A program made the translations under genes and the position numbers. Positions 1 through 64,000 of a stretch of 64,000 nt of DNA are shown here, in pieces. Position 1 is the first letter of the stretch. Every line of letters starts with the position of its first letter. The notes below the pieces were generated by a model. It saw only the letters and a program-made list of their open reading frames with translations, was not told the origin of the DNA and did not search any database. Origin of the DNA: Climacium dendroides (Eukaryota > Streptophyta > Bryopsida > Hypnales > Climaciaceae); NCBI GenBank assembly GCA_950106755.1, contig OX467088.1, positions 3,332,001 through 3,396,000 of the forward strand. The letters are read 5' to 3'.

Positions 1-640
1 AAAAAATTGCATTTCAACAATTGCAAGGTGGATTGTATAATGAATTTTATAGCTTTTTATGTGAAATTAAGTTTTTGGAAAGTGCATTTTAGTATGCTAA
101 TACAATTTATAGTTGTTTATGTCACCTCCAATCCTCCCAAAATTTATGTGCAAATTTCTAAAATATTGTGGAGAGGGACAACATACTAAAAATAAAAATT
201 TACATTTATCTTATTATAATCTCACAACTCCTATGCAATTTTGGACTCAAAATTAGTGGATATTCTAATAAGCAAGCTCTTTAAACATCTATAGGGTTAG
301 ATATTGAAATAGAAAACAATTTGCTTTATTGAGGATAACTATAAGCCCATGCTCATTTTTCCTAGTCAAAATACACTTGAAAAGGCTTGGGTATTTAGGG
401 ATTAACCCTTGAAGGACTATTTGAGGTTCTATTGAAGTGATTGTAACCACATGAGGGGTGGTTGTGCACTTTGGAACCATTTTAGGGTTAATTGGAGTGA
501 TTGCAACTTTGTGAGGGTTGGTTGTGTGATCTAGACCATGTGGGGTCCTATCAACGCGATTTTGATCATTTGAGTCTTACTAAAGTGATTTTGAATATTT
601 GGGTCTTATTGGAGTGATTTTGATTATTTGAGGTTCTATT
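1..640. other. AT-rich sequence and decayed copia leader
   Basis: No supportable gene. From about 400 to 640 the text repeats a loose phrase of the type 'attggagtgatttnga', the same rhythm seen in the untranslated leaders of the Copia-B elements further on (for example 21200-21690). This stretch is therefore probably the worn leader of the copia relic that follows. Bases 1-290 show nothing I recognise. Confidence 0.4.
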
Positions 641-654
641 GGATTGATTTAGAA

Positions 655-2836
655 GGGGATTGTAGACCAACTTGTTTGTTTGGAGGCACCTATGATGGAT
701 GGAAATATTGTCATAACTCTCCATGAGAATTTGCCACCTTTGTTTGAATATTTCATTATGGCTTTGGAGTCAAGACCCATGGAGGAGTTGACTATTAAGT
801 TTATTACGGCAAGGTTGATATACAAAGTGTCCAAAAGGAAGGAGAATGAGCCCTATAAAGGAAGGGCAACCATTTTTTCATGACATGGCAAAGATGGAAG
901 TTCACAACAACACAAGGAGAGATGTTATAACTATGTCAAGCCTAGCCACCTTACAAATAATTGTTGGCATCCAAAGAATGAGAGTGCAAACAAAGCTACT
1001 ACTAAGAGGTAGAAGATGATTTTGTACTTGTAGCAAGTGATGGATATGGCAACATCAACATGTTCAAGTACATAATTGACTCGGGTGCAATACAACACAT
1101 GACCCTCTTAGAGAAGCTTTTCTTATTTATCAACCCATTAACAATCAAAAGGTATATTTGGGTGACAATGGCATGCTATACACAATTGGCATGGATTGTA
1201 TTGTGATGGAGGTTGATGTGAAGAGCCACTTGAGAAGAATTTGCATCCAAAAAGCGTTACATGTGTTCAAAATGTATGTCAACTAGCTCTTGGTAAGCAA
1301 ATTGGTGTCACCAAAATTGAAGGTGCAATTCAACAACAAGGGTTGCGTTTTGGAAATAGCCTATAAAGAGATGATTGTCATGGCACCTAGGGAGGGAAAT
1401 ATGTACCAACTGAAGATTAAAATAGTGAATGGTTCAAGCATGACATGTTTGGTACAAGAATCCACCCACCAACACTTTTTGAAGCTTGAACCACCTTAAT
1501 GTGAAGACATTGGGCCACCTCAATGTGAAGAGTGTAAAGAGTCTTCAAAGTATGGTGAGTGACTTCAAATCATGAAAAGCTCATTTAATTTAATATGTGA
1601 GGCTTGCATTGAAGGCATGTAAGCAAGGCAATCGTTTCCAAGTAGTAGAGTAAGGAGGGCAACCAAGAAGTTAAAGATTGTACACTCGGATGTGTGCAGC
1701 CCCTTGAAGACTACTTCTATAGGTGGTATAGGGTATTTCTTGATCTTCATTGATGATTTTTCAAGGAAGATCTAGGTATTCATTCTCGAAGAGTTAAGAT
1801 ATCCTACAAGGGAGTATAGGCCACTTGGAGAATGGTAGAAGAGTAAGACATGCAAGAAGAATATGTTTCACTTATGGTCAAAGGTACATTTGAATTCTCT
1901 TCATCCTCCCAATCGTGCAAATGTAGGATGAAAATGGATGTTTTGTACCAAGAGAGATGCATTGAATAACATCATGAGCTATAAGACAGAATTAGTGGCT
2001 AAGGGATATGCCCAAGTGGAGGGGATGGATTTCAATGAGACCTTTCCTCTCATGGCCAAGTTTTGTACCATTCAATGCATGATGGCCATAGGGTAGCTAT
2101 AGACTTGGAGATACACTAAATAGAAGTCATCATGGTGTTTCCCAATCCATACCTTGGAGAGGTCATCTACATGGACCAACTTAAAGACTTTTTTCAAGAA
2201 GGTCAAGAATGCCTCAAATGTAAGCTCAAGAAAGCCATCTATGGATTGAGGCAATTGGGAAGAGCGTAGTACATGGATGTTGATGCTTTGTTTACAAAAG
2301 AAGGTTTTATAAAAAGCCATGCAAACCACTCTCTCTATATTAAGCAAATAAGTGAATATTTGGTGATTGTCATCATCTATTTTGATGATTTGATTATCAT
2401 GATGGGGAAAGTCAAGGTAGTGTTGAAGGGCAGTAGTCAAGTGAGCAGTCAAGAGAATCATGCAATACTTGCAAAGTACATAGGTGGCCAAATTGGTACT
2501 TAGAGGCAAGAGCCTTGCGCTTAGGTTTTTTTGTGATGCGGAATAGGTTAGAGATTTAGTTAGAGTTGCAAGTGATAGGAGGTCTACAATAGGCTATATG
2601 TTTATGCTTGGAGATGATGCAATCTCGTGGAATGCAAAGAAATAACCTACCATTGCATTGTCAACTACAAAAGCAAAGTACATTGCCATTAGCTAATGCA
2701 TGAGGCAGACACTATGGCTAAGACAACTCATAAGTGATGTTGGATTTGAACAAGAGAAGAGCACACCCATCATGTGTGACAATTAAGGTGCCTTTGCATT
2801 AGTAAAGAATTGAATTCATCACTTGTTGAAGTTAGT
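655..2836 (+). pseudogene. Decayed Ty1/copia gag-pol relic
   Basis: The gag, protease, integrase, reverse transcriptase and RNase H pieces occur in copia order on the plus strand and match Copia-B2 piece by piece. They are: gag C-terminal half (about 680-860), a protease motif around IIDSGA (about 1070-1100), a GAG-pre-integrase stretch (about 1390-1560), the start of the integrase core with HSDVC (about 1680-1770), RT (about 1860-2420) and RNase H with a TTKAKY relic of TTEAEY (about 2520-2815). Stops and frameshifts are scattered throughout. The integrase catalytic core after about 1790 and most of the RT-RNase H connection near 2420-2500 are deleted. No LTRs remain. This is the oldest copia copy in the window. 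Confidence 0.8.
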
Positions 2837-2837
2837 A

Positions 2838-2935
2838 AGTGTCGTACGCGCAGTTAGCCATAAGTATCTTTACAACAATAAATTGCTGCAAGATGACACA
2901 AGTTATCGTCCTAGGGAATTCTAGTGGGTGGAAGT
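2838..2935 (+). repeat. Truncated end of the TGTC...GACA element
   Basis: Begins TGTCGTACGCGCAGTTAGCC and aligns for about 95 bp with the reverse complement of 43440-43532, the end of the 1582-bp element at 41951. Similarity stops near 2935. It abuts the 3' edge of the decayed copia relic. This is a second, truncated copy of that repeat family. Confidence 0.65.
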
Positions 2936-3817
2936 ACACTAGACCCCATACACTTTTGGCAAAACCAAAATGTATACAATTTGAAAAAAGTACTAAAAAT
3001 ATACTCAATAATACTTTATAGATGTCAAATATGCGATTTATTTCTTCAGATTCCGATCGAGCGGCCATAGATTACTGATTTGGATTGACCAATACAGTCA
3101 AAGTCAACTATCAAGATTTAAAATTTTGCATGGCGGAGAAAGTTTGTCTCATTTCAAATTTGCATAAGTTCGCCCTAATTTCTGGGTTTTTTCTGGATTT
3201 GTGGCATTGTTGCTTTGTAGTGCATTGAATATGGAGAACAAGTGGCATTGTTTCCTTAGGATCAAAAGCTTAATCACAAAATTTCATTTTAAAGGTCCCA
3301 CATTTTGAACGGCCCATTCCCGCCTTCACATTTTTCATTCATTTTAAAGGAATTTCATCCATAATCACAAGCTTCAGCTTGAATTTTCAATTTAAAGGTC
3401 CCGCATTTAGAGTGTCCCATTCCCGCCTTCAAAAATTTTCATTCTTCATACATAATTTCATCCACATTGAACACTATGCATTCGACTTTTGAGCAAAACA
3501 AATGAAATTTTTGATGGTTTGTATTATTTCTTTGGATGGACCTTGGATGAAGAACAGATTTCAATACATACTTAGAAGAAAATCAATTGCATTTTATCTT
3601 AACCCTTACACATATTCTCTTCTGAAGATGAATTTGTTTCATATACTTCATTTTATTATTCTAAAAAAAGAATCATAATCAAGTGATTTTATAATGCATA
3701 TTACAACATTCATATATAATTTACTCTATGCATGTTTAAATTCTATAAATAAGTGAAATTTAGGGCATATCTATATTGTGCTTCAAAACGTTAGATTAGG
3801 CTATTAGAATATGAAAA
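2936..3817. other. AT-rich intergenic sequence
   Basis: No open frame with recognisable content. A short direct similarity occurs around 3285-3330 and 3390-3440 ('aaaggtccc...cccattcccgccttcaaa'), about 105 bp apart, suggesting a local duplication. Nothing else is visible. Confidence 0.4.
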
Positions 3818-4577
3818 AGCCGACCTATTTGTTCAATCCCCATGTTTTTTTACCCAATAGACAATTAATCTACTTTTGAAGATTCTTGAATTCACTAGAA
3901 CAATTGATTAATTAGTCTAAAAACTACTTTTATGGAGTGTGGATTAGACCATGTTTGATATAATTATATAAAATGTACATCATTAACACCTATATTTCAC
4001 AAATAGGGATCATGCGTCAATTTCAAATCCACATTTTTTTCACCCAAATGTTGGTAAGGGTACCATACAAGAGCCAATGTATTTGTTCAAACCCTATGTT
4101 TTTTACCTAATAAACAAATAATCTACTTTTGGAGATTCATGAAATTCACTAGAGGAATTGATTAATTAGCCTAAACACTAATTTTTTGCGGTTTAGGATA
4201 GGGCCATGTTTGATATAATTACATAAAATTTACATCATATAGACCTACATTTCACAAATAGAGAAGCATTGATTTCAAATGCACATTTTTTTCCACCCAA
4301 ATGTTGGTAAGGGTACCATGGAAGAGCCAACGTATTTGTTCAAACTCCATGCTTTTTACCCAATAGACAATTAATCTACTTTTCAAGATTCTTGAATTCA
4401 CTAGAACAATTGATTAATTAGTCTAAAAACTATTTTTATGGAGTGTGGATTAGGCCATGTTTGATATAATTACATAAAATTTACATCATGAACTCTTATG
4501 TTTCACAAATAAGGAAGCATCAACTTCAAATCTACATTTTTTTTCCACCCAAATGTTGGTAAGAATAACATCAAAGA
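3818..4577. repeat. Three-copy tandem repeat, about 253-bp unit
   Basis: Copies start at about 3818, 4072 and 4325. Each runs from 'agcc..tatttgttcaa' through 'gaattcactagaacaattgattaattag' wording to 'cacccaaatgttggtaag'. Copies are roughly 85-90% alike by eye, and copies 1 and 3 share wording absent from copy 2. The unit is AT-rich with no coding potential and may be a minisatellite. Confidence 0.8.
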
Positions 4578-5989
4578 CAAAGTATGATATTACATACTAG
4601 ATTTAAAATAGGAGCCTTGTTTTTTGAAATTCTTATATAAATAGTAAATTGTATGTTCAAATGAGCTACATAAATTAATGGATTTATCTCACATTTAAGC
4701 CTTTGCTTTACATATTATTACACAAAACAAAATTTCATGAAATCATACTTACATCATGCAATATTCTTTTGCATCATTCCAAATGGAGACATCTTACACA
4801 AAATTTTATATGTATGGGTGTAATTACTTAAAATATATTTTGTCATTATTCAACATTTAGGATTTACGAAATGCAAGAAAATATTATGAGATCTTGGTGT
4901 TATGAACCAAAGATTTAGGTACATAAAATTAAAAAAAATTTCAATGCATAGTAGTGCGTTTATCAAATGGGGAGGTCCACAAAATAAATGAAAAGATTTA
5001 GTGAGATAGTGTTGAGATTACCAAAGGATACACAAAATTCAAACAATGATTTGTGAAGTAGTGGGCACACAAAAATGAAACAATGATTTGTGAGGTAGTG
5101 GATAGTTTTAATGCCACGACTAATACTAAATGTCCTCCTACCTCATTAGGAAATGATGGATTGGACATGATCATGGACATTGAATTGGTGACCGCCGATC
5201 ACCAATGTCCACTAACAGGTGACCGCCAGTGTCAATTCTCTCGCCTTCCTGATCACGTACCTCTCCCGACAAGTGACCGTCGGTAGTCGTCTCGCACCTT
5301 GGACAAGCAATATGAACTTGCATGGCTTTCATAGTTTTTCTTGGGTACTTGGAGGATTTTGCTATGCGCATCTCTGGATTTATGGCGTGTACAATGTGTT
5401 TTGTGGTTTGGATTGTGAGAGGCGTGATTTGGTGAGGACTGTACTTAGTGTCATCAATTTTTGGTTTTCCATCTTTAGGTGAAAAATCATCAACAAAATT
5501 CTAGTTTCCCAACTCATGGATTGTGTGCACCTTCCTTGTCTTGTAAGATTTGTGATGTGAGAGATGTTTCAGTGCATGTGCTTTGAGGTATATGTTGAGG
5601 GTAGTTAGTTCTGATGCTTCCAAGTGCCCATCTTAAATCAGTCTAGGGTGGCTTTTGTGCACTGTGGTTTTACTAATAAGATTTTGGGATTCTGAGATCG
5701 AGATTCTATGCACCAAAGAGTAGGCATTTCATTACGAGGATCAGAGCAACCTTGAGTATGAACCGCAATCCCACATTTGTACTTTCTTTGACTTCCTCGC
5801 TACTTGCAAAGGCTACAATGAATTTTTGTTGTAGCTCTTTTCATGTCCAATTCTTTGATGTTTGGGCTCTGAAGTGCACTAGCTCTTGGTTGAGGGTTGC
5901 AATCTGGAAATGCTAAGTTTAGGATTGACGTACACAACTCTTGCTCAATGTGATTCAGGGTGTTGGGTTTAACGGCATGGAGACCTCGC
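4578..5989. other. Intergenic sequence with a small GC-rich patch
   Basis: Mostly AT-rich. At 5187-5300 there is a GC-rich patch in which GGTGACCGCC occurs twice about 30 bp apart, with a diverged third form near 5272 (GTGACCGTCGG). An open frame of about 87 codons (5219-5482) overlaps it, but I recognise no domain and do not call it a gene. Confidence 0.35.
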
Positions 5990-6089
5990 AAGGAATACAC
6001 TTTGGTTAGGGGAAGGGTTCTAAGGCCAATGTCAGCAAGGGAAGGATTTCCGTCACAAAGTCTAAGGAGAGTGGTCGGAAGGAGAAGTC

Positions 6090-6124
6090 ACCTTTGGCCA
6101 TAAGTGAAGTATACTCCTCTTTCA
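6090..6124 (-). repeat. 35-bp exact copia RT snippet
   Basis: Identical over 35 bp to 13987-14021, the minus-strand Copia-B1 sequence coding for the EEYTSLMAKG region just before RT. Nothing on either side is copia-like. It sits at the very start of the split open frame and supplies its in-frame TAA. Confidence 0.75.
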
Positions 6125-6675
6125 AGGAAAGATGCGGAGATCCCAAGGAAGGAGCTGTCAACCTTGAAACAACGGAGGGGAAGTGTTGATCTTCAAAGCA
6201 GCTCGGAGGAAGATTGCAGTGCTGACGAGCGTGATCAACAAGAGGAGGATGTCCACAGCGTACACGTAGGGGTGTGGAAGAAACCCACAGCCAGAGTGAA
6301 GAAGTCCAAGAATTACGAATCTCCTGAAGACGTTGATATTGAAATTGCGAACCTGAAGCCACCACCCAAGAAGCTCACGGCTAAAGATTTTGCTCAGGTG
6401 TATAAGCTGTGCAATGAATTAATGGAAAATCCACACCGTTATCGAAAGAATTCACTGCCGACAAAATTGGTGAGGAAATACTTTGGGGAATTAGTTGGAG
6501 AGGGTGCGTGGAATGGCTACTCATGGCATCAATGTGAGCACACTGATCTCAGGGCAAGGATCAAAGAACTACACCCTATTGTCTACCAACACGGTCCCAA
6601 TGATGTACCTGGATTGATTAAGGTACATTTTGCATATGGGGTGGCGATGGAGTTCAAGAAAGGAATTAAAGAAGT
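6104..6675 (+). pseudogene. Unrecognised open frame, 5' part, split by the CACTA insertion
   Basis: An open frame of about 190 codons. The amino end is highly charged with Ser/Glu/Asp runs. It continues with a Lys/Pro-rich segment (KPPPKKLTAKDF) and a more globular part containing KYFGELVGEGAWNGYSW. I recognise no family. The frame opens after a TAA at 6101-6103 with no ATG nearby (first ATG at 6422), so the true start or upstream exon is not visible. A different upstream frame is open from about 6013 to 6190, so a frameshift or exon join is possible. The CACTA element begins directly after its AGT target bases. Rejoining at 33348 continues the same frame for 37 codons, so this was one coding region before the insertion. 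It may be a host gene or part of another mobile element. Confidence 0.55.
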
Positions 6676-6711
6676 CACTACAACAATGGTAGTGTTTTAT
6701 GACTGCAAAAT
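6676..6711 (+). repeat. CACTA left terminal inverted repeat
   Basis: Begins CACTACAACAATG and pairs with 33309-33344, 33 of 36 positions by eye. It is preceded directly by the AGT target duplication. Confidence 0.92.
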
Positions 6712-6884
6712 TATCACTGAGGACGATTGGCGACTACTTGCAGTCATATTCTTTGAGGCCAAAACCTTCTGTAGAATTATGACTGCAAAATGTGACTTCT
6801 AGTCATATATTCATTGTGTACTTTATATATGTATACTATACGCCCGTGGGGAACACCAAAGTATTTCATAGGGAACAAGTGGGA

Positions 6885-7290
6885 ACATGTTTAGGGAACG
6901 TATATTCATATTACCAGTCATATTTTGCCTTCAGTCATATTTTGCAGTCATATTTCCTTGAATTTTTTTTTTTTCGGGTAGCATGATGAAAATTTGGGCA
7001 GTTCTAGTGGTAGGTGAGTGTCCAGTCGCAATTTTGCATCAGTCGTATTTTCCAGTCATATTTTTCAGTCATATTTGTAAGGCAGTCATATTTTCCTGTC
7101 AGTTATATTTTTCAGTCATATTTTTCTGCCAGTCATATTTTGTAGTCATATTTTTTTGCCAATCATACTTTGTAGTCATATTTTTTTGTTAGCCATATTT
7201 TCCAGTCATATTTTGCAGGTAGTCGTATTTTGTAGTCATATTTCTTGTTAGTAATATTTTTCTGTCAAACATACTTTGCAATCATAATCT
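6885..7290. repeat. CACTA left subterminal repeat array
   Basis: Some twenty occurrences of CAGTCATATTTT and close variants, spaced about 15-25 bp apart, mostly in one orientation. In characterised CACTA elements, subterminal repeats of this sort are the binding sites for the TnpA-type protein. The same core, paired into palindromes, fills the right end. Confidence 0.8.
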
Positions 7291-7816
7291 TCTGAATTGT
7301 TTTAAGTAGTTAGTGACCTTTTTTTTTAAAAGTACCATGATGAAAATTTGGGAAGTTTTAGTGGTAGGTCAGTGCTTAGTCATAGCTTTGCTTGTCATAT
7401 TCTCATTATTTTGCAGCCATTTTTATTTGATAGTCACATTATGTACTCTTGTTTTTATATTATTATTCCTTTTTCTTCTGGTGTAGTTAAAGAAAAAGTT
7501 ATGCAATCTAATTTTTTGGTGTTGTATGTAGGCCATACGGTCATTCTTCGGGGCGTATGCATAACTTCACTAAATGCCTTTTCGAAAAAGGTTATGTGTT
7601 ACTAAATCCTCTTCCTATTATTAAAGAAACATAAAAAAATTTGACGTAGCACATAATTATATTTTCATAAATGGATTTCAATTTTCCATATGGTTCATCA
7701 CGGAAGTACAAACACATAAAGTAGTTCAAAATACTCACTTTGGAATACGAAATAGAACTGTATGTATTATACTTCTGGGCTTAATTTGCAACTCAATCGC
7801 AATTTCCATCACAATA
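7291..7816. other. CACTA non-coding segment beyond the TNP2 stop codon
   Basis: No gene. A direct repeat of about 40 bp (6981-7021 and 7335-7375, 'catgatgaaaatttgggnag...gtggtaggt') brackets the subterminal array. The remainder is AT-rich and probably includes the 3' untranslated region of the transposase gene. Confidence 0.5.
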
Positions 7817-9875
7817 TTATAGGTCATCTACATGTACATCGTCTTGTTGTAGACGTTGCAATGCAATTGCAACCACATCTGCTTCTACTTCCACTACATC
7901 ACTTAAGATGGGTGTCTTCGGTATGAGGTCTTCATACAAGTCTGTGGCTTCAAGTCCGTGAAACTCTATTGTCTTCCCCAAAGATATGCACTCTACTTCA
8001 ATTGCTGCTTCATGCTTAGAGAATGACCGGACACCTCTGGGTTCCCTACGGAGTACAACTTCCCATCCATCTCTGGCCTTGTCTAATGCAAAAAATACTT
8101 GTTCAATGTGGAGAGGGAAGGCAAATGACTGCGCTGAGTATGGAATCAATCTATCAAAGTTCACACTAGTGAATCCATACTCATCACGCTTCATGGTGGC
8201 CCCATCACCTTTGGTATTTGCAACCACCCAATTGCAATAAAGTACCACTACGTCAAACTGCCCATAATCTACAGATAGAATTTCCTCCACCCACCCCACG
8301 TACTCTAGCTTTGAGTCCTTCATGTTCCTATCTTTTATGCCTGTTCGGCAAAGTTGTCGAAAGGTTGCCGCTATTCCCGAGTCCATTGTTGTCAATTGCT
8401 TTTCAACGCTTCGAACACGAATGTGGTTTCCAAATGCATACATGGAACGGTATGACTTCGCTCGATCTGATGGAGGTAACATTAGTGTCCTCACGTCTTC
8501 GTCCACTACTTCTGTACCTTCTTCTATAGCTCGTAGCACGGCCTTGGGAAATCAAATGTGGAACTTTTCGTCGCACATTTCAGTCGGGTACTTCACTCGT
8601 CTCTAATGTTTTTTACGCCTATATTGCTGTCGCTCTCTTTCGCGATAGCACATGTCATCCTCATGCCTCCTACATCATTCAATAATTAAACATATGAGTT
8701 CATATTCATATACAAAACCTATACTATGTAAAGTTAAAGAAACATTTACAATACTTGTTGCAGTCATAAATGCAATTACATCACTAGGTCAAGTCACAAA
8801 TGCAATCACATCACTCATTGTTGTCCAGAATACAATTACAGTAATGGTGAATACCATAAATGTTACGTCATCACTAGGTATAGTCAAAATTGCATATACA
8901 AGTATTTGAATTGCATACATTCGATTTTTCATGTCTTCATGTAGTACAAGAATTATTTCTTCTACAAGACCTTACCTCCTCCACTCCTCCAATGGTGCCG
9001 CATTGTTCAGTATGAACTCGTGAATCCATTGCCGTAGTTCACTTGATAGGTGTCGTGTTCGTCTGCTACCTTCTAAGATTTCATCATACATTGACGGATC
9101 TTCTTTGTCATCCCACACTCTTCGGGCGGTCACAGTATACTCTTGCATGTATTCAGTACAAAAACCCAATGCTTCCCACCATAGTGTAGCCTTCAGCCAT
9201 GCTATCCTCTGGTCGAGCCCGATTTCGGACATACCCTTTTAATGTCTTCAAATACCTTTCAATGGGATACATCCAACGTGTATGAACGGGACCACAAATT
9301 TCTACCTCTTCTACAAGGTGAACCACTAAGTGGCTCATGATGTCAAAAAAAGATGGTGGAAACTCTTTCTCTAGCATGCATAATGCTATCACCATATCTG
9401 ACCTCAACTCTTCAAGACCACTAGTATCAATGATCTTAGCACATATCCTCCTGAATACACGGCTCAACATAATTATAGCCGTGCGGACCTCCTTTGTTAG
9501 CACTGAATGCACATATAGTGGTAGTACTTGCTACATGAGGACATGGTAGTCATGAGATTTCAAGTTCTTTATGGTCCCATTCATGTGCACACGCTTTTTC
9601 AATTGGCCCACGTATTGGGTGGGTGTTCGCAATGAACGGATTCCATCTACAAAGACTTGACGTTCCTGTTTCGTGAATGTGTAAGATGAACGAGGTAATA
9701 TGACGCTCCCCGGTTTCTTTCCAAGTACGGGCCACAGATGCTTTCGGACACCTGCCTCTTTCATGTCCAAACGGACCTCTAACGAGTCTTTCTCTCCATA
9801 TAAGGTTTTCAACATATTGTCGGTGATGTTCTTCTCACAATGCATGACGTCCAATGTGTGACGAATCAAAAGATC
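7817..9875 (-). pseudogene. TNP2-type CACTA transposase, 3' exons, broken
   Basis: The TNP2 transposase cuts and joins CACTA ends. Reading from 9875 downwards there is a 3' splice acceptor (ttttgcag) and the end of the Transposase_21-type region (TLDVMHCEKNITDN). A DUF4218-like region follows (CMLEKEFPPSFFDIMSHLVV, VEICGPVHTRWMYPIERYLK). Then come a candidate GT-AG intron (about 8975 down to 8670) and a DUF4216-like region (VVVLYCNWV, GFTSVNFDRLI) to a stop at 7817. The gene is dead: a TAG at 9531-9533, a frameshift near 9180-9190 and a further stop near 8604. The catalytic N-terminal exons are missing because copia DNA begins at 10009. Domain names come from my knowledge of plant CACTA proteins, not from a search. 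Confidence 0.85.
8670..8975 (-). other. Candidate intron in the TNP2 remnant
   Basis: Minus strand: donor GGAG|GTAAGG at 8975 and acceptor GATGTAG| ending at 8670. The intron interior holds three or four degenerate repeats of 'gtcacaaatgcaatcacatcact'. It separates the DUF4218-like exon from the DUF4216-like exon. Confidence 0.55.
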
Positions 9876-10008
9876 CTGCAAAATGACTTCAAAGTGTTAC
9901 AAATTGCATCCACTACAACTAAATTCAACCATTTTATTCATATGACTACCTCTAGTTATGATACTTTGGTTTCTAATTGAACAAATGTAATTAGAGTGCT
10001 CCACTTCT

Positions 10009-10285
10009 TGTTGAAGATCAAGTACATATTGTTGACTAACATGTACATATTAGTGTTGACCATGTACATTCAGCCCTACGTGTAGCATTAGACACTAGGT
10101 TAGTCTTAGAGTCCATTGGGTATTGCTCCTAGTCAAAGGCAGCCCATGAAAGGTAGTTATCCCACATGGTTTGTGGATAACTAGTGAAAGGCTTCTAGCT
10201 TAAGTTCAACCCACTCATGTGGCTTGGTATCTTCCTACCATCTAAGTAAAGCCTTTCTTCCATTCATTACTTTGTAATCTCAATA
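10009..10285 (+). repeat. Copia-A LTR (A1)
   Basis: 277 bp, TGTTGAAGATCAAG...TAATCTCAATA, the 5' LTR of the first Copia-A element. It interrupts the TNP2 intron sequence of the CACTA. The left flank is CTTCT. No matching 5-bp duplication occurs at the right edge of the copia block (31952), so the block is recombinant. Confidence 0.9.
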
Positions 10286-10299
10286 GGTTATGGGCCCAC
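10286..10299 (+). other. Primer-binding site, half initiator-tRNA type
   Basis: GGTTATGGGCCCAC follows the LTR directly. It is the complement of the anticodon stem-loop of eukaryotic initiator tRNA-Met (GTGGGCCCATAACC) as I know it, not of the tRNA 3' end. The same 13-14 nt follow the LTRs at 20934, 45300, 45800, 52773 and 58076, and in reverse at 17076-17089 and 39203-39216. Confidence 0.75.
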
Positions 10300-11482
10300 G
10301 CACTTGGAGTTGCGTTTGAAGGAGAAAGTCAAATCATTTGGAGGAGATCTTGGAGCTTGGAGGAGCAATCAGCCTTTTTGTGTCGTTTCACCTACAAACC
10401 ATATGGTGTGAGTTATCTTATCAAAAAAAGGGGATTTGAAGTGCATTTAAAAAAAAAAAGGTTCTCTAGGACTTTTGTGGGCTGGTTTGTGAGGTTTGGA
10501 GTACATTTTTGGTGAGAGGTTGCTTATGGTATTAATCAGACCTAGTGAGGGCTGTTTGCATGCTCCTATTTTGAATTTGTGCTTAGAGTGTGCATTGGGA
10601 GCCCATTGAGGCTGATTGTGCACTTGGGTGCATTGTTGATTGTGATTGTATCAATTGCAATCTAGTGAGAGTGCTTTGTAAGGCTTGGAAGCATCATTGG
10701 GTTGCTTGAGGTGTTTGCCGTCCGTTGAGGGCTGATTGGTACCCTTGTAAGAGAGAGAGGCAAATTGGTGGTCATTGTGAACCCAAGAGGGCTGATTTGT
10801 GCCCTTGAGAGTGAGTGAGGCAAATTGGTGGTCATTGTGAACCCAAGAGGGCTGATTTGTGCCTTGTGAGTGAGTGAGGCCATTTATTGGATTTTGTGAA
10901 CCTAAGAGGGCTGATTTGTGCCCTTGTGAGTGAGTGAGGCCATTTGGTGGACTTTGTGAATCCAAGAGGGCTGATTTGGGCCCTTGTGAGTGAGTGAGCC
11001 ATTTGGTGGACTTTGTGAACCCAAGAGGGCTGATTTGTGTGCTTGTGAGCCATTGAGAGCCAATTGGAGTTCCTAGGTGGCTTGGTGATCCAACTAGGGA
11101 TGTTGGAGGTTATTGTTGTCCTTAGGTACTAATTGTGAGTAGTAGCTTCCATCTAGGGCTGATTGGAAGTCTTGAGCACCTTGGAGAGTGGAGTACCCTA
11201 TTTGTGTGGGGAATTGTGAGTTTTCTTGTTGGTTTGAGGTAGATTCAGCCCATGAAGTCCATGTGGTGGCTTTGAGCTTCATTGGTATGGAGAGGAGGCG
11301 ATGCTCTTGTAGGAGTAATTGGGTCGTTCTTAGGGTGTGAAGGATCTTTGGAGGTGCTTGGGAGGGCTGATTGGTGCCATTTCAGCCCAATTGGCTTCCA
11401 AGGGATTGTTTGGAGGCTGAATTGAGTTTGTCAACTCTAGGAGACACTTGGGGGGCTGCCAACAAGTGGGAGGTGCTCCATC
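10300..11482 (+). other. Copia-A untranslated leader with 60-bp tandem repeat
   Basis: About 1.2 kb of leader between primer-binding site and gag. Bases 10727-11048 are a tandem array of a 60-bp unit containing 'ccaagagggctgattt' and 'gtgagtgaggc', about 5.3 copies. Equivalent arrays are at 38385-38640 (minus), 46447-46760 and 53355-53670. No gene is apparent. Open frames here are repeat artefacts. Confidence 0.75.
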
Positions 11483-12202
11483 ATGGCATCAAGTGGAGGA
11501 GAAGGCGTGCGCATCATTGACAAGTTCAATGGGGAGAACTTTAGCATGTGGAAGTTCAAGATGGAGATGATTCTTGCGCAGAAGGACTTGTGGGAGGTGG
11601 TGGATGGGAGTGAGGAGCCTCCAAGTGAAGATGCTGATCCAAAGACCAAGAAGGCATTTGAGAGGAAGGAGAAGAAGGCCTTTGCTCTCATTGCCATCAA
11701 CCTTGTGGACCGGCAAATTGTACACATTCGCCATTGCAAGGGACCAGCCCAAGCATGGACCAGCCTTTGCAACATCCATGAGACCAAGAGCCTCTCCAAC
11801 ATCCTTTTTCTCCGGCGCAAGTTCTTCACTAGCGAGATGCAAGAGGAGGATGACTTGTTGGATCATGTCAACAAGATCAAGGCTCTTGCGGATGAGTTGG
11901 CTTGTTTGGAGGCGCCCGTGACAGATGGAGATGTGGTGATGACCTTGTTGGAGAGCTTGCCACCGTCTTATGAGTTCCTCATCACCACATTGGAGACAAG
12001 GCCTATGAAGGAGCTGACCATGGAGTTTGTGATGGCCCGCTTGATGCATGAGGTGACCAAGCGCAAGGAGAATGAGTCCCAAGGAGAGGGATCAGCCCTT
12101 GTTTCAAGACATGGCAAAGAAGGCAACACCAAGGCCTTCAAGGAGACAAGGACATGCTTCAAGTGTGGCAAATCAGGCCACATTGCTAGGCATTGCAAGA
12201 TC
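11483..12202 (+). CDS. gag: Copia-A gag, 3' end cut by Copia-B1
   Basis: Starts at ATG 11483 and reads 240 codons before the Copia-B1 LTR begins. Contains a copia UBN2-type gag core (IDKFNGENFSMWKFKMEMIL, then LCNIHETKSLSN) and a CCHC zinc knuckle CFKCGKSGHIARHC near residues 224-237. It forms the virus-like particle and packages RNA. The normal continuation (AGATCAGCC...) is missing here but is found inverted at 20630 reading leftwards, flanked by the same five bases AGATC. Confidence 0.85.
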
Positions 12203-12505
12203 TTTTGAGAGAAAGAAAACCAAGCCAATATATTCCAATGAAGGGGAACACAAACATGTGTGAGAAAGGGGTGTCAAGCCCATGCTAGGGGCTGCCCTCT
12301 TATACCACTCTTCTACTAAGTGCCATGACTAACCATATGGGACAAAGGTCCTCTAGGAGGGCTGCCCCTCTCTATAGGCACCACTAGGAGGGCTGCCCCT
12401 CTCTAATAGCCCATTGCTTTGGCTACAAACAACACACAACTAAGGTCAGCCCATACTAAGAGCTCCCACAAACATTCTATGCCAATCTACTCACTTTCTT
12501 CAACA
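12203..12505 (-). repeat. Copia-B LTR (3' LTR of B1)
   Basis: 303 bp. Carries the TTTTGAGAG end and a 'ccaatatattcc' variant, which match the B2 left LTR better than B1's own other LTR. Confidence 0.92.
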
Positions 12506-15500
12506 CTCCCACTTTGTTTGTTGCCAAACAATGTCAAACCCATCTCCTTGCGAAGAACTTCATGTCGGGGCTTGCCAAGTGCCTTTGTAAGCACATCGGC
12601 CACCATGCGCTCCGTGGAAATGTACTTCATCTCAATCACATCTTCTTCAACCTTCTCACGAATGAAATGGTGTTGTATGTCAATGTGTTTGCTCCGAGAG
12701 TGATGGATGGGATTCTTCACCAAGGCAATGGCGCCTTGATTGTCACACATGATGCATGTGCTCTTCCCTTGCTCCAATCCCACATCACTCATGAGTTGCC
12801 TTAGCCATATGGCCTCTCTTGTGCATTGGCTAATGGCCATGTACTCCGCCTCGGTGGTAGACAATGCAATGGTGGGTTGTTTCTTTGAATTCCATGAAAT
12901 GGCACCACCTCCAAGTATAAACACATAGCCTGTGGTCGACCTCCTATCCGTTGCATCTCCGGCCCAATTTGCATCACAAAAACCCACTAATGCTAGGCTC
13001 TGGCCGCCAAGTACCAACTTGGCATCCAAAGTTCCTTGGAGGTATCGCATGACCCTCTTCACTGTTGTCCAATGCCTTGGGCCGCTTTTGGCCATGTGTT
13101 GACTCACCACACTCATGGCAAATGCAAGGTCAGGTCTTGTGGCCACCATAGCATACATCAAGCTCCCCACCGCAGCTTTGTAAGGCACATCTTGCATTTC
13201 AGCCTTTACACCTTCATACTCTTCATCCGTGAGCTTGGGCATCTTCTCCTTTACATCAAGAGGTGTACCAACGGATTTGCATCCCTCCATATTGAATTGC
13301 TTCAACACGCCCTCAATGTACTTGCCTTGGCTCATGGTGATGGTGCGGGCCGCCCGGTTCCTTATGAACTCCACTCCAAGACAATAGTGTAACTCACCAA
13401 GGTCGCTCATGTCATATTGACTCTTCAACATGGCCTTCACTTCCACCATCTTGCTCATTGTGTTGGTCATGATGATCAAGTCATCTACATACACAATCAC
13501 AATCACCAAATACGTACTTGTTTGCTTGATGTAGAGAGAGTGGTCTGCATGACTCCTTTTGTAGCCCTCCCTTGCAAACAATGCATCCACATCCATGTAC
13601 CATGCTCTTCCGGATTGCCTCAACCCATAGATGGCCTTCTTGAGCTTGCACTTGAGGTACTCACGGCCTTCTTGGACAAAGCCCTTAGGCTGGTCCATGT
13701 AGATCACTTCTTCAAGCCTAGGATTGAGAAACGCTGTGATGACATCCATTTGGTGCATTTCCAAATCCATGGTAACCCCAATACTCGCCATGCATCGAAT
13801 GGTGCAAAACTTGGCCACGGGAGCAAAAGTCTCATTAAAGTCCACCCCTTCAACTTGTGAATACCCCTTGGCTACCAATCTTGCCTTATAACGCACAATG
13901 TTGCCGGATGCATCTCTCTTGGTGCAAAACACCCACTTGCATCCCACACTTGTACGATCACGAGGAAGAGGAGAAAGTTCCCATGTACCTTTGGCCATAA
14001 GTGAAGTATACTCCTCTTTCATAGCTTGCTCCCACTTGCTTGCATCCAAGCTCTTCATGGCTTCACCCATGTTGCGTGGATCTTCTACACACGCCACATT
14101 GGCATGCTCCACTTGCTCTTGAGGGAAGATGTGGTTCTTCCACCATTCTCCAAGCGGCCTCCTCTCCCTCGTAGGATATCTTGGCTCCTTGGAGGCATCT
14201 TCCTCCTCGTCTTCAATTGGTGGAGAGCTCGGAGATGGACAACTCTTCTCCTTAGGTGTCGGTGGTGTCTCATCATGGTCCTCATCATCCTTGGGCATGC
14301 TTGGAGATTTGTCCACCTCAATCTTTGGTTCCTCTTTGCTCCCACTTGGACATATCTCCAAAGCATTGGTGTCCCCTTGCTTGTCTTCTACAAATGAGAC
14401 ATCGCGACTCTTGATGATCTTCTTGGTCTCCAAACACATGAGTCTATACGCCTTGGAGCCCTCACAATATCCCATAAGTAAACACTTGATGCCCTTGACA
14501 TCAAGCTTGGAGCGTTTGGGACTCAAATCCAAGGCATATGCAACGCATCCAAAGATGCGCATGTGCCCAATGTTGGGCCTCTTTCCACTCCATGCTTCTT
14601 GTGGTGTCATCGAAGCTATTGCATTTGTAGGGCACCTATTGCGTGTGTATGCCGCATTTGATACCGCCTCCGCCCAAAGATCATACGTGAGGCCTTGGGC
14701 ATGGACCATGGACCGAGCCATCTCCATTAGTGTGCGATTAGCACGCTCTGCCACACCATTTTGTTGCGGAGTGTAAGGGGCTGAAGTTTGGTGTTGAATA
14801 CCATGCTCTCTCATAAAAGCCTCCAAGGCCTTGGACATGTATTCCCCACCATTATCCGACCTCAACACCTTCACCTTATGCCCCGACTCATTTTCCACAA
14901 GTGCCTTCCATGCTTTGAACTTCTCAAACACCTCACTCTTGCACTTGAGCATGAACACCCATATCTTCCTTGAAAAATCATCAATGAAAGTCAAAAAATA
15001 CCTTGCACCACCCATAGAGGTGGTCTTCATGGGGCCACACACATCGGAGTGCACAATCTCCAACACCTTGGTTGCTCTTGTCCCTCCATCGCTTGGAAAT
15101 GGTTGCCTTGCTTGCTTGCCTTCAATGCAAGCTTCACACTTCAAATCGCAAGAGCCCTTCTCCACTTGCATGCCTCCCACCATGCTTTGAAGGCTCTTGA
15201 CACTCTTCTCATTGAGGTGGCCCAATCTCTTGTGCCATAGCTCCAATGAGTGTTGGTGGAGTGCACCTTGCGCCAAACATGCCTTGCTTGTGCCATTCAC
15301 GCTCTTGAACCTCAAATGATACAAATTGCCCTCTTTTGATGCTGTCACAATCATCTCTCCATTGGGTGCACCACGATACACCCCATGCCAATTGCATCCA
15401 CCATGTTGTTGTCCCCCAAGTACACCTTGCGATTGCTTATGGGAGCATAAGTGAGAAATGCTTGCCTATGTGAAGTCATGTGTTGTGTTGCGCCCGAGTC

Positions 15501-16328
15501 AACAATCCATGTGAACATGTCGGTGTTGTCAAATCCTTCATTGGCCACAAATGCAAAGTCCTCCTCCACTTCCTTCACACTTGCCTTGTTTACACTCTCC
15601 TTCTTGGGCAACCTACAAAACCGTGCAAGGTGGCCGGGCTTACCACAATTGTAGCATGTGCGTGTCTCCTTGCGTGGTTGTGAGCTCCCCCCTTGGCCAT
15701 ACCGCGAGTAGAGTGCTGCCCCTCCTTCTTGGGGCTCATTCTCCTTCCTCTTGGACACCTCATGCATCAACCTTGCCGTGATGAAGTCAAGAGTGAGCTC
15801 CTCCATAGGTCTTGTCTCCAACGCCGTGATGAGATACTCATAAGAAGGTGGCAAGCTATCAAGCAAAGTCATAACAATGTCACCATCCGTGACAGGAACC
15901 TCCAAACAAGCAAGTTGGTCTGCCAACGCCTTCACCTTGTTGATGTGGTCCAACATGTCCTCGTTCTCTTGCATCTTGCACGTGAAGAATTTGCGTCGAA
16001 TGAAGAGCATGTTGGACAAGCTCTTGGTCTCATGGATGTTGCAAAGCACCTTCCATGCTTCCGCGGGTCCCTTGCATGCTCGCACATGTGCAAGTTGCCT
16101 ATCCACAAGATTGCAAGCAATCATGGAGAAGGCCTTCTTGACCCTTCTCTCATAGGACTTCTTGACTTTCACATCCGCATCAGATGTAGGTACCTCCTCC
16201 GTGCCTTCTACAATCTCCCACAAGTCCTTTTCGGCCAAGATCATCTCCATTTTGAACTTCCATAGTCCAAAGTTGTCTCCATTGAACTTGTCGATGACCC
16301 TCATGCCATCTCCATCACTAGTGGCCAT
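12487..16328 (-). pseudogene. gag-pol: Copia-B1 gag-pol, frameshifted by a 148-bp deletion
   Basis: The gag-protease part runs from ATG 16328 to 15351 (zinc knuckle, VDSGATQHMTS). The second part runs from about 15381 to 12487 with integrase (HSDVCGP, DNGGEY, NGVAERANRT), RT (YVDDLIIM) and RNase H (STTEAEYMA). Relative to Copia-B2, about 148 bp is missing near 15372. Both edges end in GGTG, a microhomology junction that shifts the frame. Everything downstream is otherwise open. Point differences from B2 include VTMDLE for ATMDLE and DANWAGD for DADWAGD. Confidence 0.92.
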
Positions 16329-17075
16329 GGTTTAGGTCTCCCACTCCAATGAAAGCCTAAGTGACTCAAATCACTCCAATCAGATCCTTAATGGCCCAAT
16401 ATTCTCACTTTAGACCCCAAATGGCCGAAATCTCTCCAATGCACACTTAAGTGCTCCAAAACACTCAAATCAGACCCCAAGTGGTCCAAGTCTCTCCAAT
16501 GCACACTCAAGTGCTCCAAATCTCACCAATGCACACTCTAGTGCTCCAAAACACTCAATTCAGGCCCCAAGTGGTCCAAGTCACTCCAATGAACACTCCA
16601 GGGCTCCAAATTATTCAATTCAGAGCCTAATAAGTCAAAAAACTCTCCAAGGTGCACTCAAATGCTCCAATATTCTCAAATCAGACCCTAATGAGTCCAA
16701 AACTCTCCTACGTGCACTCAAATGCTCCAATACACTCGAATCAGACCCTAATGAGTCCAAACCTCTCCAATGCACACTCAAATGCTCCAAATCACTCCAT
16801 TGATGTACCAAATGCACAAATCACCCCCTTTGGAGAAAGGGCCAAACCCTACCTCCCAATAAGGCTATGAAACACCAAATCAACCCTCTTGAGTGCTCAA
16901 CAAGTACAATCAACCCTCAAGTAGCACAAATGGACTCAAAAACAAGAAAGTACCTCACCAAAATGGTGAAGAGAAATGCTCCAAACGACCCCAAACTCCA
17001 CTTGCTCCAAGCTCCAATAGTGCTCCACCAACACACCTTCCAATGAGATCTCACCTCCAATAGCAACTCACATGA
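16329..17075 (-). other. Copia-B1 leader
   Basis: Untranslated leader made of degenerate units of about 60 bp ('gagtgttttggagcac...cattggagag'). It is nearly identical to 20948-21694 in inverse orientation. No gene. Confidence 0.8.
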
Positions 17076-17089
17076 GTGGGCCCATAACC

Positions 17090-17392
17090 TATTGAGAGAA
17101 AGAATACCAAGCCAATGTATTCCAATGAAGGGGAACACAAACATGTGTGAGAAAGGGGTGTCAAGCCCATGCTAGGGGCTGCCCTCTTATACCACTCTTC
17201 TACTAAGTGCCATGACTAACCATATGGGACAAAGGTACTCTAGGAGGGCTGCCCCTCTCTATAGGCACCACTAGGAGGGCTGCCCCTCTCTAATAGCCCA
17301 TTGCTTTGGCTACAAACAACACACAACTAAGGTCAGCCCATACTAAGAGCTCCCACAAACATTCTATGCCAATCTACTCACTTTCTTCAACA
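17090..17392 (-). repeat. Copia-B LTR (5' LTR of B1)
   Basis: 303 bp, about four differences from 12203-12505. It is followed directly by Copia-A integrase sequence (aacctctcttcttgc) without a target duplication. Confidence 0.92.
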
Positions 17393-18932
17393 AACCTCTC
17401 TTCTTGCAAGCATGATTGGAGTTCTAGGGTGTGCAAGGGGTGCATTGAGGGCAAACAAGCAAGGCAGCCCTTCCCCAAGGATGGGGCAACAAGGGCCAGC
17501 AAGCCATTGGAGCTTGTCCATTCCGATGTGTGCGGACCAATGAAGACCACCACCATAGGAGGAGCAAGGTATTTTTTGGCATTTATTGATGATTTCTCCC
17601 GCAAGGTGTGGGTGTATATGCTGAAGTGCAAGAGTGAGGTGTTTGGGCGTTTTGAGACTTGGAAGGCCCTTGTGGAGGCCCAATCTAATTGCAAGGTGAA
17701 GGTGCTGCGGTCGGATAATGGTGGGGAGTATGTGTCCAAGGCCTTTGAGGAGTACTTGAAGGCCCATGGCATTGAGCACCATACATCAGCACCTTACACT
17801 CCTCAACAAAATGGCGTAGTGGAGCGTGCAAATCGCACCATTGTAGAGATGGCAAGGTCCATGATTCATGCCCAAGGGCTGAAGTTTGAGCTTTGGGGTG
17901 AGGCGGTGTCTACAGCGGTTTATACAAGGAACCGGTGCCCCACCCGAGCCTTGACAAGCATGACACCCCAAGAAGCTTGGAGTGGGATTAGGCCCCATGT
18001 ATCTCACATGCGCACCTTTGGGCGCATTGCCTATGCCTTGGTTCCAAGTGCCAAGAGGACCAAGTTGGATGCCAAAGGCATCAAGTGTCTTTTCCTTGGT
18101 TATTGTGAGGGAACCAAGGCTTATAGGCTAATGTGTGTGGAGAACAAGGCCATCATCAAGTGTCGAGATGTGACGTTCATGGAGGATGAAGGTGTTGATC
18201 CCAAGTTCTTGGAGATGAGCCCAAGTGGGAGAAGTGGAGGACCAGCCCAAAAGGTGGGCACAACTCCAAGAGTGCACATAGAAGATGAAGAGCTAGGAGG
18301 GGAAAATGAAGACTTGGTGGAGCCCAAGAAGAAGGTGGCCACACCCCAAGTGAAGAGATCAGCAATTCCTTCTCCAGGCACTTCACCAAGGGAGCAAGAG
18401 CATGATCAGCCCTTGGGAGAACAAGACCAGCCCTTGGTAGAGCAAGATCAGCCCATGGAGGAGCCACGCTATCTAACAAGGACCCGCAAGCCCCTTGGAG
18501 ATTGGTGGTTGAATCACATTCTCCCCCCACAACATGAAGAACAAGCCAATGTGGCTTTTGTTGGAGATCCATCTTCACTTCGAAAAGTGATGTATTGGAG
18601 AGATTCAAGCAAGTGGGAGTTGGCCATGCAAGAGGAGGTACAAGGTAGCGATGGGTTGGTTGATGTATGCCATGGTGGCAACAAGGGCTGATTTGACATT
18701 TGTGGATAAGAGATCCACTAGCGGCTACATGTTTATGCTTGGAATGGATACCATTTCATGGAGTTCAAAGTGGCAGCCCACCATAGTAGAGGAAGTGGTG
18801 ATTGAGCTCAAGTATGTGCCTACCCAAGCAATGGTGGCTGATGTGTTCACCAAGGCCCTTGGGAAGCCACAACACCAAAAACTTGATTGAGAATATGGGC
18901 CATGGAGCCTTTGACCACTCTCAAAGTGGGAG
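17393..18932 (+). pseudogene. pol: Copia-A pol fragment, RT-deleted form
   Basis: Starts inside pol at NLSSCKHDWSSRVCKGC, continues through the integrase core (HSDVCGP, RSDNGGEY, NGVVERANRT) and the acidic linker, then reaches the lineage's deletion point (ELAMQEEVQGSDG). The frame shifts and stops there at 18691. The remaining 240 bp hold three short RNase H-side remnants ending KALGKPQHQKL, next to the polypurine tract and an LTR. The RT catalytic part (YVDD) and the RNase H TEAEY and DNQGAI stretches are absent, with the same junctions as in 29554-30705, 35066-39216 and 52773-56996. Confidence 0.9.
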
Positions 18933-19232
18933 TGTTGAAGATCAAGTACATATTGTTGACTAACATGTACATATTAGTGTTGACCATGTACATTCAGCCC
19001 TAGGTGTAGCATTAGACACTAGGTTAGTCTTAGAGTCCATTGGGTATTGCTCCTAGTCAAAGGCAGCCCATGAAAGGTAGTTATCCCACATGGTTTGTGG
19101 ATAACTAGTGAAAGGCTTCTAGCTTAAGTTCAACCCACTCATGGAGCTTAAGTCCACCCCACTCAAGTGGCTTCGTATCTTCCTACCATCTAAGTAAAGC
19201 CTTTCTTCATTCATTACTTTATAATCTCAATA
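18933..19232 (+). repeat. Copia-A LTR (A2)
   Basis: 300 bp, longer than its relatives through a 24-bp internal duplication around 19136-19165 ('ccactcatgg...ccactcaagtgg'). It is 3' to the RT-deleted pol. Beyond its exact end, Copia-A pol continues in the opposite orientation. Confidence 0.88.
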
Positions 19233-20630
19233 CATCCTCCATGAACGTCACATCTCGACACTTGATGATGGCCTTGTTCTCCACACACATTAGCCTATAA
19301 GCCTTGGTTCCCTCACAATAACCAAGGGAAAGACACTTGATGCCCTTGGCATCCAACTTGGTCCTCTTGGCACTTGGAACCAAGGCATAGGCAATGCACC
19401 CAAAGGTGCGCATGTGAGACACATGGGGCCTAATCCCACTCCAAGCTTCTTAGGGTGTCATGCTTGTCGAGGCTCAGGTGGGGCACCGGTTCCTTGTATA
19501 AACCGCTGTAGACACCGCCTCACCCCAAAGCTCAAGATTCAGCCCTTGGGCATGAATCATGGACCTTGCCATCTCCATAATGGTGCGATTTGCACGCTCC
19601 ACTACGCCGTTTTGTTGAGGAGTGTAAGGTACTGATGTATGGTGCTCAATGCCATGGGCCTTCAAGTACTCCTCAAAGGCCTTCGACACATACTCCCCAC
19701 CATTATCCGACCGCAGCACCTTCACCTTGCAATTAGATTGGGCCTCCACAAGGGCCTTCTAAGTCTCAAAACGCCCAAACACCTCACTCTTGCACTTCAG
19801 CATATACACCCACACCTTGCGAGAGAAATCATCAATAAATGTCAAAAAATACCTTGCTCCTCCTACGGTGGTGGTCTTCATTGGTCCGCACACATCGGAA
19901 TGGACAAGCTCCAATGGCTTGCTGGCCCTTGTTGCCCCATCCTTGGGGAAGGGCTGCCTTGCTTGTTTGCCCTCAATGCACCCCTTGCACACCCTAGAAC
20001 TCCAATCATGCTTGCAAGAAGAGAGGTTCAGCCCCTTCACAATGTGTTGGAGGCTCTTCATGCTCTTCACATTCAAGTGCCCAAGCCTCCTATGCCAAAG
20101 CTCCACAAGGTCTCCATGAGCTGATCCTTGGGCAACACATGCCAAAGAAGAGCCATTCACCTTGGTGAAGTGGAGGCGATACAAATTGCCCTCATGAGGG
20201 GCTCATGCAATCAAAACTCCACTTGGTGCCCTCACAACACACCCCGCTTTGTTCAAATGCACTTTCAAACCTCCCAAGCACAATTTGCTCACCGAAAGCA
20301 AGTTGGCATGCAACTTGGGCACATGGAGTGCCTCTTGAATTCTGATCCTCTTGGTCTCCCCCTTCACTTGCACCTCCACAAGGATCAGCCCCATGCCAAG
20401 GGCCTCCACCACACCATTGTCTCCCAAATAAATCTTCTTCCCCGAAATGGGCTGATAGGTGTGGAAGGCATCTCTATGGCTGGTCATATGTTGAGTGGCC
20501 CCCGAATCCACTATCCAAGTAAACATATTGTCCTTCTCCCCTCCTCCATGAGTGGCAAAGGCGAAGTCCTCCTCCTCCTCTTCTTTGGAGGCTTGGTGTG
20601 CATTCTCCTTGTCTTTGCCTTGGCTGATCT
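19233..20630 (-). pseudogene. pol: Copia-A gag end to integrase fragment, inverted
   Basis: On the minus strand it runs from AGATCAGCCAAGGC (20630, gag just after the zinc knuckle) through protease (VDSGATQHMTS), GAG-pre-integrase and integrase, to GAGGATG at 19233 where an LTR terminus abuts. Several stops or breaks interrupt it. It shares variants EKDN and ENAHQ with 25969 onward, so the two are close copies. It is the natural continuation of the gag at 11483-12202. Confidence 0.85.
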
Positions 20631-20933
20631 TGTTGAAGAAAGTGAGTAGATTGGCATAGAATGTTTGTGGGAGCTCTTAGTATGGGCTGACCTTAGTTGT
20701 GTGTTGTTTGTAGCCAAAGCAATGGGCTATTAGAGAGGGGCAGCCCTCCTAGTGGTGCCTATAGAGAGGGGCAGCCCTCCTAGAGGACCTTTGTCCCATA
20801 TGGTTAGTCATGGCACTTAGTAGAAGAGTGGTATAAGAGGGCAGCCCCTAGCATGGGCTTGACACCCCTTTCTCACACATGTTTGTGTTCCCCTTCATTG
20901 GAATATATTGGCTTGGTTTTCTTTCTCTCAAAA
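20631..20933 (+). repeat. Copia-B LTR (5' LTR of B2)
   Basis: 303 bp, TGTTGAAGAAAG...CTCTCAAAA. A TATA-like TATAAGAG at 20832-20839 is the best promoter candidate. Contains a tandem duplication of a 31-bp unit ('gaggggcagccctcctag...'). The LTR at 45029 has a single unit. Confidence 0.93.
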
Positions 20934-20947
20934 GGTTATGGGCCCAC
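20934..20947 (+). other. Primer-binding site of Copia-B2
   Basis: GGTTATGGGCCCAC directly after the LTR, complementary to the initiator tRNA-Met anticodon arm, as in the Copia-A elements. Confidence 0.75.
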
Positions 20948-21694
20948 TCATGTGAGTTGCTATTGGAGGTGAGATCTCATTGGAAGGTGTGTTGGTGGAG
21001 CACTATTGGAGCTTGGAGCAAGTGGAGTTTGGGGTCGTTTGGAGCATTTCTCTTCACCATTTTGGTGAGGTACTTTCTTGTTTTTGAGTCCATTTGTGCT
21101 ACTTGAGGGTTGATTGTACTTGTTGAGCACTCAAGAGGGTTGATTTGGTGTTTCATAGCCTTATTGGGAGGTAGGGTTTGGCCCTTTCTCCAAAGGGGGT
21201 GATTTGTGCATTTGGTACATCAATGGAGTGATTTGGAGCATTTGAGTGTGCATTGGAGAGGTTTGGACTCATTAGGGTCTGATTCGAGTGTATTGGAGCA
21301 TTTGAGTGCACGTAGGAGAGTTTTGGACTCATTAGGGTCTGATTTGAGAATATTGGAGCATTTGAGTGCACCTTGGAGAGTTTTTTGACTTATTAGGCTC
21401 TGAATTGAATAATTTGGAGCCCTGGAGTGTTCATTGGAGTGACTTGGACCACTTGGGGCCTGAATTGAGTGTTTTGGAGCACTAGAGTGTGCATTGGTGA
21501 GATTTGGAGCACTTGAGTGTGCATTGGAGAGACTTGGACCACTTGGGGTCTGATTTGAGTGTTTTGGAGCACTTAAGTGTGCATTGGAGAGATTTCGGCC
21601 ATTTGGGGTCTAAAGTGAGAATATTGGGCCATTAAGGATCTGATTGGAGTGATTTGAGTCACTTAGGCTTCCATTGGAGTGGGAGACCTAAACC
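20948..21694 (+). other. Copia-B2 leader with repeats
   Basis: About 750 bp without a gene. Bases 21200-21690 are degenerate units of about 60 bp built on 'ttggagcacttgagtgtgcattggagag' and 'cacttggggtctgatttgagtg'. Confidence 0.75.
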
Positions 21695-24600
21695 ATGGCC
21701 ACTAGTGATGGAGATGGCGTGAGGGTCATCGACAAGTTCAATGGAGACAACTTTGGACTATGGAAGTTCAAAATGGAGATGATCTTGGCCGAAAAGGACT
21801 TGTGGGAGATTGTAGAAGGCACGGAGGAGGTACCTACATCTGATGCGGATGTGAAAGTCAAGAAGTCCTATGAGAGAAGGGTCAAGAAGGCCTTCTCCAT
21901 GATTGCTTGCAATCTTGTGGATAGGCAACTTGCACATGTGCGAGCATGCAAGGGACCCGCGGAAGCATGGAAGGTGCTTTGCAACATCCATGAGACCAAG
22001 AGCTTGTCCAACATGCTCTTCATTCGACGCAAATTCTTCACGTGCAAGATGCAAGAGAACGAGGACATGTTGGACCACATCAACAAGGTGAAGGCGTTGG
22101 CAGACCAACTTGCTTGTTTGGAGGTTCCTGTCACGGATGGTGACATTGTTATGACTTTGCTTGATAGCTTGCCACCTTCTTATGAGTATCTCATCACGGC
22201 GTTGGAGACAAGACCTATGGAGGAGCTCACTCTTGACTTCATCACGGCAAGGTTGATGCATGAGGTGTCCAAGAGGAAGGAGAATGAGCCCCAAGAAGGA
22301 GGGGCAGCACTCTACTCGCGGTATGGCCAAGGGGGGAGCTCACAACCACGCAAGGAGACACGCACATGCTACAATTGTGGTAAGCCCGGCCACCTTGCAC
22401 GGTTTTGTAGGTTGCCCAAGAAGGAGAGTGTAAACAAGGCAAGTGTGAAGGAAGTGGAGGAGGACTTTGCATTTGCGGCCAATGAAGGATTTGACAACAC
22501 CGACATGTTCACATGGATTGTTGACTCGGGCGCAACACAACACATGACTTCACATAGGCAAGCATTTCTCACTTATGCTCCCATAAGCAATCGCAAGGTG
22601 TACTTGGGGGACAACAACATGGTGGATGCAATTGGCATGGGGTGTATCGTGGTGGAGGTAGAGGTGAAGGGTCAAGTGAGGACCATTCGCATTCAAGATG
22701 CGTTGCATGTGCCCAAGTTGCATGCCAACTTGCTCTCGGTGAGCAAGTTGGTGTCACAAGATTTGAAGGTGCAATTCAACAACAAGGGGTGTGTTTTGGG
22801 TGCACCCAATGGAGAGATGATTGTGACAGCATCAAAAGAGGGCAATTTGTATCATTTGAGGTTCAAGAGCGTGAATGGCACAAGCAAGGCATGTTTGGCG
22901 CAAGGTGCACTCCACCAACACTCATTGGAGCTATGGCACAAGAGATTGGGCCACCTCAATGAGAAGAGTGTCAAGAGCCTTCAAAGCATGGTGGGAGGCA
23001 TGCAAGTGGAGAAGGGCTCTTGCGATTTGAAGTGTGAAGCTTGCATTGAAGGCAAGCAAGCAAGGCAACCATTTCCAAGCGATGGAGGGACAAGAGCAAC
23101 CAAGGTGTTGGAGATTGTGCACTCCGATGTGTGTGGCCCCATGAAGACCACCTCTATGGGTGGTGCAAGGTATTTTTTGACCTTCATTGATGATTTTTCA
23201 AGGAAGATATGGGTGTTCATGCTCAAGTGCAAGAGTGAGGTGTTTGAGAAGTTCAAAGCATGGAAGGCACTTGTGGAAAATGAGTCGGGGCATAAGGTGA
23301 AGGTGTTGAGGTCGGATAATGGTGGGGAATACATGTCCAAGGCCTTGGAGGCTTTTATGAGAGAGCATGGTATTCAACACCAAACTTCAGCCCCTTACAC
23401 TCCGCAACAAAATGGTGTGGCGGAGCGTGCTAATCGCACACTAATGGAGATGGCTCGGTCCATGGTCCATGCCCAAGGCCTCACGTATGATCTTTGGGCG
23501 GAGGCGGTATCAAATGCGGCATACACACGCAATAGGTGCCCTACAAATGCAATAGCTTCGATGACACCACAAGAAGCATGGAGTGGAAAGAGGCCCAACA
23601 TTGGGCACATGCGCATCTTTGGATGCGTTGCATATGCCTTGGATTTGAGTCCCAAACGCTCCAAGCTTGATGTCAAGGGCATCAAGTGTTTACTTATGGG
23701 ATATTGTGAGGGCTCCAAGGCGTATAGACTCATGTGTTTGGAGACCAAGAAGATCATCAAGAGTCGCGATGTCTCATTTGTAGAAGACAAGCAAGGGGAC
23801 ACCAATGCTTTGGAGATATGTCCAAGTGGGAGCAAAGAGGAACCAAAGATTGAGGTGGACAAATCTCCAAGCATGCCCAAGGATGATGAGGACCATGATG
23901 AGACACCACCGACACCTAAGGAGAAGAGTTGTCCATCTCCGAGCTCTCCACCAATTGAAGACGAGGAGGAAGATGCCTCCAAGGAGCCAAGATATCCTAC
24001 GAGGGAGAGGAGGCCGCTTGGAGAATGGTGGAAGAACCACATCTTCCCTCAAGAGCAAGTGGAGCATGCCAATGTGGCGTGTGTAGAAGATCCACGCAAC
24101 ATGGGTGAAGCCATGAAGAGCTTGGATGCAAGCAAGTGGGAGCAAGCTATGAAAGAGGAGTATACTTCACTTATGGCCAAAGGTACATGGGAACTTTCTC
24201 CTCTTCCTCGTGATCGTACAAGTGTGGGATGCAAGTGGGTGTTTTGCACCAAGAGAGATGCATCCGGCAACATTGTGCGTTATAAGGCAAGATTGGTAGC
24301 CAAGGGGTATTCACAAGTTGAAGGGGTGGACTTTAATGAGACTTTTGCTCCCGTGGCCAAGTTTTGCACCATTCGATGCATGGCGAGTATTGGGGCTACC
24401 ATGGATTTGGAAATGCACCAAATGGATGTCATCACAGCGTTTCTCAATCCTGGGCTAGAAGAAGTGATCTACATGGACCAGCCTAAGGGCTTTGTCCAAG
24501 AAGGCCGTGAGTACCTCAAGTGCAAGCTCAAGAAGGCCATCTATGGGTTGAGGCAATCCGGAAGAGCATGGTACATGGATGTGGATGCATTGTTTGCAAG

Positions 24601-25684
24601 GGAGGGCTACAAAAGGAGTCATGCAGACCACTCTCTCTACATCAAGCAAACAAGTACGTATTTGGTGATTGTGATTGTGTATGTAGATGACTTGATCATC
24701 ATGACCAACACAATGAGCAAGATGGTGGAAGTGAAGGCCATGTTGAAGAGTCAATATGACATGAGCGACCTTGGTGAGTTACACTATTGTCTTGGAGTGG
24801 AGTTCATAAGGAACCGGGCGGCCCGCACCATCACCATGAGCCAAGGCAAGTATATTGAGGGCGTGTTGAAGCGATTCAATATGGAGGGATGCAAATCCGT
24901 TGGTACACCTCTTGATGTAAAGGAGAAGATGCCCAAGCTCACAGATGAAGAGTATGAAGGTGTAAAGGCTGAAATGCAAGATGTGCCTTACAAAGCTGCG
25001 GTGGGGAGCTTGATGTATGCTATGGTGGCCACAAGACCTGACCTTGCATTTGCCATGAGTGTGGTGAGTCAACACATGGCCAAAAGCGGCCCAAGGCATT
25101 GGACAACAGTGAAGAGGGTCATGCGATACCTCCAAGGAACTTTGGATGCCAAGTTGGTACTTGGCGGCCAGAGCCTAGCATTAGTGGGTTTTTGTGATGC
25201 AGATTGGGCCGGAGATGCAACGGATAGGAGGTCGACCACAGGCTATGTGTTTATACTTGGAGGTGGTGCCATTTCATGGAATTCAAAGAAACAACCCACC
25301 ATTGCATTGTCTACCACCGAGGCGGAGTACATGGCCATTAGCCAATGCACAAGAGAGGCCATATGGCTAAGGCAACTCATGAGTGATGTGGGATTGGAGC
25401 AAGGGAAGAGCACATGCATCATGTGTGACAATCAAGGCGCCATTGCCTTGGTGAAGAATCCCATCCATCACTCTCGGAGCAAACACATTGACATACAACA
25501 CCATTTCATTCGTGAGAAGGTTGAAGAAGATGTGATTGAGATGAAGTACATTTCCACGGAGCGCATGGTGGCCGATGTGCTTACAAAGGCACTTGGCAAG
25601 CCCCGACATGAAGTTCTTCGCAAGGAGATGGGTTTGACATTGTTTGGCAACAAACAAAGTGGGAGTGTTGAAGAAAGTGAGTAG
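21695..25684 (+). CDS. gag-pol: Copia-B2 gag-pol polyprotein, intact, 1329 aa
   Basis: A single open frame from ATG 21695, encoding everything a Ty1/copia element needs. The gag core covers about residues 1-200, with a CCHC knuckle CYNCGKPGHLARFC near 225-238. The aspartic protease motif WIVDSGATQHMTS is near 272-284. GAG-pre-integrase (LWHKRLGHL) is near 413-421. The integrase D-D-E core has HSDVCGP about 475, RSDNGGEY about 539 and the Glu in NGVAERANRT about 577. RT has YVDDLII near 996. RNase H has STTEAEYMA near 1205 and DNQGAIAL near 1245. There is no frameshift between gag and pol. The stop lies inside the 3' LTR, so the last few residues are LTR-encoded. No broken catalytic motif is seen. 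This is a candidate source of RT for the deleted Copia-A lineage, although the two families' proteins differ. Confidence 0.95.
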   Translation: MATSDGDGVRVIDKFNGDNFGLWKFKMEMILAEKDLWEIVEGTEEVPTSDADVKVKKSYERRVKKAFSMIACNLVDRQLAHVRACKGPAEAWKVLCNIHETKSLSNMLFIRRKFFTCKMQENEDMLDHINKVKALADQLACLEVPVTDGDIVMTLLDSLPPSYEYLITALETRPMEELTLDFITARLMHEVSKRKENEPQEGGAALYSRYGQGGSSQPRKETRTCYNCGKPGHLARFCRLPKKESVNKASVKEVEEDFAFAANEGFDNTDMFTWIVDSGATQHMTSHRQAFLTYAPISNRKVYLGDNNMVDAIGMGCIVVEVEVKGQVRTIRIQDALHVPKLHANLLSVSKLVSQDLKVQFNNKGCVLGAPNGEMIVTASKEGNLYHLRFKSVNGTSKACLAQGALHQHSLELWHKRLGHLNEKSVKSLQSMVGGMQVEKGSCDLKCEACIEGKQARQPFPSDGGTRATKVLEIVHSDVCGPMKTTSMGGARYFLTFIDDFSRKIWVFMLKCKSEVFEKFKAWKALVENESGHKVKVLRSDNGGEYMSKALEAFMREHGIQHQTSAPYTPQQNGVAERANRTLMEMARSMVHAQGLTYDLWAEAVSNAAYTRNRCPTNAIASMTPQEAWSGKRPNIGHMRIFGCVAYALDLSPKRSKLDVKGIKCLLMGYCEGSKAYRLMCLETKKIIKSRDVSFVEDKQGDTNALEICPSGSKEEPKIEVDKSPSMPKDDEDHDETPPTPKEKSCPSPSSPPIEDEEEDASKEPRYPTRERRPLGEWWKNHIFPQEQVEHANVACVEDPRNMGEAMKSLDASKWEQAMKEEYTSLMAKGTWELSPLPRDRTSVGCKWVFCTKRDASGNIVRYKARLVAKGYSQVEGVDFNETFAPVAKFCTIRCMASIGATMDLEMHQMDVITAFLNPGLEEVIYMDQPKGFVQEGREYLKCKLKKAIYGLRQSGRAWYMDVDALFAREGYKRSHADHSLYIKQTSTYLVIVIVYVDDLIIMTNTMSKMVEVKAMLKSQYDMSDLGELHYCLGVEFIRNRAARTITMSQGKYIEGVLKRFNMEGCKSVGTPLDVKEKMPKLTDEEYEGVKAEMQDVPYKAAVGSLMYAMVATRPDLAFAMSVVSQHMAKSGPRHWTTVKRVMRYLQGTLDAKLVLGGQSLALVGFCDADWAGDATDRRSTTGYVFILGGGAISWNSKKQPTIALSTTEAEYMAISQCTREAIWLRQLMSDVGLEQGKSTCIMCDNQGAIALVKNPIHHSRSKHIDIQHHFIREKVEEDVIEMKYISTERMVADVLTKALGKPRHEVLRKEMGLTLFGNKQSGSVEESE

Positions 25685-25968
25685 ATTGGCATAGAATGTT
25701 TGTGGGAGCTTTTAGTATGGGCTGACCTTAGTTGTGTGTTGTTTGTAGCCAAAGCAATGGGCTATTAGAGAGGGGCAGCCCTCCTAGTGGTGCCTATAGA
25801 GAGGGGCAGCCCTCCTAGAGGACCTTTGTCCCATATGGTTAGTCATGGCACTTAGTAGAAGAGTGGTATAAGAGGGCAGCCCCTAGCATGGGCTTGACAC
25901 CCCTTTCTCACACATGTTTGTGTTCCCCTTCATTGGAATATATTGGCTTGGTTTTCTTTCTCTCAATA
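25666..25968 (+). repeat. Copia-B LTR (3' LTR of B2)
   Basis: 303 bp, nearly identical to 20631-20933. Its exact end abuts Copia-A/C coding sequence (AGGAGAATGC). Confidence 0.93.
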
Positions 25969-28900
25969 AGGAGAATGCACACCAAGCCTCCAAAGAAGAG
26001 GAGGAGGAGGACTTCGCCTTTGCCACTCATAGAGGAGGGGAGAAGGACAATATATTTACTTGGATAGTGGATTCGGGGGCCACTCAACATATGACCAACC
26101 ATAGAGATGCCTTCCACACCTATCAGCCCATTTCGGGGAAGAAGATTTATTTGGGAGACAATGGTGTGGTGGAGGCCCTTGGCATGGGGCTGATCCTTGT
26201 GGAGGTGCAAGTGAAGGGGGAGACCAAGAGGATCAGAATTCAAGAGGCACTCCATGTGCCCAAGTTGCATGCCAACTTGCTTTCGGTGAGCAAATTGTGT
26301 TTGGGAGGTTTGAAAGTGCATTTGAACAATGTGGGGTGTGTTGTGAGGGCACCAAGTGGAGTTTTGATTGCATCAGCCCCTCATGAGGGCAATTTGTATC
26401 GCCTCCACTTCACCAAGGTGAATGGCTCTTCTTTGGCATGTGTTGCCCAAGGATCAGCTCATGGAGACCTTGTGGAGCTTTGGCATAGGAGGCTTGGGCA
26501 CTTGAATGTGAAGAGCATGAAGAGCCTCCAACACATTGTGAAGGGGCTGAACCTCTCTTCTTGCAAGCATGATTGGAGTTCTAGGGTGTGCAAGGGGTGC
26601 ATTGAGGGCAAACAAGCAAGGCAGCCCTTCCCCAAGGATGGGGCAACAAGGGCCAGCAAGCCATTGGAGCTTGTCCATTCCGATGTGTGCGGACCAATGA
26701 AGACCACCACCATAGGAGGAGCAAGGTATTTTTTGGCATTTATTGATGATTTCTCCCGCAAGGTGTGGGTGTATATGCTGAAGTGCAAGAGTGAGGTGTT
26801 TGGGCGTTTTGAGACTTGGAAGGCCCTTGTGGAGGCCCAATCTAATTGCAAGGTGAAGGTGCTGCGGTCGGATAATGGTGGGGAGTATGTGTCGAAGGCC
26901 TTTGAGGAGTACTTGAAGGCCCATGGCATTGAGCACCATACATCAGCACCTTACACTCCTCAACAAAATGGCGTAGTGGAGCGTGCAAATCGCACCATTA
27001 TGGAGATGGCAAGGTCCATGATTCATGCCCAAGGGCTGAAGTTTGAGCTTTGGGGTGAGGCGGTGTCTACAGCGGTTTATACAAGGAACCGGTGCCCCAC
27101 CCGAGCCTTGACAAGCATGACACCCCAAGAAGCTTGGAGTGGGATTAGGCCCCATGTATCTCACATGCGCACCTTTGGGCGCATTGCCTATGCCTTGGTT
27201 CCAAGTGCCAAGAGGACCAAGTTGGATGCCAAAGGCATCAAGTGTCTTTTCCTTGGTTATTGTGAGGGAACCAAGGCTTATAGGCTAATGTGTGTGGAGA
27301 ACAAGGCCATCATGAAGTGTCGAGATGTGACGTTCATGGAGGATGAAGGTGCTGATCCCAAGTTCTTGGAGATGAGCCCAAGTGGGAGAAGTGGAGGACC
27401 AGCCCAAAAGGTGGGCACAACTCCAAGAGTGCACATAGAAGATGAAGGAGATGAAGATGAAGAGCTAGGAGGGGAAGATGAAGACTTGGTGGAGCCCAAG
27501 AAGAAGGTGGCCACACCACAAGTGAAGAGATCAGCAATTCCTTCTCCAAGCACTTCACCAAGGGAGCAAGAGCATGATCAGCCCTTGGTAGAGCAAGATC
27601 AGCCCTTGGAAGAGCAAGATCAGCCCATGGAGGAGCCCCGTTATCCCACAAGGACCCGCAAGCCCCTTGGAGATTGGTGGTTGAATCACATTCTTCCCCC
27701 ACAACATGAAGATCAAGCTAATGTGGCTTTCCTTGGAGATCCATCTACACTTGGAGAGGTGTTGCATTGTGAAGATGCAAGCAAGTGGGAGTTGGCCATG
27801 TAAGAGGAGTATAATGCCCTCATTGCCAAGGAGACATGGGAACTTGCTGCCCTCCCTTCCAAGAGATCAAGTGTGGGTTGTAAGTGGGTTTTCTCCACTA
27901 AAAGGGATGCTTTGGGCCACATTGTGAGGTACAAGGCAAGGTTGGTTGCTAGGGGGTTTTCTCAAGTGGAAGGGGTGGACTTCAATGAGACCTTTGCCCC
28001 CGTTGCTAAGTTTAGCACCATTAGGTGCATTGTGAGTATTGGGGCAGCCATGGACTTGGAGATGCACCAAATGGATGTGAAGACGGCTTTTCTCAACCCC
28101 AAACTTGAGGAGGTCATCTACATGGATCAGCCCCAAGGCTTTGTGCAAGAAGGCCAAGGGCATCTCAAGTGCAAGTTAAAGAAGGCACTTCCCGGGTTGA
28201 AGCAATCAGGGAGAGCTTGGTATAGGGATATTGAAGCCATGTTTGCAAGGAAGGGCTTCCAAAGAGGCTATGCTGATCACTCTTTGTACACCATGCAAAG
28301 TTGTGAGCATTTGGTGATTGTCATCCTCTATGTGGACGATCTGATCCTCCTTGCAAGTAGCATGACCAAGATGCTTGAAGTGAAAGATATGCTCAAGAAG
28401 GAATATGAGATGACGGATCTTGGAGAGTTGAAGTATTTCAAGAGGGATAGGGCTGCCCGCACCATCACCATGAGCCAACGCAAGTACCTTGAAGAAATTC
28501 TCAAGCGCTTCAACATGGAGGAGTGCAAAGCCATAGGTACACCACTTGACACTTATGGGAAGTTGCCCAAGCTCACGGATGCTGAATTTGAAGACGTGAG
28601 GGCTGAAATGCAAGGTGTGCCTTACAAGATAGCGGTGGGTTGCCTCATGTATGCCATGGTAGCCACAAGGCCTGATTTGGCCTTTCCGGTGAGTGTGGTG
28701 AGTCAACACACGTCCAAGTATGGCCCCAAGCATTGGGCTGCGGTCAAGAGGGTGATGAGGTACCTTCAAGGCACACTTGGGCTGAAGTTGCAACTTGGGG
28801 GTGCCAATGTGAGTTTGCATGGCTTTTGTGATGCGGGTTGGGCGGGCGATGAGGCGGATAGGAGATCCACCACCGGTTACGTGTTTATGCTTGGATTGGG

Positions 28901-29299
28901 TGCCATTACTTGGAATTCCAAGAGGCAGCCCACCATAGCTCTTTCTACAACGGAGGCGGAGTACATGGCCATGAGCCAATGCACCAAGGAGGCCATTTGG
29001 CTAAGGCAACTCTTGGCTGATGTTGGCCTTATTCAAGAGGGCAGCACACCAATTTGGTGTGACAATCAAGGGGCCATTGCTTTGGCCAAGAATCCCACCC
29101 ACCACTCTCGGACGAAGTACATTGATGTGCAACACCATTTCATTCGTGAACGAGTGGAGGCTCAGGTGATTGAGCTCAAGTATGTGCCTACCCAAGCTAT
29201 GGTTGCTGATGTGCTGACCAAGGCCCTTGGGAAGCCACAACACCAAAACTTGATTGGGAAGATGGGCCTTAGAGCCTTTGACCACTCTCAAAGTGGGAG
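25969..29299 (+). pseudogene. pol: Copia-C protease-integrase-RT-RNase H, 5' truncated, one nonsense codon
   Basis: The only Copia-A/C copy here that keeps RT. It begins just after the gag zinc knuckle (ENAHQASKEEEEEDF), joined directly to the B2 LTR. It contains protease (VDSGATQHMT), integrase (HSDVCGP, DNGGEY, VVERANRT), RT (YVDDLILL) and RNase H (STTEAEYMA, DNQGAIAL). An in-frame TAA at 27801-27803 replaces CAA of the other copies. The same frame is open on both sides of it. A small in-frame gap in RT (GELKYF to KRDRAA, near 28440) removes a few residues relative to B2. The frame runs into the 3' LTR and stops at 29369. Gag and the 5' LTR are missing. Confidence 0.9.
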
Positions 29300-29553
29300 T
29301 GTTGAAGAACATGTACATATTAGTGTAGACTATGTACATTCAGCCCTAGGAGTAGCATTAGACTCTTAGTTAGTCTTAGAGTCTCTTGGGTATTGCTTGT
29401 AGTCAAAGGCAGCCCATTGAGGTTAGTTATCCCATGATGTATGTGGATAACTATGAAAGGCTTCTACCTTATGTTCAACCCACTCATGGGGTTTGGTATC
29501 CTCCTACCATCTATGTAAAGCCTTTCTTCATTCATTACTTTGTAATCTCAATA
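29300..29553 (+). repeat. Copia-C LTR (C1)
   Basis: 254 bp, TGTTGAAGAACATG...TAATCTCAATA. A variant of the Copia-A LTR lacking about 20 bp near the start. Follows the polypurine tract of the RT-bearing pol. Its end abuts the middle of another integrase gene. Confidence 0.9.
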
Positions 29554-30705
29554 CCACTCCTCATCAAAACGGTGTAGCGGAGCGTGCAAATCGCACCATT
29601 GTGGAGATGGCAAGGTCCATGATTCATGCCCAAGGGTTGAAGTTTGAGCTTTGGGGTGAGGCAGTGTCTACAGCAGTTCATACAAGGAAACGGTGCCCCA
29701 CCCAAGCCTTGACAAGCATGACACCCCAAGAAGCTTGGAGTGGGATTAGGCCCCATGTATCTCACATGCGCACCTTTGGGTGCATTGCCTATGCCTTGGT
29801 TCCAAGTGCTAAGAGGGCCAAGTTGGATGCCAAGGGCATCAAGTGTCTTTTCCTTGGTTATTGTGAGGGAACCAAGGCTTATAGGCTAATGTGTGTGGAG
29901 AACAAGGCCATCATGAAGTGTCGAGATGTGACGTTCATGGAGGATGAAGGTGCTGATCCCAAGTTCTTGGAGATGAGCCCAAGTGGGAGAAGTGGAGGAC
30001 CAGCCCAAAAGGTGGGCACAACTCCAAGAGTGCACATAGAAGATGAAGGAGATGATGAAGAAGAGCAAGGAGGGGAAGATGAAGACTTGGTGGAGCCCAA
30101 GAAGAAGGTGGCCACACCCCAAGTGAAGAGATCAGCAATTCCTTCTCCAAGCACTTCACCAAGGGAGCAAGAGCATGATCAGCCCTTGGGAGAACAAGAC
30201 CAGCCCTTGGAAGAGCAAGATCAGCCCATGGAGGAGCCACGCTATCCAACTAGGACCCGCAAGCCCCTTGGAGATTGGTGGCTGAATCACATTCTCCCCC
30301 CACAACATGAAGAACAAGCCAATGTGGCTTTTGTTGGAGATCCATCTTCACTTCGAAAGGTGATGTGTTGGAGAGATTCAAGCAAGTGGGAGTTGGCCAT
30401 GCAAGAGGAGGTACAAGGTAGCGATGGGTTGGTTGATGTATGCCATGGTGGCAACAAGGGCTGATTTGTCATTTGTAGATAGGAGATCCACCAGCGCCTA
30501 CATGTTTATGCTTGGAATGGATACCATTTCATGGAGTTCAAAGTGGCAGCCCACCATAGTAGAGGAAGTGGTGATTGAGCTCAAGTATGTGCCTACCCAA
30601 GCTATGGTGGCTGATGTGTTCACCAAGGCCCTTGGGAAGCCACAACACCAAAAACTTGATTGAGAAGATGGGCCATGGAGCCTTTGACCACTCTCAAAGT
30701 GGGAG
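29554..30705 (+). pseudogene. pol: RT-deleted Copia-A/C pol fragment
   Basis: Picks up inside integrase at the NGVAERANRT region and runs through the acidic linker to the common deletion point (ELAMQEEVQGSDG, stop at 30464). It then carries the same three RNase H-side remnants as the other deleted copies and a polypurine tract. It ends in a Copia-C LTR, whereas the other deleted copies end in Copia-A LTRs. Confidence 0.88.
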
Positions 30706-30959
30706 TGTTGAAGAACATGTACATATTAGTGTAGACTATGTACATTCAGCCCTAGGAGTAGCATTAGACTCTTAGTTAGACTTAGAGTCTCTTGGGTATT
30801 GCTTGTAGTCAAAGGCAGCCCATTGAGGTTAGTTATCCCATGATGTATGTGGATAACTATGAAAGGCTTCTACCTTATATTCAACCCACTCATGGGGTTT
30901 GGAATCCTCCTACCATCTAAGTAAAGCCTTTCTTCATTCATTTTTTTGTAATCTCAATA
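30706..30959 (+). repeat. Copia-C LTR (C2)
   Basis: 254 bp, nearly identical to C1. Its exact end abuts a gag zinc-knuckle sequence (ATTGCTAGGC). Confidence 0.9.
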
Positions 30960-31740
30960 ATTGCTAGGCATTGCAAGATCAGCCAAGCCAAAGACAAGGA
31001 GAGTGCACACCAAGCCTCCAAAGAGGAGGAAGAGGAGGAATTTGCTTTTGCCACCCATGGAGGAGGGGAGAAGGCCAACATGTTTACTTGGATAGTGGAC
31101 TCGGGGGCCACTCAACACATGACCAGCCATCGAGATGCCTTCCACACCTATCAGCCCATTTCGGGGAAGAAGATTTATTTGGGAGACAATGGTGTGGTGG
31201 AGGCCCTTGGCATGGGGCTGATCCTTGTGGAGGTGCAAGTGAAGGGGGAGACCAAGAGGATCAGAATTCAAGAGGCACTCCATGTGCCCAAGTTGTATGC
31301 CAACTTGCTTTCGGTGAGCAAATTGTGTTTGGGAGGTTTGAAAGTGCATTTGAACAATGTGGGGTGTGTTGTGAGGGCACCAAGTGGAGTTTTGATTGCA
31401 TCAGCCCCTCGTGAGGGCAACTTGTACCTCCTCCACTTCACCAAGGTGAATGGCACCTCCCTAGCATGTGTTGCCCAAGGATCAGCTCATGGAGACCTTG
31501 TGGAGCTTTGGCATAGGAGGCTTGGGCACTTGAATGTGAAGAGCATGAAGAGCCTCCAATACATTGTGAAGGGGCTGAACCTCTCTTCTTGCAAGCATGA
31601 TTGGAGTTCTAGGGTGTGCAAGGGGTGCATTGAGGGTAAACAAGCAAGGCAGCCCTTCCCCAAGGATGGGGCAACAAGGGCCAGCAAGCCATTGGAGCTT
31701 GTGCATTCTGATGTGTGCGGACCAATGAAGACCACCACCA
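30960..31740 (+). pseudogene. pol: Copia-A/C gag end to integrase start, fragment
   Basis: From the last half of the zinc knuckle through protease (MFTWIVDSGATQHMTS) and GAG-pre-integrase to the start of integrase (HSDVCGPMKTTT). It is cut there by a 5'-truncated LTR. The reading frame is open from about 31080 but has no complete domain beyond protease. Confidence 0.85.
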
Positions 31741-31951
31741 GCCCTAGGAGTAGCATTAGACTCTTAGTTAGTCTTAGAGTCTCTTGGGTATTGCTTGTAG
31801 TCAAAGGCAGCCCATTGAGGTTAGTTATCCCATGATGTATGTGGATAACTATGAAAGGCTTCTACCTTATGTTCAACCCACTCATGGGGTTTGGTATCCT
31901 CCTACCATCTAAGTAAAGCCTTTCTTCATTCATTACTTTGTAATCTCAATA
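31741..31951 (+). repeat. Copia-C LTR (C3), first 43 bp missing
   Basis: Begins at AGCCCTAGGAGTAGC and ends TAATCTCAATA. This is the right boundary of the copia block inside the CACTA. Confidence 0.88.
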
Positions 31952-32113
31952 GGTAATGTGTCTATTAGCATAACATATGTGGTTCCTAGATCGGAATTGG
32001 TTCTTTTATATGAGGCAAACAACAACGACGACCTTCCTATGGTGCATGTAGGCGACGCTGTGAAGTCTATGATGAAGTGGCCCATTGAAGCTTTGGCTCC
32101 TTCAGCTGAATGA
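31952..32113 (+). CDS. Terminal exon of the second CACTA gene (TnpA/Tnp1-like), partial
   Basis: 54 codons ending in TGA. Contains VVPRSELVLLYEANNNDDLP followed by HVGDAVKSMMKWP. The 'GDA(V/I)-x-x-x-(V/M)-x-WP' ending is one I know from the second ORF of plant CACTA elements, whose product binds the subterminal repeats. Upstream exons were lost when copia DNA entered. It is transcribed towards the right terminus, opposite to TNP2. A candidate poly(A) signal AATAAA is at 32221. Confidence 0.6.
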   Translation, partial: GNVSISITYVVPRSELVLLYEANNNDDLPMVHVGDAVKSMMKWPIEALAPSAE

Positions 32114-32414
32114 ATGAGGATATGAAGTAGTGGATTGGACACTGCAGTATAAAGTGAGGTGTGTGTGTACCTTTGGTGTTTACAGTGGGAATGTTTATCG
32201 TATGTGTTTTGAACTTGAATAATAAATGTCTTTGAAGTGCATCTTTGAATTTATGTCCAGGTTTGGTGATTGAAGGAGTTGCAAATTCATGTTTAGGGCT
32301 TCATATTAGAATGTCATGTTGGTTTCTTTTGCATGGAAGAGGATATGAATTTTTAAAAAAAAATAGTAGTGGACCTCACTCATAGCAGTAACCAAAAAAA
32401 TTCAATAATCGTAT
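32114..32414. other. CACTA 3' untranslated region, second gene
   Basis: No gene. Contains AATAAA at 32221-32226 and a poly-A run near 32355, then passes into the subterminal array. Confidence 0.5.
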
Positions 32415-33308
32415 TGTACATGAAATATGACTAGGAGGAGTCATTTGTCATGTCACTAGGAAATATGACTCGTGATAGTCGTATTTCACATCACTAAAAA
32501 TATGACTAACCGCAGTCACATATTTTGTCACTACAAAATGTGACTCCCCGCAGTCATATTCCACGTGACTGCAAAATATGACTCAACATAATTATATTCC
32601 AAGTCACTGCCGAATATGACTCACCGTAGTCATATTCTACCTCACTGGAAAATATGACTCACCATAGTCATATTCCACCTCACTAGAAAATATGACTTAC
32701 CATAGTCATATTCCACCTCACTGGAAAATATGACTCACCATAGTCATATTCCATCTCATTGCAAATTATGACTCAACGCAGTCATATTTTGAGTCATAGC
32801 AAAATATGATTCACCATAGTCATATTCCTTGTCACTCAAAAATATGACTCATCGTAGTCGTATTCCATGTCACTGAAAAATATGACTCATTACAGTCACA
32901 TTCCACGTCACTGCAAAATATGACTCACCGCAGTCATATTCCATGTCATCAAAAAATACAACTCACTGCAGTCATATTCCATGTCATCAAAAAATATAAC
33001 TCACTTCAGTCACATTCCACGTCATCAAAAAATATGACTCGATACAATCGTATTCCACGTAGGATTTTTTTATTTGTCCGGGCAACCCAAGAAAAAGTCA
33101 AAACCCCCCTAGGATAGTCAAAGTATACGCCTAGTTGGCATACTATGGCTAAAAATGGGTATTTATACCCCTCAACCCATATGACTGCCAATATGACTGA
33201 TGTTTGAAGCGACTGCTTCTAAACTACTAGAGTCAGTCATATCCCGAGTCATCTACAGTGATTTCTACGTGAGTCATATTTTTTGATTTTACGACTCACT
33301 GCAATCAT
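32415..33308. repeat. CACTA right subterminal palindromic repeat array
   Basis: About sixteen units of roughly 40 bp between 32415 and 33060, then looser copies to the terminus. Each unit holds an inverted pair ATATGACT...AGTCATAT separated by 4-6 bases (for example ATATGACTCACCATAGTCATAT), so each can form a small hairpin. The core is the same as the left subterminal array. Confidence 0.85.
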
Positions 33309-33344
33309 ATTTTGCAGTCATAATACACTGTCATTGTTGTAGTG
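33309..33344 (-). repeat. CACTA right terminal inverted repeat
   Basis: Ends CATTGTTGTAGTG, the inverse of the left terminus, followed directly by AGT (33345-33347). Confidence 0.92.
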
Positions 33345-33347
33345 AGT

Positions 33348-33459
33348 CAATTCGTGTTTATTCGGGAAAGAGACCAACAAGAGGCAACGGAGTTGGTATG
33401 AGCAGGACCTCAAGAAGCTGAAAGCATTGAAGGCCAAGTTGCAAGCTTCATCCAAATTC
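33348..33459 (+). pseudogene. Continuation of the split open frame
   Basis: After one AGT target copy is removed, the frame interrupted at 6675 continues here for 37 codons (first codon formed by GT + C). It is strongly basic: NSCLFGKETNKRQRSWYEQD then a Lys/Leu-rich stretch. It is cut at 33460 by a minus-strand Copia-C LTR. The rest of the gene is not found in the window. Confidence 0.6.
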
Positions 33460-33715
33460 TATTGAGATTACAAAGTAATGAATGGAAGAAAGGCTTTACT
33501 TAGATGGTAGGAAGATACCAAGGCCCATGAGTGGGCTGAACATAAGGTAGAAGACTTTCACTAGTCATCCACAAACCTTGTGGGATAACTAACCACTATG
33601 GGCTGCCTTTTACTACAAGCAATACCCAATGGATTCAAGGTCCAACTAAGAGTCTAATGCTACTCTTAGGGCTGTATGTACATCATCTACACTAATATGT
33701 ACATGTTCTTCAACA
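33460..33715 (-). repeat. Copia-C LTR (C4)
   Basis: 256 bp, TATTGAGATTAC...TTCTTCAACA on the plus strand. The 3' LTR of the minus-strand pol fragment that follows. Inserted in the split open frame. Confidence 0.9.
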
Positions 33716-34113
33716 CTCCCACTTTGAGAGTGGGCAAAGGCTCGAAGGCCCATCTTCTCAATCAAGTTTTGGTGTTGTGACTTTCCAAGGATCTTGGTCA
33801 GCACATCAGCAACCATAGCTTGGGTAGCCACATACTTGAGCTCAATCACCTCAGCCTCCACTTGTTCACGAATCAAATGGTGTTGCACATCAATGTGCTT
33901 CGTCCGAGAGTGGTGGGTGGGATTCTTGGCCAAAGCAATGGCCCCTTGGTTGTCACACAAGATTTGTGTGCTCCCCTCTTAGACAAGGCCAACATCAGCC
34001 AAGAGTTGCCTTAGCCAAATGGCCTCCTTGGTGCATTGGCTCATGGCCATGTACTCCACCTTCATTGTAGAAAAAGCTATGGTAGGTTGCCTCTTGGAAT
34101 TCCATGAAATGGC
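33716..34113 (-). pseudogene. pol: Copia-C RNase H fragment
   Basis: Minus-strand RNase H end of pol: SWNSKRQPTIAFST, MSQCTKEAIWLRQLLADVG, a stop at 33979-33981, then DNQGAIALAKNPTHHSR to KALG-type end wording (TKILGKSQHQNL). TTEAEY has become STMKVEY. It is cut at 34114 by a Copia-B LTR. Confidence 0.85.
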
Positions 34114-34292
34114 TTTTGAGAAAAAGAATACCAAGCCAATGTATTCCAATGAAGGGGAACACAAACATGTGTGAAAAAGGGGTGTCAAGCCTATGATAGG
34201 GGCTGCCCTCTTATACCACTCTTCTACCAATTGCCATGACTAACCATATGGGACAAAGGTCCTCTAGGAGGGCTGCCCCTCTCTAATAGCCC
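34114..34292 (-). repeat. Copia-B LTR fragment
   Basis: Starts TTTTGAGAAAAAG, matches 179 bp of the LTR and stops at 'aatagccca', with a short scrambled join ('tagccatatggccatag') into Copia-B pol. It is the damaged 3' LTR of the Copia-B3 element. Confidence 0.85.
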
Positions 34293-34789
34293 ATAGCCAT
34301 ATGGCCATAGCCTTAGCCATATGGCCTCTTTTGTGCATTGGCTAATGGCCATGTACTCCGCCTTGGTGGTAGACAATGCAATGGTGGGTTGTTTCTTAAA
34401 ATTCTATGAAATTGCACCACCTCCAAGCATAAACATATAGCATGTGGTCAACCTCTTGTCCGTTGCATCTTCGGCCCAATTTACATTACAAAAATCCACT
34501 AATGCCAGACTCTGGCCTCCAAGTACCAATTTGGCATCCAAAGTTCCTTGGAGGTATCGCATGACCCTCTTCATTGCTACCCAATGCCTTGGGCCACTTT
34601 TGGCCATGTGTTGACTCACCACACTCATGGCAAATGCAAGGTCGAGTCTTGTGGCCACCATAGCATACATCAAGCTCCCCACCGCAGCTTTGTAAGGCAC
34701 ATCTTGCATTTCAGCCTTTAGACCTTCATACTCTTCATCCGTGAGCTTGGGCATCTTCTCCTTCACATCAAGGGGTGTACCAACGGATT
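34293..34789 (-). pseudogene. pol: Copia-B3 RNase H fragment
   Basis: Minus-strand pol from KSVGTPLDVKEKMPKLTDEE through VSVVSQHMAKSGPRHW to the RNase H start, with GYVFILGGG altered to CYMFMLGGG. It is interrupted at GGATT by the next element. Confidence 0.85.
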
Positions 34790-35065
34790 TATTGAGATTA
34801 CAAAGTAATGAATGAAGAAAGGCTTTACTTAGATGGTAGGAAGATACCAAGCCACATGAGTGGGCTGAACTTAAGCTAGAAGCCTTTCACTAGTTATCCA
34901 CAAACCATGTGGGATAACTACCTTTCATGGGCTGCCTTTGACTAGGAGCAATACCCAATGGATTCTAAGACTAACCTAGTGTCTAATGCTACACCTAGGG
35001 CTGAATGTACATGGTCAACACTAATATGTACATGTTAGTCAACAATATGTACTTGATCTTCAACA
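34790..35065 (-). repeat. Copia-A LTR (3' LTR of RT-deleted element 1)
   Basis: 276 bp, preceded by GGATT. Confidence 0.93.
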
Positions 35066-35306
35066 CTCCCACTTTGAGAGTGGTCAAAGGCTCCATGGCC
35101 CATCTTCTCAATCAAGTTTTTGGTGTTGTGGCTTCCCAAGGGCCTTGGTGAACACATCAGCCACCATAGCTTGGGTACGCACATACTTGAGCTCAATCAC
35201 CACTTCCTCTACTATGATGGACTGCCACTTTGAACTCCATGAAATGGTATCCATTCCAAGCATAAACATGTAGCCGCTGGTGGATCTCCTGTCCACAAAT
35301 GTCAAA
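35066..35306 (-). pseudogene. Residual RNase H-side tail of RT-deleted element 1
   Basis: Three in-order scraps (MYAMVATRADLTF, DRRSTSGYMFMLG, VVIELKYVRTQAMVADVF) left after the shared deletions. They lie in a different frame from the gag-integrase ORF, adjacent to the polypurine tract CTCAAAGTGGGAG. Confidence 0.85.
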
Positions 35307-37937
35307 TCAGCCCTTGTTGCCACCATGGCATACATCAACCAACCCATCGCTACTTTGTACCTCCTCTTGCATGGCCAACTCCCACTTGCTTGAATCTCTC
35401 CAACACATCACCTTTCGAAGTGAAGATGGATCTCCAACGAAAGCCACATTGGCTTGTTCTTCATGTTGTGGGGGGAGAATGTGATTCAGCCACCAATCTC
35501 CAAGGGGCTTGCGGGTCCTAGTTGGATAGCGTGGCTCCTCCATGGGCTGATCTTGCTCTTCCAAGGGCTGGTCTTGTTCTCCCAAGGGCTGATCATGCTC
35601 TTGCTCCCTTGGTGAAGTGCTTGGAGAAGGAATTGCTGATCTCTTCACTTGGGGTGTGGCGACCTTCTTCTTAGGCTCCACCAAGTCTTCATCTTCCCCT
35701 CCTTGCTCTTCATCTTCATCTCCTTCATCTTCTATGTGCACTCTTGGAGTTGTGCCCACCTTTTGGGCTGGTCCTCCACTTCTCCCACTTGGGCTCATCT
35801 CCAAGAACTTGGGATCAGCACCTTCATCCTCCATGAACGTCACATCTCGACACTTGATGATGGCCTTGTTCTCCACACACATCAGCCTATAAGCCTTGGT
35901 TCCCTCACAATAACCAAGGAAAAGACACTTGATGCCCTTGGCATCCAACTTGGTCCTCTTGGCACTTGGAACCAAGGCATAGGCAATGCACCCAAAGGTG
36001 CGCATGTGAGATACATGGGGCCTAATCCCACTCCAAGCTTCTTGGGGTGTCATGCTTGTCAAGGCTCGGGTGGGGCACCGATTCCTTGTATAAACCGCTG
36101 TAGACACCGCCTCCCCCCAAAGCTCAAACTTCAGCCCTTGGGCATGAATCATGGACCTTGCCATCTCCACAATGGTGCGATTTGCACGCTCCGCTACGCC
36201 GTTTTGTTGAGGAGTGTAAGGTGCTGATGTATGGTGCTCAATGCCATGGGCCTTCAAGTACTCCTCAAAGGCCTTGGACACATACTCCCCACCATTATCC
36301 GACCGCAGCACCTTCACCTTGCAATCAGATTGGGCCTCCACAATGGCCTTCCAAGTCTCAAAACGCCCAAACACCTCACTCTTGCACTTCAGCATGTACA
36401 CCCACACCTTGCGGGAGAAATCATCAATGAATGTCAAAAAGTACCTTGCTCCTCCTATGGTGGTGGTCTTCATTGGTCCGCACACATCGGAATGCACAAG
36501 CTCCAATGGCTTGCTGGCCCTTGTTGCCCCATCCTTGGGGAAGGGCTGCCTTGCTTGTTTGCCCTCAATGCACCCCTTGCACACCCTAGAACTGCAATCA
36601 TGCTTGCAAGAAGAGAGGTTCAGCCCCTTCACAATGTGTTGGAGGCTCTTCACACTCTTCACATTCAAGTGCCCAAGCCTCCTATGCCAAAGCTCCACAA
36701 GGTCTCCATGAGCTGATCCTTGGGCAACACATGCCAAAGAAGAGCCATTCACCTTGGTGAAGTGGAGGCGGTACAAATTGCCCTCACGAGGGGCTGATGC
36801 AATCAAAACTCCACTTGGTGCCCTCACAACACACCCCACCATGTTGAAATGCACTTTCAAACCTCCCAAACACAATTTGCTCACTGAAAGCAAGTTGGCA
36901 TGCAACTTGGGCACATGGAGTGCCTCATGGATCTGAATCCTTTTGGTCTCTCCCTTCACTTGCACCTCCACAAGGATCAGCCCCATGCCAAGGGCCTCCA
37001 CCACACCATTGTCTCCCAAATAAATCTTCTTCCCCGAAATGGGCTGATAGGTGTGGAAGGCATCACGATGGCTGGTCATATGTTGAGTGGCCCCCGAATC
37101 CACTATCCAAGTAAACATGTTGGCCTTCTCCCCTCCTCCATGAGTGGCAAAGGCGAAGTCCTCCTCCTCCTCCTCTTTGGAGGCTTGGTGTGCACTCTCC
37201 TTGTCTTTGCCTTGGCTGATCTTGCAATGCCTAGCAATGTGGCCTGATTTGCCACACTTGAAGCATGTCCTTGTCTCCTTCAAGGCCTTGGTGTTGCCTT
37301 CTTTGCCATGTCTTGAAACAAGGGCTGATCCATCTCCTTGGGCCTCATTCTCCTTGCGCTTGGTCACCTCATGCATCAAGCGGGCCGTCACAAACTCCAT
37401 GGTCAGCTCCTTCATAGGCCTTGTCTCCAATGCGGTGATGAGGAACTCATAAGACGGTGGCAAGCTCTCCAACAAGGTCATCACCACATCTCCATCTGTC
37501 ACGGGCGCCTCCAAGCAAGCCAACTCATCCGCAAGAGCCTTGATCTTGTTGACATGATCCAACAAGTCATCCTCCTCTTGCATCTTGCTAGTGAAGAACT
37601 TGCGCCGGAGAAAAAGGATGTTGGAGAGGCTCTTGGTCTCATGGATGTTGCAAAGGGTGGTCCATGCTTGGGCTGGTCCCTTGCAATGGCGAATGTGTGC
37701 AATTTGCCGATCCACAAGGTTGATGGCAATGAGAGCAAAGGCCTTCTTCTCCTTCCTCTCAAATGCCTTCTTGGTCTTTGGATTAGCATCTTCACTTGGA
37801 GGCTCCTCACTCCCATCCACCACCTCCCACAAGTCCTTCTCCGCAAGAATCATCTCCATCTTGAACTTCCACATGCCAAAGTTCTCCCCATTGAACTTGT
37901 CAATGATGCACACGCCTTCTCCTCCACTTGAAGCCAT
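35307..37937 (-). CDS. gag-int: Gag-protease-integrase polyprotein of an RT-deleted copia, 876 aa, intact
   Basis: Open from ATG 37937 to a TGA just past the deletion point. Carries gag core (IDKFNGENFGMWKFKMEMIL), CCHC knuckle CFKCGKSGHIARHC about residues 224-237, protease WIVDSGATQHMTS about 274, GAG-pre-integrase LWHRRLGHL, and integrase with HSDVCGP about 484, RSDNGGEY about 546 and NGVAERANRT about 581. An acidic linker with 'PLGEQDQPLEEQDQP' repeats follows, then an 18-residue out-of-frame tail (VQSSDGLVDVCHGGNKG). A normal copia pol is about 450 residues longer. Conserved catalytic residues suggest the element still supplies its own particle, protease and integrase and borrows only RT/RNase H. 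Confidence 0.93.
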   Translation of the reverse strand: MASSGGEGVCIIDKFNGENFGMWKFKMEMILAEKDLWEVVDGSEEPPSEDANPKTKKAFERKEKKAFALIAINLVDRQIAHIRHCKGPAQAWTTLCNIHETKSLSNILFLRRKFFTSKMQEEDDLLDHVNKIKALADELACLEAPVTDGDVVMTLLESLPPSYEFLITALETRPMKELTMEFVTARLMHEVTKRKENEAQGDGSALVSRHGKEGNTKALKETRTCFKCGKSGHIARHCKISQGKDKESAHQASKEEEEEDFAFATHGGGEKANMFTWIVDSGATQHMTSHRDAFHTYQPISGKKIYLGDNGVVEALGMGLILVEVQVKGETKRIQIHEALHVPKLHANLLSVSKLCLGGLKVHFNMVGCVVRAPSGVLIASAPREGNLYRLHFTKVNGSSLACVAQGSAHGDLVELWHRRLGHLNVKSVKSLQHIVKGLNLSSCKHDCSSRVCKGCIEGKQARQPFPKDGATRASKPLELVHSDVCGPMKTTTIGGARYFLTFIDDFSRKVWVYMLKCKSEVFGRFETWKAIVEAQSDCKVKVLRSDNGGEYVSKAFEEYLKAHGIEHHTSAPYTPQQNGVAERANRTIVEMARSMIHAQGLKFELWGEAVSTAVYTRNRCPTRALTSMTPQEAWSGIRPHVSHMRTFGCIAYALVPSAKRTKLDAKGIKCLFLGYCEGTKAYRLMCVENKAIIKCRDVTFMEDEGADPKFLEMSPSGRSGGPAQKVGTTPRVHIEDEGDEDEEQGGEDEDLVEPKKKVATPQVKRSAIPSPSTSPREQEHDQPLGEQDQPLEEQDQPMEEPRYPTRTRKPLGDWWLNHILPPQHEEQANVAFVGDPSSLRKVMCWRDSSKWELAMQEEVQSSDGLVDVCHGGNKG

Positions 37938-39202
37938 GATGAAGCACCTCCCACTTGTTGGCAGCCCCCCAAGTGTCTCCAAGAGTTGACAAACTCAATT
38001 CAGCCTCCAAACAATCCCTTGGAAGCCAATTGGGCTGAAATGGCACCAATCAGCCCTCCCAAGCACCTCCAAAGATCCTTCACACCCTATGGACAACAAA
38101 AAGAAAACACTCCTCCAAGTGCATCACCTCCTCTCCACACCAATTCAGACCCTAATGAAGCTCAAAGCCACCACATGGACTTCATGGGCTGGTTCTACTT
38201 GAAACCAACAAGAAAACTCACAATTCCCCACATAAATAGGGTACTCCACTCTCCAAGGTGCTCAAGACTTCCAATCAGCCCTAGATGGACAATTAGTACC
38301 TAAGGACAACAATAACCTCCAACATCCCTAGTTGGATTACCAAGCCACCTAGGAACTCCAATTGGCTCTCAATGGCTCACAAGCACACAAATCAGCCCTC
38401 TTGGTATCACAAAGTCCACCAAATGGCTCACTCACTCACAAGGGCCCAAATCAGCCCTCTTGGATTCACAAAGTCCACCAAATGGCCTCACTCACTCTCA
38501 AGGGCACAAATCAGCCCTCTTGGGTTCACAATGTCCACCAATTTGCCTCTCTCACTCACTAGGGCACAAATCAGCCCTCTTGGGTTCACAATGACCACCA
38601 ATTTGCCTCTCTCTCTCACAAGGGTACCAATCAGCCCTCAACGGATGGCAAACACCTCAAGAAATCCAATGATGCTTCCAAGACTTACAATGGACTCTCA
38701 CTAGATTGCAATAAGCACAATCACACTCAACTATGCACCAAAATGCAAAATCAGCCACAAAGGACTCCCACTAAAGTGCAATTGGCACAATCCTACACCA
38801 CAATGCACCCAAGTGCACAATCAATTAAAAGACTCTCACTAAAGTGCAATTGGCACAATCTCACTCCACAATGCACCCAAGTGCACAATTAGCCTCAAAT
38901 GGCTCTCAATGCACACTTCTAAGTGCAAACTCAAACTAGGAGCATGCAACCAGCCCTTACTAGGTCTGATTACTACCATAAGCAATGTCTCCACCAAAAT
39001 GTACTCAAAACCACACAAACCAGCCAATGACAAAAGAAACAAAACTCCTTTTTTTTTTTAAAATGCACTCCAAGTTTTTGACAATTTACTCACACCATAT
39101 GGTTTGTAGGTGAAACACTACACACAAGGCTGATTGCTCCTCCAAGCTCCAAGATCTCCTCCAAATGATTTGAACTTCTCCTTCAAACGCAACTCCAAGT
39201 GC
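37938..39202 (-). other. Leader of RT-deleted element 1
   Basis: Untranslated leader with the 60-bp array (38385-38640) and a second array of about 70 bp (38740-38900, 'caattggcacaatc...actaaagtg', about two copies). The second array has about three copies at 46130-46330. Confidence 0.75.
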
Positions 39203-39216
39203 GTGGGCCCATAACC
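39203..39216 (-). other. Primer-binding site of RT-deleted element 1
   Basis: On the minus strand GGTTATGGGCCCAC directly follows the 5' LTR. It is the half initiator-tRNA type. Confidence 0.75.
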
Positions 39217-39492
39217 TATTGAGATTACAAAGTAATGAATGAAGAAAGGCTTTACTTAGATGGTAGGAAGATACCAAGCCACATGAGTGGGCTGAACTTA
39301 AGCTAGAAGCCTTTCACTAGTTATCCACAAACCATGTGGGATAACTACCTTTCATGGGCTGCCTTTGACTATGAGCAATACCCAATGGATTCTAAGACTA
39401 ACCTAGTGTCTAATGCTACACCTAGGGCTGAATGTACATGGTCAACACTAATATGTACATGTTAGTCAACAATATGTACTTGATCTTCAACA
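39217..39492 (-). repeat. Copia-A LTR (5' LTR of RT-deleted element 1)
   Basis: 276 bp, followed by GGATT. Confidence 0.93.
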
Positions 39493-40775
39493 GGATTTGC
39501 ATCCCTCTATATTGAATCGCTTCAACACGCCCTCAATGTACTTGCCTTGGCTCATGGTGATGGTGCGGGCCGCCCGGTTCCTTGTAAACTCCACTCCAAG
39601 ACAATAGTGTAACTCACCAAGGTCGCTCATGTCATATTGACTCTTCAACATGGCCATCACTTCCACCATTTTGCTCATGGTGTTGGTCATGATGATCGAG
39701 TCATCTACATACACAATCACAATCACCAAATACGTACTTGTTTGCTTGATGTAGAGAGAGTGGTCCGCATGACTCCTTTTGTAGCCCTCCCTTGCAAACA
39801 ATGCATCCACATCCATGTACCATGCTCTTCCGGATTGCCTCAACCCATAGATGGCCTTCTTGAGCTTGTACTTGAGGTACTCACGACCCTCTTGGATAAA
39901 GCCCTTGGGTTGGTCCATGTAGATCACTTCTTCAAGCCCAAGATTGAGAAACGTTGTATGACATCCATTTGGTGCATTTCCAAATCCATGGAAGCCCCAA
40001 TGCTCGCCATGCATCGAATGGTGCAAAACTTGGCCACGGGAGCAAAAGTCTCATTGAAGTCCACTCCTTCCACTTGTGAATATCCCTTTGCCACCAACCT
40101 TGCCTTGTAACGCACAATGTTGCGGGATGCATCTCTCTTGGTGCAAAACACCCACTTGCATCCCACACTTGTACGATCACGAGGAAGAGGAGAAAGTTCC
40201 CATGTACCTTTGGCCATAAGTGAGGCATACTCCTCTTTCATAGCTTGCTCCCACTTGCTTGCATCCGAGCTCTTCATGGCTTCACCCATGTTGCGTGGAT
40301 CTCCTACACACGCCACATTGGCATGCTCCACTTGTTCTTGAGGGAAGATGTGGTTCATCCACCATTCTCCAAGCGGCCTCCTCTCCCTCGTAGGATATCT
40401 TGGCTCCTTGGAGGCATCGTCCTCCTCGTCTTCACTTGGTGGAGAGCTCGGAGATGGACAACTCTTCTCCTTAGGTGTCGGTGGTGTCTCATCATGGTCC
40501 TCATCATCCTTGGGCATGCTTGGAGATTTGTTCACTTCAATCTTTGGTTCCTCCTTGCTCCCACTTGGACACATCTCCAAAGCATTGGTGTCCCCTTGCT
40601 TGTCTTCTAAAATGAGACATCGCAACTCTTGATGATCTTCTTGGTCTCTGAACACATGAGTCTATATGCCTTGGAGCCCTCACAATATCCCATAAGCAAA
40701 CACTTGATGCCCTTGACATCAAGCTTGGAGCGCTTGGGACTCAAATCCAAGGCATATGCAACGCATCCAAAGATG
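39493..40775 (-). pseudogene. pol: Copia-B3 RT fragment
   Basis: Minus strand, from FIEGCKS down through YVDD-type RT (VIVIVYVDDSIIM, with Leu to Ser after YVDD), the linker and KLDVKGIKCLLMGY. Frameshifts occur near 39950 (TTTCTCAATC region) and near 40608 (lost base in 'tctaaaatgag'). Confidence 0.85.
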
Positions 40776-41051
40776 TGTTGAAGATCAAGTACATATTGTT
40801 GACTAACATGTACATATTAGTGTTGACCATTTACATTTAGCCCTAGGTGTAGCATTAGACAGTAGGTTAGTCTTAGAGTCCATTGGGTATTGCTCCTAGT
40901 CAAAGGCAGCCCATGAAAGGTAGTTATCCCACATGGTTTGTGGATAACTAGTGAAAGGCTTCTAGCTTAAGTTCAGCCCACTCATGTGGCTTGGTATCCT
41001 CCTACCATCTAAGTAAAGCCTTTCTTCATTCATTACTTTGTAATCTCAATA
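40776..41051 (+). mobile_element. Solo Copia-A LTR, TSD AGATG
   Basis: 276-bp LTR alone inside Copia-B3 pol, flanked by AGATG at 40771-40775 and 41052-41056. The typical outcome of recombination between the two LTRs of one insertion. Confidence 0.92.
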
Positions 41052-41950
41052 AGATGCACATGTGTGCCCAATGTTGGGCCTCTTTCCACTCCATGCTTCT
41101 TGTGGTGTCATCGAAGCTACTGCACTTGTAGGGCACCTATTGTTGAAGAGCATGTACATATAGGTTATGGGCCCATAACCTAGGGCTGAATGTACATAGT
41201 CTACACTAGGTTATGGGCCCACCATGCCGCATTTGATATTGCCTCCGCCCAAAGATCATACGTGAGGCCTTGGGCATGGACCATGGACCGAGCCATCTCC
41301 ATTAGTGTGCGATTAGCACGCTTTGCCACACCGTTTTGTTGCGGAGTGTAAGGGGTTGAAGTTTGGTGTTGAATACCGTGCTCTCTCATAAAAGCCTCAA
41401 AGGCCTTGAACATGTATTCCCCACCATTGTCCGACCTCAACACCTTCACCTTATGCCCCGACATCCATGCTTTGAACTTCTCAAACACCTCACTCTTGCA
41501 TTTGAGCATGAACACCCATATCTTCCTTGAAAAATCGTCAATGAAGGTCAAAAATACCTTGCACCACCCATAGAGGTGGTCTTCATGGGGCCACACACAT
41601 TAGAGTGCACAATCTCTAACACCTTGGTTGCTCTTGTCCCTCCATCGCTTGGAAATGGTTGCCTTGCTTGCTGCCTTCAATGCAAGCTTTACATTTCAAA
41701 TCGCAAGAGCCCTTCTGCACTTGCATGCCTCCCACCATGTTTTGAAGGCTCTTCACACTCTTCTCATTGAGGTGGCCCAATCTCTTGTGCCATAGCTTCA
41801 ATGGGTGTTGGTGGAGTGTACCTTGCGCCAAACATGCCTTGCTTGTGCCATTCACGCCGTTGAACCTCAAATGATACAAATTGCCCTATTTTGATGTTGT
41901 CACGATCATCCTTCCATTGGGTGCACCCAAAACGCACCCCTTGTTGTTGA
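41052..41950 (-). pseudogene. pol: Copia-B3 integrase fragment
   Basis: Minus-strand GAG-pre-integrase and integrase (LWHKRLGHLNEKS, RSDNGGEYM, QQNGVAKRANRT), with several small deletions (near 41464, 41555 and 41670) and the 82-bp filler at 41141. It is interrupted at GTTGA by the next element. Confidence 0.85.
41141..41222. other. 82-bp scrambled LTR/primer-site filler
   Basis: Replaces about 7 bp of Copia-B3. Made of a Copia-C LTR start (TGTTGAAGAGCATGTACATA), an 18-bp perfect palindrome GGTTATGGGCCCATAACC (41163-41180) that is the primer-binding site joined to its own inverse, an inverted LTR piece (TAGGGCTGAATGTACATAG...), and a second GGTTATGGGCCC (41209-41220). Confidence 0.7.
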
Positions 41951-43532
41951 TGTCAAAAGCGAAGAAAATAGATTTTATTTATTTCAAATAGAATTTGAAG
42001 TAAGAAATCCATTCATAGTACATTTTCTGTATTCTATGGGGTAGAAATAGATAAATTACTAGAGTTATGGATTAACAACTGTAGGGGCTCTTAATTGCGG
42101 TAAAATGGTTAAGGAGGAAATTTGCACTTTCCGTCCTAACCGGAACCCGGAGCCTGGAGAGTTGTCCAAAAAGTATTTTCAAAGACTTTTTGTAGTATCA
42201 GAACTAGATCCAGAATCAATCCGGAACTATTCCGAACTAACGGATCCGGAATCCGGAAATGTCTAGGATACAGATGAAGATCCGGATAGGATCCGAAATC
42301 CGGAAAATGATTTGGAACAGAAGCCTCATACTAGGCGGCAACGAAGACGACTCCGGCTACAAGCGGAAGGGACGAATTCGGGAAAGGGCGGATCCAGAAT
42401 AGGCAGATCTGGAATGGACAATTCCGGAATGGATCTGGAATTTTAGGGATTTTTGAAAATTATAGGATCTGGTGCTAGCCTTTCCGGATATCCCGGGGTG
42501 TTCATTGATTGGTTGCCTAGATTTCCGGGTTTCCTTTTCAGGCTTTTAGGAGTTGACTTTGGGTTTTTGTGTTACTATTTTAAAGGCAGGCAAGTTAGTT
42601 GTCTGTCATTCCATCCTACTCCATTCCGTTTTAGTGCTTTCACGTATGTATTACAATTTTCTTTTCTTAATCTAAGTCAGCCAGGATATCTCTAGCTGCA
42701 CTTTTGCTTAGACAAGGTCTTTTGGTTGAGTGTATGCATGTGTGTGTAACCTTGTACTAGAGAAAGAGAAGGGAGGGAGAGGAGGAATCCGGATCTTGGG
42801 CTATGGATCTCTTGGTGTTGAGCTGAGTGGGAGGGATGCGGGTTGAGTAAGGGAGTGTAAGTGTGACGTGCTTTTAAATTGCTGGAACGGCAATCCGGGT
42901 AAGAAGGTAGAGGGCCCTGCGAGTCTAGAACCAAGAGGGTTTTGTGCGGAGATAAGCAACCGCCAAAGGAAAGGAACTCCCGCTACTTCGGAAAGTCTAC
43001 CAACCTCCCCCTTGGTACATTGTCTTCCCCTTGAGATTCTATTCCTTTGGGTCTATGAGTTTGGATCCGGTGTGTAGTAAAGAGAGGTGTGAGAATTTCT
43101 TTGTGTGACCTGATTCCGGATCGACCAATCCGGAAACTATGAAAGAATACTCCTCCCTCCTCCTACAGCGGTGTTGTCTTGGGTGTGGTTTAGTAGATTT
43201 AGAGTACAGAGAGGATAATTGCACAAGTGGTGAGTCCCCACCCCTTTCTAGATCAAGGGCGGACCCTCATAGGGTAAAATAGAGGCAACAAAAACTAGTG
43301 ACGGAAGAGAGACGGAACTAAGATCCTAAAGTATCTGGATCCGGAACGGAATCCGGAATGTACTAAGTTTCCAGAATAAAGTAGGGAAGTAGGGGGATTA
43401 AGTGAATAGTCACAATCTAGATGCTTCTAACTCAATCGATATCTCACTAGAGGTTCCCTAGACCGATAATTCGTCTCATCTTGCAACCATTTGTCATTGT
43501 AAGGATACTTACGGCTAACTGCGCGTACGACA
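41951..43532. mobile_element. 1582-bp TGTC...GACA element, probable solo LTR, TSD GTTGA
   Basis: Starts TGTCAAAAGCG and ends CGCGTACGACA, flanked by GTTGA (41946-41950 and 43533-43537). Removing it restores Copia-B coding sequence exactly. It has no protein-coding content I recognise. It is rich in CCGGAA/TCCGGA words, with an upstream purine-rich stretch, a possible TATA-like TTTTAAAG near 42580 and long 3' sequence. TG...CA ends plus a 5-bp duplication fit a solo LTR, perhaps Ty3/gypsy given its length. A terminal fragment lies at 2838-2935. Orientation is not determined. Confidence 0.75.
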
Positions 43533-44618
43533 GTTGAATTGCACCTTCAAATCTTGTGACACCAACTTGCTCACCGAGAGCAAGTTGGCATGCAACTTGG
43601 GTACATGCAACGCATCTCAGATGCGAATGGTCCTCACTTGACCCTTCACCTCTACCTCCACCACGATGCACCCCATGCCAATTGCATCCACCATGTTGTT
43701 GTCCCCCAAGTACACCTTGCGATTGCTTATGGGAGCATAAGTGAGAAATGCTTGCCTATGTGAAGTCATGTGTTGTGTTGCGCCCGAGTCAACTATCCAT
43801 GTGAACATGTCGGTGTTGTCAAATCCTTCATTGGCTGCAAATGCAAAGTCCTCCTCTCCTTCCTTCACATTTGCCTTGTTTGCACTCTCCTTCTTGGGCA
43901 ACATACAAAACCGTGCAAGGTGGTCGGGCTTACCACAATTGTAGCATGTGCGTGTCTCCTTGCGTGGTTGTGAGCTCCTCCCTTGGCCATACCGCGAGTA
44001 GAGTACTGCCCCTCCTTCTTGGGGCTTAGTCTCCTTCCTCTTGGACACCTCATGCATCAACCTTGCCGTGATGAAGTCAAGAGTGAGCTCCTCCATAGGT
44101 CTTGTCTCCAACGCCGTGATGAGATACTCATAAGAAGGTGGCAAGCTATCAAGCAAAGTCATAACAATGTCACCATCCGTGACAAGAACCTCCAAACAAG
44201 CAAGTTGGTCTGCCAACGCCTTCACCTTGTTGATGTGGTCCAACATGTCCTCGTTCTCTTGCATCTTGCACGTGAAGAACTTACGACGAATGAAGAGCAT
44301 GTTGGACAAGCTCTTGGTCTCATGGATGTTGCAAAGCACCTTCCATGCTTCCGCGGGTCCCTTGCATGCTCGCACATGTGCAAGTTGCCTATCCACAAGA
44401 TTGCAAGCAATCATGGAGAAGGCCTTCTTGACCCTTCTCTCATAGGACTTCTTGACTTTCACATCCGCATCAGATGTGGGCACCTCCTCCGTGCCATCTA
44501 CAATCTCCCACAAGTCCTTTTTGGCCAAGATCATCTCCATTTTGAACTTCCATAGTCCAAAGTTGTCTCCATTGAACTTGTCGATGACCCTCACGCAATC
44601 TCCATCACTAGTGGCCAT
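43533..44618 (-). CDS. gag: Copia-B3 gag-protease, interrupted
   Basis: ATG at 44618. Open for more than 330 codons to the TGTC element: gag core, CCHC knuckle (CYNCGKPDHLARFC, Gly to Asp), protease VDSGATQHMTS and the start of the GAG-pre-integrase region. It would continue into 41950 and below without the insertion. Confidence 0.85.
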
Positions 44619-45028
44619 GGTTTAGGTCTCCCACTCTAGTGGAAGCCTAAATGACTCAAATCACTCCAAAAGTGCCCAACCAACCCTCTTGTGGTTGTAG
44701 TAAGTCCAATAGGGCCCCAATTGACCCAAATTTCTCCAATCAGATCGTCAATGGTCCAATACTCTCACTTCAGACCCCAAATGGCCCAAATCTCTCCAAT
44801 GCACACTCAAGCGCTCCAAAACACTCAAATCTGACCCCAAGTGGTCCAAGTCTCTCCAATGCACACTCTAATGTTTCAAATCTCACTCAATTCAAACCCC
44901 AAGTGGTCCAAGTCTCTCCAATGCTCACTCAAGTGCTCTAAATCTTACTCAATTCAGACCCCAACTAGTCCAAGTCTCTCCAATGCACACTCAAGTGCTC
45001 CAAATCTCACCAATGCACACTCTAGTGT
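44619..45028 (-). other. Copia-B3 leader fragment
   Basis: Same degenerate repeat units as the B1 and B2 leaders. Stops abruptly at CTCTAGTG against a plus-strand LTR. Confidence 0.75.
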
Positions 45029-45299
45029 GTTGAAGAAAGTGAGTAGATTGGCATAGAATGTTTGTGGGAGCTCTTAGTATGGGCTAACCTTAATTGTGTG
45101 TTGTTTGTAGCCAAAGCAATGGGCTATTAGAGAGGGGCAGCCCTCCTAGAGGACCTTTGTCCCATATGGTTAGTCATGGCACTTAGTAGAAGAGTGGTAT
45201 AAGAGGACAGCCCCTAGCATGGGCTTGACACCCCTTTCTCACACATGTTTATGTTCCCCTTCATTGGAATACATTGGCTTGGTATTCTTTCTCTCAATA
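45029..45299 (+). repeat. Copia-B LTR with single internal unit (B4)
   Basis: 271 bp. Lacks one copy of the 31-bp internal duplication. Followed by a primer-binding site (45300-45313) and 210 bp of Copia-B leader. Confidence 0.9.
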
Positions 45300-45523
45300 G
45301 GTTATGGGCCCACACATGTGAGTTGCTATTGGAGGTGAGATCTCATTGGAAGGTGTGTTGGTGGAGTACTATTGGAGCAAGTGCAGTTTGGGGTCGTTTG
45401 GAGCATTTCTCTTCACCATTTTGGTGAGGTATTCTCTTGTTTTTGAGTCCATTTGTACTACTTAAGGGCTGATTGTACTTGTTGAGCACTCAAGAGGGTT
45501 GATTGTACTTGTTGAGCACTCAA
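45300..45523 (+). other. Copia-B4 leader start
   Basis: Primer-binding site GGTTATGGGCCCAC then Copia-B leader, with 'gttgattgtacttgttgagcactcaa' wording repeated near the end. Cut by a Copia-A LTR. Confidence 0.8.
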
Positions 45524-45799
45524 TGTTGAAGATCAAGTACATATTGTTGACTAACATGTACATATTAGTGTTGACCATGTACATTCAGCCCTAGGTGTAG
45601 CATTAGACACTAGGTTAGTCTTAGAGTCCATTGGGTATTGCTCATAGTCAAAGGCAACCCATGAAAGGTAGTTATCCCACATGGTTTGTGGATAACTAGT
45701 GAAAGGCTTCTAGCTTAAGTTCAACCCACTCATGGAGCTTGGTATCTTCCTACCATCTAAGTAAAGCCTTTCTTCATTCATTACTTTGTAATCTCAATA
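45524..45799 (+). repeat. Copia-A LTR (A6)
   Basis: 276 bp, the 5' LTR of the gag-pol that follows, with the primer-binding site at 45800. Confidence 0.9.
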
Positions 45800-47215
45800 G
45801 GTTATGGGCCCATGCACTTGGAGTTGCGTTTGAAGGAGAAGTTCAAATCATTTGGAGGAGATCTTGGAGCTTGGAGGAGCAATCAGCCTTGTGTGTATTT
45901 TTCACCTACAAACCATATGGTGTGAGTAATTTGTCAAAAACTTCGAGTGCATTTTAAAAAAAAAAGGAGTTTTGTTTCTTTTGTCATTGGCTGGTTTGTG
46001 TGGATTTGAGTACATTTTGGTGGAGACATTGCTTATGGTATTAATCAGACCTAGTAAGGGCTGGTTGCATGCTCCTAGTTTGAGTTTGCACTTAGAAGTG
46101 TGCATTGAGAGCCATTTGAGGCTAAATGTGCACTTGGGTGCATTGTGGAGTGAGATTGTGCCAATTGCACTTTAGTGAGAGTCTTTTAAGGCTAATTGTG
46201 CACTTGGGTGCATTGTGGTGTAAGATTGTGCCAATTGCACTTTAGTGAGAGTCTTTTAAGGCTGATTGTGCACTTGGGTGTATTGTGGTGTAAGATTGTG
46301 CCAATTGCACTTTAGTGGGAGTCCTTTGTGGCTGATTTTGCATTTTGGTGCATAGTTGAGTGTGATTGTGCTTATTGCAATCTAGTGAGAGTCCATTGTC
46401 AGTCTTGGAAGCATCATTGGGTTGCTTGAGGTGTTTGCCATCCGTTGAGGGCTGATTGGTACCCTTGTAAGAGAGAGAGGCAAATTGGTGGACATTGTGA
46501 ACCCAAGAGGGTTGATTTGTGCCCTTGAGAGTGAGTGAGGCAAATTGGTGGACATTGTAAACCCAAGAGGGCTGATTTGTGCCCTTGTGAGTGAGTGAGG
46601 CCATTTATTGGATTTTGTGACCCTAAGAGGGCTGATTTGTGCCCTTGTGAGTGAGTGAGGCCATTTGGTGGACTTTGTGAATCCAAGAGGGCTGATTTGG
46701 GCCCTTGTGAGTGAGTGAGCCATTTGGTGGACTTTGTGAGCCCAAGAGGGCTGATTTGTGTGCTTGTAAGCCATTGAGAGCCAATTGGAGTTCCTAGGTG
46801 GCTTGGTGATCCAACTAGGGATGTTGGAGGTTACTGTTGTCCTTAGGTACTAATTGTGAGTAGTAGCTTCCATCTAGGGCTGATTGGAAGTCTTGAGCAC
46901 CTTGGAGAGTGGAGTACCCTATTTGTGTGGGGAATTGTGAGTTTTCTTATTGATTTCAAGTAGAACCAGCCCATGAAGTCCATGTGGTGGCTTTGAGCTT
47001 CATTAGGGTCTGAATTGGTGTGGAGAGGAGGTGATGCACTTGGAGGAGTGTTTTGGTCCTCCATAGAGTGTGAAGGATCTTTGGAGGTGCTTGGGAGGGC
47101 TGATTGGTGCCATTTCAGCCCAATTGGCTTCCAAGGGATTGTTTGGAGGCTGAATTGAGTTTGTCAACTCTTGGAGACACTTGGGGGGCTGCCAATAAGT
47201 GGGAGGTGCTTCATC
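45800..47215 (+). other. Copia-A leader
   Basis: Leader with an array of about 70 bp (46130-46330, about three copies) and the 60-bp array (46447-46760). No gene. Confidence 0.75.
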
Positions 47216-49659
47216 ATGGCATCAAGTGGAGGAGAAGGCGTGTGCATCATTGACAAGTTCAATGGGGAGAACTTTGGCATGTGGAAGTTCAAGATGGAGA
47301 TGATTCTTGCGCAAAAGGACTTATGGGAGGTGGTGGATGGGAGTGAGGAGCCTCCAAGTGAAGATGCTGATCCAAAGACCAAGAAGGCATTTGAGAGGAA
47401 GGAGAAGAAGGCCTTTGCTCTCATTGCCATCAACCTTGTGGACCGGCAAATTGCACACATTCGCCATTACAAGGGACCAGCCCAAGCATGGACCACCCTT
47501 TGCAACATCCATGAGACCAAGAGCCTCTCCAACATCCTTTTTCTTCGGCGCAAGTTCTTCACTAGCAGGATGCAAGAGGAGGATGACTTGTTGGATCATG
47601 TCAACAAGATCAAGGCTCTTGCGGATGAGTTGGCTTGCTTGGAGGCGCCCGTGACAGATGGAGATGTGGTGATGACCTTGTTGGAGAGCCTGCCACCGTC
47701 GTATGAGTTCCTCATCACCGCATTGGAGACAAGGCCTATGAAGGAGTTGACCATGGAGTTTGTGACGGCCCGCTTGATGCATGAGGTGACCAAGCGCAAC
47801 GACAATGAGGCCCAAGGAGATGGATCAGCCCTTGTTTCAAGACATGGCAAAGAAGGCAACACCAAGGTCTTCAAGGAGACAAGGACATGCTTCAAGTGTG
47901 GCAAATCAGGCCACATTGCTAGGCATTGCAAGATCAGCCAAGGCAAAGACAAGGAGAGTGCACACCAAGCCTCCAAAGAGGAGGAGGAGGAGGACTTTGC
48001 CTTTGCCACTCATGGAGGAGGGGAGAAGGCCAATATGTTTACTTGGATAGTGGATTCGGGGGCCACTCAACATATGACCAGCCATCGTGATGCCTTCCAC
48101 ACCTATCAGCCCATTTCGGGGAAGAAGATTTATTTGGGAGACAATGGTGTGGTGGAGGCCCTTGGCATGGGGCTGATCCTTGTGGAGGTGCAAGTGAAGG
48201 GGGAGACCAAAAGGATTCAGATCCATGAGGCACTCCATGTGCCCAAGTTGCATGCCAACTTGCTTTTCGTGAGCAAATTGTGCTTGGGAGGTTTGAAAGT
48301 GCATTTCAACATGGTGGGGTGTGTTGTGAGGGCACCAAGTGGAGTTTTGATTGCATGAGCCCCTCGTGAGGGCAATTTGTACCGCCTCCACTTCACCAAG
48401 GTGAATGGCTCTTCTTTGGCATGTGTTGCCCAAGGATCAGCTCATGGAGACCTTGTGGAGCTTTGGCATAGGAGGCTTGGGCACTTGAATGTGAAGAGCA
48501 TGAAGAGCCTCCAACACATTGTGAAGGGGCTGAACCTCTCTTCTTGCAAGCATGATTAGAGTTCTAGGGTGTGCAAGGGGTGCATTGAGGGCAAACAAGC
48601 AAGGCAGCCCTTCCCTAAGGATGGGGCAACAAGGGCCAGCAAGCCATTGGAGCTTGTGCATTCCGATGTGTGGGGACCAATGAAGACCACCACCATAGGA
48701 GGAGCAAGGTATTTTTTGACATTTATTGATGATTTCTCTCGCAAGGTGTGGGTGTATATGCTGAAGTGCAAGAGTGAGGTGTTTGGGCGTTTTGAGACTT
48801 GGAAGGCCCTTGTGGAGGCCCAATCTAATTGCAAGGTGAAGGTGCTGCGCTCGGATAATGGTGGGGAGTATGTGTCCAAGGCCTTTGAGGAGTACTTGAA
48901 GGCCCATGGCATTGAGCACCATACATCAGCACCTTACACTCCTCAACAAAATGGCGTAGCGGAGTGTGCAAATCGCACCATTGTGGAGATGGCAAGGTCC
49001 ATGATTCATGCCCAAGGGCTGAAGTTTGAACTTTGGGGTGAGGTAGTGTCTACAGCGGTTTATACAAGGAATCGGTGCCCCACCCAAGCCTTGACAAGCA
49101 TGACACCCCAAGAAGCTTGGAGTGGGATTAGGCCCCATGTATCTCACATGCGCACCTTTGGGTGCATTGCCTATGCCTTGGTTCCAAGTGCCAAGAGGAC
49201 CAAGTTGGATGCCAAGGGCATCAAGTGCCTTTTCCTTGGTTATTGTGAGGGAACCAAGGCTTATAGGCTGATGTGTGTGGAGAACAAGGCCATCATCAAG
49301 TGTCAAGATGTGACGTTCATGGAGGATGAAGGTGCTGATCCCAAGTTCTTGGAGATGAGCCCAAGTGGGAGAAGTGGAGGACCAGCCCAAAAGGTGGGCA
49401 CAACTCCAAGAGTGCACATAGAAGATGAAGGAGATGAAGATGAAGAGCAAGGAGGGGAAGATGAAGACTTGGTGGAGCCTAAGAAGAAGGTGGCCACACC
49501 TCAAGTGAAGAGATCAGCAATTCCTTCTCCAAGCACTTCACCAAGGGAGCAAGAGCATGATCAGCCCTTGGAAGAACAAGACCAGCCCTCGGGAGAGCAA
49601 GATCAGCCCATGGAGGAGCCACGCTATCCAACTAGGACCCGCAAGCCCCTTGGAGATTG
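47216..49659 (+). pseudogene. gag-int: Copia-A gag-protease-integrase, two nonsense codons, 3' truncated
   Basis: ATG 47216. Gag core, CCHC knuckle and protease are open to a TGA at 48356-48358 (TCA to TGA). In-frame coding then resumes to a TAG at 48557-48559 (Trp codon), followed by integrase (HSDVWGP, DNGGEY, NGVAECANRT). The HSDVCGP Cys is Trp, and the Arg of AERANRT is Cys. It ends at KPLGD where a minus-strand Copia-C LTR begins, before the RT deletion point, so its RT status is unknown. The TGA and the Arg-to-Cys change are shared with 54124-56601. Confidence 0.88.
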
Positions 49660-49913
49660 TATTGAGATTACAAAGTAATGAATGAAGAAAGGCTTTACTT
49701 AGATGGTAGGAGGATTCCAAACCCCATGAGTGGGTTGAACATAAGGTAGAAGCCTTTCATAGTTATCCACATACATCATGGGATAACTAACCTCAATGGG
49801 CTGCCTTTGACTACAAGCAATACCCAAGAGACTCTAAGTCTAACTAAGAGTCTAATGCTACTCCTAGGGCTGAATGTACATAGTCTACACTAATATGTAC
49901 ATGTTCTTCAACA
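49660..49913 (-). repeat. Copia-C LTR (C5), lone
   Basis: 254 bp, full length, minus strand, between Copia-A pol (left) and Copia-B gag (right). Flanks GATTG and CAAGG do not match, so this is not a clean insertion. Confidence 0.88.
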
Positions 49914-52496
49914 CAAGGGACCCGCGGAAGCATGGAAGGTGCTTTGCAACATCCATGAGACCAAGAGCTTGTCCTAAGCCCCAAGAAGGAGGGTCAGCAC
50001 TCTATTCGCGGTATGGCCAAGGGGGGAGCTCACAACCACGTAAGGAGACACGCACATGCTACAATTGTGGTAAGCTCGGCCACCTTGCACGATTTTGTAG
50101 GTTGCCCAAGAAGGAGAGTGCAAACAAGGCAAGTGTGAAGGAAGTGGAGGAAGACTTTGCATTTGCGGCCAATGAGGGATTTGACAACACCGACATGTTC
50201 ATATGGATTGTTGACTCGGGCACAACACAACACATGACTTCACATAGGCAAGCATTTCTCACTTATGCTCCCATAAGCAATCGCAAGGTGTACTTGGGGG
50301 ACAACAACATGGTGGATGCAATTGGCATAGGGTGCATCGTGGTGGAGGTAGAGGTGAAGGGTCAAGTGAGGACCATTCGCATTCAAGATGCGTTGCATGT
50401 GCCCAAGTTGCATGCCAACTTGCTCTCGGTGAGCAAGTTGGTGTCACAAGATTTGAAGGTGCAATTCAACAACAAGGGGTGCGTTTTGGATGCACCCAAT
50501 GGAGAGATGATCGTGACAACATCAAAAGAGGACAATTTGTATCATTTGAGGTTCAAGAGCGTGAATGGCATAAGCAAGGCATGTTTCGCGCAAGGTGCAC
50601 TCCACCAACACTCATTGGAGCTATGGCACAAGATATTGCGCCACCTCAATGAGAAGAGTGTGAAGAGCCTTCAAAGCATGGTGGGAGGCATGCAAGTGGA
50701 GAAGGGCTCTTGCGATTTGAAGTGTGAAGCTTGCATTGAAAGCAAGCAAGCGAGGCAACCATTTCCAAGCGATGGAGCGATGGTATTGGAGATTGTGCAC
50801 TCCGATGTGTGCGGTCCCATGAAGACCACCTGTATGGGTGGTGCAAGGTATTTTTTGACCTTCATTGATGATTTTTCAAGGAAGATATGGGTGTTCATGC
50901 TCAAGTGCAAGAATGAGGTGTTTGAGAAGTTCAAAGCATGTAAGGCACTTGTGGAACATGAGTCAGGGCATAAGGTGAAGGTATTGAGGTCGGACAATGG
51001 TGGGGAATACATGTCCAAGGCCTTTGAGGCTTTTATGAGAGAGCATGGTATTCAACACCAAACTTCAGCCCCTTACACTCCGCAACAAAACAGTGTGGCG
51101 GAGCGTGCTAATCACACACTAATGGAGATGGCTCGGTCCATAGTCCATGCCCAAGGCCTCACATATGATCTTTGGGCGGAGGCGGTATCAAATGCGGCAT
51201 ACACACGCAATAGGTGCCCTACAAATGCAGTAGCTTTGATGACGCCACAAGAAGTATGGAGTGGAAAGAGGCCCAACATTGGGCACATGCGCATCTTTGG
51301 ATGCGTTGCATATGCCTTGGATTTGAGTCCCAAGCGCTCCAAGCTTGATGTCAAGGGCATCAAGTGTTTGCTTATGGGATATTGTGAGGGCTCCAAGGCG
51401 TATAGACTCATGTGTTCAGAGACCAAGAAGATCATCAAGAGTTGCGATGTCTCATTTTAGAAGACAAGGAAGGGGACACCAATGCTTTGGAGATGTGTCC
51501 AAGTGGGAGCAAGGAGGAACCAAAGATTGAAGTGAACAAATCTCCAAGCATGCCCAAGGATGATGAGGACCATGATGAGACTCCACCGACACCTAAGGAG
51601 AAGAGTTGTCCATCTCCGAGCTCTCCACCAAGTGAAGACGAGGAGGACGATGCCTCCAAGGAGCCAAGATATCCTACGAGGGAGAGGAGGCCGCTTGGAG
51701 AATGGTGGAAGAACCACATCTTCCCTCAAGAACAAGTGGAGCATGCTAATGTGGCGTGTGTAGGAGATCCACGCAACATGGGTGAAGCCATGAAGAGCTT
51801 GGATGCAAGCAAGTGGGAGCAAGCTATGAAAGAGGAGTATGCCTCACTTATGGTCAAAGGTACATGGGAACTTTCTCCTCTTCCTCGTGATCGTACAAGT
51901 GTGGGATGTAAGTGGGTGTTTTGCACGAAGAGAGACGTATCCGGCAACATTGTGCATTATAAGGCAAGATTGTTAGTCAAGGGATATTTGCAAGTCAAAG
52001 GGGTGGACTTCAATGAGACTTTTGCTCCCGTGGCCAAGTTTTGCACCATTCGATGCATGGCGAGCATTGGGGCTTCCATGGATTTGGAAATGCACCAAAT
52101 GGATGTCATATAGTGCTTCTCAATCTTGGGCTTGAAGAAGTGATCTACATGGACCAACCCAAGGGCTTTATCCAAGAGGGTCATGAGTACCTCAAGTGCA
52201 AGCTCAAGAAGGCCATCTATGGGTTGAGGCAATCGGGAAGAGCATGGTACATGGATGTGGATGCATTGTTTGCAAGGGAGGGCTACAAAAGGAGTCATGC
52301 GGACCACTCTCTCTACATCAAGCAAACAAGTATGTATTTGGTGATTGTGATTGTGTATGTAGATGACTTGATCATCATGACCAACACCATGAGCAAGATG
52401 GTGGAAGTGAAGGCCATGTTGAAGAGTCAATATGACATGAGCGACCTTGGTGAGTTACACTATTGTCTAGGAGTGGAGTTTATAAGGAACCGAGCT
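49914..52496 (+). pseudogene. pol: Copia-B4 gag-pol fragment
   Basis: Begins with 62 bp of gag (EAWKVLCNIHETKSLS), jumps by internal deletion (49975) to the knuckle region, then protease, GAG-pre-integrase, integrase (HSDVCGP, DNGGEY, NSVAERANHT) and RT to YVDDLIIM. It has frameshifts near 51456 (lost G) and near 52110, and several altered residues (DSGT for DSGA in protease). It is interrupted in RT at GAGCT by the second RT-deleted element. Confidence 0.87.
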
Positions 52497-52772
52497 TGTT
52501 GAAGATCAAGTACATATTGTTGACTAACATGTATATATTAGTGTTGACCATGTACATTCAGCCCTAGGTGTAGCATTAGACACTAGGTTAGTCTTAGAGT
52601 CCATTGGGTATTGCTCCTAGTCAAAGGCAGCCCATGAAAGGTAGTTATTCCACATGGTTTGTGGATAACTAGTGAAAGGCTTCTAGCTTAAGTTCAGCCC
52701 ACTCATGTGGCTTTGTATCTTCCTACCATCTATGTAAAGCTTTTCTTCATTCATTACTTTGTAATCTCAATA
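52497..52772 (+). repeat. Copia-A LTR (5' LTR of RT-deleted element 2)
   Basis: 276 bp, preceded by GAGCT. Confidence 0.93.
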
Positions 52773-54123
52773 GGTTATGGGCCCACGCACTTGGAGTTGT
52801 GTTTGAAGGAGAAGTTCAAATCATTTGGAGGAGATCTTGGAGCTTGGAGGAGCAATCAGCCTTGTGTGTATTTTTCACCTACAAACCATATGGTGTGAGT
52901 AAATTGTCAAAAACTTCGAGTGTATTTTTAAAAAAAAAAGAAAGGAGTTTTGTTTCTTTTCTCATTGGCTGGTTTGTAAGTTTTTGAGTACATTTTGGTG
53001 GAGACATTGCTTACAGTGGTAATCAGACCTAGTAAGGGCTGGTTGCATGCTCCTAGTTTGAGTTTGCACTTAGAAGTGTGCATTGAGAGCCATTTGAGGC
53101 TAATTGTGCACTTGGGTGCATTGTGGAGTGAGATTGTGCCAATTGCACTTTAGTGAGAGTCTTTTAAGGCTGATTGTGCACTTGAGTGCATTGTGGTGTA
53201 AGATTGTGCCAATTGTACTTTAGTGGAAGTCCTTTGTGGCTGATTTTGCATTTTGGTGCATAGTTGAGTGTGATTGTGCTTATTGCAATCTAGTGAGAGT
53301 CCATTGTCAGTCTTGGAAGCATCATTGGGTTGCATGAGGTGTTTGCCATCCGTTGAGGGCTGATTGGTACCCTTGTAAGAGAGAGAGGCAAATTGGTGGT
53401 CATTGTGAACCCAAGAGGGCTGATTTGTGCCCTTGAGAGTGAGTGAGGCAAATTGGTGGACATTGTGAATCCAAGAGGGCTGATTTGTGCCCTTGTGAGT
53501 GAGTGAGGCCATTTATTGGATTTTGTGAACCTAAGAGGGCTGATTTGTGCCCTTGTGAGTGAGTGAGGCCATTTGGTGGACTTTGTGAATCCAAGAGGGC
53601 TGATTTGGGCCCTTGTGAGTGAGTGAGCCATTTGGTGGACTTTGTGAGCCCAAGAGGGCTGATTTGTGTGCTTGTGAGCCATTGAGAGCCAATTGGAGTT
53701 CTTAGGTGGCTTGGTGATCCAACTAGGGATGTTGGAGGTTATTGTTGTCCTTAGGTACTAATTGTGAGTAGTAGCTTCCATCTAGGGCTGATTGGAAGTC
53801 TTGAGCACCTTGGAGAGTGGAGTACCCTATTTGTGTGGGGAATTGTGAGTTTTCTTATTGGTTTCAAGTAGAACCAGCCCATGAAGTCCATGTGGTGGCT
53901 TTGAGCTTCATTAGGGTCTGAATTGGTGTGGAGAGGAGGTGATGCACTTGGAGGAGTGTTTTGGTCGTCTATAGAGTGTGAAGGATCTTTGGAGGTGCTT
54001 GGGAGGGCTGATTGGTGCCATTTCAGCCCAATTGGCTTCCAAGGGATTGTTTGGAGGCTGAATTGAGTTTGTCAACTCTAGGAGACACTTGGGGGGCTGC
54101 CAATAAGTGGGAGGTGCTCCATC
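52773..54123 (+). other. Primer-binding site and leader of RT-deleted element 2
   Basis: GGTTATGGGCCCAC at 52773, then leader. The array of about 70 bp has about two copies (53090-53260) and the 60-bp array lies at 53355-53670. No gene. Confidence 0.75.
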
Positions 54124-56601
54124 ATGGCATCAAGTGGAGGAGAAGGCGTGCGCATCATTGACAAGTTCAATGGGGAGAACTTTGGCATGTGGAAGTTCAA
54201 GATGGAGATGATTCTTGCGGAGAAGGACTTGTGGGAGGTGGTGGATGGGAGTGAGGAGCCTCCAAGTGAAGATGCTGATCCAAAGACCAAGAAGGCGTTT
54301 GAGAGGAAGGAGAAGAAGGCCTTTGCTCTCATTGCCATCAACCTTGTGGACCGGCAAATTGCACACATTCGCCATTGCAAGGGACCAGCCCAAGCATGGA
54401 CCACCCTTTGCAACATCCATGAGACCAAGAGCCTCTCCAACATCCTTTTTCTCCGGCGCAAGTTCTTCACTAGCGAGATGCAAGAGGAGGATGACTTGTT
54501 GGATCATGTCAACAAGATCAAGGCCCTTGCGGATGAGTTGGCTTGTTTGGAGGCACTCGTGACCAATGGAGATGTGGTGATGACCTTGTTGGAGAGCCTG
54601 CCACCGTCTTATGAGTTCCTCATCACCGCATTGGAGACAAGGCCTATGAAGGAGCTGACCATGGAGTTTGTGATGGCCCGCTTGATGCATGAGGTGACCA
54701 AGCGCAAGGAGAATGAGGCCCAAGGGGAGGGATCAGCCCTTGTTTCAAGACATGGCAAAGAAGGCAACACCAAGGCCTTGAAGGAGACAAGGACATGCTT
54801 CAAGTGTGGCAAATCAGGCCACATTGCTAGGCATTGCAAGATCAGCCAAGGCAAAGACAAGGAGAGTGCACACCAAGCCTCCAAAGACGAGGAGGAGGAG
54901 GATTTTGCCTTTGCCACTCATGGAGGAGGGGAGAAGGCCATTATGTTTACTTGGATAGTGGATTCGGGGGCCACTCAACATATGACCAGCCATCGTGATG
55001 CCTTCCACACCTATCAGCCCATTTCGGGGAAGAAGATTTATTTGGGAGACAATGGTGTGGTGGAGGCCCTTGGCATGGGGCTGATCCTTGTGGAGGTGCA
55101 AGTGAAGGGGGAGACCAAAAGGATTCAGATCCATGAGGCACTCCATGTGCCCAAGTTGCATGCCAACTTGCTTTTCGTGAGCAAATTGTGCTTGGGAGGT
55201 TTGAAAGTGCATTTCAACATGGTGGGGTGTGTTGTGAGGGCACCAAGTGGAGTTTTGATTGCATGAGCCCCTCGTGAGGGCAATTTGTACCGCCTCCACT
55301 TCACCAAGGTGAATGGCTCTTCTTTGGCATGTGTTGCCCAAGGATCAGCTCATGGAGACCTTGTGGAGCTTTGGCATAGGAGGCTTGGGCACTTGAATGT
55401 GAAGAGCATGAAAAGCCTCCAACACATTGTGAAGGGGCTGAATCTCTCTTCTTGCAAGCATGATTGGAGTTCTAGGGTGTGCAAGGGGTGCATTGAGGGC
55501 AAACAAGCAAGGCAGCCCTTCCCTAAGGATGGGGCAACAAGGGCCAGCAAGCCATTGGAGCTTGTGCATTCCGATGTGTGCGGACCAATGAAGACCACCA
55601 CCATAGGAGGAGCAAGGTATTTTTTGACATTTATTGATGATTTCTCCCGCAAGGTGTGGGTGTACATGCTGAAGTGCAAGAGTGAGGTGTTTGGGCGTTT
55701 TGAGACTTGGAAGGCTCTTGTGGAGGCCCAATCTGATTGCAAGGTGAAGGTGCTGCGCTCGGATAATGGTGGGGAGTATGTGTCCAAGGCCTTTGAGGAG
55801 TACTTGAAGGCCCATGGCATTGAGCACCATACATCAGCACCTTACACTCCTCAACAAAATGGCGTAGCGGAGTGTGCAAATCGCACCATTGTGGAGATGG
55901 CAAGGTCCATGATTCATGCCCAAGGGCTGAAGTTTGAACTTTGGGGTGAGGCGGTGTCTACAGCGGTTTATACAAGGAACCGGTGCCCCACCCGAGCCTT
56001 GACAAGCATGACACCCCAAGAAGCTTGGAGTGGGATTAGGCCCCATGTATCTCACATGCGCACCTTTGGGTGCATTGCCTATGCCTTGGTTCCAAGTGCC
56101 AAGAGGACCAAGTTGGATGCCAAGGGCATCAAGTGCCTTTTCCTTGGTTATTGTGAGGGAACCAAGGCTTATAGGCTGATGTGTGTGGAGAACAAGGCCA
56201 TCATCAAGTGTCAAGATGTGACGTTCATGGAGGATGAAGGTGCTGATCCCAAGTTCTTGGAGATGAGCCCAAGTGGGAGAAGTGGAGGACTAGCCCAAAA
56301 GGTGGGCACAACTCCAAGAGTGCACATAGAAGATGAAGGAGATGATGAAGAAGAGCAAGGAGGGGAAGATGAAGACTTGGTGGAGCCCAAGAAGAAGGTG
56401 GCCACACCCCAAGTGAAGAGATCAGCAATTCCTTCTCCAAGCACTTCACCAAGGGAGCAAGAGCATGATCAACCCTTGGGAGAACAAGACCAGCCCTTGG
56501 AAGAGCAAGATCAGCCCATGGAGGAGCCTCGTTATCCCACAAGGACCCGCAAGCCCCTTGGAGATTGGTGGCTGAATCACATTCTCCCCCCCACAACATG
56601 A
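54124..56601 (+). pseudogene. gag-int: Gag-protease-integrase of RT-deleted element 2, one UGA and a frameshift
   Basis: ATG 54124. Gag core, CCHC knuckle and protease (WIVDSGATQHMTS) are open to a TGA at 55264-55266, just after the protease region. The same frame then continues through GAG-pre-integrase and integrase (HSDVCGP, RSDNGGEY, NGVAECANRT). One extra C in a C-run near 56588 shifts the frame at the end of the linker (stop at 56601). The TGA matches the one at 48356, so it was copied rather than arising twice. Confidence 0.9.
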
Positions 56602-56996
56602 AGAACAAGCCAATGTGGCTTTCGTTGGAGATCCATCTTCACTTCGAAAGGTGATGTGTTGGAGAGATTCAAGCAAGTGGGAGTTGGCCATGCAAGAGGA
56701 GGTACAAGGTAGCGATGGGTTGGTTGATGTATGCCATGGTGGCAACAAGGGCTGATTTGACATTTTTGGATAGGAGATCCACTAGCGACTACATGTTTAT
56801 GCTTGGAATGGATACCATTTCATAGAGTTCAAAGTGGCAGCCCACCATAGTAGAGGAAGTGGTGATTGAGCTCAAGTATGTGCCTACCCAAGCTATGGTG
56901 GCTGATGTGTTCACCAAGGCCCTTGGGAAGCCACAACACCAAAAACTTGATTGAGAAGATGGGCCATGGAGCCTTTGACCACTCTCAAAGTGGGAG
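56602..56996 (+). pseudogene. Deleted pol tail of RT-deleted element 2
   Basis: The same three RNase H-side scraps and junctions as in the other deleted copies, with one more stop (56823, tggag to tagag), ending in CTCAAAGTGGGAG beside the LTR. Confidence 0.85.
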
Positions 56997-57272
56997 TGTT
57001 GAAGATCAAGTACATATTGTTGACTAACATGTACATATTAGTGTTGACCATGTACATTCAGCCCTAGGTGTAGCATTAGACACTAGGTTAGTCTTAGAGT
57101 CCATTGGGTATTGCTCCTAGTCAAAGGCAGCCCATGAAAGGTAGTTATCCCACATGGTTTGTGGATAACTAGTGAAAGGCTTCTAGCTTAAGTTCAGCCC
57201 ACTCATGTGGCTTTGTATCTTCCTACCATCTATGTAAAGCTTTTCTTCATTCATTACTTTGTAATCTCAATA
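56997..57272 (+). repeat. Copia-A LTR (3' LTR of RT-deleted element 2)
   Basis: 276 bp, followed by GAGCT. Confidence 0.93.
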
Positions 57273-57468
57273 GAGCTGCCCGCACCATGAGCCAAGGCAA
57301 GTACATTGAGGGCGTGTTGAAGCGATTCAATATGGACAAATGCAAATCCGTTGGCACACCTCTTGATGTGCAATGAGTGTGGTGAGTCAACACATGGCCA
57401 AGAGTGGCCCAAAGCATTGGGCAACAGTCAAGAGGGTCATGTAAGACCTCCAAGGTACTTTAGATGCC
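57273..57468 (+). pseudogene. pol: Copia-B4 RT/RNase H connection remnant
   Basis: Continues the Copia-B pol interrupted at 52496 (AARTMSQGKYIEGVLKRFNM), with an internal deletion at 57370 and a stop at 57441-57443, ending at 'tagatgcc'. Confidence 0.8.
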
Positions 57469-58000
57469 TTGTTGAAACTTGTCGCAACCTAACTTTTTGA
57501 TTTTTTTCTCTATTGTGTTTTCAAACACGGAATTCGGATTAAGTAGACTTGGATTGGCACGAAAAGGGAAGGAAAAGCCAAGAGTTAGTAAGACTAGGAC
57601 CATAAGCCCTGGACGAACCGGATGATGGAGCGGAACGAATATCGGAAACATCCAGTCTAGTTCCATAATTGGAGGAATGGATCCAAGATTTACGTCCGGA
57701 AAATCGGAATAGTAATGATTAGGTTTTCAGGGTACAAAAGAAAATGCTTTAGGGTTTGACTGTCATTTGCAACTGAGAGCACCAATGTAATTGGCGCACT
57801 CTTAGTACTTTGTGTTTGTGTCTGCAAATTAAATGTGTTTGTGCAAAGTGGTGTGTGTGTGTGTTTGTTTCCTGTACACGGGCGCAGAGATTAGAGAAGA
57901 ACTAGTTGCGTGAGAGTGGTTAGTTGAGATTGACGCATTGAGCGCATTGAACGAAAGCTGTGTGAGATGGCACATTGAGCGACTCAGTTGAGACCCTATG
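57469..58000. other. 532-bp unrecognised insertion, CCGGAA-bearing
   Basis: Lies between Copia-B pol and a Copia-B LTR tail. Begins TTGTTGAAACTTGTCGCAACC and contains several CGGAA words and a GT run near 57850. No coding potential. No target duplication was found. Possibly part of an LTR of the same CCGGAA-rich family as 41951-43532 and the 60.9-63.6 kb segment. Confidence 0.35.
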
Positions 58001-58279
58001 TTGAGACCCCTTTCTCACGCATGTTTGTGTTCCCCTTCATTGGAATACATTGGCTTGGTATTCTTTCTCTCAATAGGTTATGGGCCCACTCATGTGAGTT
58101 GCTATTGGAGGTGAGATCTCATTGCAAGGTGTGTTGGTGGAGCACTATTGGATCTTGGAGCAAGTGGAGTTTGGGGTCGTTTGGAGATTTCTCTTCAAGA
58201 TTTGGACCATTTTGGTGAGGTATTTTCTTGTTTTGAGTCCATTTGTGCTACTTGAGGGTTGATTGTACTTGTTGAGCAG
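58001..58279 (+). repeat. Copia-B LTR tail plus leader start
   Basis: Last 75 bp of a Copia-B LTR (58001-58075), primer-binding site GGTTATGGGCCCAC (58076-58089) and about 190 bp of Copia-B leader, ending at 'acttgttgagca'. Confidence 0.85.
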
Positions 58280-59543
58280 GGTTAGATGGACATCCGGACG
58301 TCCAGCGTCCGCGTCAGCCGGTTCCCAAACGTCCGCCGATATAACAAAGAGCCCACATTTTAGTAAGATGTATCAATTTTTTTGGAATTGAAACCACACA
58401 AATTCAAACTAGACTTGTTAAAGATTGCATAGGAAAAGAAAGCACAACAATATCACTTGTAGAGTGAAAGATTATAACATTTGACTATGATGCTGTTAAA
58501 ATCGCAAAAAATAAGTTGAAGCCTTTTTGGCAAGGCAAATCTAAAATGTTGGGGACCCAAAGAATATGAGGTTAATGGACCGAACTTGCACTACCCCAAT
58601 CAATTTACGGCTTTACAAAATTTACTCTATAATTTTTTAATATGAATTTCCAATGTGCATTTTCCTCCAAGATCTACTGTATTTGAGGCTCATTTCCAAA
58701 AGCTCTTAACACAAAAGAAAAGTCAAGATTGCACAAGGTATCCTTGCATAAAATCTCTTTTAGAAAAATCATTGTCTTTTAATTGCAAGATCGGACTTCT
58801 GGAGCCAAAAGTACACTTCAAAAAGAATTTCCCAAAATTATTAGCTTACTAAAATGATGAAAAATAGTTAGGTTTTATTGAACTTCAAAGTTTTGCAAAC
58901 ACCATATTTAATATTTTGGTGCCTCAAGCATTTAGGGGGTAATTACTATTTTTTTTAACATCTTAATGAAGCCGACAAACCCATTGCATTAAAAAAATTA
59001 ACAACATACCATTGATGCCAAACAAAAAACCATGCTCCTAGAATCTAGAATTATAGAATCAATTAATAATTATAGAATCAATTAACAATTATAAAATCAA
59101 TTAACAATTATATATAATACATTGTTCAACTAAATATCTTCAACCATACATGGCAAATTGAACAATTGGAAGACCATACAATTTAAAACAAAAACTTGCC
59201 AATCTTGCAAATACCAACTTAAAAAATCACAATTTTCGTAATTTCAGGATTTTAGACTTTTCTATGCAAAATTGCAAACCAACAACGACAAAAGATAGGG
59301 ACAATTCACACACTTTAAAAATCATTATCAATTAAAATATCCTCGCCAATTACAAAGGCACATAAAACTCCAACTACATTGGCATTCATTGGTCTTAAAA
59401 AATCAAAATGGTGCACATATGCTATGCAACTATGTAATTCGCATACATACTACTTGGCATCTATGCATACTACCAGCATATATAGTTGTATAAACTATTC
59501 TTGAACTTCAATATGAACCACGGAAGTGTTCATCTGGAATAGG
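58280..59543. other. AT-rich intergenic sequence
   Basis: No gene supported. At 58277-58340 there is a GC-rich start, CAGGGTTAGATGG followed by 'catccggacgtccagcgtccgcg', which resembles a hAT-type terminus, but I find no partner end. At 59040-59110 'attatagaatcaattaa' repeats about four times. Confidence 0.4.
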
Positions 59544-60800
59544 TCAGTTGAATGAAGTACTAAAACGGAAGATGATTTGTGCCAAAGTACTCTCTTTGTT
59601 CTGAACATGCTTCAAGTAAGTATCAAACACCTGTGCAAATTGTGGATGGAGGTACTTGACATGTGAGCTACTTGATTCACGCTGCAATTTGTGATATGCC
59701 TTTGACATGCACTGCCTACTGATCCGTTCATCTAATTTAGCAACAGCATACTGCTTGGATTGCATGGAAAGAGAAGGGATGTTTTGCACATCCGCATCTC
59801 TTCCGTGTACATAGGTAATAGTGGGATCCACCCACCACCTCATCTTTATAGCTTCGTCCTTTTCAGCTATTGATGTGAATGTATACAACGACTTCATGGG
59901 CTCGCTCATCACTGTAGTCATCCCCCAATCATAAATTCCAATGTAAACCCGGGACTCATCTTCAGGAAAACGAAACATGATGTTGTCCTGAAAAATGTCG
60001 TTGTGGAGATGTCCAGCGGTGTGCATCCCATTCATGATGTGTTGTAATGTCCATGCAAGCTCCACGCGTTTGGCTCTAAATCGCTTCAGATTTTTTGCAA
60101 CAATGATTTCTTCTTCTGTTATACGCGGCTCATACAGCACTCAAAGGGCTATATTGTCTGGATAGTCGTCATCCCGACGCATCATTTCACGCAATGTACC
60201 GCCGTTCCACCAGAACTCCTATGATGGATGAATCTCCGCACATCCTTCTATTCGCACTCTCCGAATTGTAGCATAGCCACCCCGCATGATTTTGTTATTT
60301 ATAGGAATCACCATGGCTGCTTCCAGAAGGGCTATTAGAAGGCAACGTGTATTTTGTGCTTGGTTCATTCCAGGCTTGCTCATCCACCAACCAATTGACC
60401 CTGCTCTATTTTGCCTCTTCTTAAATGGTTGGCACCTTTTGGTGAATAAATCCGCTTTCATAATGACATGCTCGAAGGCTTCATCATTTCCACGTTTCTT
60501 CCTCCAATATTTATCCAAAATGACCGAAGCATTCCATAATGCATCATGCACCTTGCTGTCAAGAAATTTGGGGAAATTCTTCTTCTCCGTTTCATGAATC
60601 CACTGCGATACGTGCAAGGCATCCAACATCCTCTGCTTCATATCCACGAAGAATTTCTCGATGCAGTCCTCTTCATATCGCACATATTTAATGTCAAAAG
60701 ACATTGTAGTCTCCGTCTCATAAAACTTCACAATCAATTCGATTAAGAATGCTTTGCAACTCTCCAAGGGATTCTCCCTTGTCCACTGAATAGAGGGCAC
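59544..60800 (-). pseudogene. Protein kinase-like gene, two in-frame stops
   Basis: One minus-strand frame of about 418 codons broken by TAG (60219-60221) and TGA (60141-60143). Upstream codons stay open to about 60850, and the apparent first residue is a GTG, so the start is not visible. Features in order: an N-terminal region of about 160 residues, a glycine-loop-like RGGYATIRRVRI, a catalytic-loop-like HNDIFQDN (HRDxxxxN pattern with Asn for Arg) and IYDWGM in the place of DFG, then a C-terminal tail. These are kinase landmarks. I do not see a clear catalytic Lys-Glu pair. The family is atypical and often found in multicopy in non-seed plants, as I recall it. It may be a functional gene with unrecognised introns instead of a pseudogene. 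Confidence 0.6.
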
Positions 60801-60850
60801 TTCTTCTTTTCCCTTCGGCTCTGTGGGAGCACGGAAATCCAGTCTTTAGG

Positions 60851-61543
60851 TTTAGAAGGGAAATAAGGGGAATAGAGCTTCTTACTCCCAATTTTTTTCG
60901 TTTTTCATTAGAAAAGTAGACCGTATGTAGTTAGGAACCGGATACCGGAATATGGTTACTTTAGAATAGATAATAGTGTTAACAGAAGTAACCGGAAACC
61001 GGAAACCAAAAGTCCGAAAACGGCATAGATAGGTTAGGAGTAGGTCAAAGTGATTTTTATTAGAAACCGGAAACCGGAAGAAAATAAAGGACCGGAGACC
61101 GGAAACGGAAGACAAGCAATCCGGGTGTAACAGGTGCCTACCTAGTTCTACACCACACTTGAGAGCGGGGCTATTTTGAGGAAAATGGTCACCTATAACG
61201 GCCCCCGGTGAGTGATGCCCTAGAAATAGGAGGGGCAGGTGGCTGAGACCTCTTTTTGCGGGGAAACTACCTTAGGAAGAGACTAGTGAGGAGCATTCAT
61301 GGTATACTTATATGTCAGCCAAAGAGAAGAGTTACGGGCTCAGTTTACGGACCGGATTAAGGACAGATGGGTCTCGAGAGGAGACTTCACTTAAAAGTTC
61401 ATGTATGAGTGTAGAATTAAAAGTGTACTAGTGAGGCGACTCTTGAGGAGGATCCTTGAGCGAAATAGGAAGACTAGAGCGCTAGTGATTGTGAGACTCC
61501 AAAGAGTGATTCCGGTCACTGAGAGGGTTAGAGAGAACAACCA
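60851..61543. other. CCGGAAAC-rich non-coding segment
   Basis: Bases 60940-61120 repeat ACCGGAAACCGGAA-type words at least six times. 61130-61540 is non-repetitive with no recognised gene. Possibly a leader or LTR of the element whose coding region follows. Confidence 0.4.
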
Positions 61544-63638
61544 ATGATGGTGAGAGAAGAGGTAGCTGTATCCTTGCACATGGTGAAGCCGATGGTACCA
61601 GTGGATCCACGAAAGAAAGCGGAGCTAGAAGAAGACCTCCGGCAGATGGGGTGTGAGGGGTTTCTAGCCCAGCCATGGAATTTGAAAGATGAGGAGATTG
61701 TGAAGGAGGTAATCAACCCGCCATTAAGAAAGTGACGTCGAGGAGCCAGACCGAAGATTGGACCCCAACACTATGGAGGGAGACGTACGATTTCAAGAAG
61801 ACGGATAAGGGACCGGCTTCCCAGACGGATCGCTTCTATGTGGGTAAGTTCCAGAATCCCCCAAGTTCTAGAAGAAGGATGGTTTCCCTGTGGCAGAGTG
61901 CATAAATGGTAGGGAGAAACGTTTAATGAAGTATCTAGCAGCCATCCTTAATCGAGAGCAGCCAAAAAGGATTACGGTCACCTTAGCAAACACTATTTTC
62001 GGTGCACCCTCGGGTGACCGGAAACTAGATTGGGGCGTAGTGATGAGAGATAAGATCAAGAGATTGGTAGGAGATATAGGGAAGTCTAAGCCTTCCCCTA
62101 TAACCCCATTTCTCTACCACTTGTATCAAACACATGGCTGGCTTACAAATAGAGAGTTAGATTCATACGATACGGCCAAAGCCATGTCAAAATTCGAGAT
62201 AGAAGACCCGGATGAGGAAGCCGGGCAGGAAGAGGAAGATTCAGAGGTAGACACTATACCGGTCGAGGAAGCTAAGTCTCAGTAGAGGAGGCAGGACCGG
62301 AAGGATAAAGACTCAGAAATAGGAGAGGATAGTAAAGAAGTCGATCTGGTCTGAAACCAGGATCCCCTAGGTCGGATTGTGAGGGAACTCAGTGAATTCC
62401 GGGTCCAGTACGGGAAGAGCCAGGAGACCATTCAAGAACTATGCCAGCTGTTGAAGATGAGTCAGCCACAGCAGCTCGTTTCCCAACTGGACCGGAAGAT
62501 GAAAGAGGCAGTGAAGAAAGAGCTGAGCGAATCCACACTTAAGGTGGACCAGCTAACGAGGGAGTTGGAGGAGAAGAGAGAAGAACTGGACCACCAGGAG
62601 AAATTCTCCAAAACATCCGCAAAGAATCTTCAGGCGATCTAGGAGTTCATCAGCAATCCGGGCGAAGTTATCAACAAAGCAATGTTGTTTGACAAGAAGG
62701 TGATGGAGACCGGAAAGCAAATTCTAGCCAACCTGATGATGGCGCTAGTGCCCTACCACTGTCAAATGGAGGCAATAGCGAAGTCATTGCGCGAAGTGAT
62801 GAAGGAGGTAGAAGAACAAAGAGAACGGGAGTAAGAACCAGAAACGGAACCGGAATTCACACCAGCACCCCTTCCGGTCACCGAAAAAGAAGTATAGGCG
62901 AAGGATAAGGTGGAGGACGTGCCAAGCTCTTCCATCCGGTCGGAGCCTAAGGGAGAAATGACTTCCCTACTGGGGGAAGTAACGGACGTTGCTCTTAATG
63001 CAGTGCGAGCAGTAGAGGCTATTGAGGAAGAGAAGACCGGAGAAGTGGAGACAACAAACAAGGCGAAGGAAACATCGGAGGAGGTGATGGCCGCAGTTAA
63101 AGAAAAGACAAGATTTGGACCGGAACCGTCCGAGAAGAAGAACGTGCCCAAACCAGGGCTGAGCAACAAGTTTATCGACCTAAGTAAGTTATCTCTAGTT
63201 TTTCCAACTCCTCCTGCAAAGACAGAAAAGGTATTTCCTTCCACCCCACTCAACTTAGCTTTGAGAAGCGAAACTAGGTCAATGGAGGAAAGGAAGACCG
63301 GATCACAGGGGCAAATATCCGGGAACGGTAGAACGATTGAGGAAACCACTCCTCAGAGTGCTAGGGCCAATGTTCCGTCCACACCAACCACGTAGAAGAA
63401 GAAGACAATTCTAGAGGACAATGACGAGAAGGAAGAAGAAGAAGAGGACGAGGATGAAGAATCCGGTACTAAGGAGGACTCGAAGCCGTATTCTGACCTG
63501 GATCAAGCACTAGTAGAGACTCGGGCAACTAAGGCTGCAACATCCAAGAAAAAGAAGCTTGCCGCTCGGGGTAAGGTACGCCAGGAACAGAAGATCAGAA
63601 CCGGAAAGAAGCCGACCATGAAGAAGTTAAGAACTTAG
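61544..63638 (+). pseudogene. Long acidic transposon-associated ORF with frameshifts and six internal stops
   Basis: Coding-like text runs in three successive phases. 61544-61735 reads VDPRKKAELEEDLRQMGCEG. About 61740-61890 reads EDWTPTLWRETYDFKKTDKG, then DRFYVGKF. 61890-63638 is one phase with stops at 62283, 62352, 62640, 62832, 62895 and 63393. The second and third phases contain FPVAECINGREKRLMKYLAA and VTLANTIFGAPSGDRKLDWG, wording I associate loosely with plant 'putative plant transposon protein' families. Then come a coiled-coil-like Glu/Lys region (62380-62640) and an acidic, Lys-rich tail (EEEEEDEDEE near 63435). No zinc knuckle, protease or RT is seen before the window ends. Function unknown. 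Four of the six stops are TAG. Confidence 0.45.
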
Positions 63639-64000
63639 AAAGTTACGTAGGGTAAATTTCTGAGGATAGGGTGGTGAAAATCTAAAGTTTTTGGGATAGT
63701 TGTACATAATTAGGAAGTTTACTTTTTGAGTGACACGGCCACTAGCAGTTGGAAAGTAACCAGGTCCGTAATTATAGGATTTGAGATCCACTTTTAGCGG
63801 AAGTAGTGGGAGTTTGAGTGAAAGTCAACAGGGCTAGAAAATAGTAAGGGAATGAAATGTGTTTGGCCCTAATTGGCTGGAGCGTTACTTTCAGGTTGGA
63901 AAGTGAGTCTAAGTGGATACAAGGTGTATTCGGATGTTGAGTTTATTCGATCCAGTATTGAATTAGTGCGTGTGGATGGAGACAGAAGGGATCACTAGTG
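63639..64000. other. No recognised feature
   Basis: 362 bp after the last stop of the acidic ORF. I see no open frame or repeat I can support. It probably belongs to the same element and continues outside the window. Confidence 0.4.

Follow-up and report, generated by a model that had tools for sequence, protein, structure and literature searches.

Can a copia retrotransposon discard its reverse transcriptase (RT), keep gag, protease and integrase, and still transpose? This question is raised by a 64,000-nucleotide stretch of the moss Climacium dendroides (hereafter, the window; contig OX467088.1, positions 3,332,001 to 3,396,000). Copia elements are densely nested in the window, which has an AT-rich left flank and many rearranged and inverted copies and looks like a moss centromere-type repeat cluster. 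RT-deleted copies and their closest kin are called X here, and two kinds of related copies are called A and B. The following features (positions within the window) are used below.

34790–39492, minus strand: X1, a complete RT-deleted copia element (target-site duplication [TSD] GGATT on both sides, LTR pair, empty site)
34790–35065 and 39217–39492, minus strand: LTRs of X1 (1/276 mismatch)
35307–37937, minus strand: open frame of X1, in the order gag, zinc knuckle, protease-like, gag-pre-integrase, integrase core, SH3 (Pfam, translation, motifs)
35212–35361, minus strand: deletion junctions 1–3 of X1 (about 35360, 35297/35296 and 35213/35212), between which lie two short RT/RNase H remnants (alignment, tblastn)
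39203–39216, minus strand: primer binding site (PBS) of X1, GGTTATGGGCCCAC, half-tRNA-Met type, adjoining the 5' LTR
52497–57272, plus strand: X2, a complete RT-deleted copia element (TSD GAGCT on both sides, LTR pair, empty site)
52497–52772 and 56997–57272, plus strand: LTRs of X2 (2/276 mismatches)
54124–56601, plus strand: gag-protease-integrase frame of X2, split by an in-frame stop into 54124–55266 and 55285–56601, with a late 1-nt frameshift
56701–56850, plus strand: deletion junctions 1–3 of X2 (about 56702, 56765/56766 and 56849/56850), with remnants
17393–19232, plus strand: X4b, 3' piece of an RT-deleted copy; its LTR (18933–19232) is X-type
10009–12201, plus strand: X4a, an X-type copy (5' LTR, leader and part of gag) interrupted by the B-type copy B1
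29554–30959, plus strand: c29, 3' piece of an RT-deleted copy, X-type internally but with an A-type LTR (30706–30959)
45524–49659, plus strand: X3, an X-type copy that ends before junction 1 and hence is not counted as RT-deleted
40776–41051, plus strand: X-type solo LTR with TSD AGATG, inside a B-type copy
25969–29553, plus strand: A, an RT-bearing relative, 5'-truncated relic with RVT_2 and a 3' LTR (29300–29553)
20631–25968, plus strand: B2, of a related copia family, whose gag-PR-INT-RT-RH frame of 1329 aa is intact; a possible RT donor

Further pieces are c30 (30960–31755), an A-like piece (19233–20630) and another B copy (49914–52494). Four of ten flank ORFs had a Pfam match (DUF4216, DUF4218, APH and HEPN_Swt1, the last two below the curated cut-off); the APH-like ORF matched 22 proteins in the protein search, the top-scoring one at 75% identity. 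The tRNA and Rfam searches of the locus DNA returned 0 matches each.

A preliminary description had listed four copies with the same three deletions of about 0.8 kb, 170 bp and 215 bp relative to the copy at 25969–29299. On alignment, these deletions measure 813 bp (27810–28622), 168 bp (28686–28853) and 216 bp (28938–29153), all lie in the RT/RNase H region, and their breakpoints agree in all four deleted copies, with one extra G at junction 1. Six A/X-family copies of the window extend into the third deletion, which is present in four and absent in 25969–29299 and in the fragment 33716–34113. Each of the four deleted copies retains three RT/RNase H remnants of 21–38 residues (tblastn, E < 2e-5), and the other tblastn matches to these domains in the four copies had E of 0.2 or more. 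From one alignment, in which these short remnants were misplaced, only the sequence ahead of the junction, the 3' end and the LTR were taken. Among the four copies first named, X1 and X2 are complete, whereas 17393–18932 and 29554–30705 proved to be 3' pieces; X3, which was not among them, is a further X-type copy. The comparison copy A does bear RT (RVT_2, E 1.7e-62 for 27873–29366), but this relic is a mosaic, damaged and truncated at its 5' end, and is therefore treated as comparison sequence and not as an ancestor. No intact A-type autonomous element was found in the 64-kb window, a point that weighs against RT supply in trans.

X1 encodes a single open gag-protease-integrase frame without an RT domain (891 aa; 876 aa from the first Met). 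Pfam searches of this frame matched PF14223, PF00098, PF22936, PF13976, PF00665 and PF25597, and gave no match to RVT_2 (PF07727) at E 0.001. A zinc knuckle, DSGA and an integrase D-35-E were found in the translation, under motif definitions that we take to be standard. The earlier claim that all three coding regions were kept is borne out, in the sense of one open frame, by X1 alone, because the frame of X2 is interrupted at codon 381 by an in-frame stop and has a late frameshift. This stop is common to X2, X3 and the A-like piece 19233–20630, and in X2 and X3 it lies between protease and integrase, so that integrase may not have been made from a simple frame in at least some of the mobile copies. 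Residues 790–891 of X1 had five protein matches, four of which (P0003, P0004, P0145 and P0146) carry RVT_2; the fifth, P0020, does not, and reads through the position of the junction, in a shifted frame, into downstream sequence that is not deleted. The X junction was recognised in none of these five proteins (P0145 and P0146 being judged by domain content, in a database that may cover plant repeats incompletely), and no relative turned up in the viral and prokaryote contigs scanned.

That the deleted form itself was mobilised, as had been proposed, is supported. X1 and X2 have perfect 5-bp TSDs (GGATT and GAGCT) and near-identical LTRs, and joining their flanks recovered an empty site for each: 13218–13337 for X1 (120/120 bases, 96.7%) and three B-type copies for X2 (91.2%, 6 gaps). 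The B-type host of X1 has the X2 site unoccupied and the host of X2 has the X1 site unoccupied; because each host carries the other's site empty, the two elements represent separate transpositions. X1, X2, X4 and B have one and the same 14-base PBS (A has lost its own), and X, A and B one and the same 11-base PPT. Since the window is full of rearranged, inverted copies, one deleted copy might have been multiplied after integration by segmental duplication, unequal exchange or misassembly. We consider this very improbable, given that X1 and X2 differ in TSD and in their insertion points within B-type hosts; the reciprocal empty sites rule out segmental duplication, which had been named beforehand as an explanation that would undo the claim. 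The deletions might also be spliced-out introns, with X arising from a reverse-transcribed, spliced subgenomic RNA; BARE1, a copia element known to splice according to the parts of the literature consulted, is a precedent, and the second deleted stretch ends in AG. However, GT-AG ends occur in none of the three deleted stretches at the aligned breakpoints (TATAAT...GTGCCT; CCGGTG...GATGAG; GCTCTT...GAACGA), and the GTGAGT near deletion 2 begins 3 bases inside the breakpoint, so this origin was rejected as scarcely credible.

Codon comparisons bear on whether the retained frame still matters. X1 and X2 differ by 34.5 synonymous and 18.5 nonsynonymous changes over 858 codons (dN/dS 0.14), compared to 40.3 nonsynonymous changes expected under neutrality (0/4000 simulations as low); for integrase alone, the values are 4 observed and 10.6 expected (P 0.0005). 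Neutral decay of gag and integrase, the other outcome named beforehand as counting against the idea, is thus not what X1 and X2 record, although visible exchange with RT-bearing copies qualifies this result. Downstream of their shared stop, X2 and X3 show 10 nonsynonymous changes where 18.2 are expected (P 0.0003), a low count that exchange could also explain. Comparison of X4a gag with X1 gag (12 nonsynonymous, 3 synonymous) looks neutral, and the codon comparison of A against 19233–20630 gives no sign of selection. RT-bearing comparisons are likewise below neutrality (X1-A, P 0.0000; A-c30, P 0.0003). B1 and the B copy 49914–52494, for which the frame was projected, were left out of the codon counts. 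Read from sequence, the X1-X2 coding differences show purifying selection, in an argument that is weakened by the trees and by exchange.

Synonymous divergence between X1 and A is 0.057 in integrase, 0.152 just before junction 1 and 0.248 (uncorrected pS) in the remnants. This rise from about 0.06 to about 0.25 indicates that the lineages exchanged sequence. Both X4b and c29 are combinations of A and X segments; X4b is mostly A-like in its integrase part and mostly X-like in its end part, and the protease region of c30 is intermediate (8 X-like, 7 A-like sites). The protease region of X3 has the X1/X2 state at 15/15 sites where X1 and X2 agree and differ from A, and hence is no recent acquisition from an A-like copy. 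Small FastTree phylogenies, with the distant B2 as outgroup, joined X1 to B2 in PR-INT (0.83) with A inside and without grouping X1 and X2, and joined X4b to A in 3' integrase (0.94). As X is not recovered as one clade, the selection argument is weakened, and the X1-X2 difference may in part be older than the deletion or stem from exchange. Import of selected sequence from RT-bearing copies could mimic selection within X. The mosaic pattern fits template switching between co-packaged RNAs.

These data bear on an alternative in which X is a pure passenger that spreads by cis signals only (LTR, PBS, packaging signal and PPT), with all proteins supplied by RT-bearing relatives and with a gag-PR-INT region that looks conserved because recombination keeps importing fresh autonomous sequence. 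Consistent with this are the exchange shown by the mosaic copies and by X-A synonymous divergence, which is lower in PR-INT than in the remnants, together with the failure of X to form one clade in the small PR-INT trees and the codon 381 stop common to X2, X3 and the A-like piece. Yet the protease stretch, which in X3 is not recently A-derived, differs between X1 and X2 by 8.5 synonymous and 4.5 nonsynonymous changes, and the nonsynonymous deficit between X2 and X3 past the shared stop points the same way, although exchange may account for it. We regard the passenger model as rather unlikely. It is probable, in our assessment, that X is a non-autonomous Ty1/copia lineage that obtains RT/RNase H from relatives in trans and for which its own Gag, protease and integrase still count. 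RT supplied in trans appears to be the most reasonable route. X would be transcribed from its own LTR, and its RNA would be packaged, presumably with that of an RT-bearing relative. Reverse transcription would then depend on RT/RNase H acting in trans, from an A-type relative or, less likely, a B-type one, and the cDNA would be integrated. Gag, protease and integrase of X appear to be kept under selection and therefore probably continue to serve the RNA or cDNA of X itself, whether by a cis preference or in shared particles.

Membership in Ty1/copia follows from a copia-type gag and an integrase upstream of the RT position, with RVT_2 present in B2 and A; because X has no RT, the gag-PR-INT-RT order had to be read from its relatives and its remnants. 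X1 and X2 have the LTR pair, PBS, PPT and 5-bp TSD of such elements, and the TSDs and reciprocal empty sites show that the deleted form was inserted by transposition, as expected of a non-autonomous LTR element mobilised in trans. The X1 PBS was typed against what we take to be the tRNA-Met sequence. A half-tRNA-Met PBS, in passages of the literature consulted, is reported for moss Bryco elements, and also in Osser and part of Gymco-II. Such passages assign RLC5 to Bryco and describe it as clustering, along with a truncated form, at the centromeres of moss. It is about an even chance that X is this published truncated form, tRLC5, with nothing new beyond domain detail, which would be compatible with RT supply in trans. 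The shared PBS type, the centromeric placement of RLC5 and its truncated form, and the dense nested cluster with an AT-rich left flank favour the identity, with X likened to tRLC5 by published description. The closest protein-search match had an identity of 92% over 69%.

X amounts to a natural experiment on which proteins a retrotransposon has to supply for itself: RT can evidently be borrowed, whereas the element appears to keep Gag, protease and integrase. If X is tRLC5-like, an element proposed as a moss centromere mark depends on a relative's enzyme, and centromere make-up would be tied to a parasite-host transposon pair.

LARD and TRIM elements are non-autonomous plant LTR elements without coding capacity, whereas X1 has an 891-aa coding frame. 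TR-GAG, a non-autonomous plant element for which transposition was shown, keeps gag alone (PMC8704663, in part), whereas X1 also has a protease-like domain and integrase. Barley BARE2, a copia parasite, is packaged as RNA though unable to make Gag (PMC3735527, in part); X has Gag and lacks RT. In the literature searched, judged from abstracts and passages and covering few subscription papers, no gag-PR-INT element lacking RT was described. The earlier description of X as unusual is nevertheless weakened, because one moss is already known to have a named truncated element of this kind. According to passages of PMC7466625, tRLC5 of Physcomitrium patens is a truncated copia beside full-length relatives in one cluster per chromosome, with 332 complete copies, transcription induced in young sporophytes, and tRLC5/RLC5 insertions polymorphic between accessions; by description, X likewise is a truncated copia form near full-length kin. 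Mouse IAP I-delta-1 works similarly to X, but is an ERV and not a copia element, and its deletion creates a gag-pol fusion; in X, by contrast, RT/RNase H is lost and gag-PR-INT retained. We tentatively propose that X may be an RT-less plant copia counterpart of I-delta-1, with its own Gag, protease and integrase acting in cis and kept by selection, sharing particles and trading sequence with RT-bearing relatives during reverse transcription, and becoming a main coloniser of a moss centromere cluster.

Self-comparison of the window revealed two related, densely nested Ty1/copia families, one (A/X) with LTRs of 254 or 276 bp and the other (B) with LTRs of ~304 bp. GC content was 0.35–0.41 across the first 10 kb and 0.44–0.52 in all but one of the 24 two-kb steps between 10001 and 58000 (the exception: 0.398). 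The copies discussed are:

10009-12201 and 17393-19232, X4a and X4b: 5′ and 3′ parts of an RT-deleted (X-type) copy interrupted by B1
12202-17392 (-), B1: B-family element
20631-25968 (+), B2: B-family element with an intact 1329-aa gag-PR-INT-RT-RH frame
25969-29299, A: internal part of an RT-bearing relative, a 5′-truncated relic
29554-30959, c29: 3′ piece of an RT-deleted copy
30960-31755, c30: a further piece
34790-39492 (-), X1: complete RT-deleted element
40776-41051: solo LTR of the X1/X2 type, perfect target site duplication (TSD) AGATG
45524-49659, X3: X-type copy, cut before the first deletion junction
52497-57272 (+), X2: complete RT-deleted element

LTR outer ends directly adjoin same-family internal sequence at 19232/19233, 29553/29554, 30959/30960, and 49659/49660, a layout expected if elements inserted into one another and one side was subsequently lost. 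B1 and B2, inverted relative to each other, are 99.5–99.7% identical over two long stretches. Both border an A/X-type copy at almost the same position, and the ends used carry no 5-bp duplications that match; this arrangement suggests inversion or exchange between them. The window also contains an array of about 15 satellite-like 38-bp units (32461-33040), DUF4216 and DUF4218 domains at 7817-9530 (-), which we take to be CACTA-type transposon remains, and an ORF at 59544-60140 (-) with a weak phosphotransferase/kinase-like match below the curated cut-off (22 relatives).

Alignment to A shows three deletions (813, 168, and 216 bp) common to X1, X2, X4b, and c29, with identical ends in 4/4, as the preliminary description had claimed. 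All three lengths are divisible by three; the odds of this are 1 in 27, so it gives no more than a hint that the frame was being used as the deletions built up. Junction 1, however, carries one additional G; this changes the reading frame, and the X1 protein terminates 17 residues further on. The RT/RNase H remnants make up a single open stretch, 83 codons long, in X1, X4b, and c29; in X2 it is interrupted by a stop. A splicing origin is unlikely, since none of the three deleted stretches has GT-AG ends.

X1 encodes a single 891-aa ORF with gag, zinc knuckle, protease-like, gag-pre-integrase, integrase core, and SH3 domains, and its translation shows zinc knuckle, DSGA, and D-35-E patterns; a Pfam search of this ORF did not find RVT_2. 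With the B RT-RH part as tblastn query, 513 residues matched in A and only pieces of 21–38 residues (E below 2e-5) in X1, X2, X4b, and c29. The proposed retention of gag, protease, and integrase holds as a single open frame for X1 only; the X2 frame is broken by an in-frame stop at codon 381 and, late on, by a 1-nt insertion. Codon 381 is also a stop in X3, along with codon 448, and in the A-like piece at 19233-20630, which has three further stops. The codon-381 stop lies between protease and integrase (55264-55266 in X2) and occurs in three copies of two backgrounds, yet 3′ of it the integrases of X2 and X3 show few nonsynonymous differences, possibly through gene conversion or readthrough. 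A 60-bp tandem repeat occupies the leader of X-type copies 5′ of gag (10727-11049, 38376-38639, 46447-46767, 53355-53678). Two relatives with 53–57% identity, P0034 (857 aa, 11 member sequences) and P0018 (888 aa), also have incomplete RT, possibly from independent losses or gene-model artefacts; the P0034 end resembles a usual polyprotein end, and the protein lacks integrase motif residues.

X1 and X2 transposed in the already deleted form, which bears out the claimed mobilisation. Their TSDs differ (GGATT and GAGCT), their LTR pairs differ at only 1/276 and 2/276 positions (4–7/276 between the elements), and their hosts are two B-type copies with insertion points ~75 bases apart in B coordinates. 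Each site is unoccupied in the other's host (X1 site: 57285-57377; X2 site: 39506-39630). The joined flanks match B1 over 120/120 bases (96.7%) for X1 and three B-type copies (91.2%, 6 gaps) for X2. Perfect 5-bp duplications were found in 3 of 10 structures with flanks inspected (X1, X2, and the solo LTR).

Over 858 codons, X1 and X2 differ by 34.5 synonymous and 18.5 nonsynonymous changes (dN/dS 0.14). In neutral simulations using the transition share of five LTR pairs (35 transitions, 38 transversions), the mean was 40.3 nonsynonymous changes and 0/4000 reached 18.5, which argues against the neutral decay named in the preliminary description as the contrary outcome, with P values that assume independent differences and ignore gene conversion. 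Seven of nine pairs fell below neutrality, including X1-X3 (P 0.0000), X2-X3 (0.0000), X1-X4b (0.0003), and X1-c29 (0.0032), and likewise the RT-bearing comparisons X1-A (0.0000) and A-c30 (0.0003); X1-X4a (12 nonsynonymous, 3 synonymous, P 0.71) and A vs 19233-20630 (14 and 5, P 0.52) did not.

The main weakness of this selection argument is probable exchange between A and X. Between X1 and A, synonymous divergence (dS) is 0.074 for PR and 0.057 for INT, rising to 0.152 in the final segment ahead of junction 1; the remnants have an uncorrected pS of 0.248 (13.5 of 55 sites), and the A LTR differs from those of X1/X2 at 29–31/254 positions. Judged from these sequences, A and X probably exchanged 5′ parts, since amino-acid selection does not readily explain such a synonymous step. 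X4b is mosaic, being A-like in INT (8/11 informative sites) and X-like beyond (18/21), and in c29, internal sequence that is X-type towards the 3′ end is followed by an LTR of the A type (6/254 differences from A and 33/254 from X1). In trees rooted weakly, because the outgroup B2 is distant, X1 falls outside X2, X3, and A for PR-INT (0.83), and X4b groups with A for 3′ integrase (0.94). Template switching in shared particles would yield such mosaics, which fit it; gene conversion within the cluster would give the same pattern.

The primer binding site GGTTATGGGCCCAC, apparently a half-tRNA-Met site, opens the internal part of X1, X2, X4, and both B elements (X3: 13/14 bases). The polypurine tract CAAAGTGGGAG precedes the 3′ LTR in X1, X2, X4b, c29, A, a fragment at 33716, and both B elements. 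Half-tRNA-Met sites are described in PMC6317226 for Osser, the moss clade Bryco, and part of Gymco-II. Moss RLC5 is described as a Bryco element clustering at centromeres together with a truncated form (PMC12885004, PMC9946827, PMC7466625). This form, tRLC5, is reported to be transcribed, with 332 complete copies, and tRLC5/RLC5 to have 43 polymorphic insertions among three accessions (PMC7466625). The literature therefore already contains a mobile truncated copia from a moss cluster. With this precedent, and with copies counted in the window rather than the whole assembly, novelty is limited: the RT-less copia observation is real and informative, and the mechanism of its spread largely predictable. 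For this window, the present analysis adds a precise account of which domains were lost, proof of insertion, a signal of selection between copies lacking RT, and the mosaic structure. X, also a truncated copia in a dense cluster, may be the same element as tRLC5; the best functional parallel to X is mouse IAP I-delta-1.
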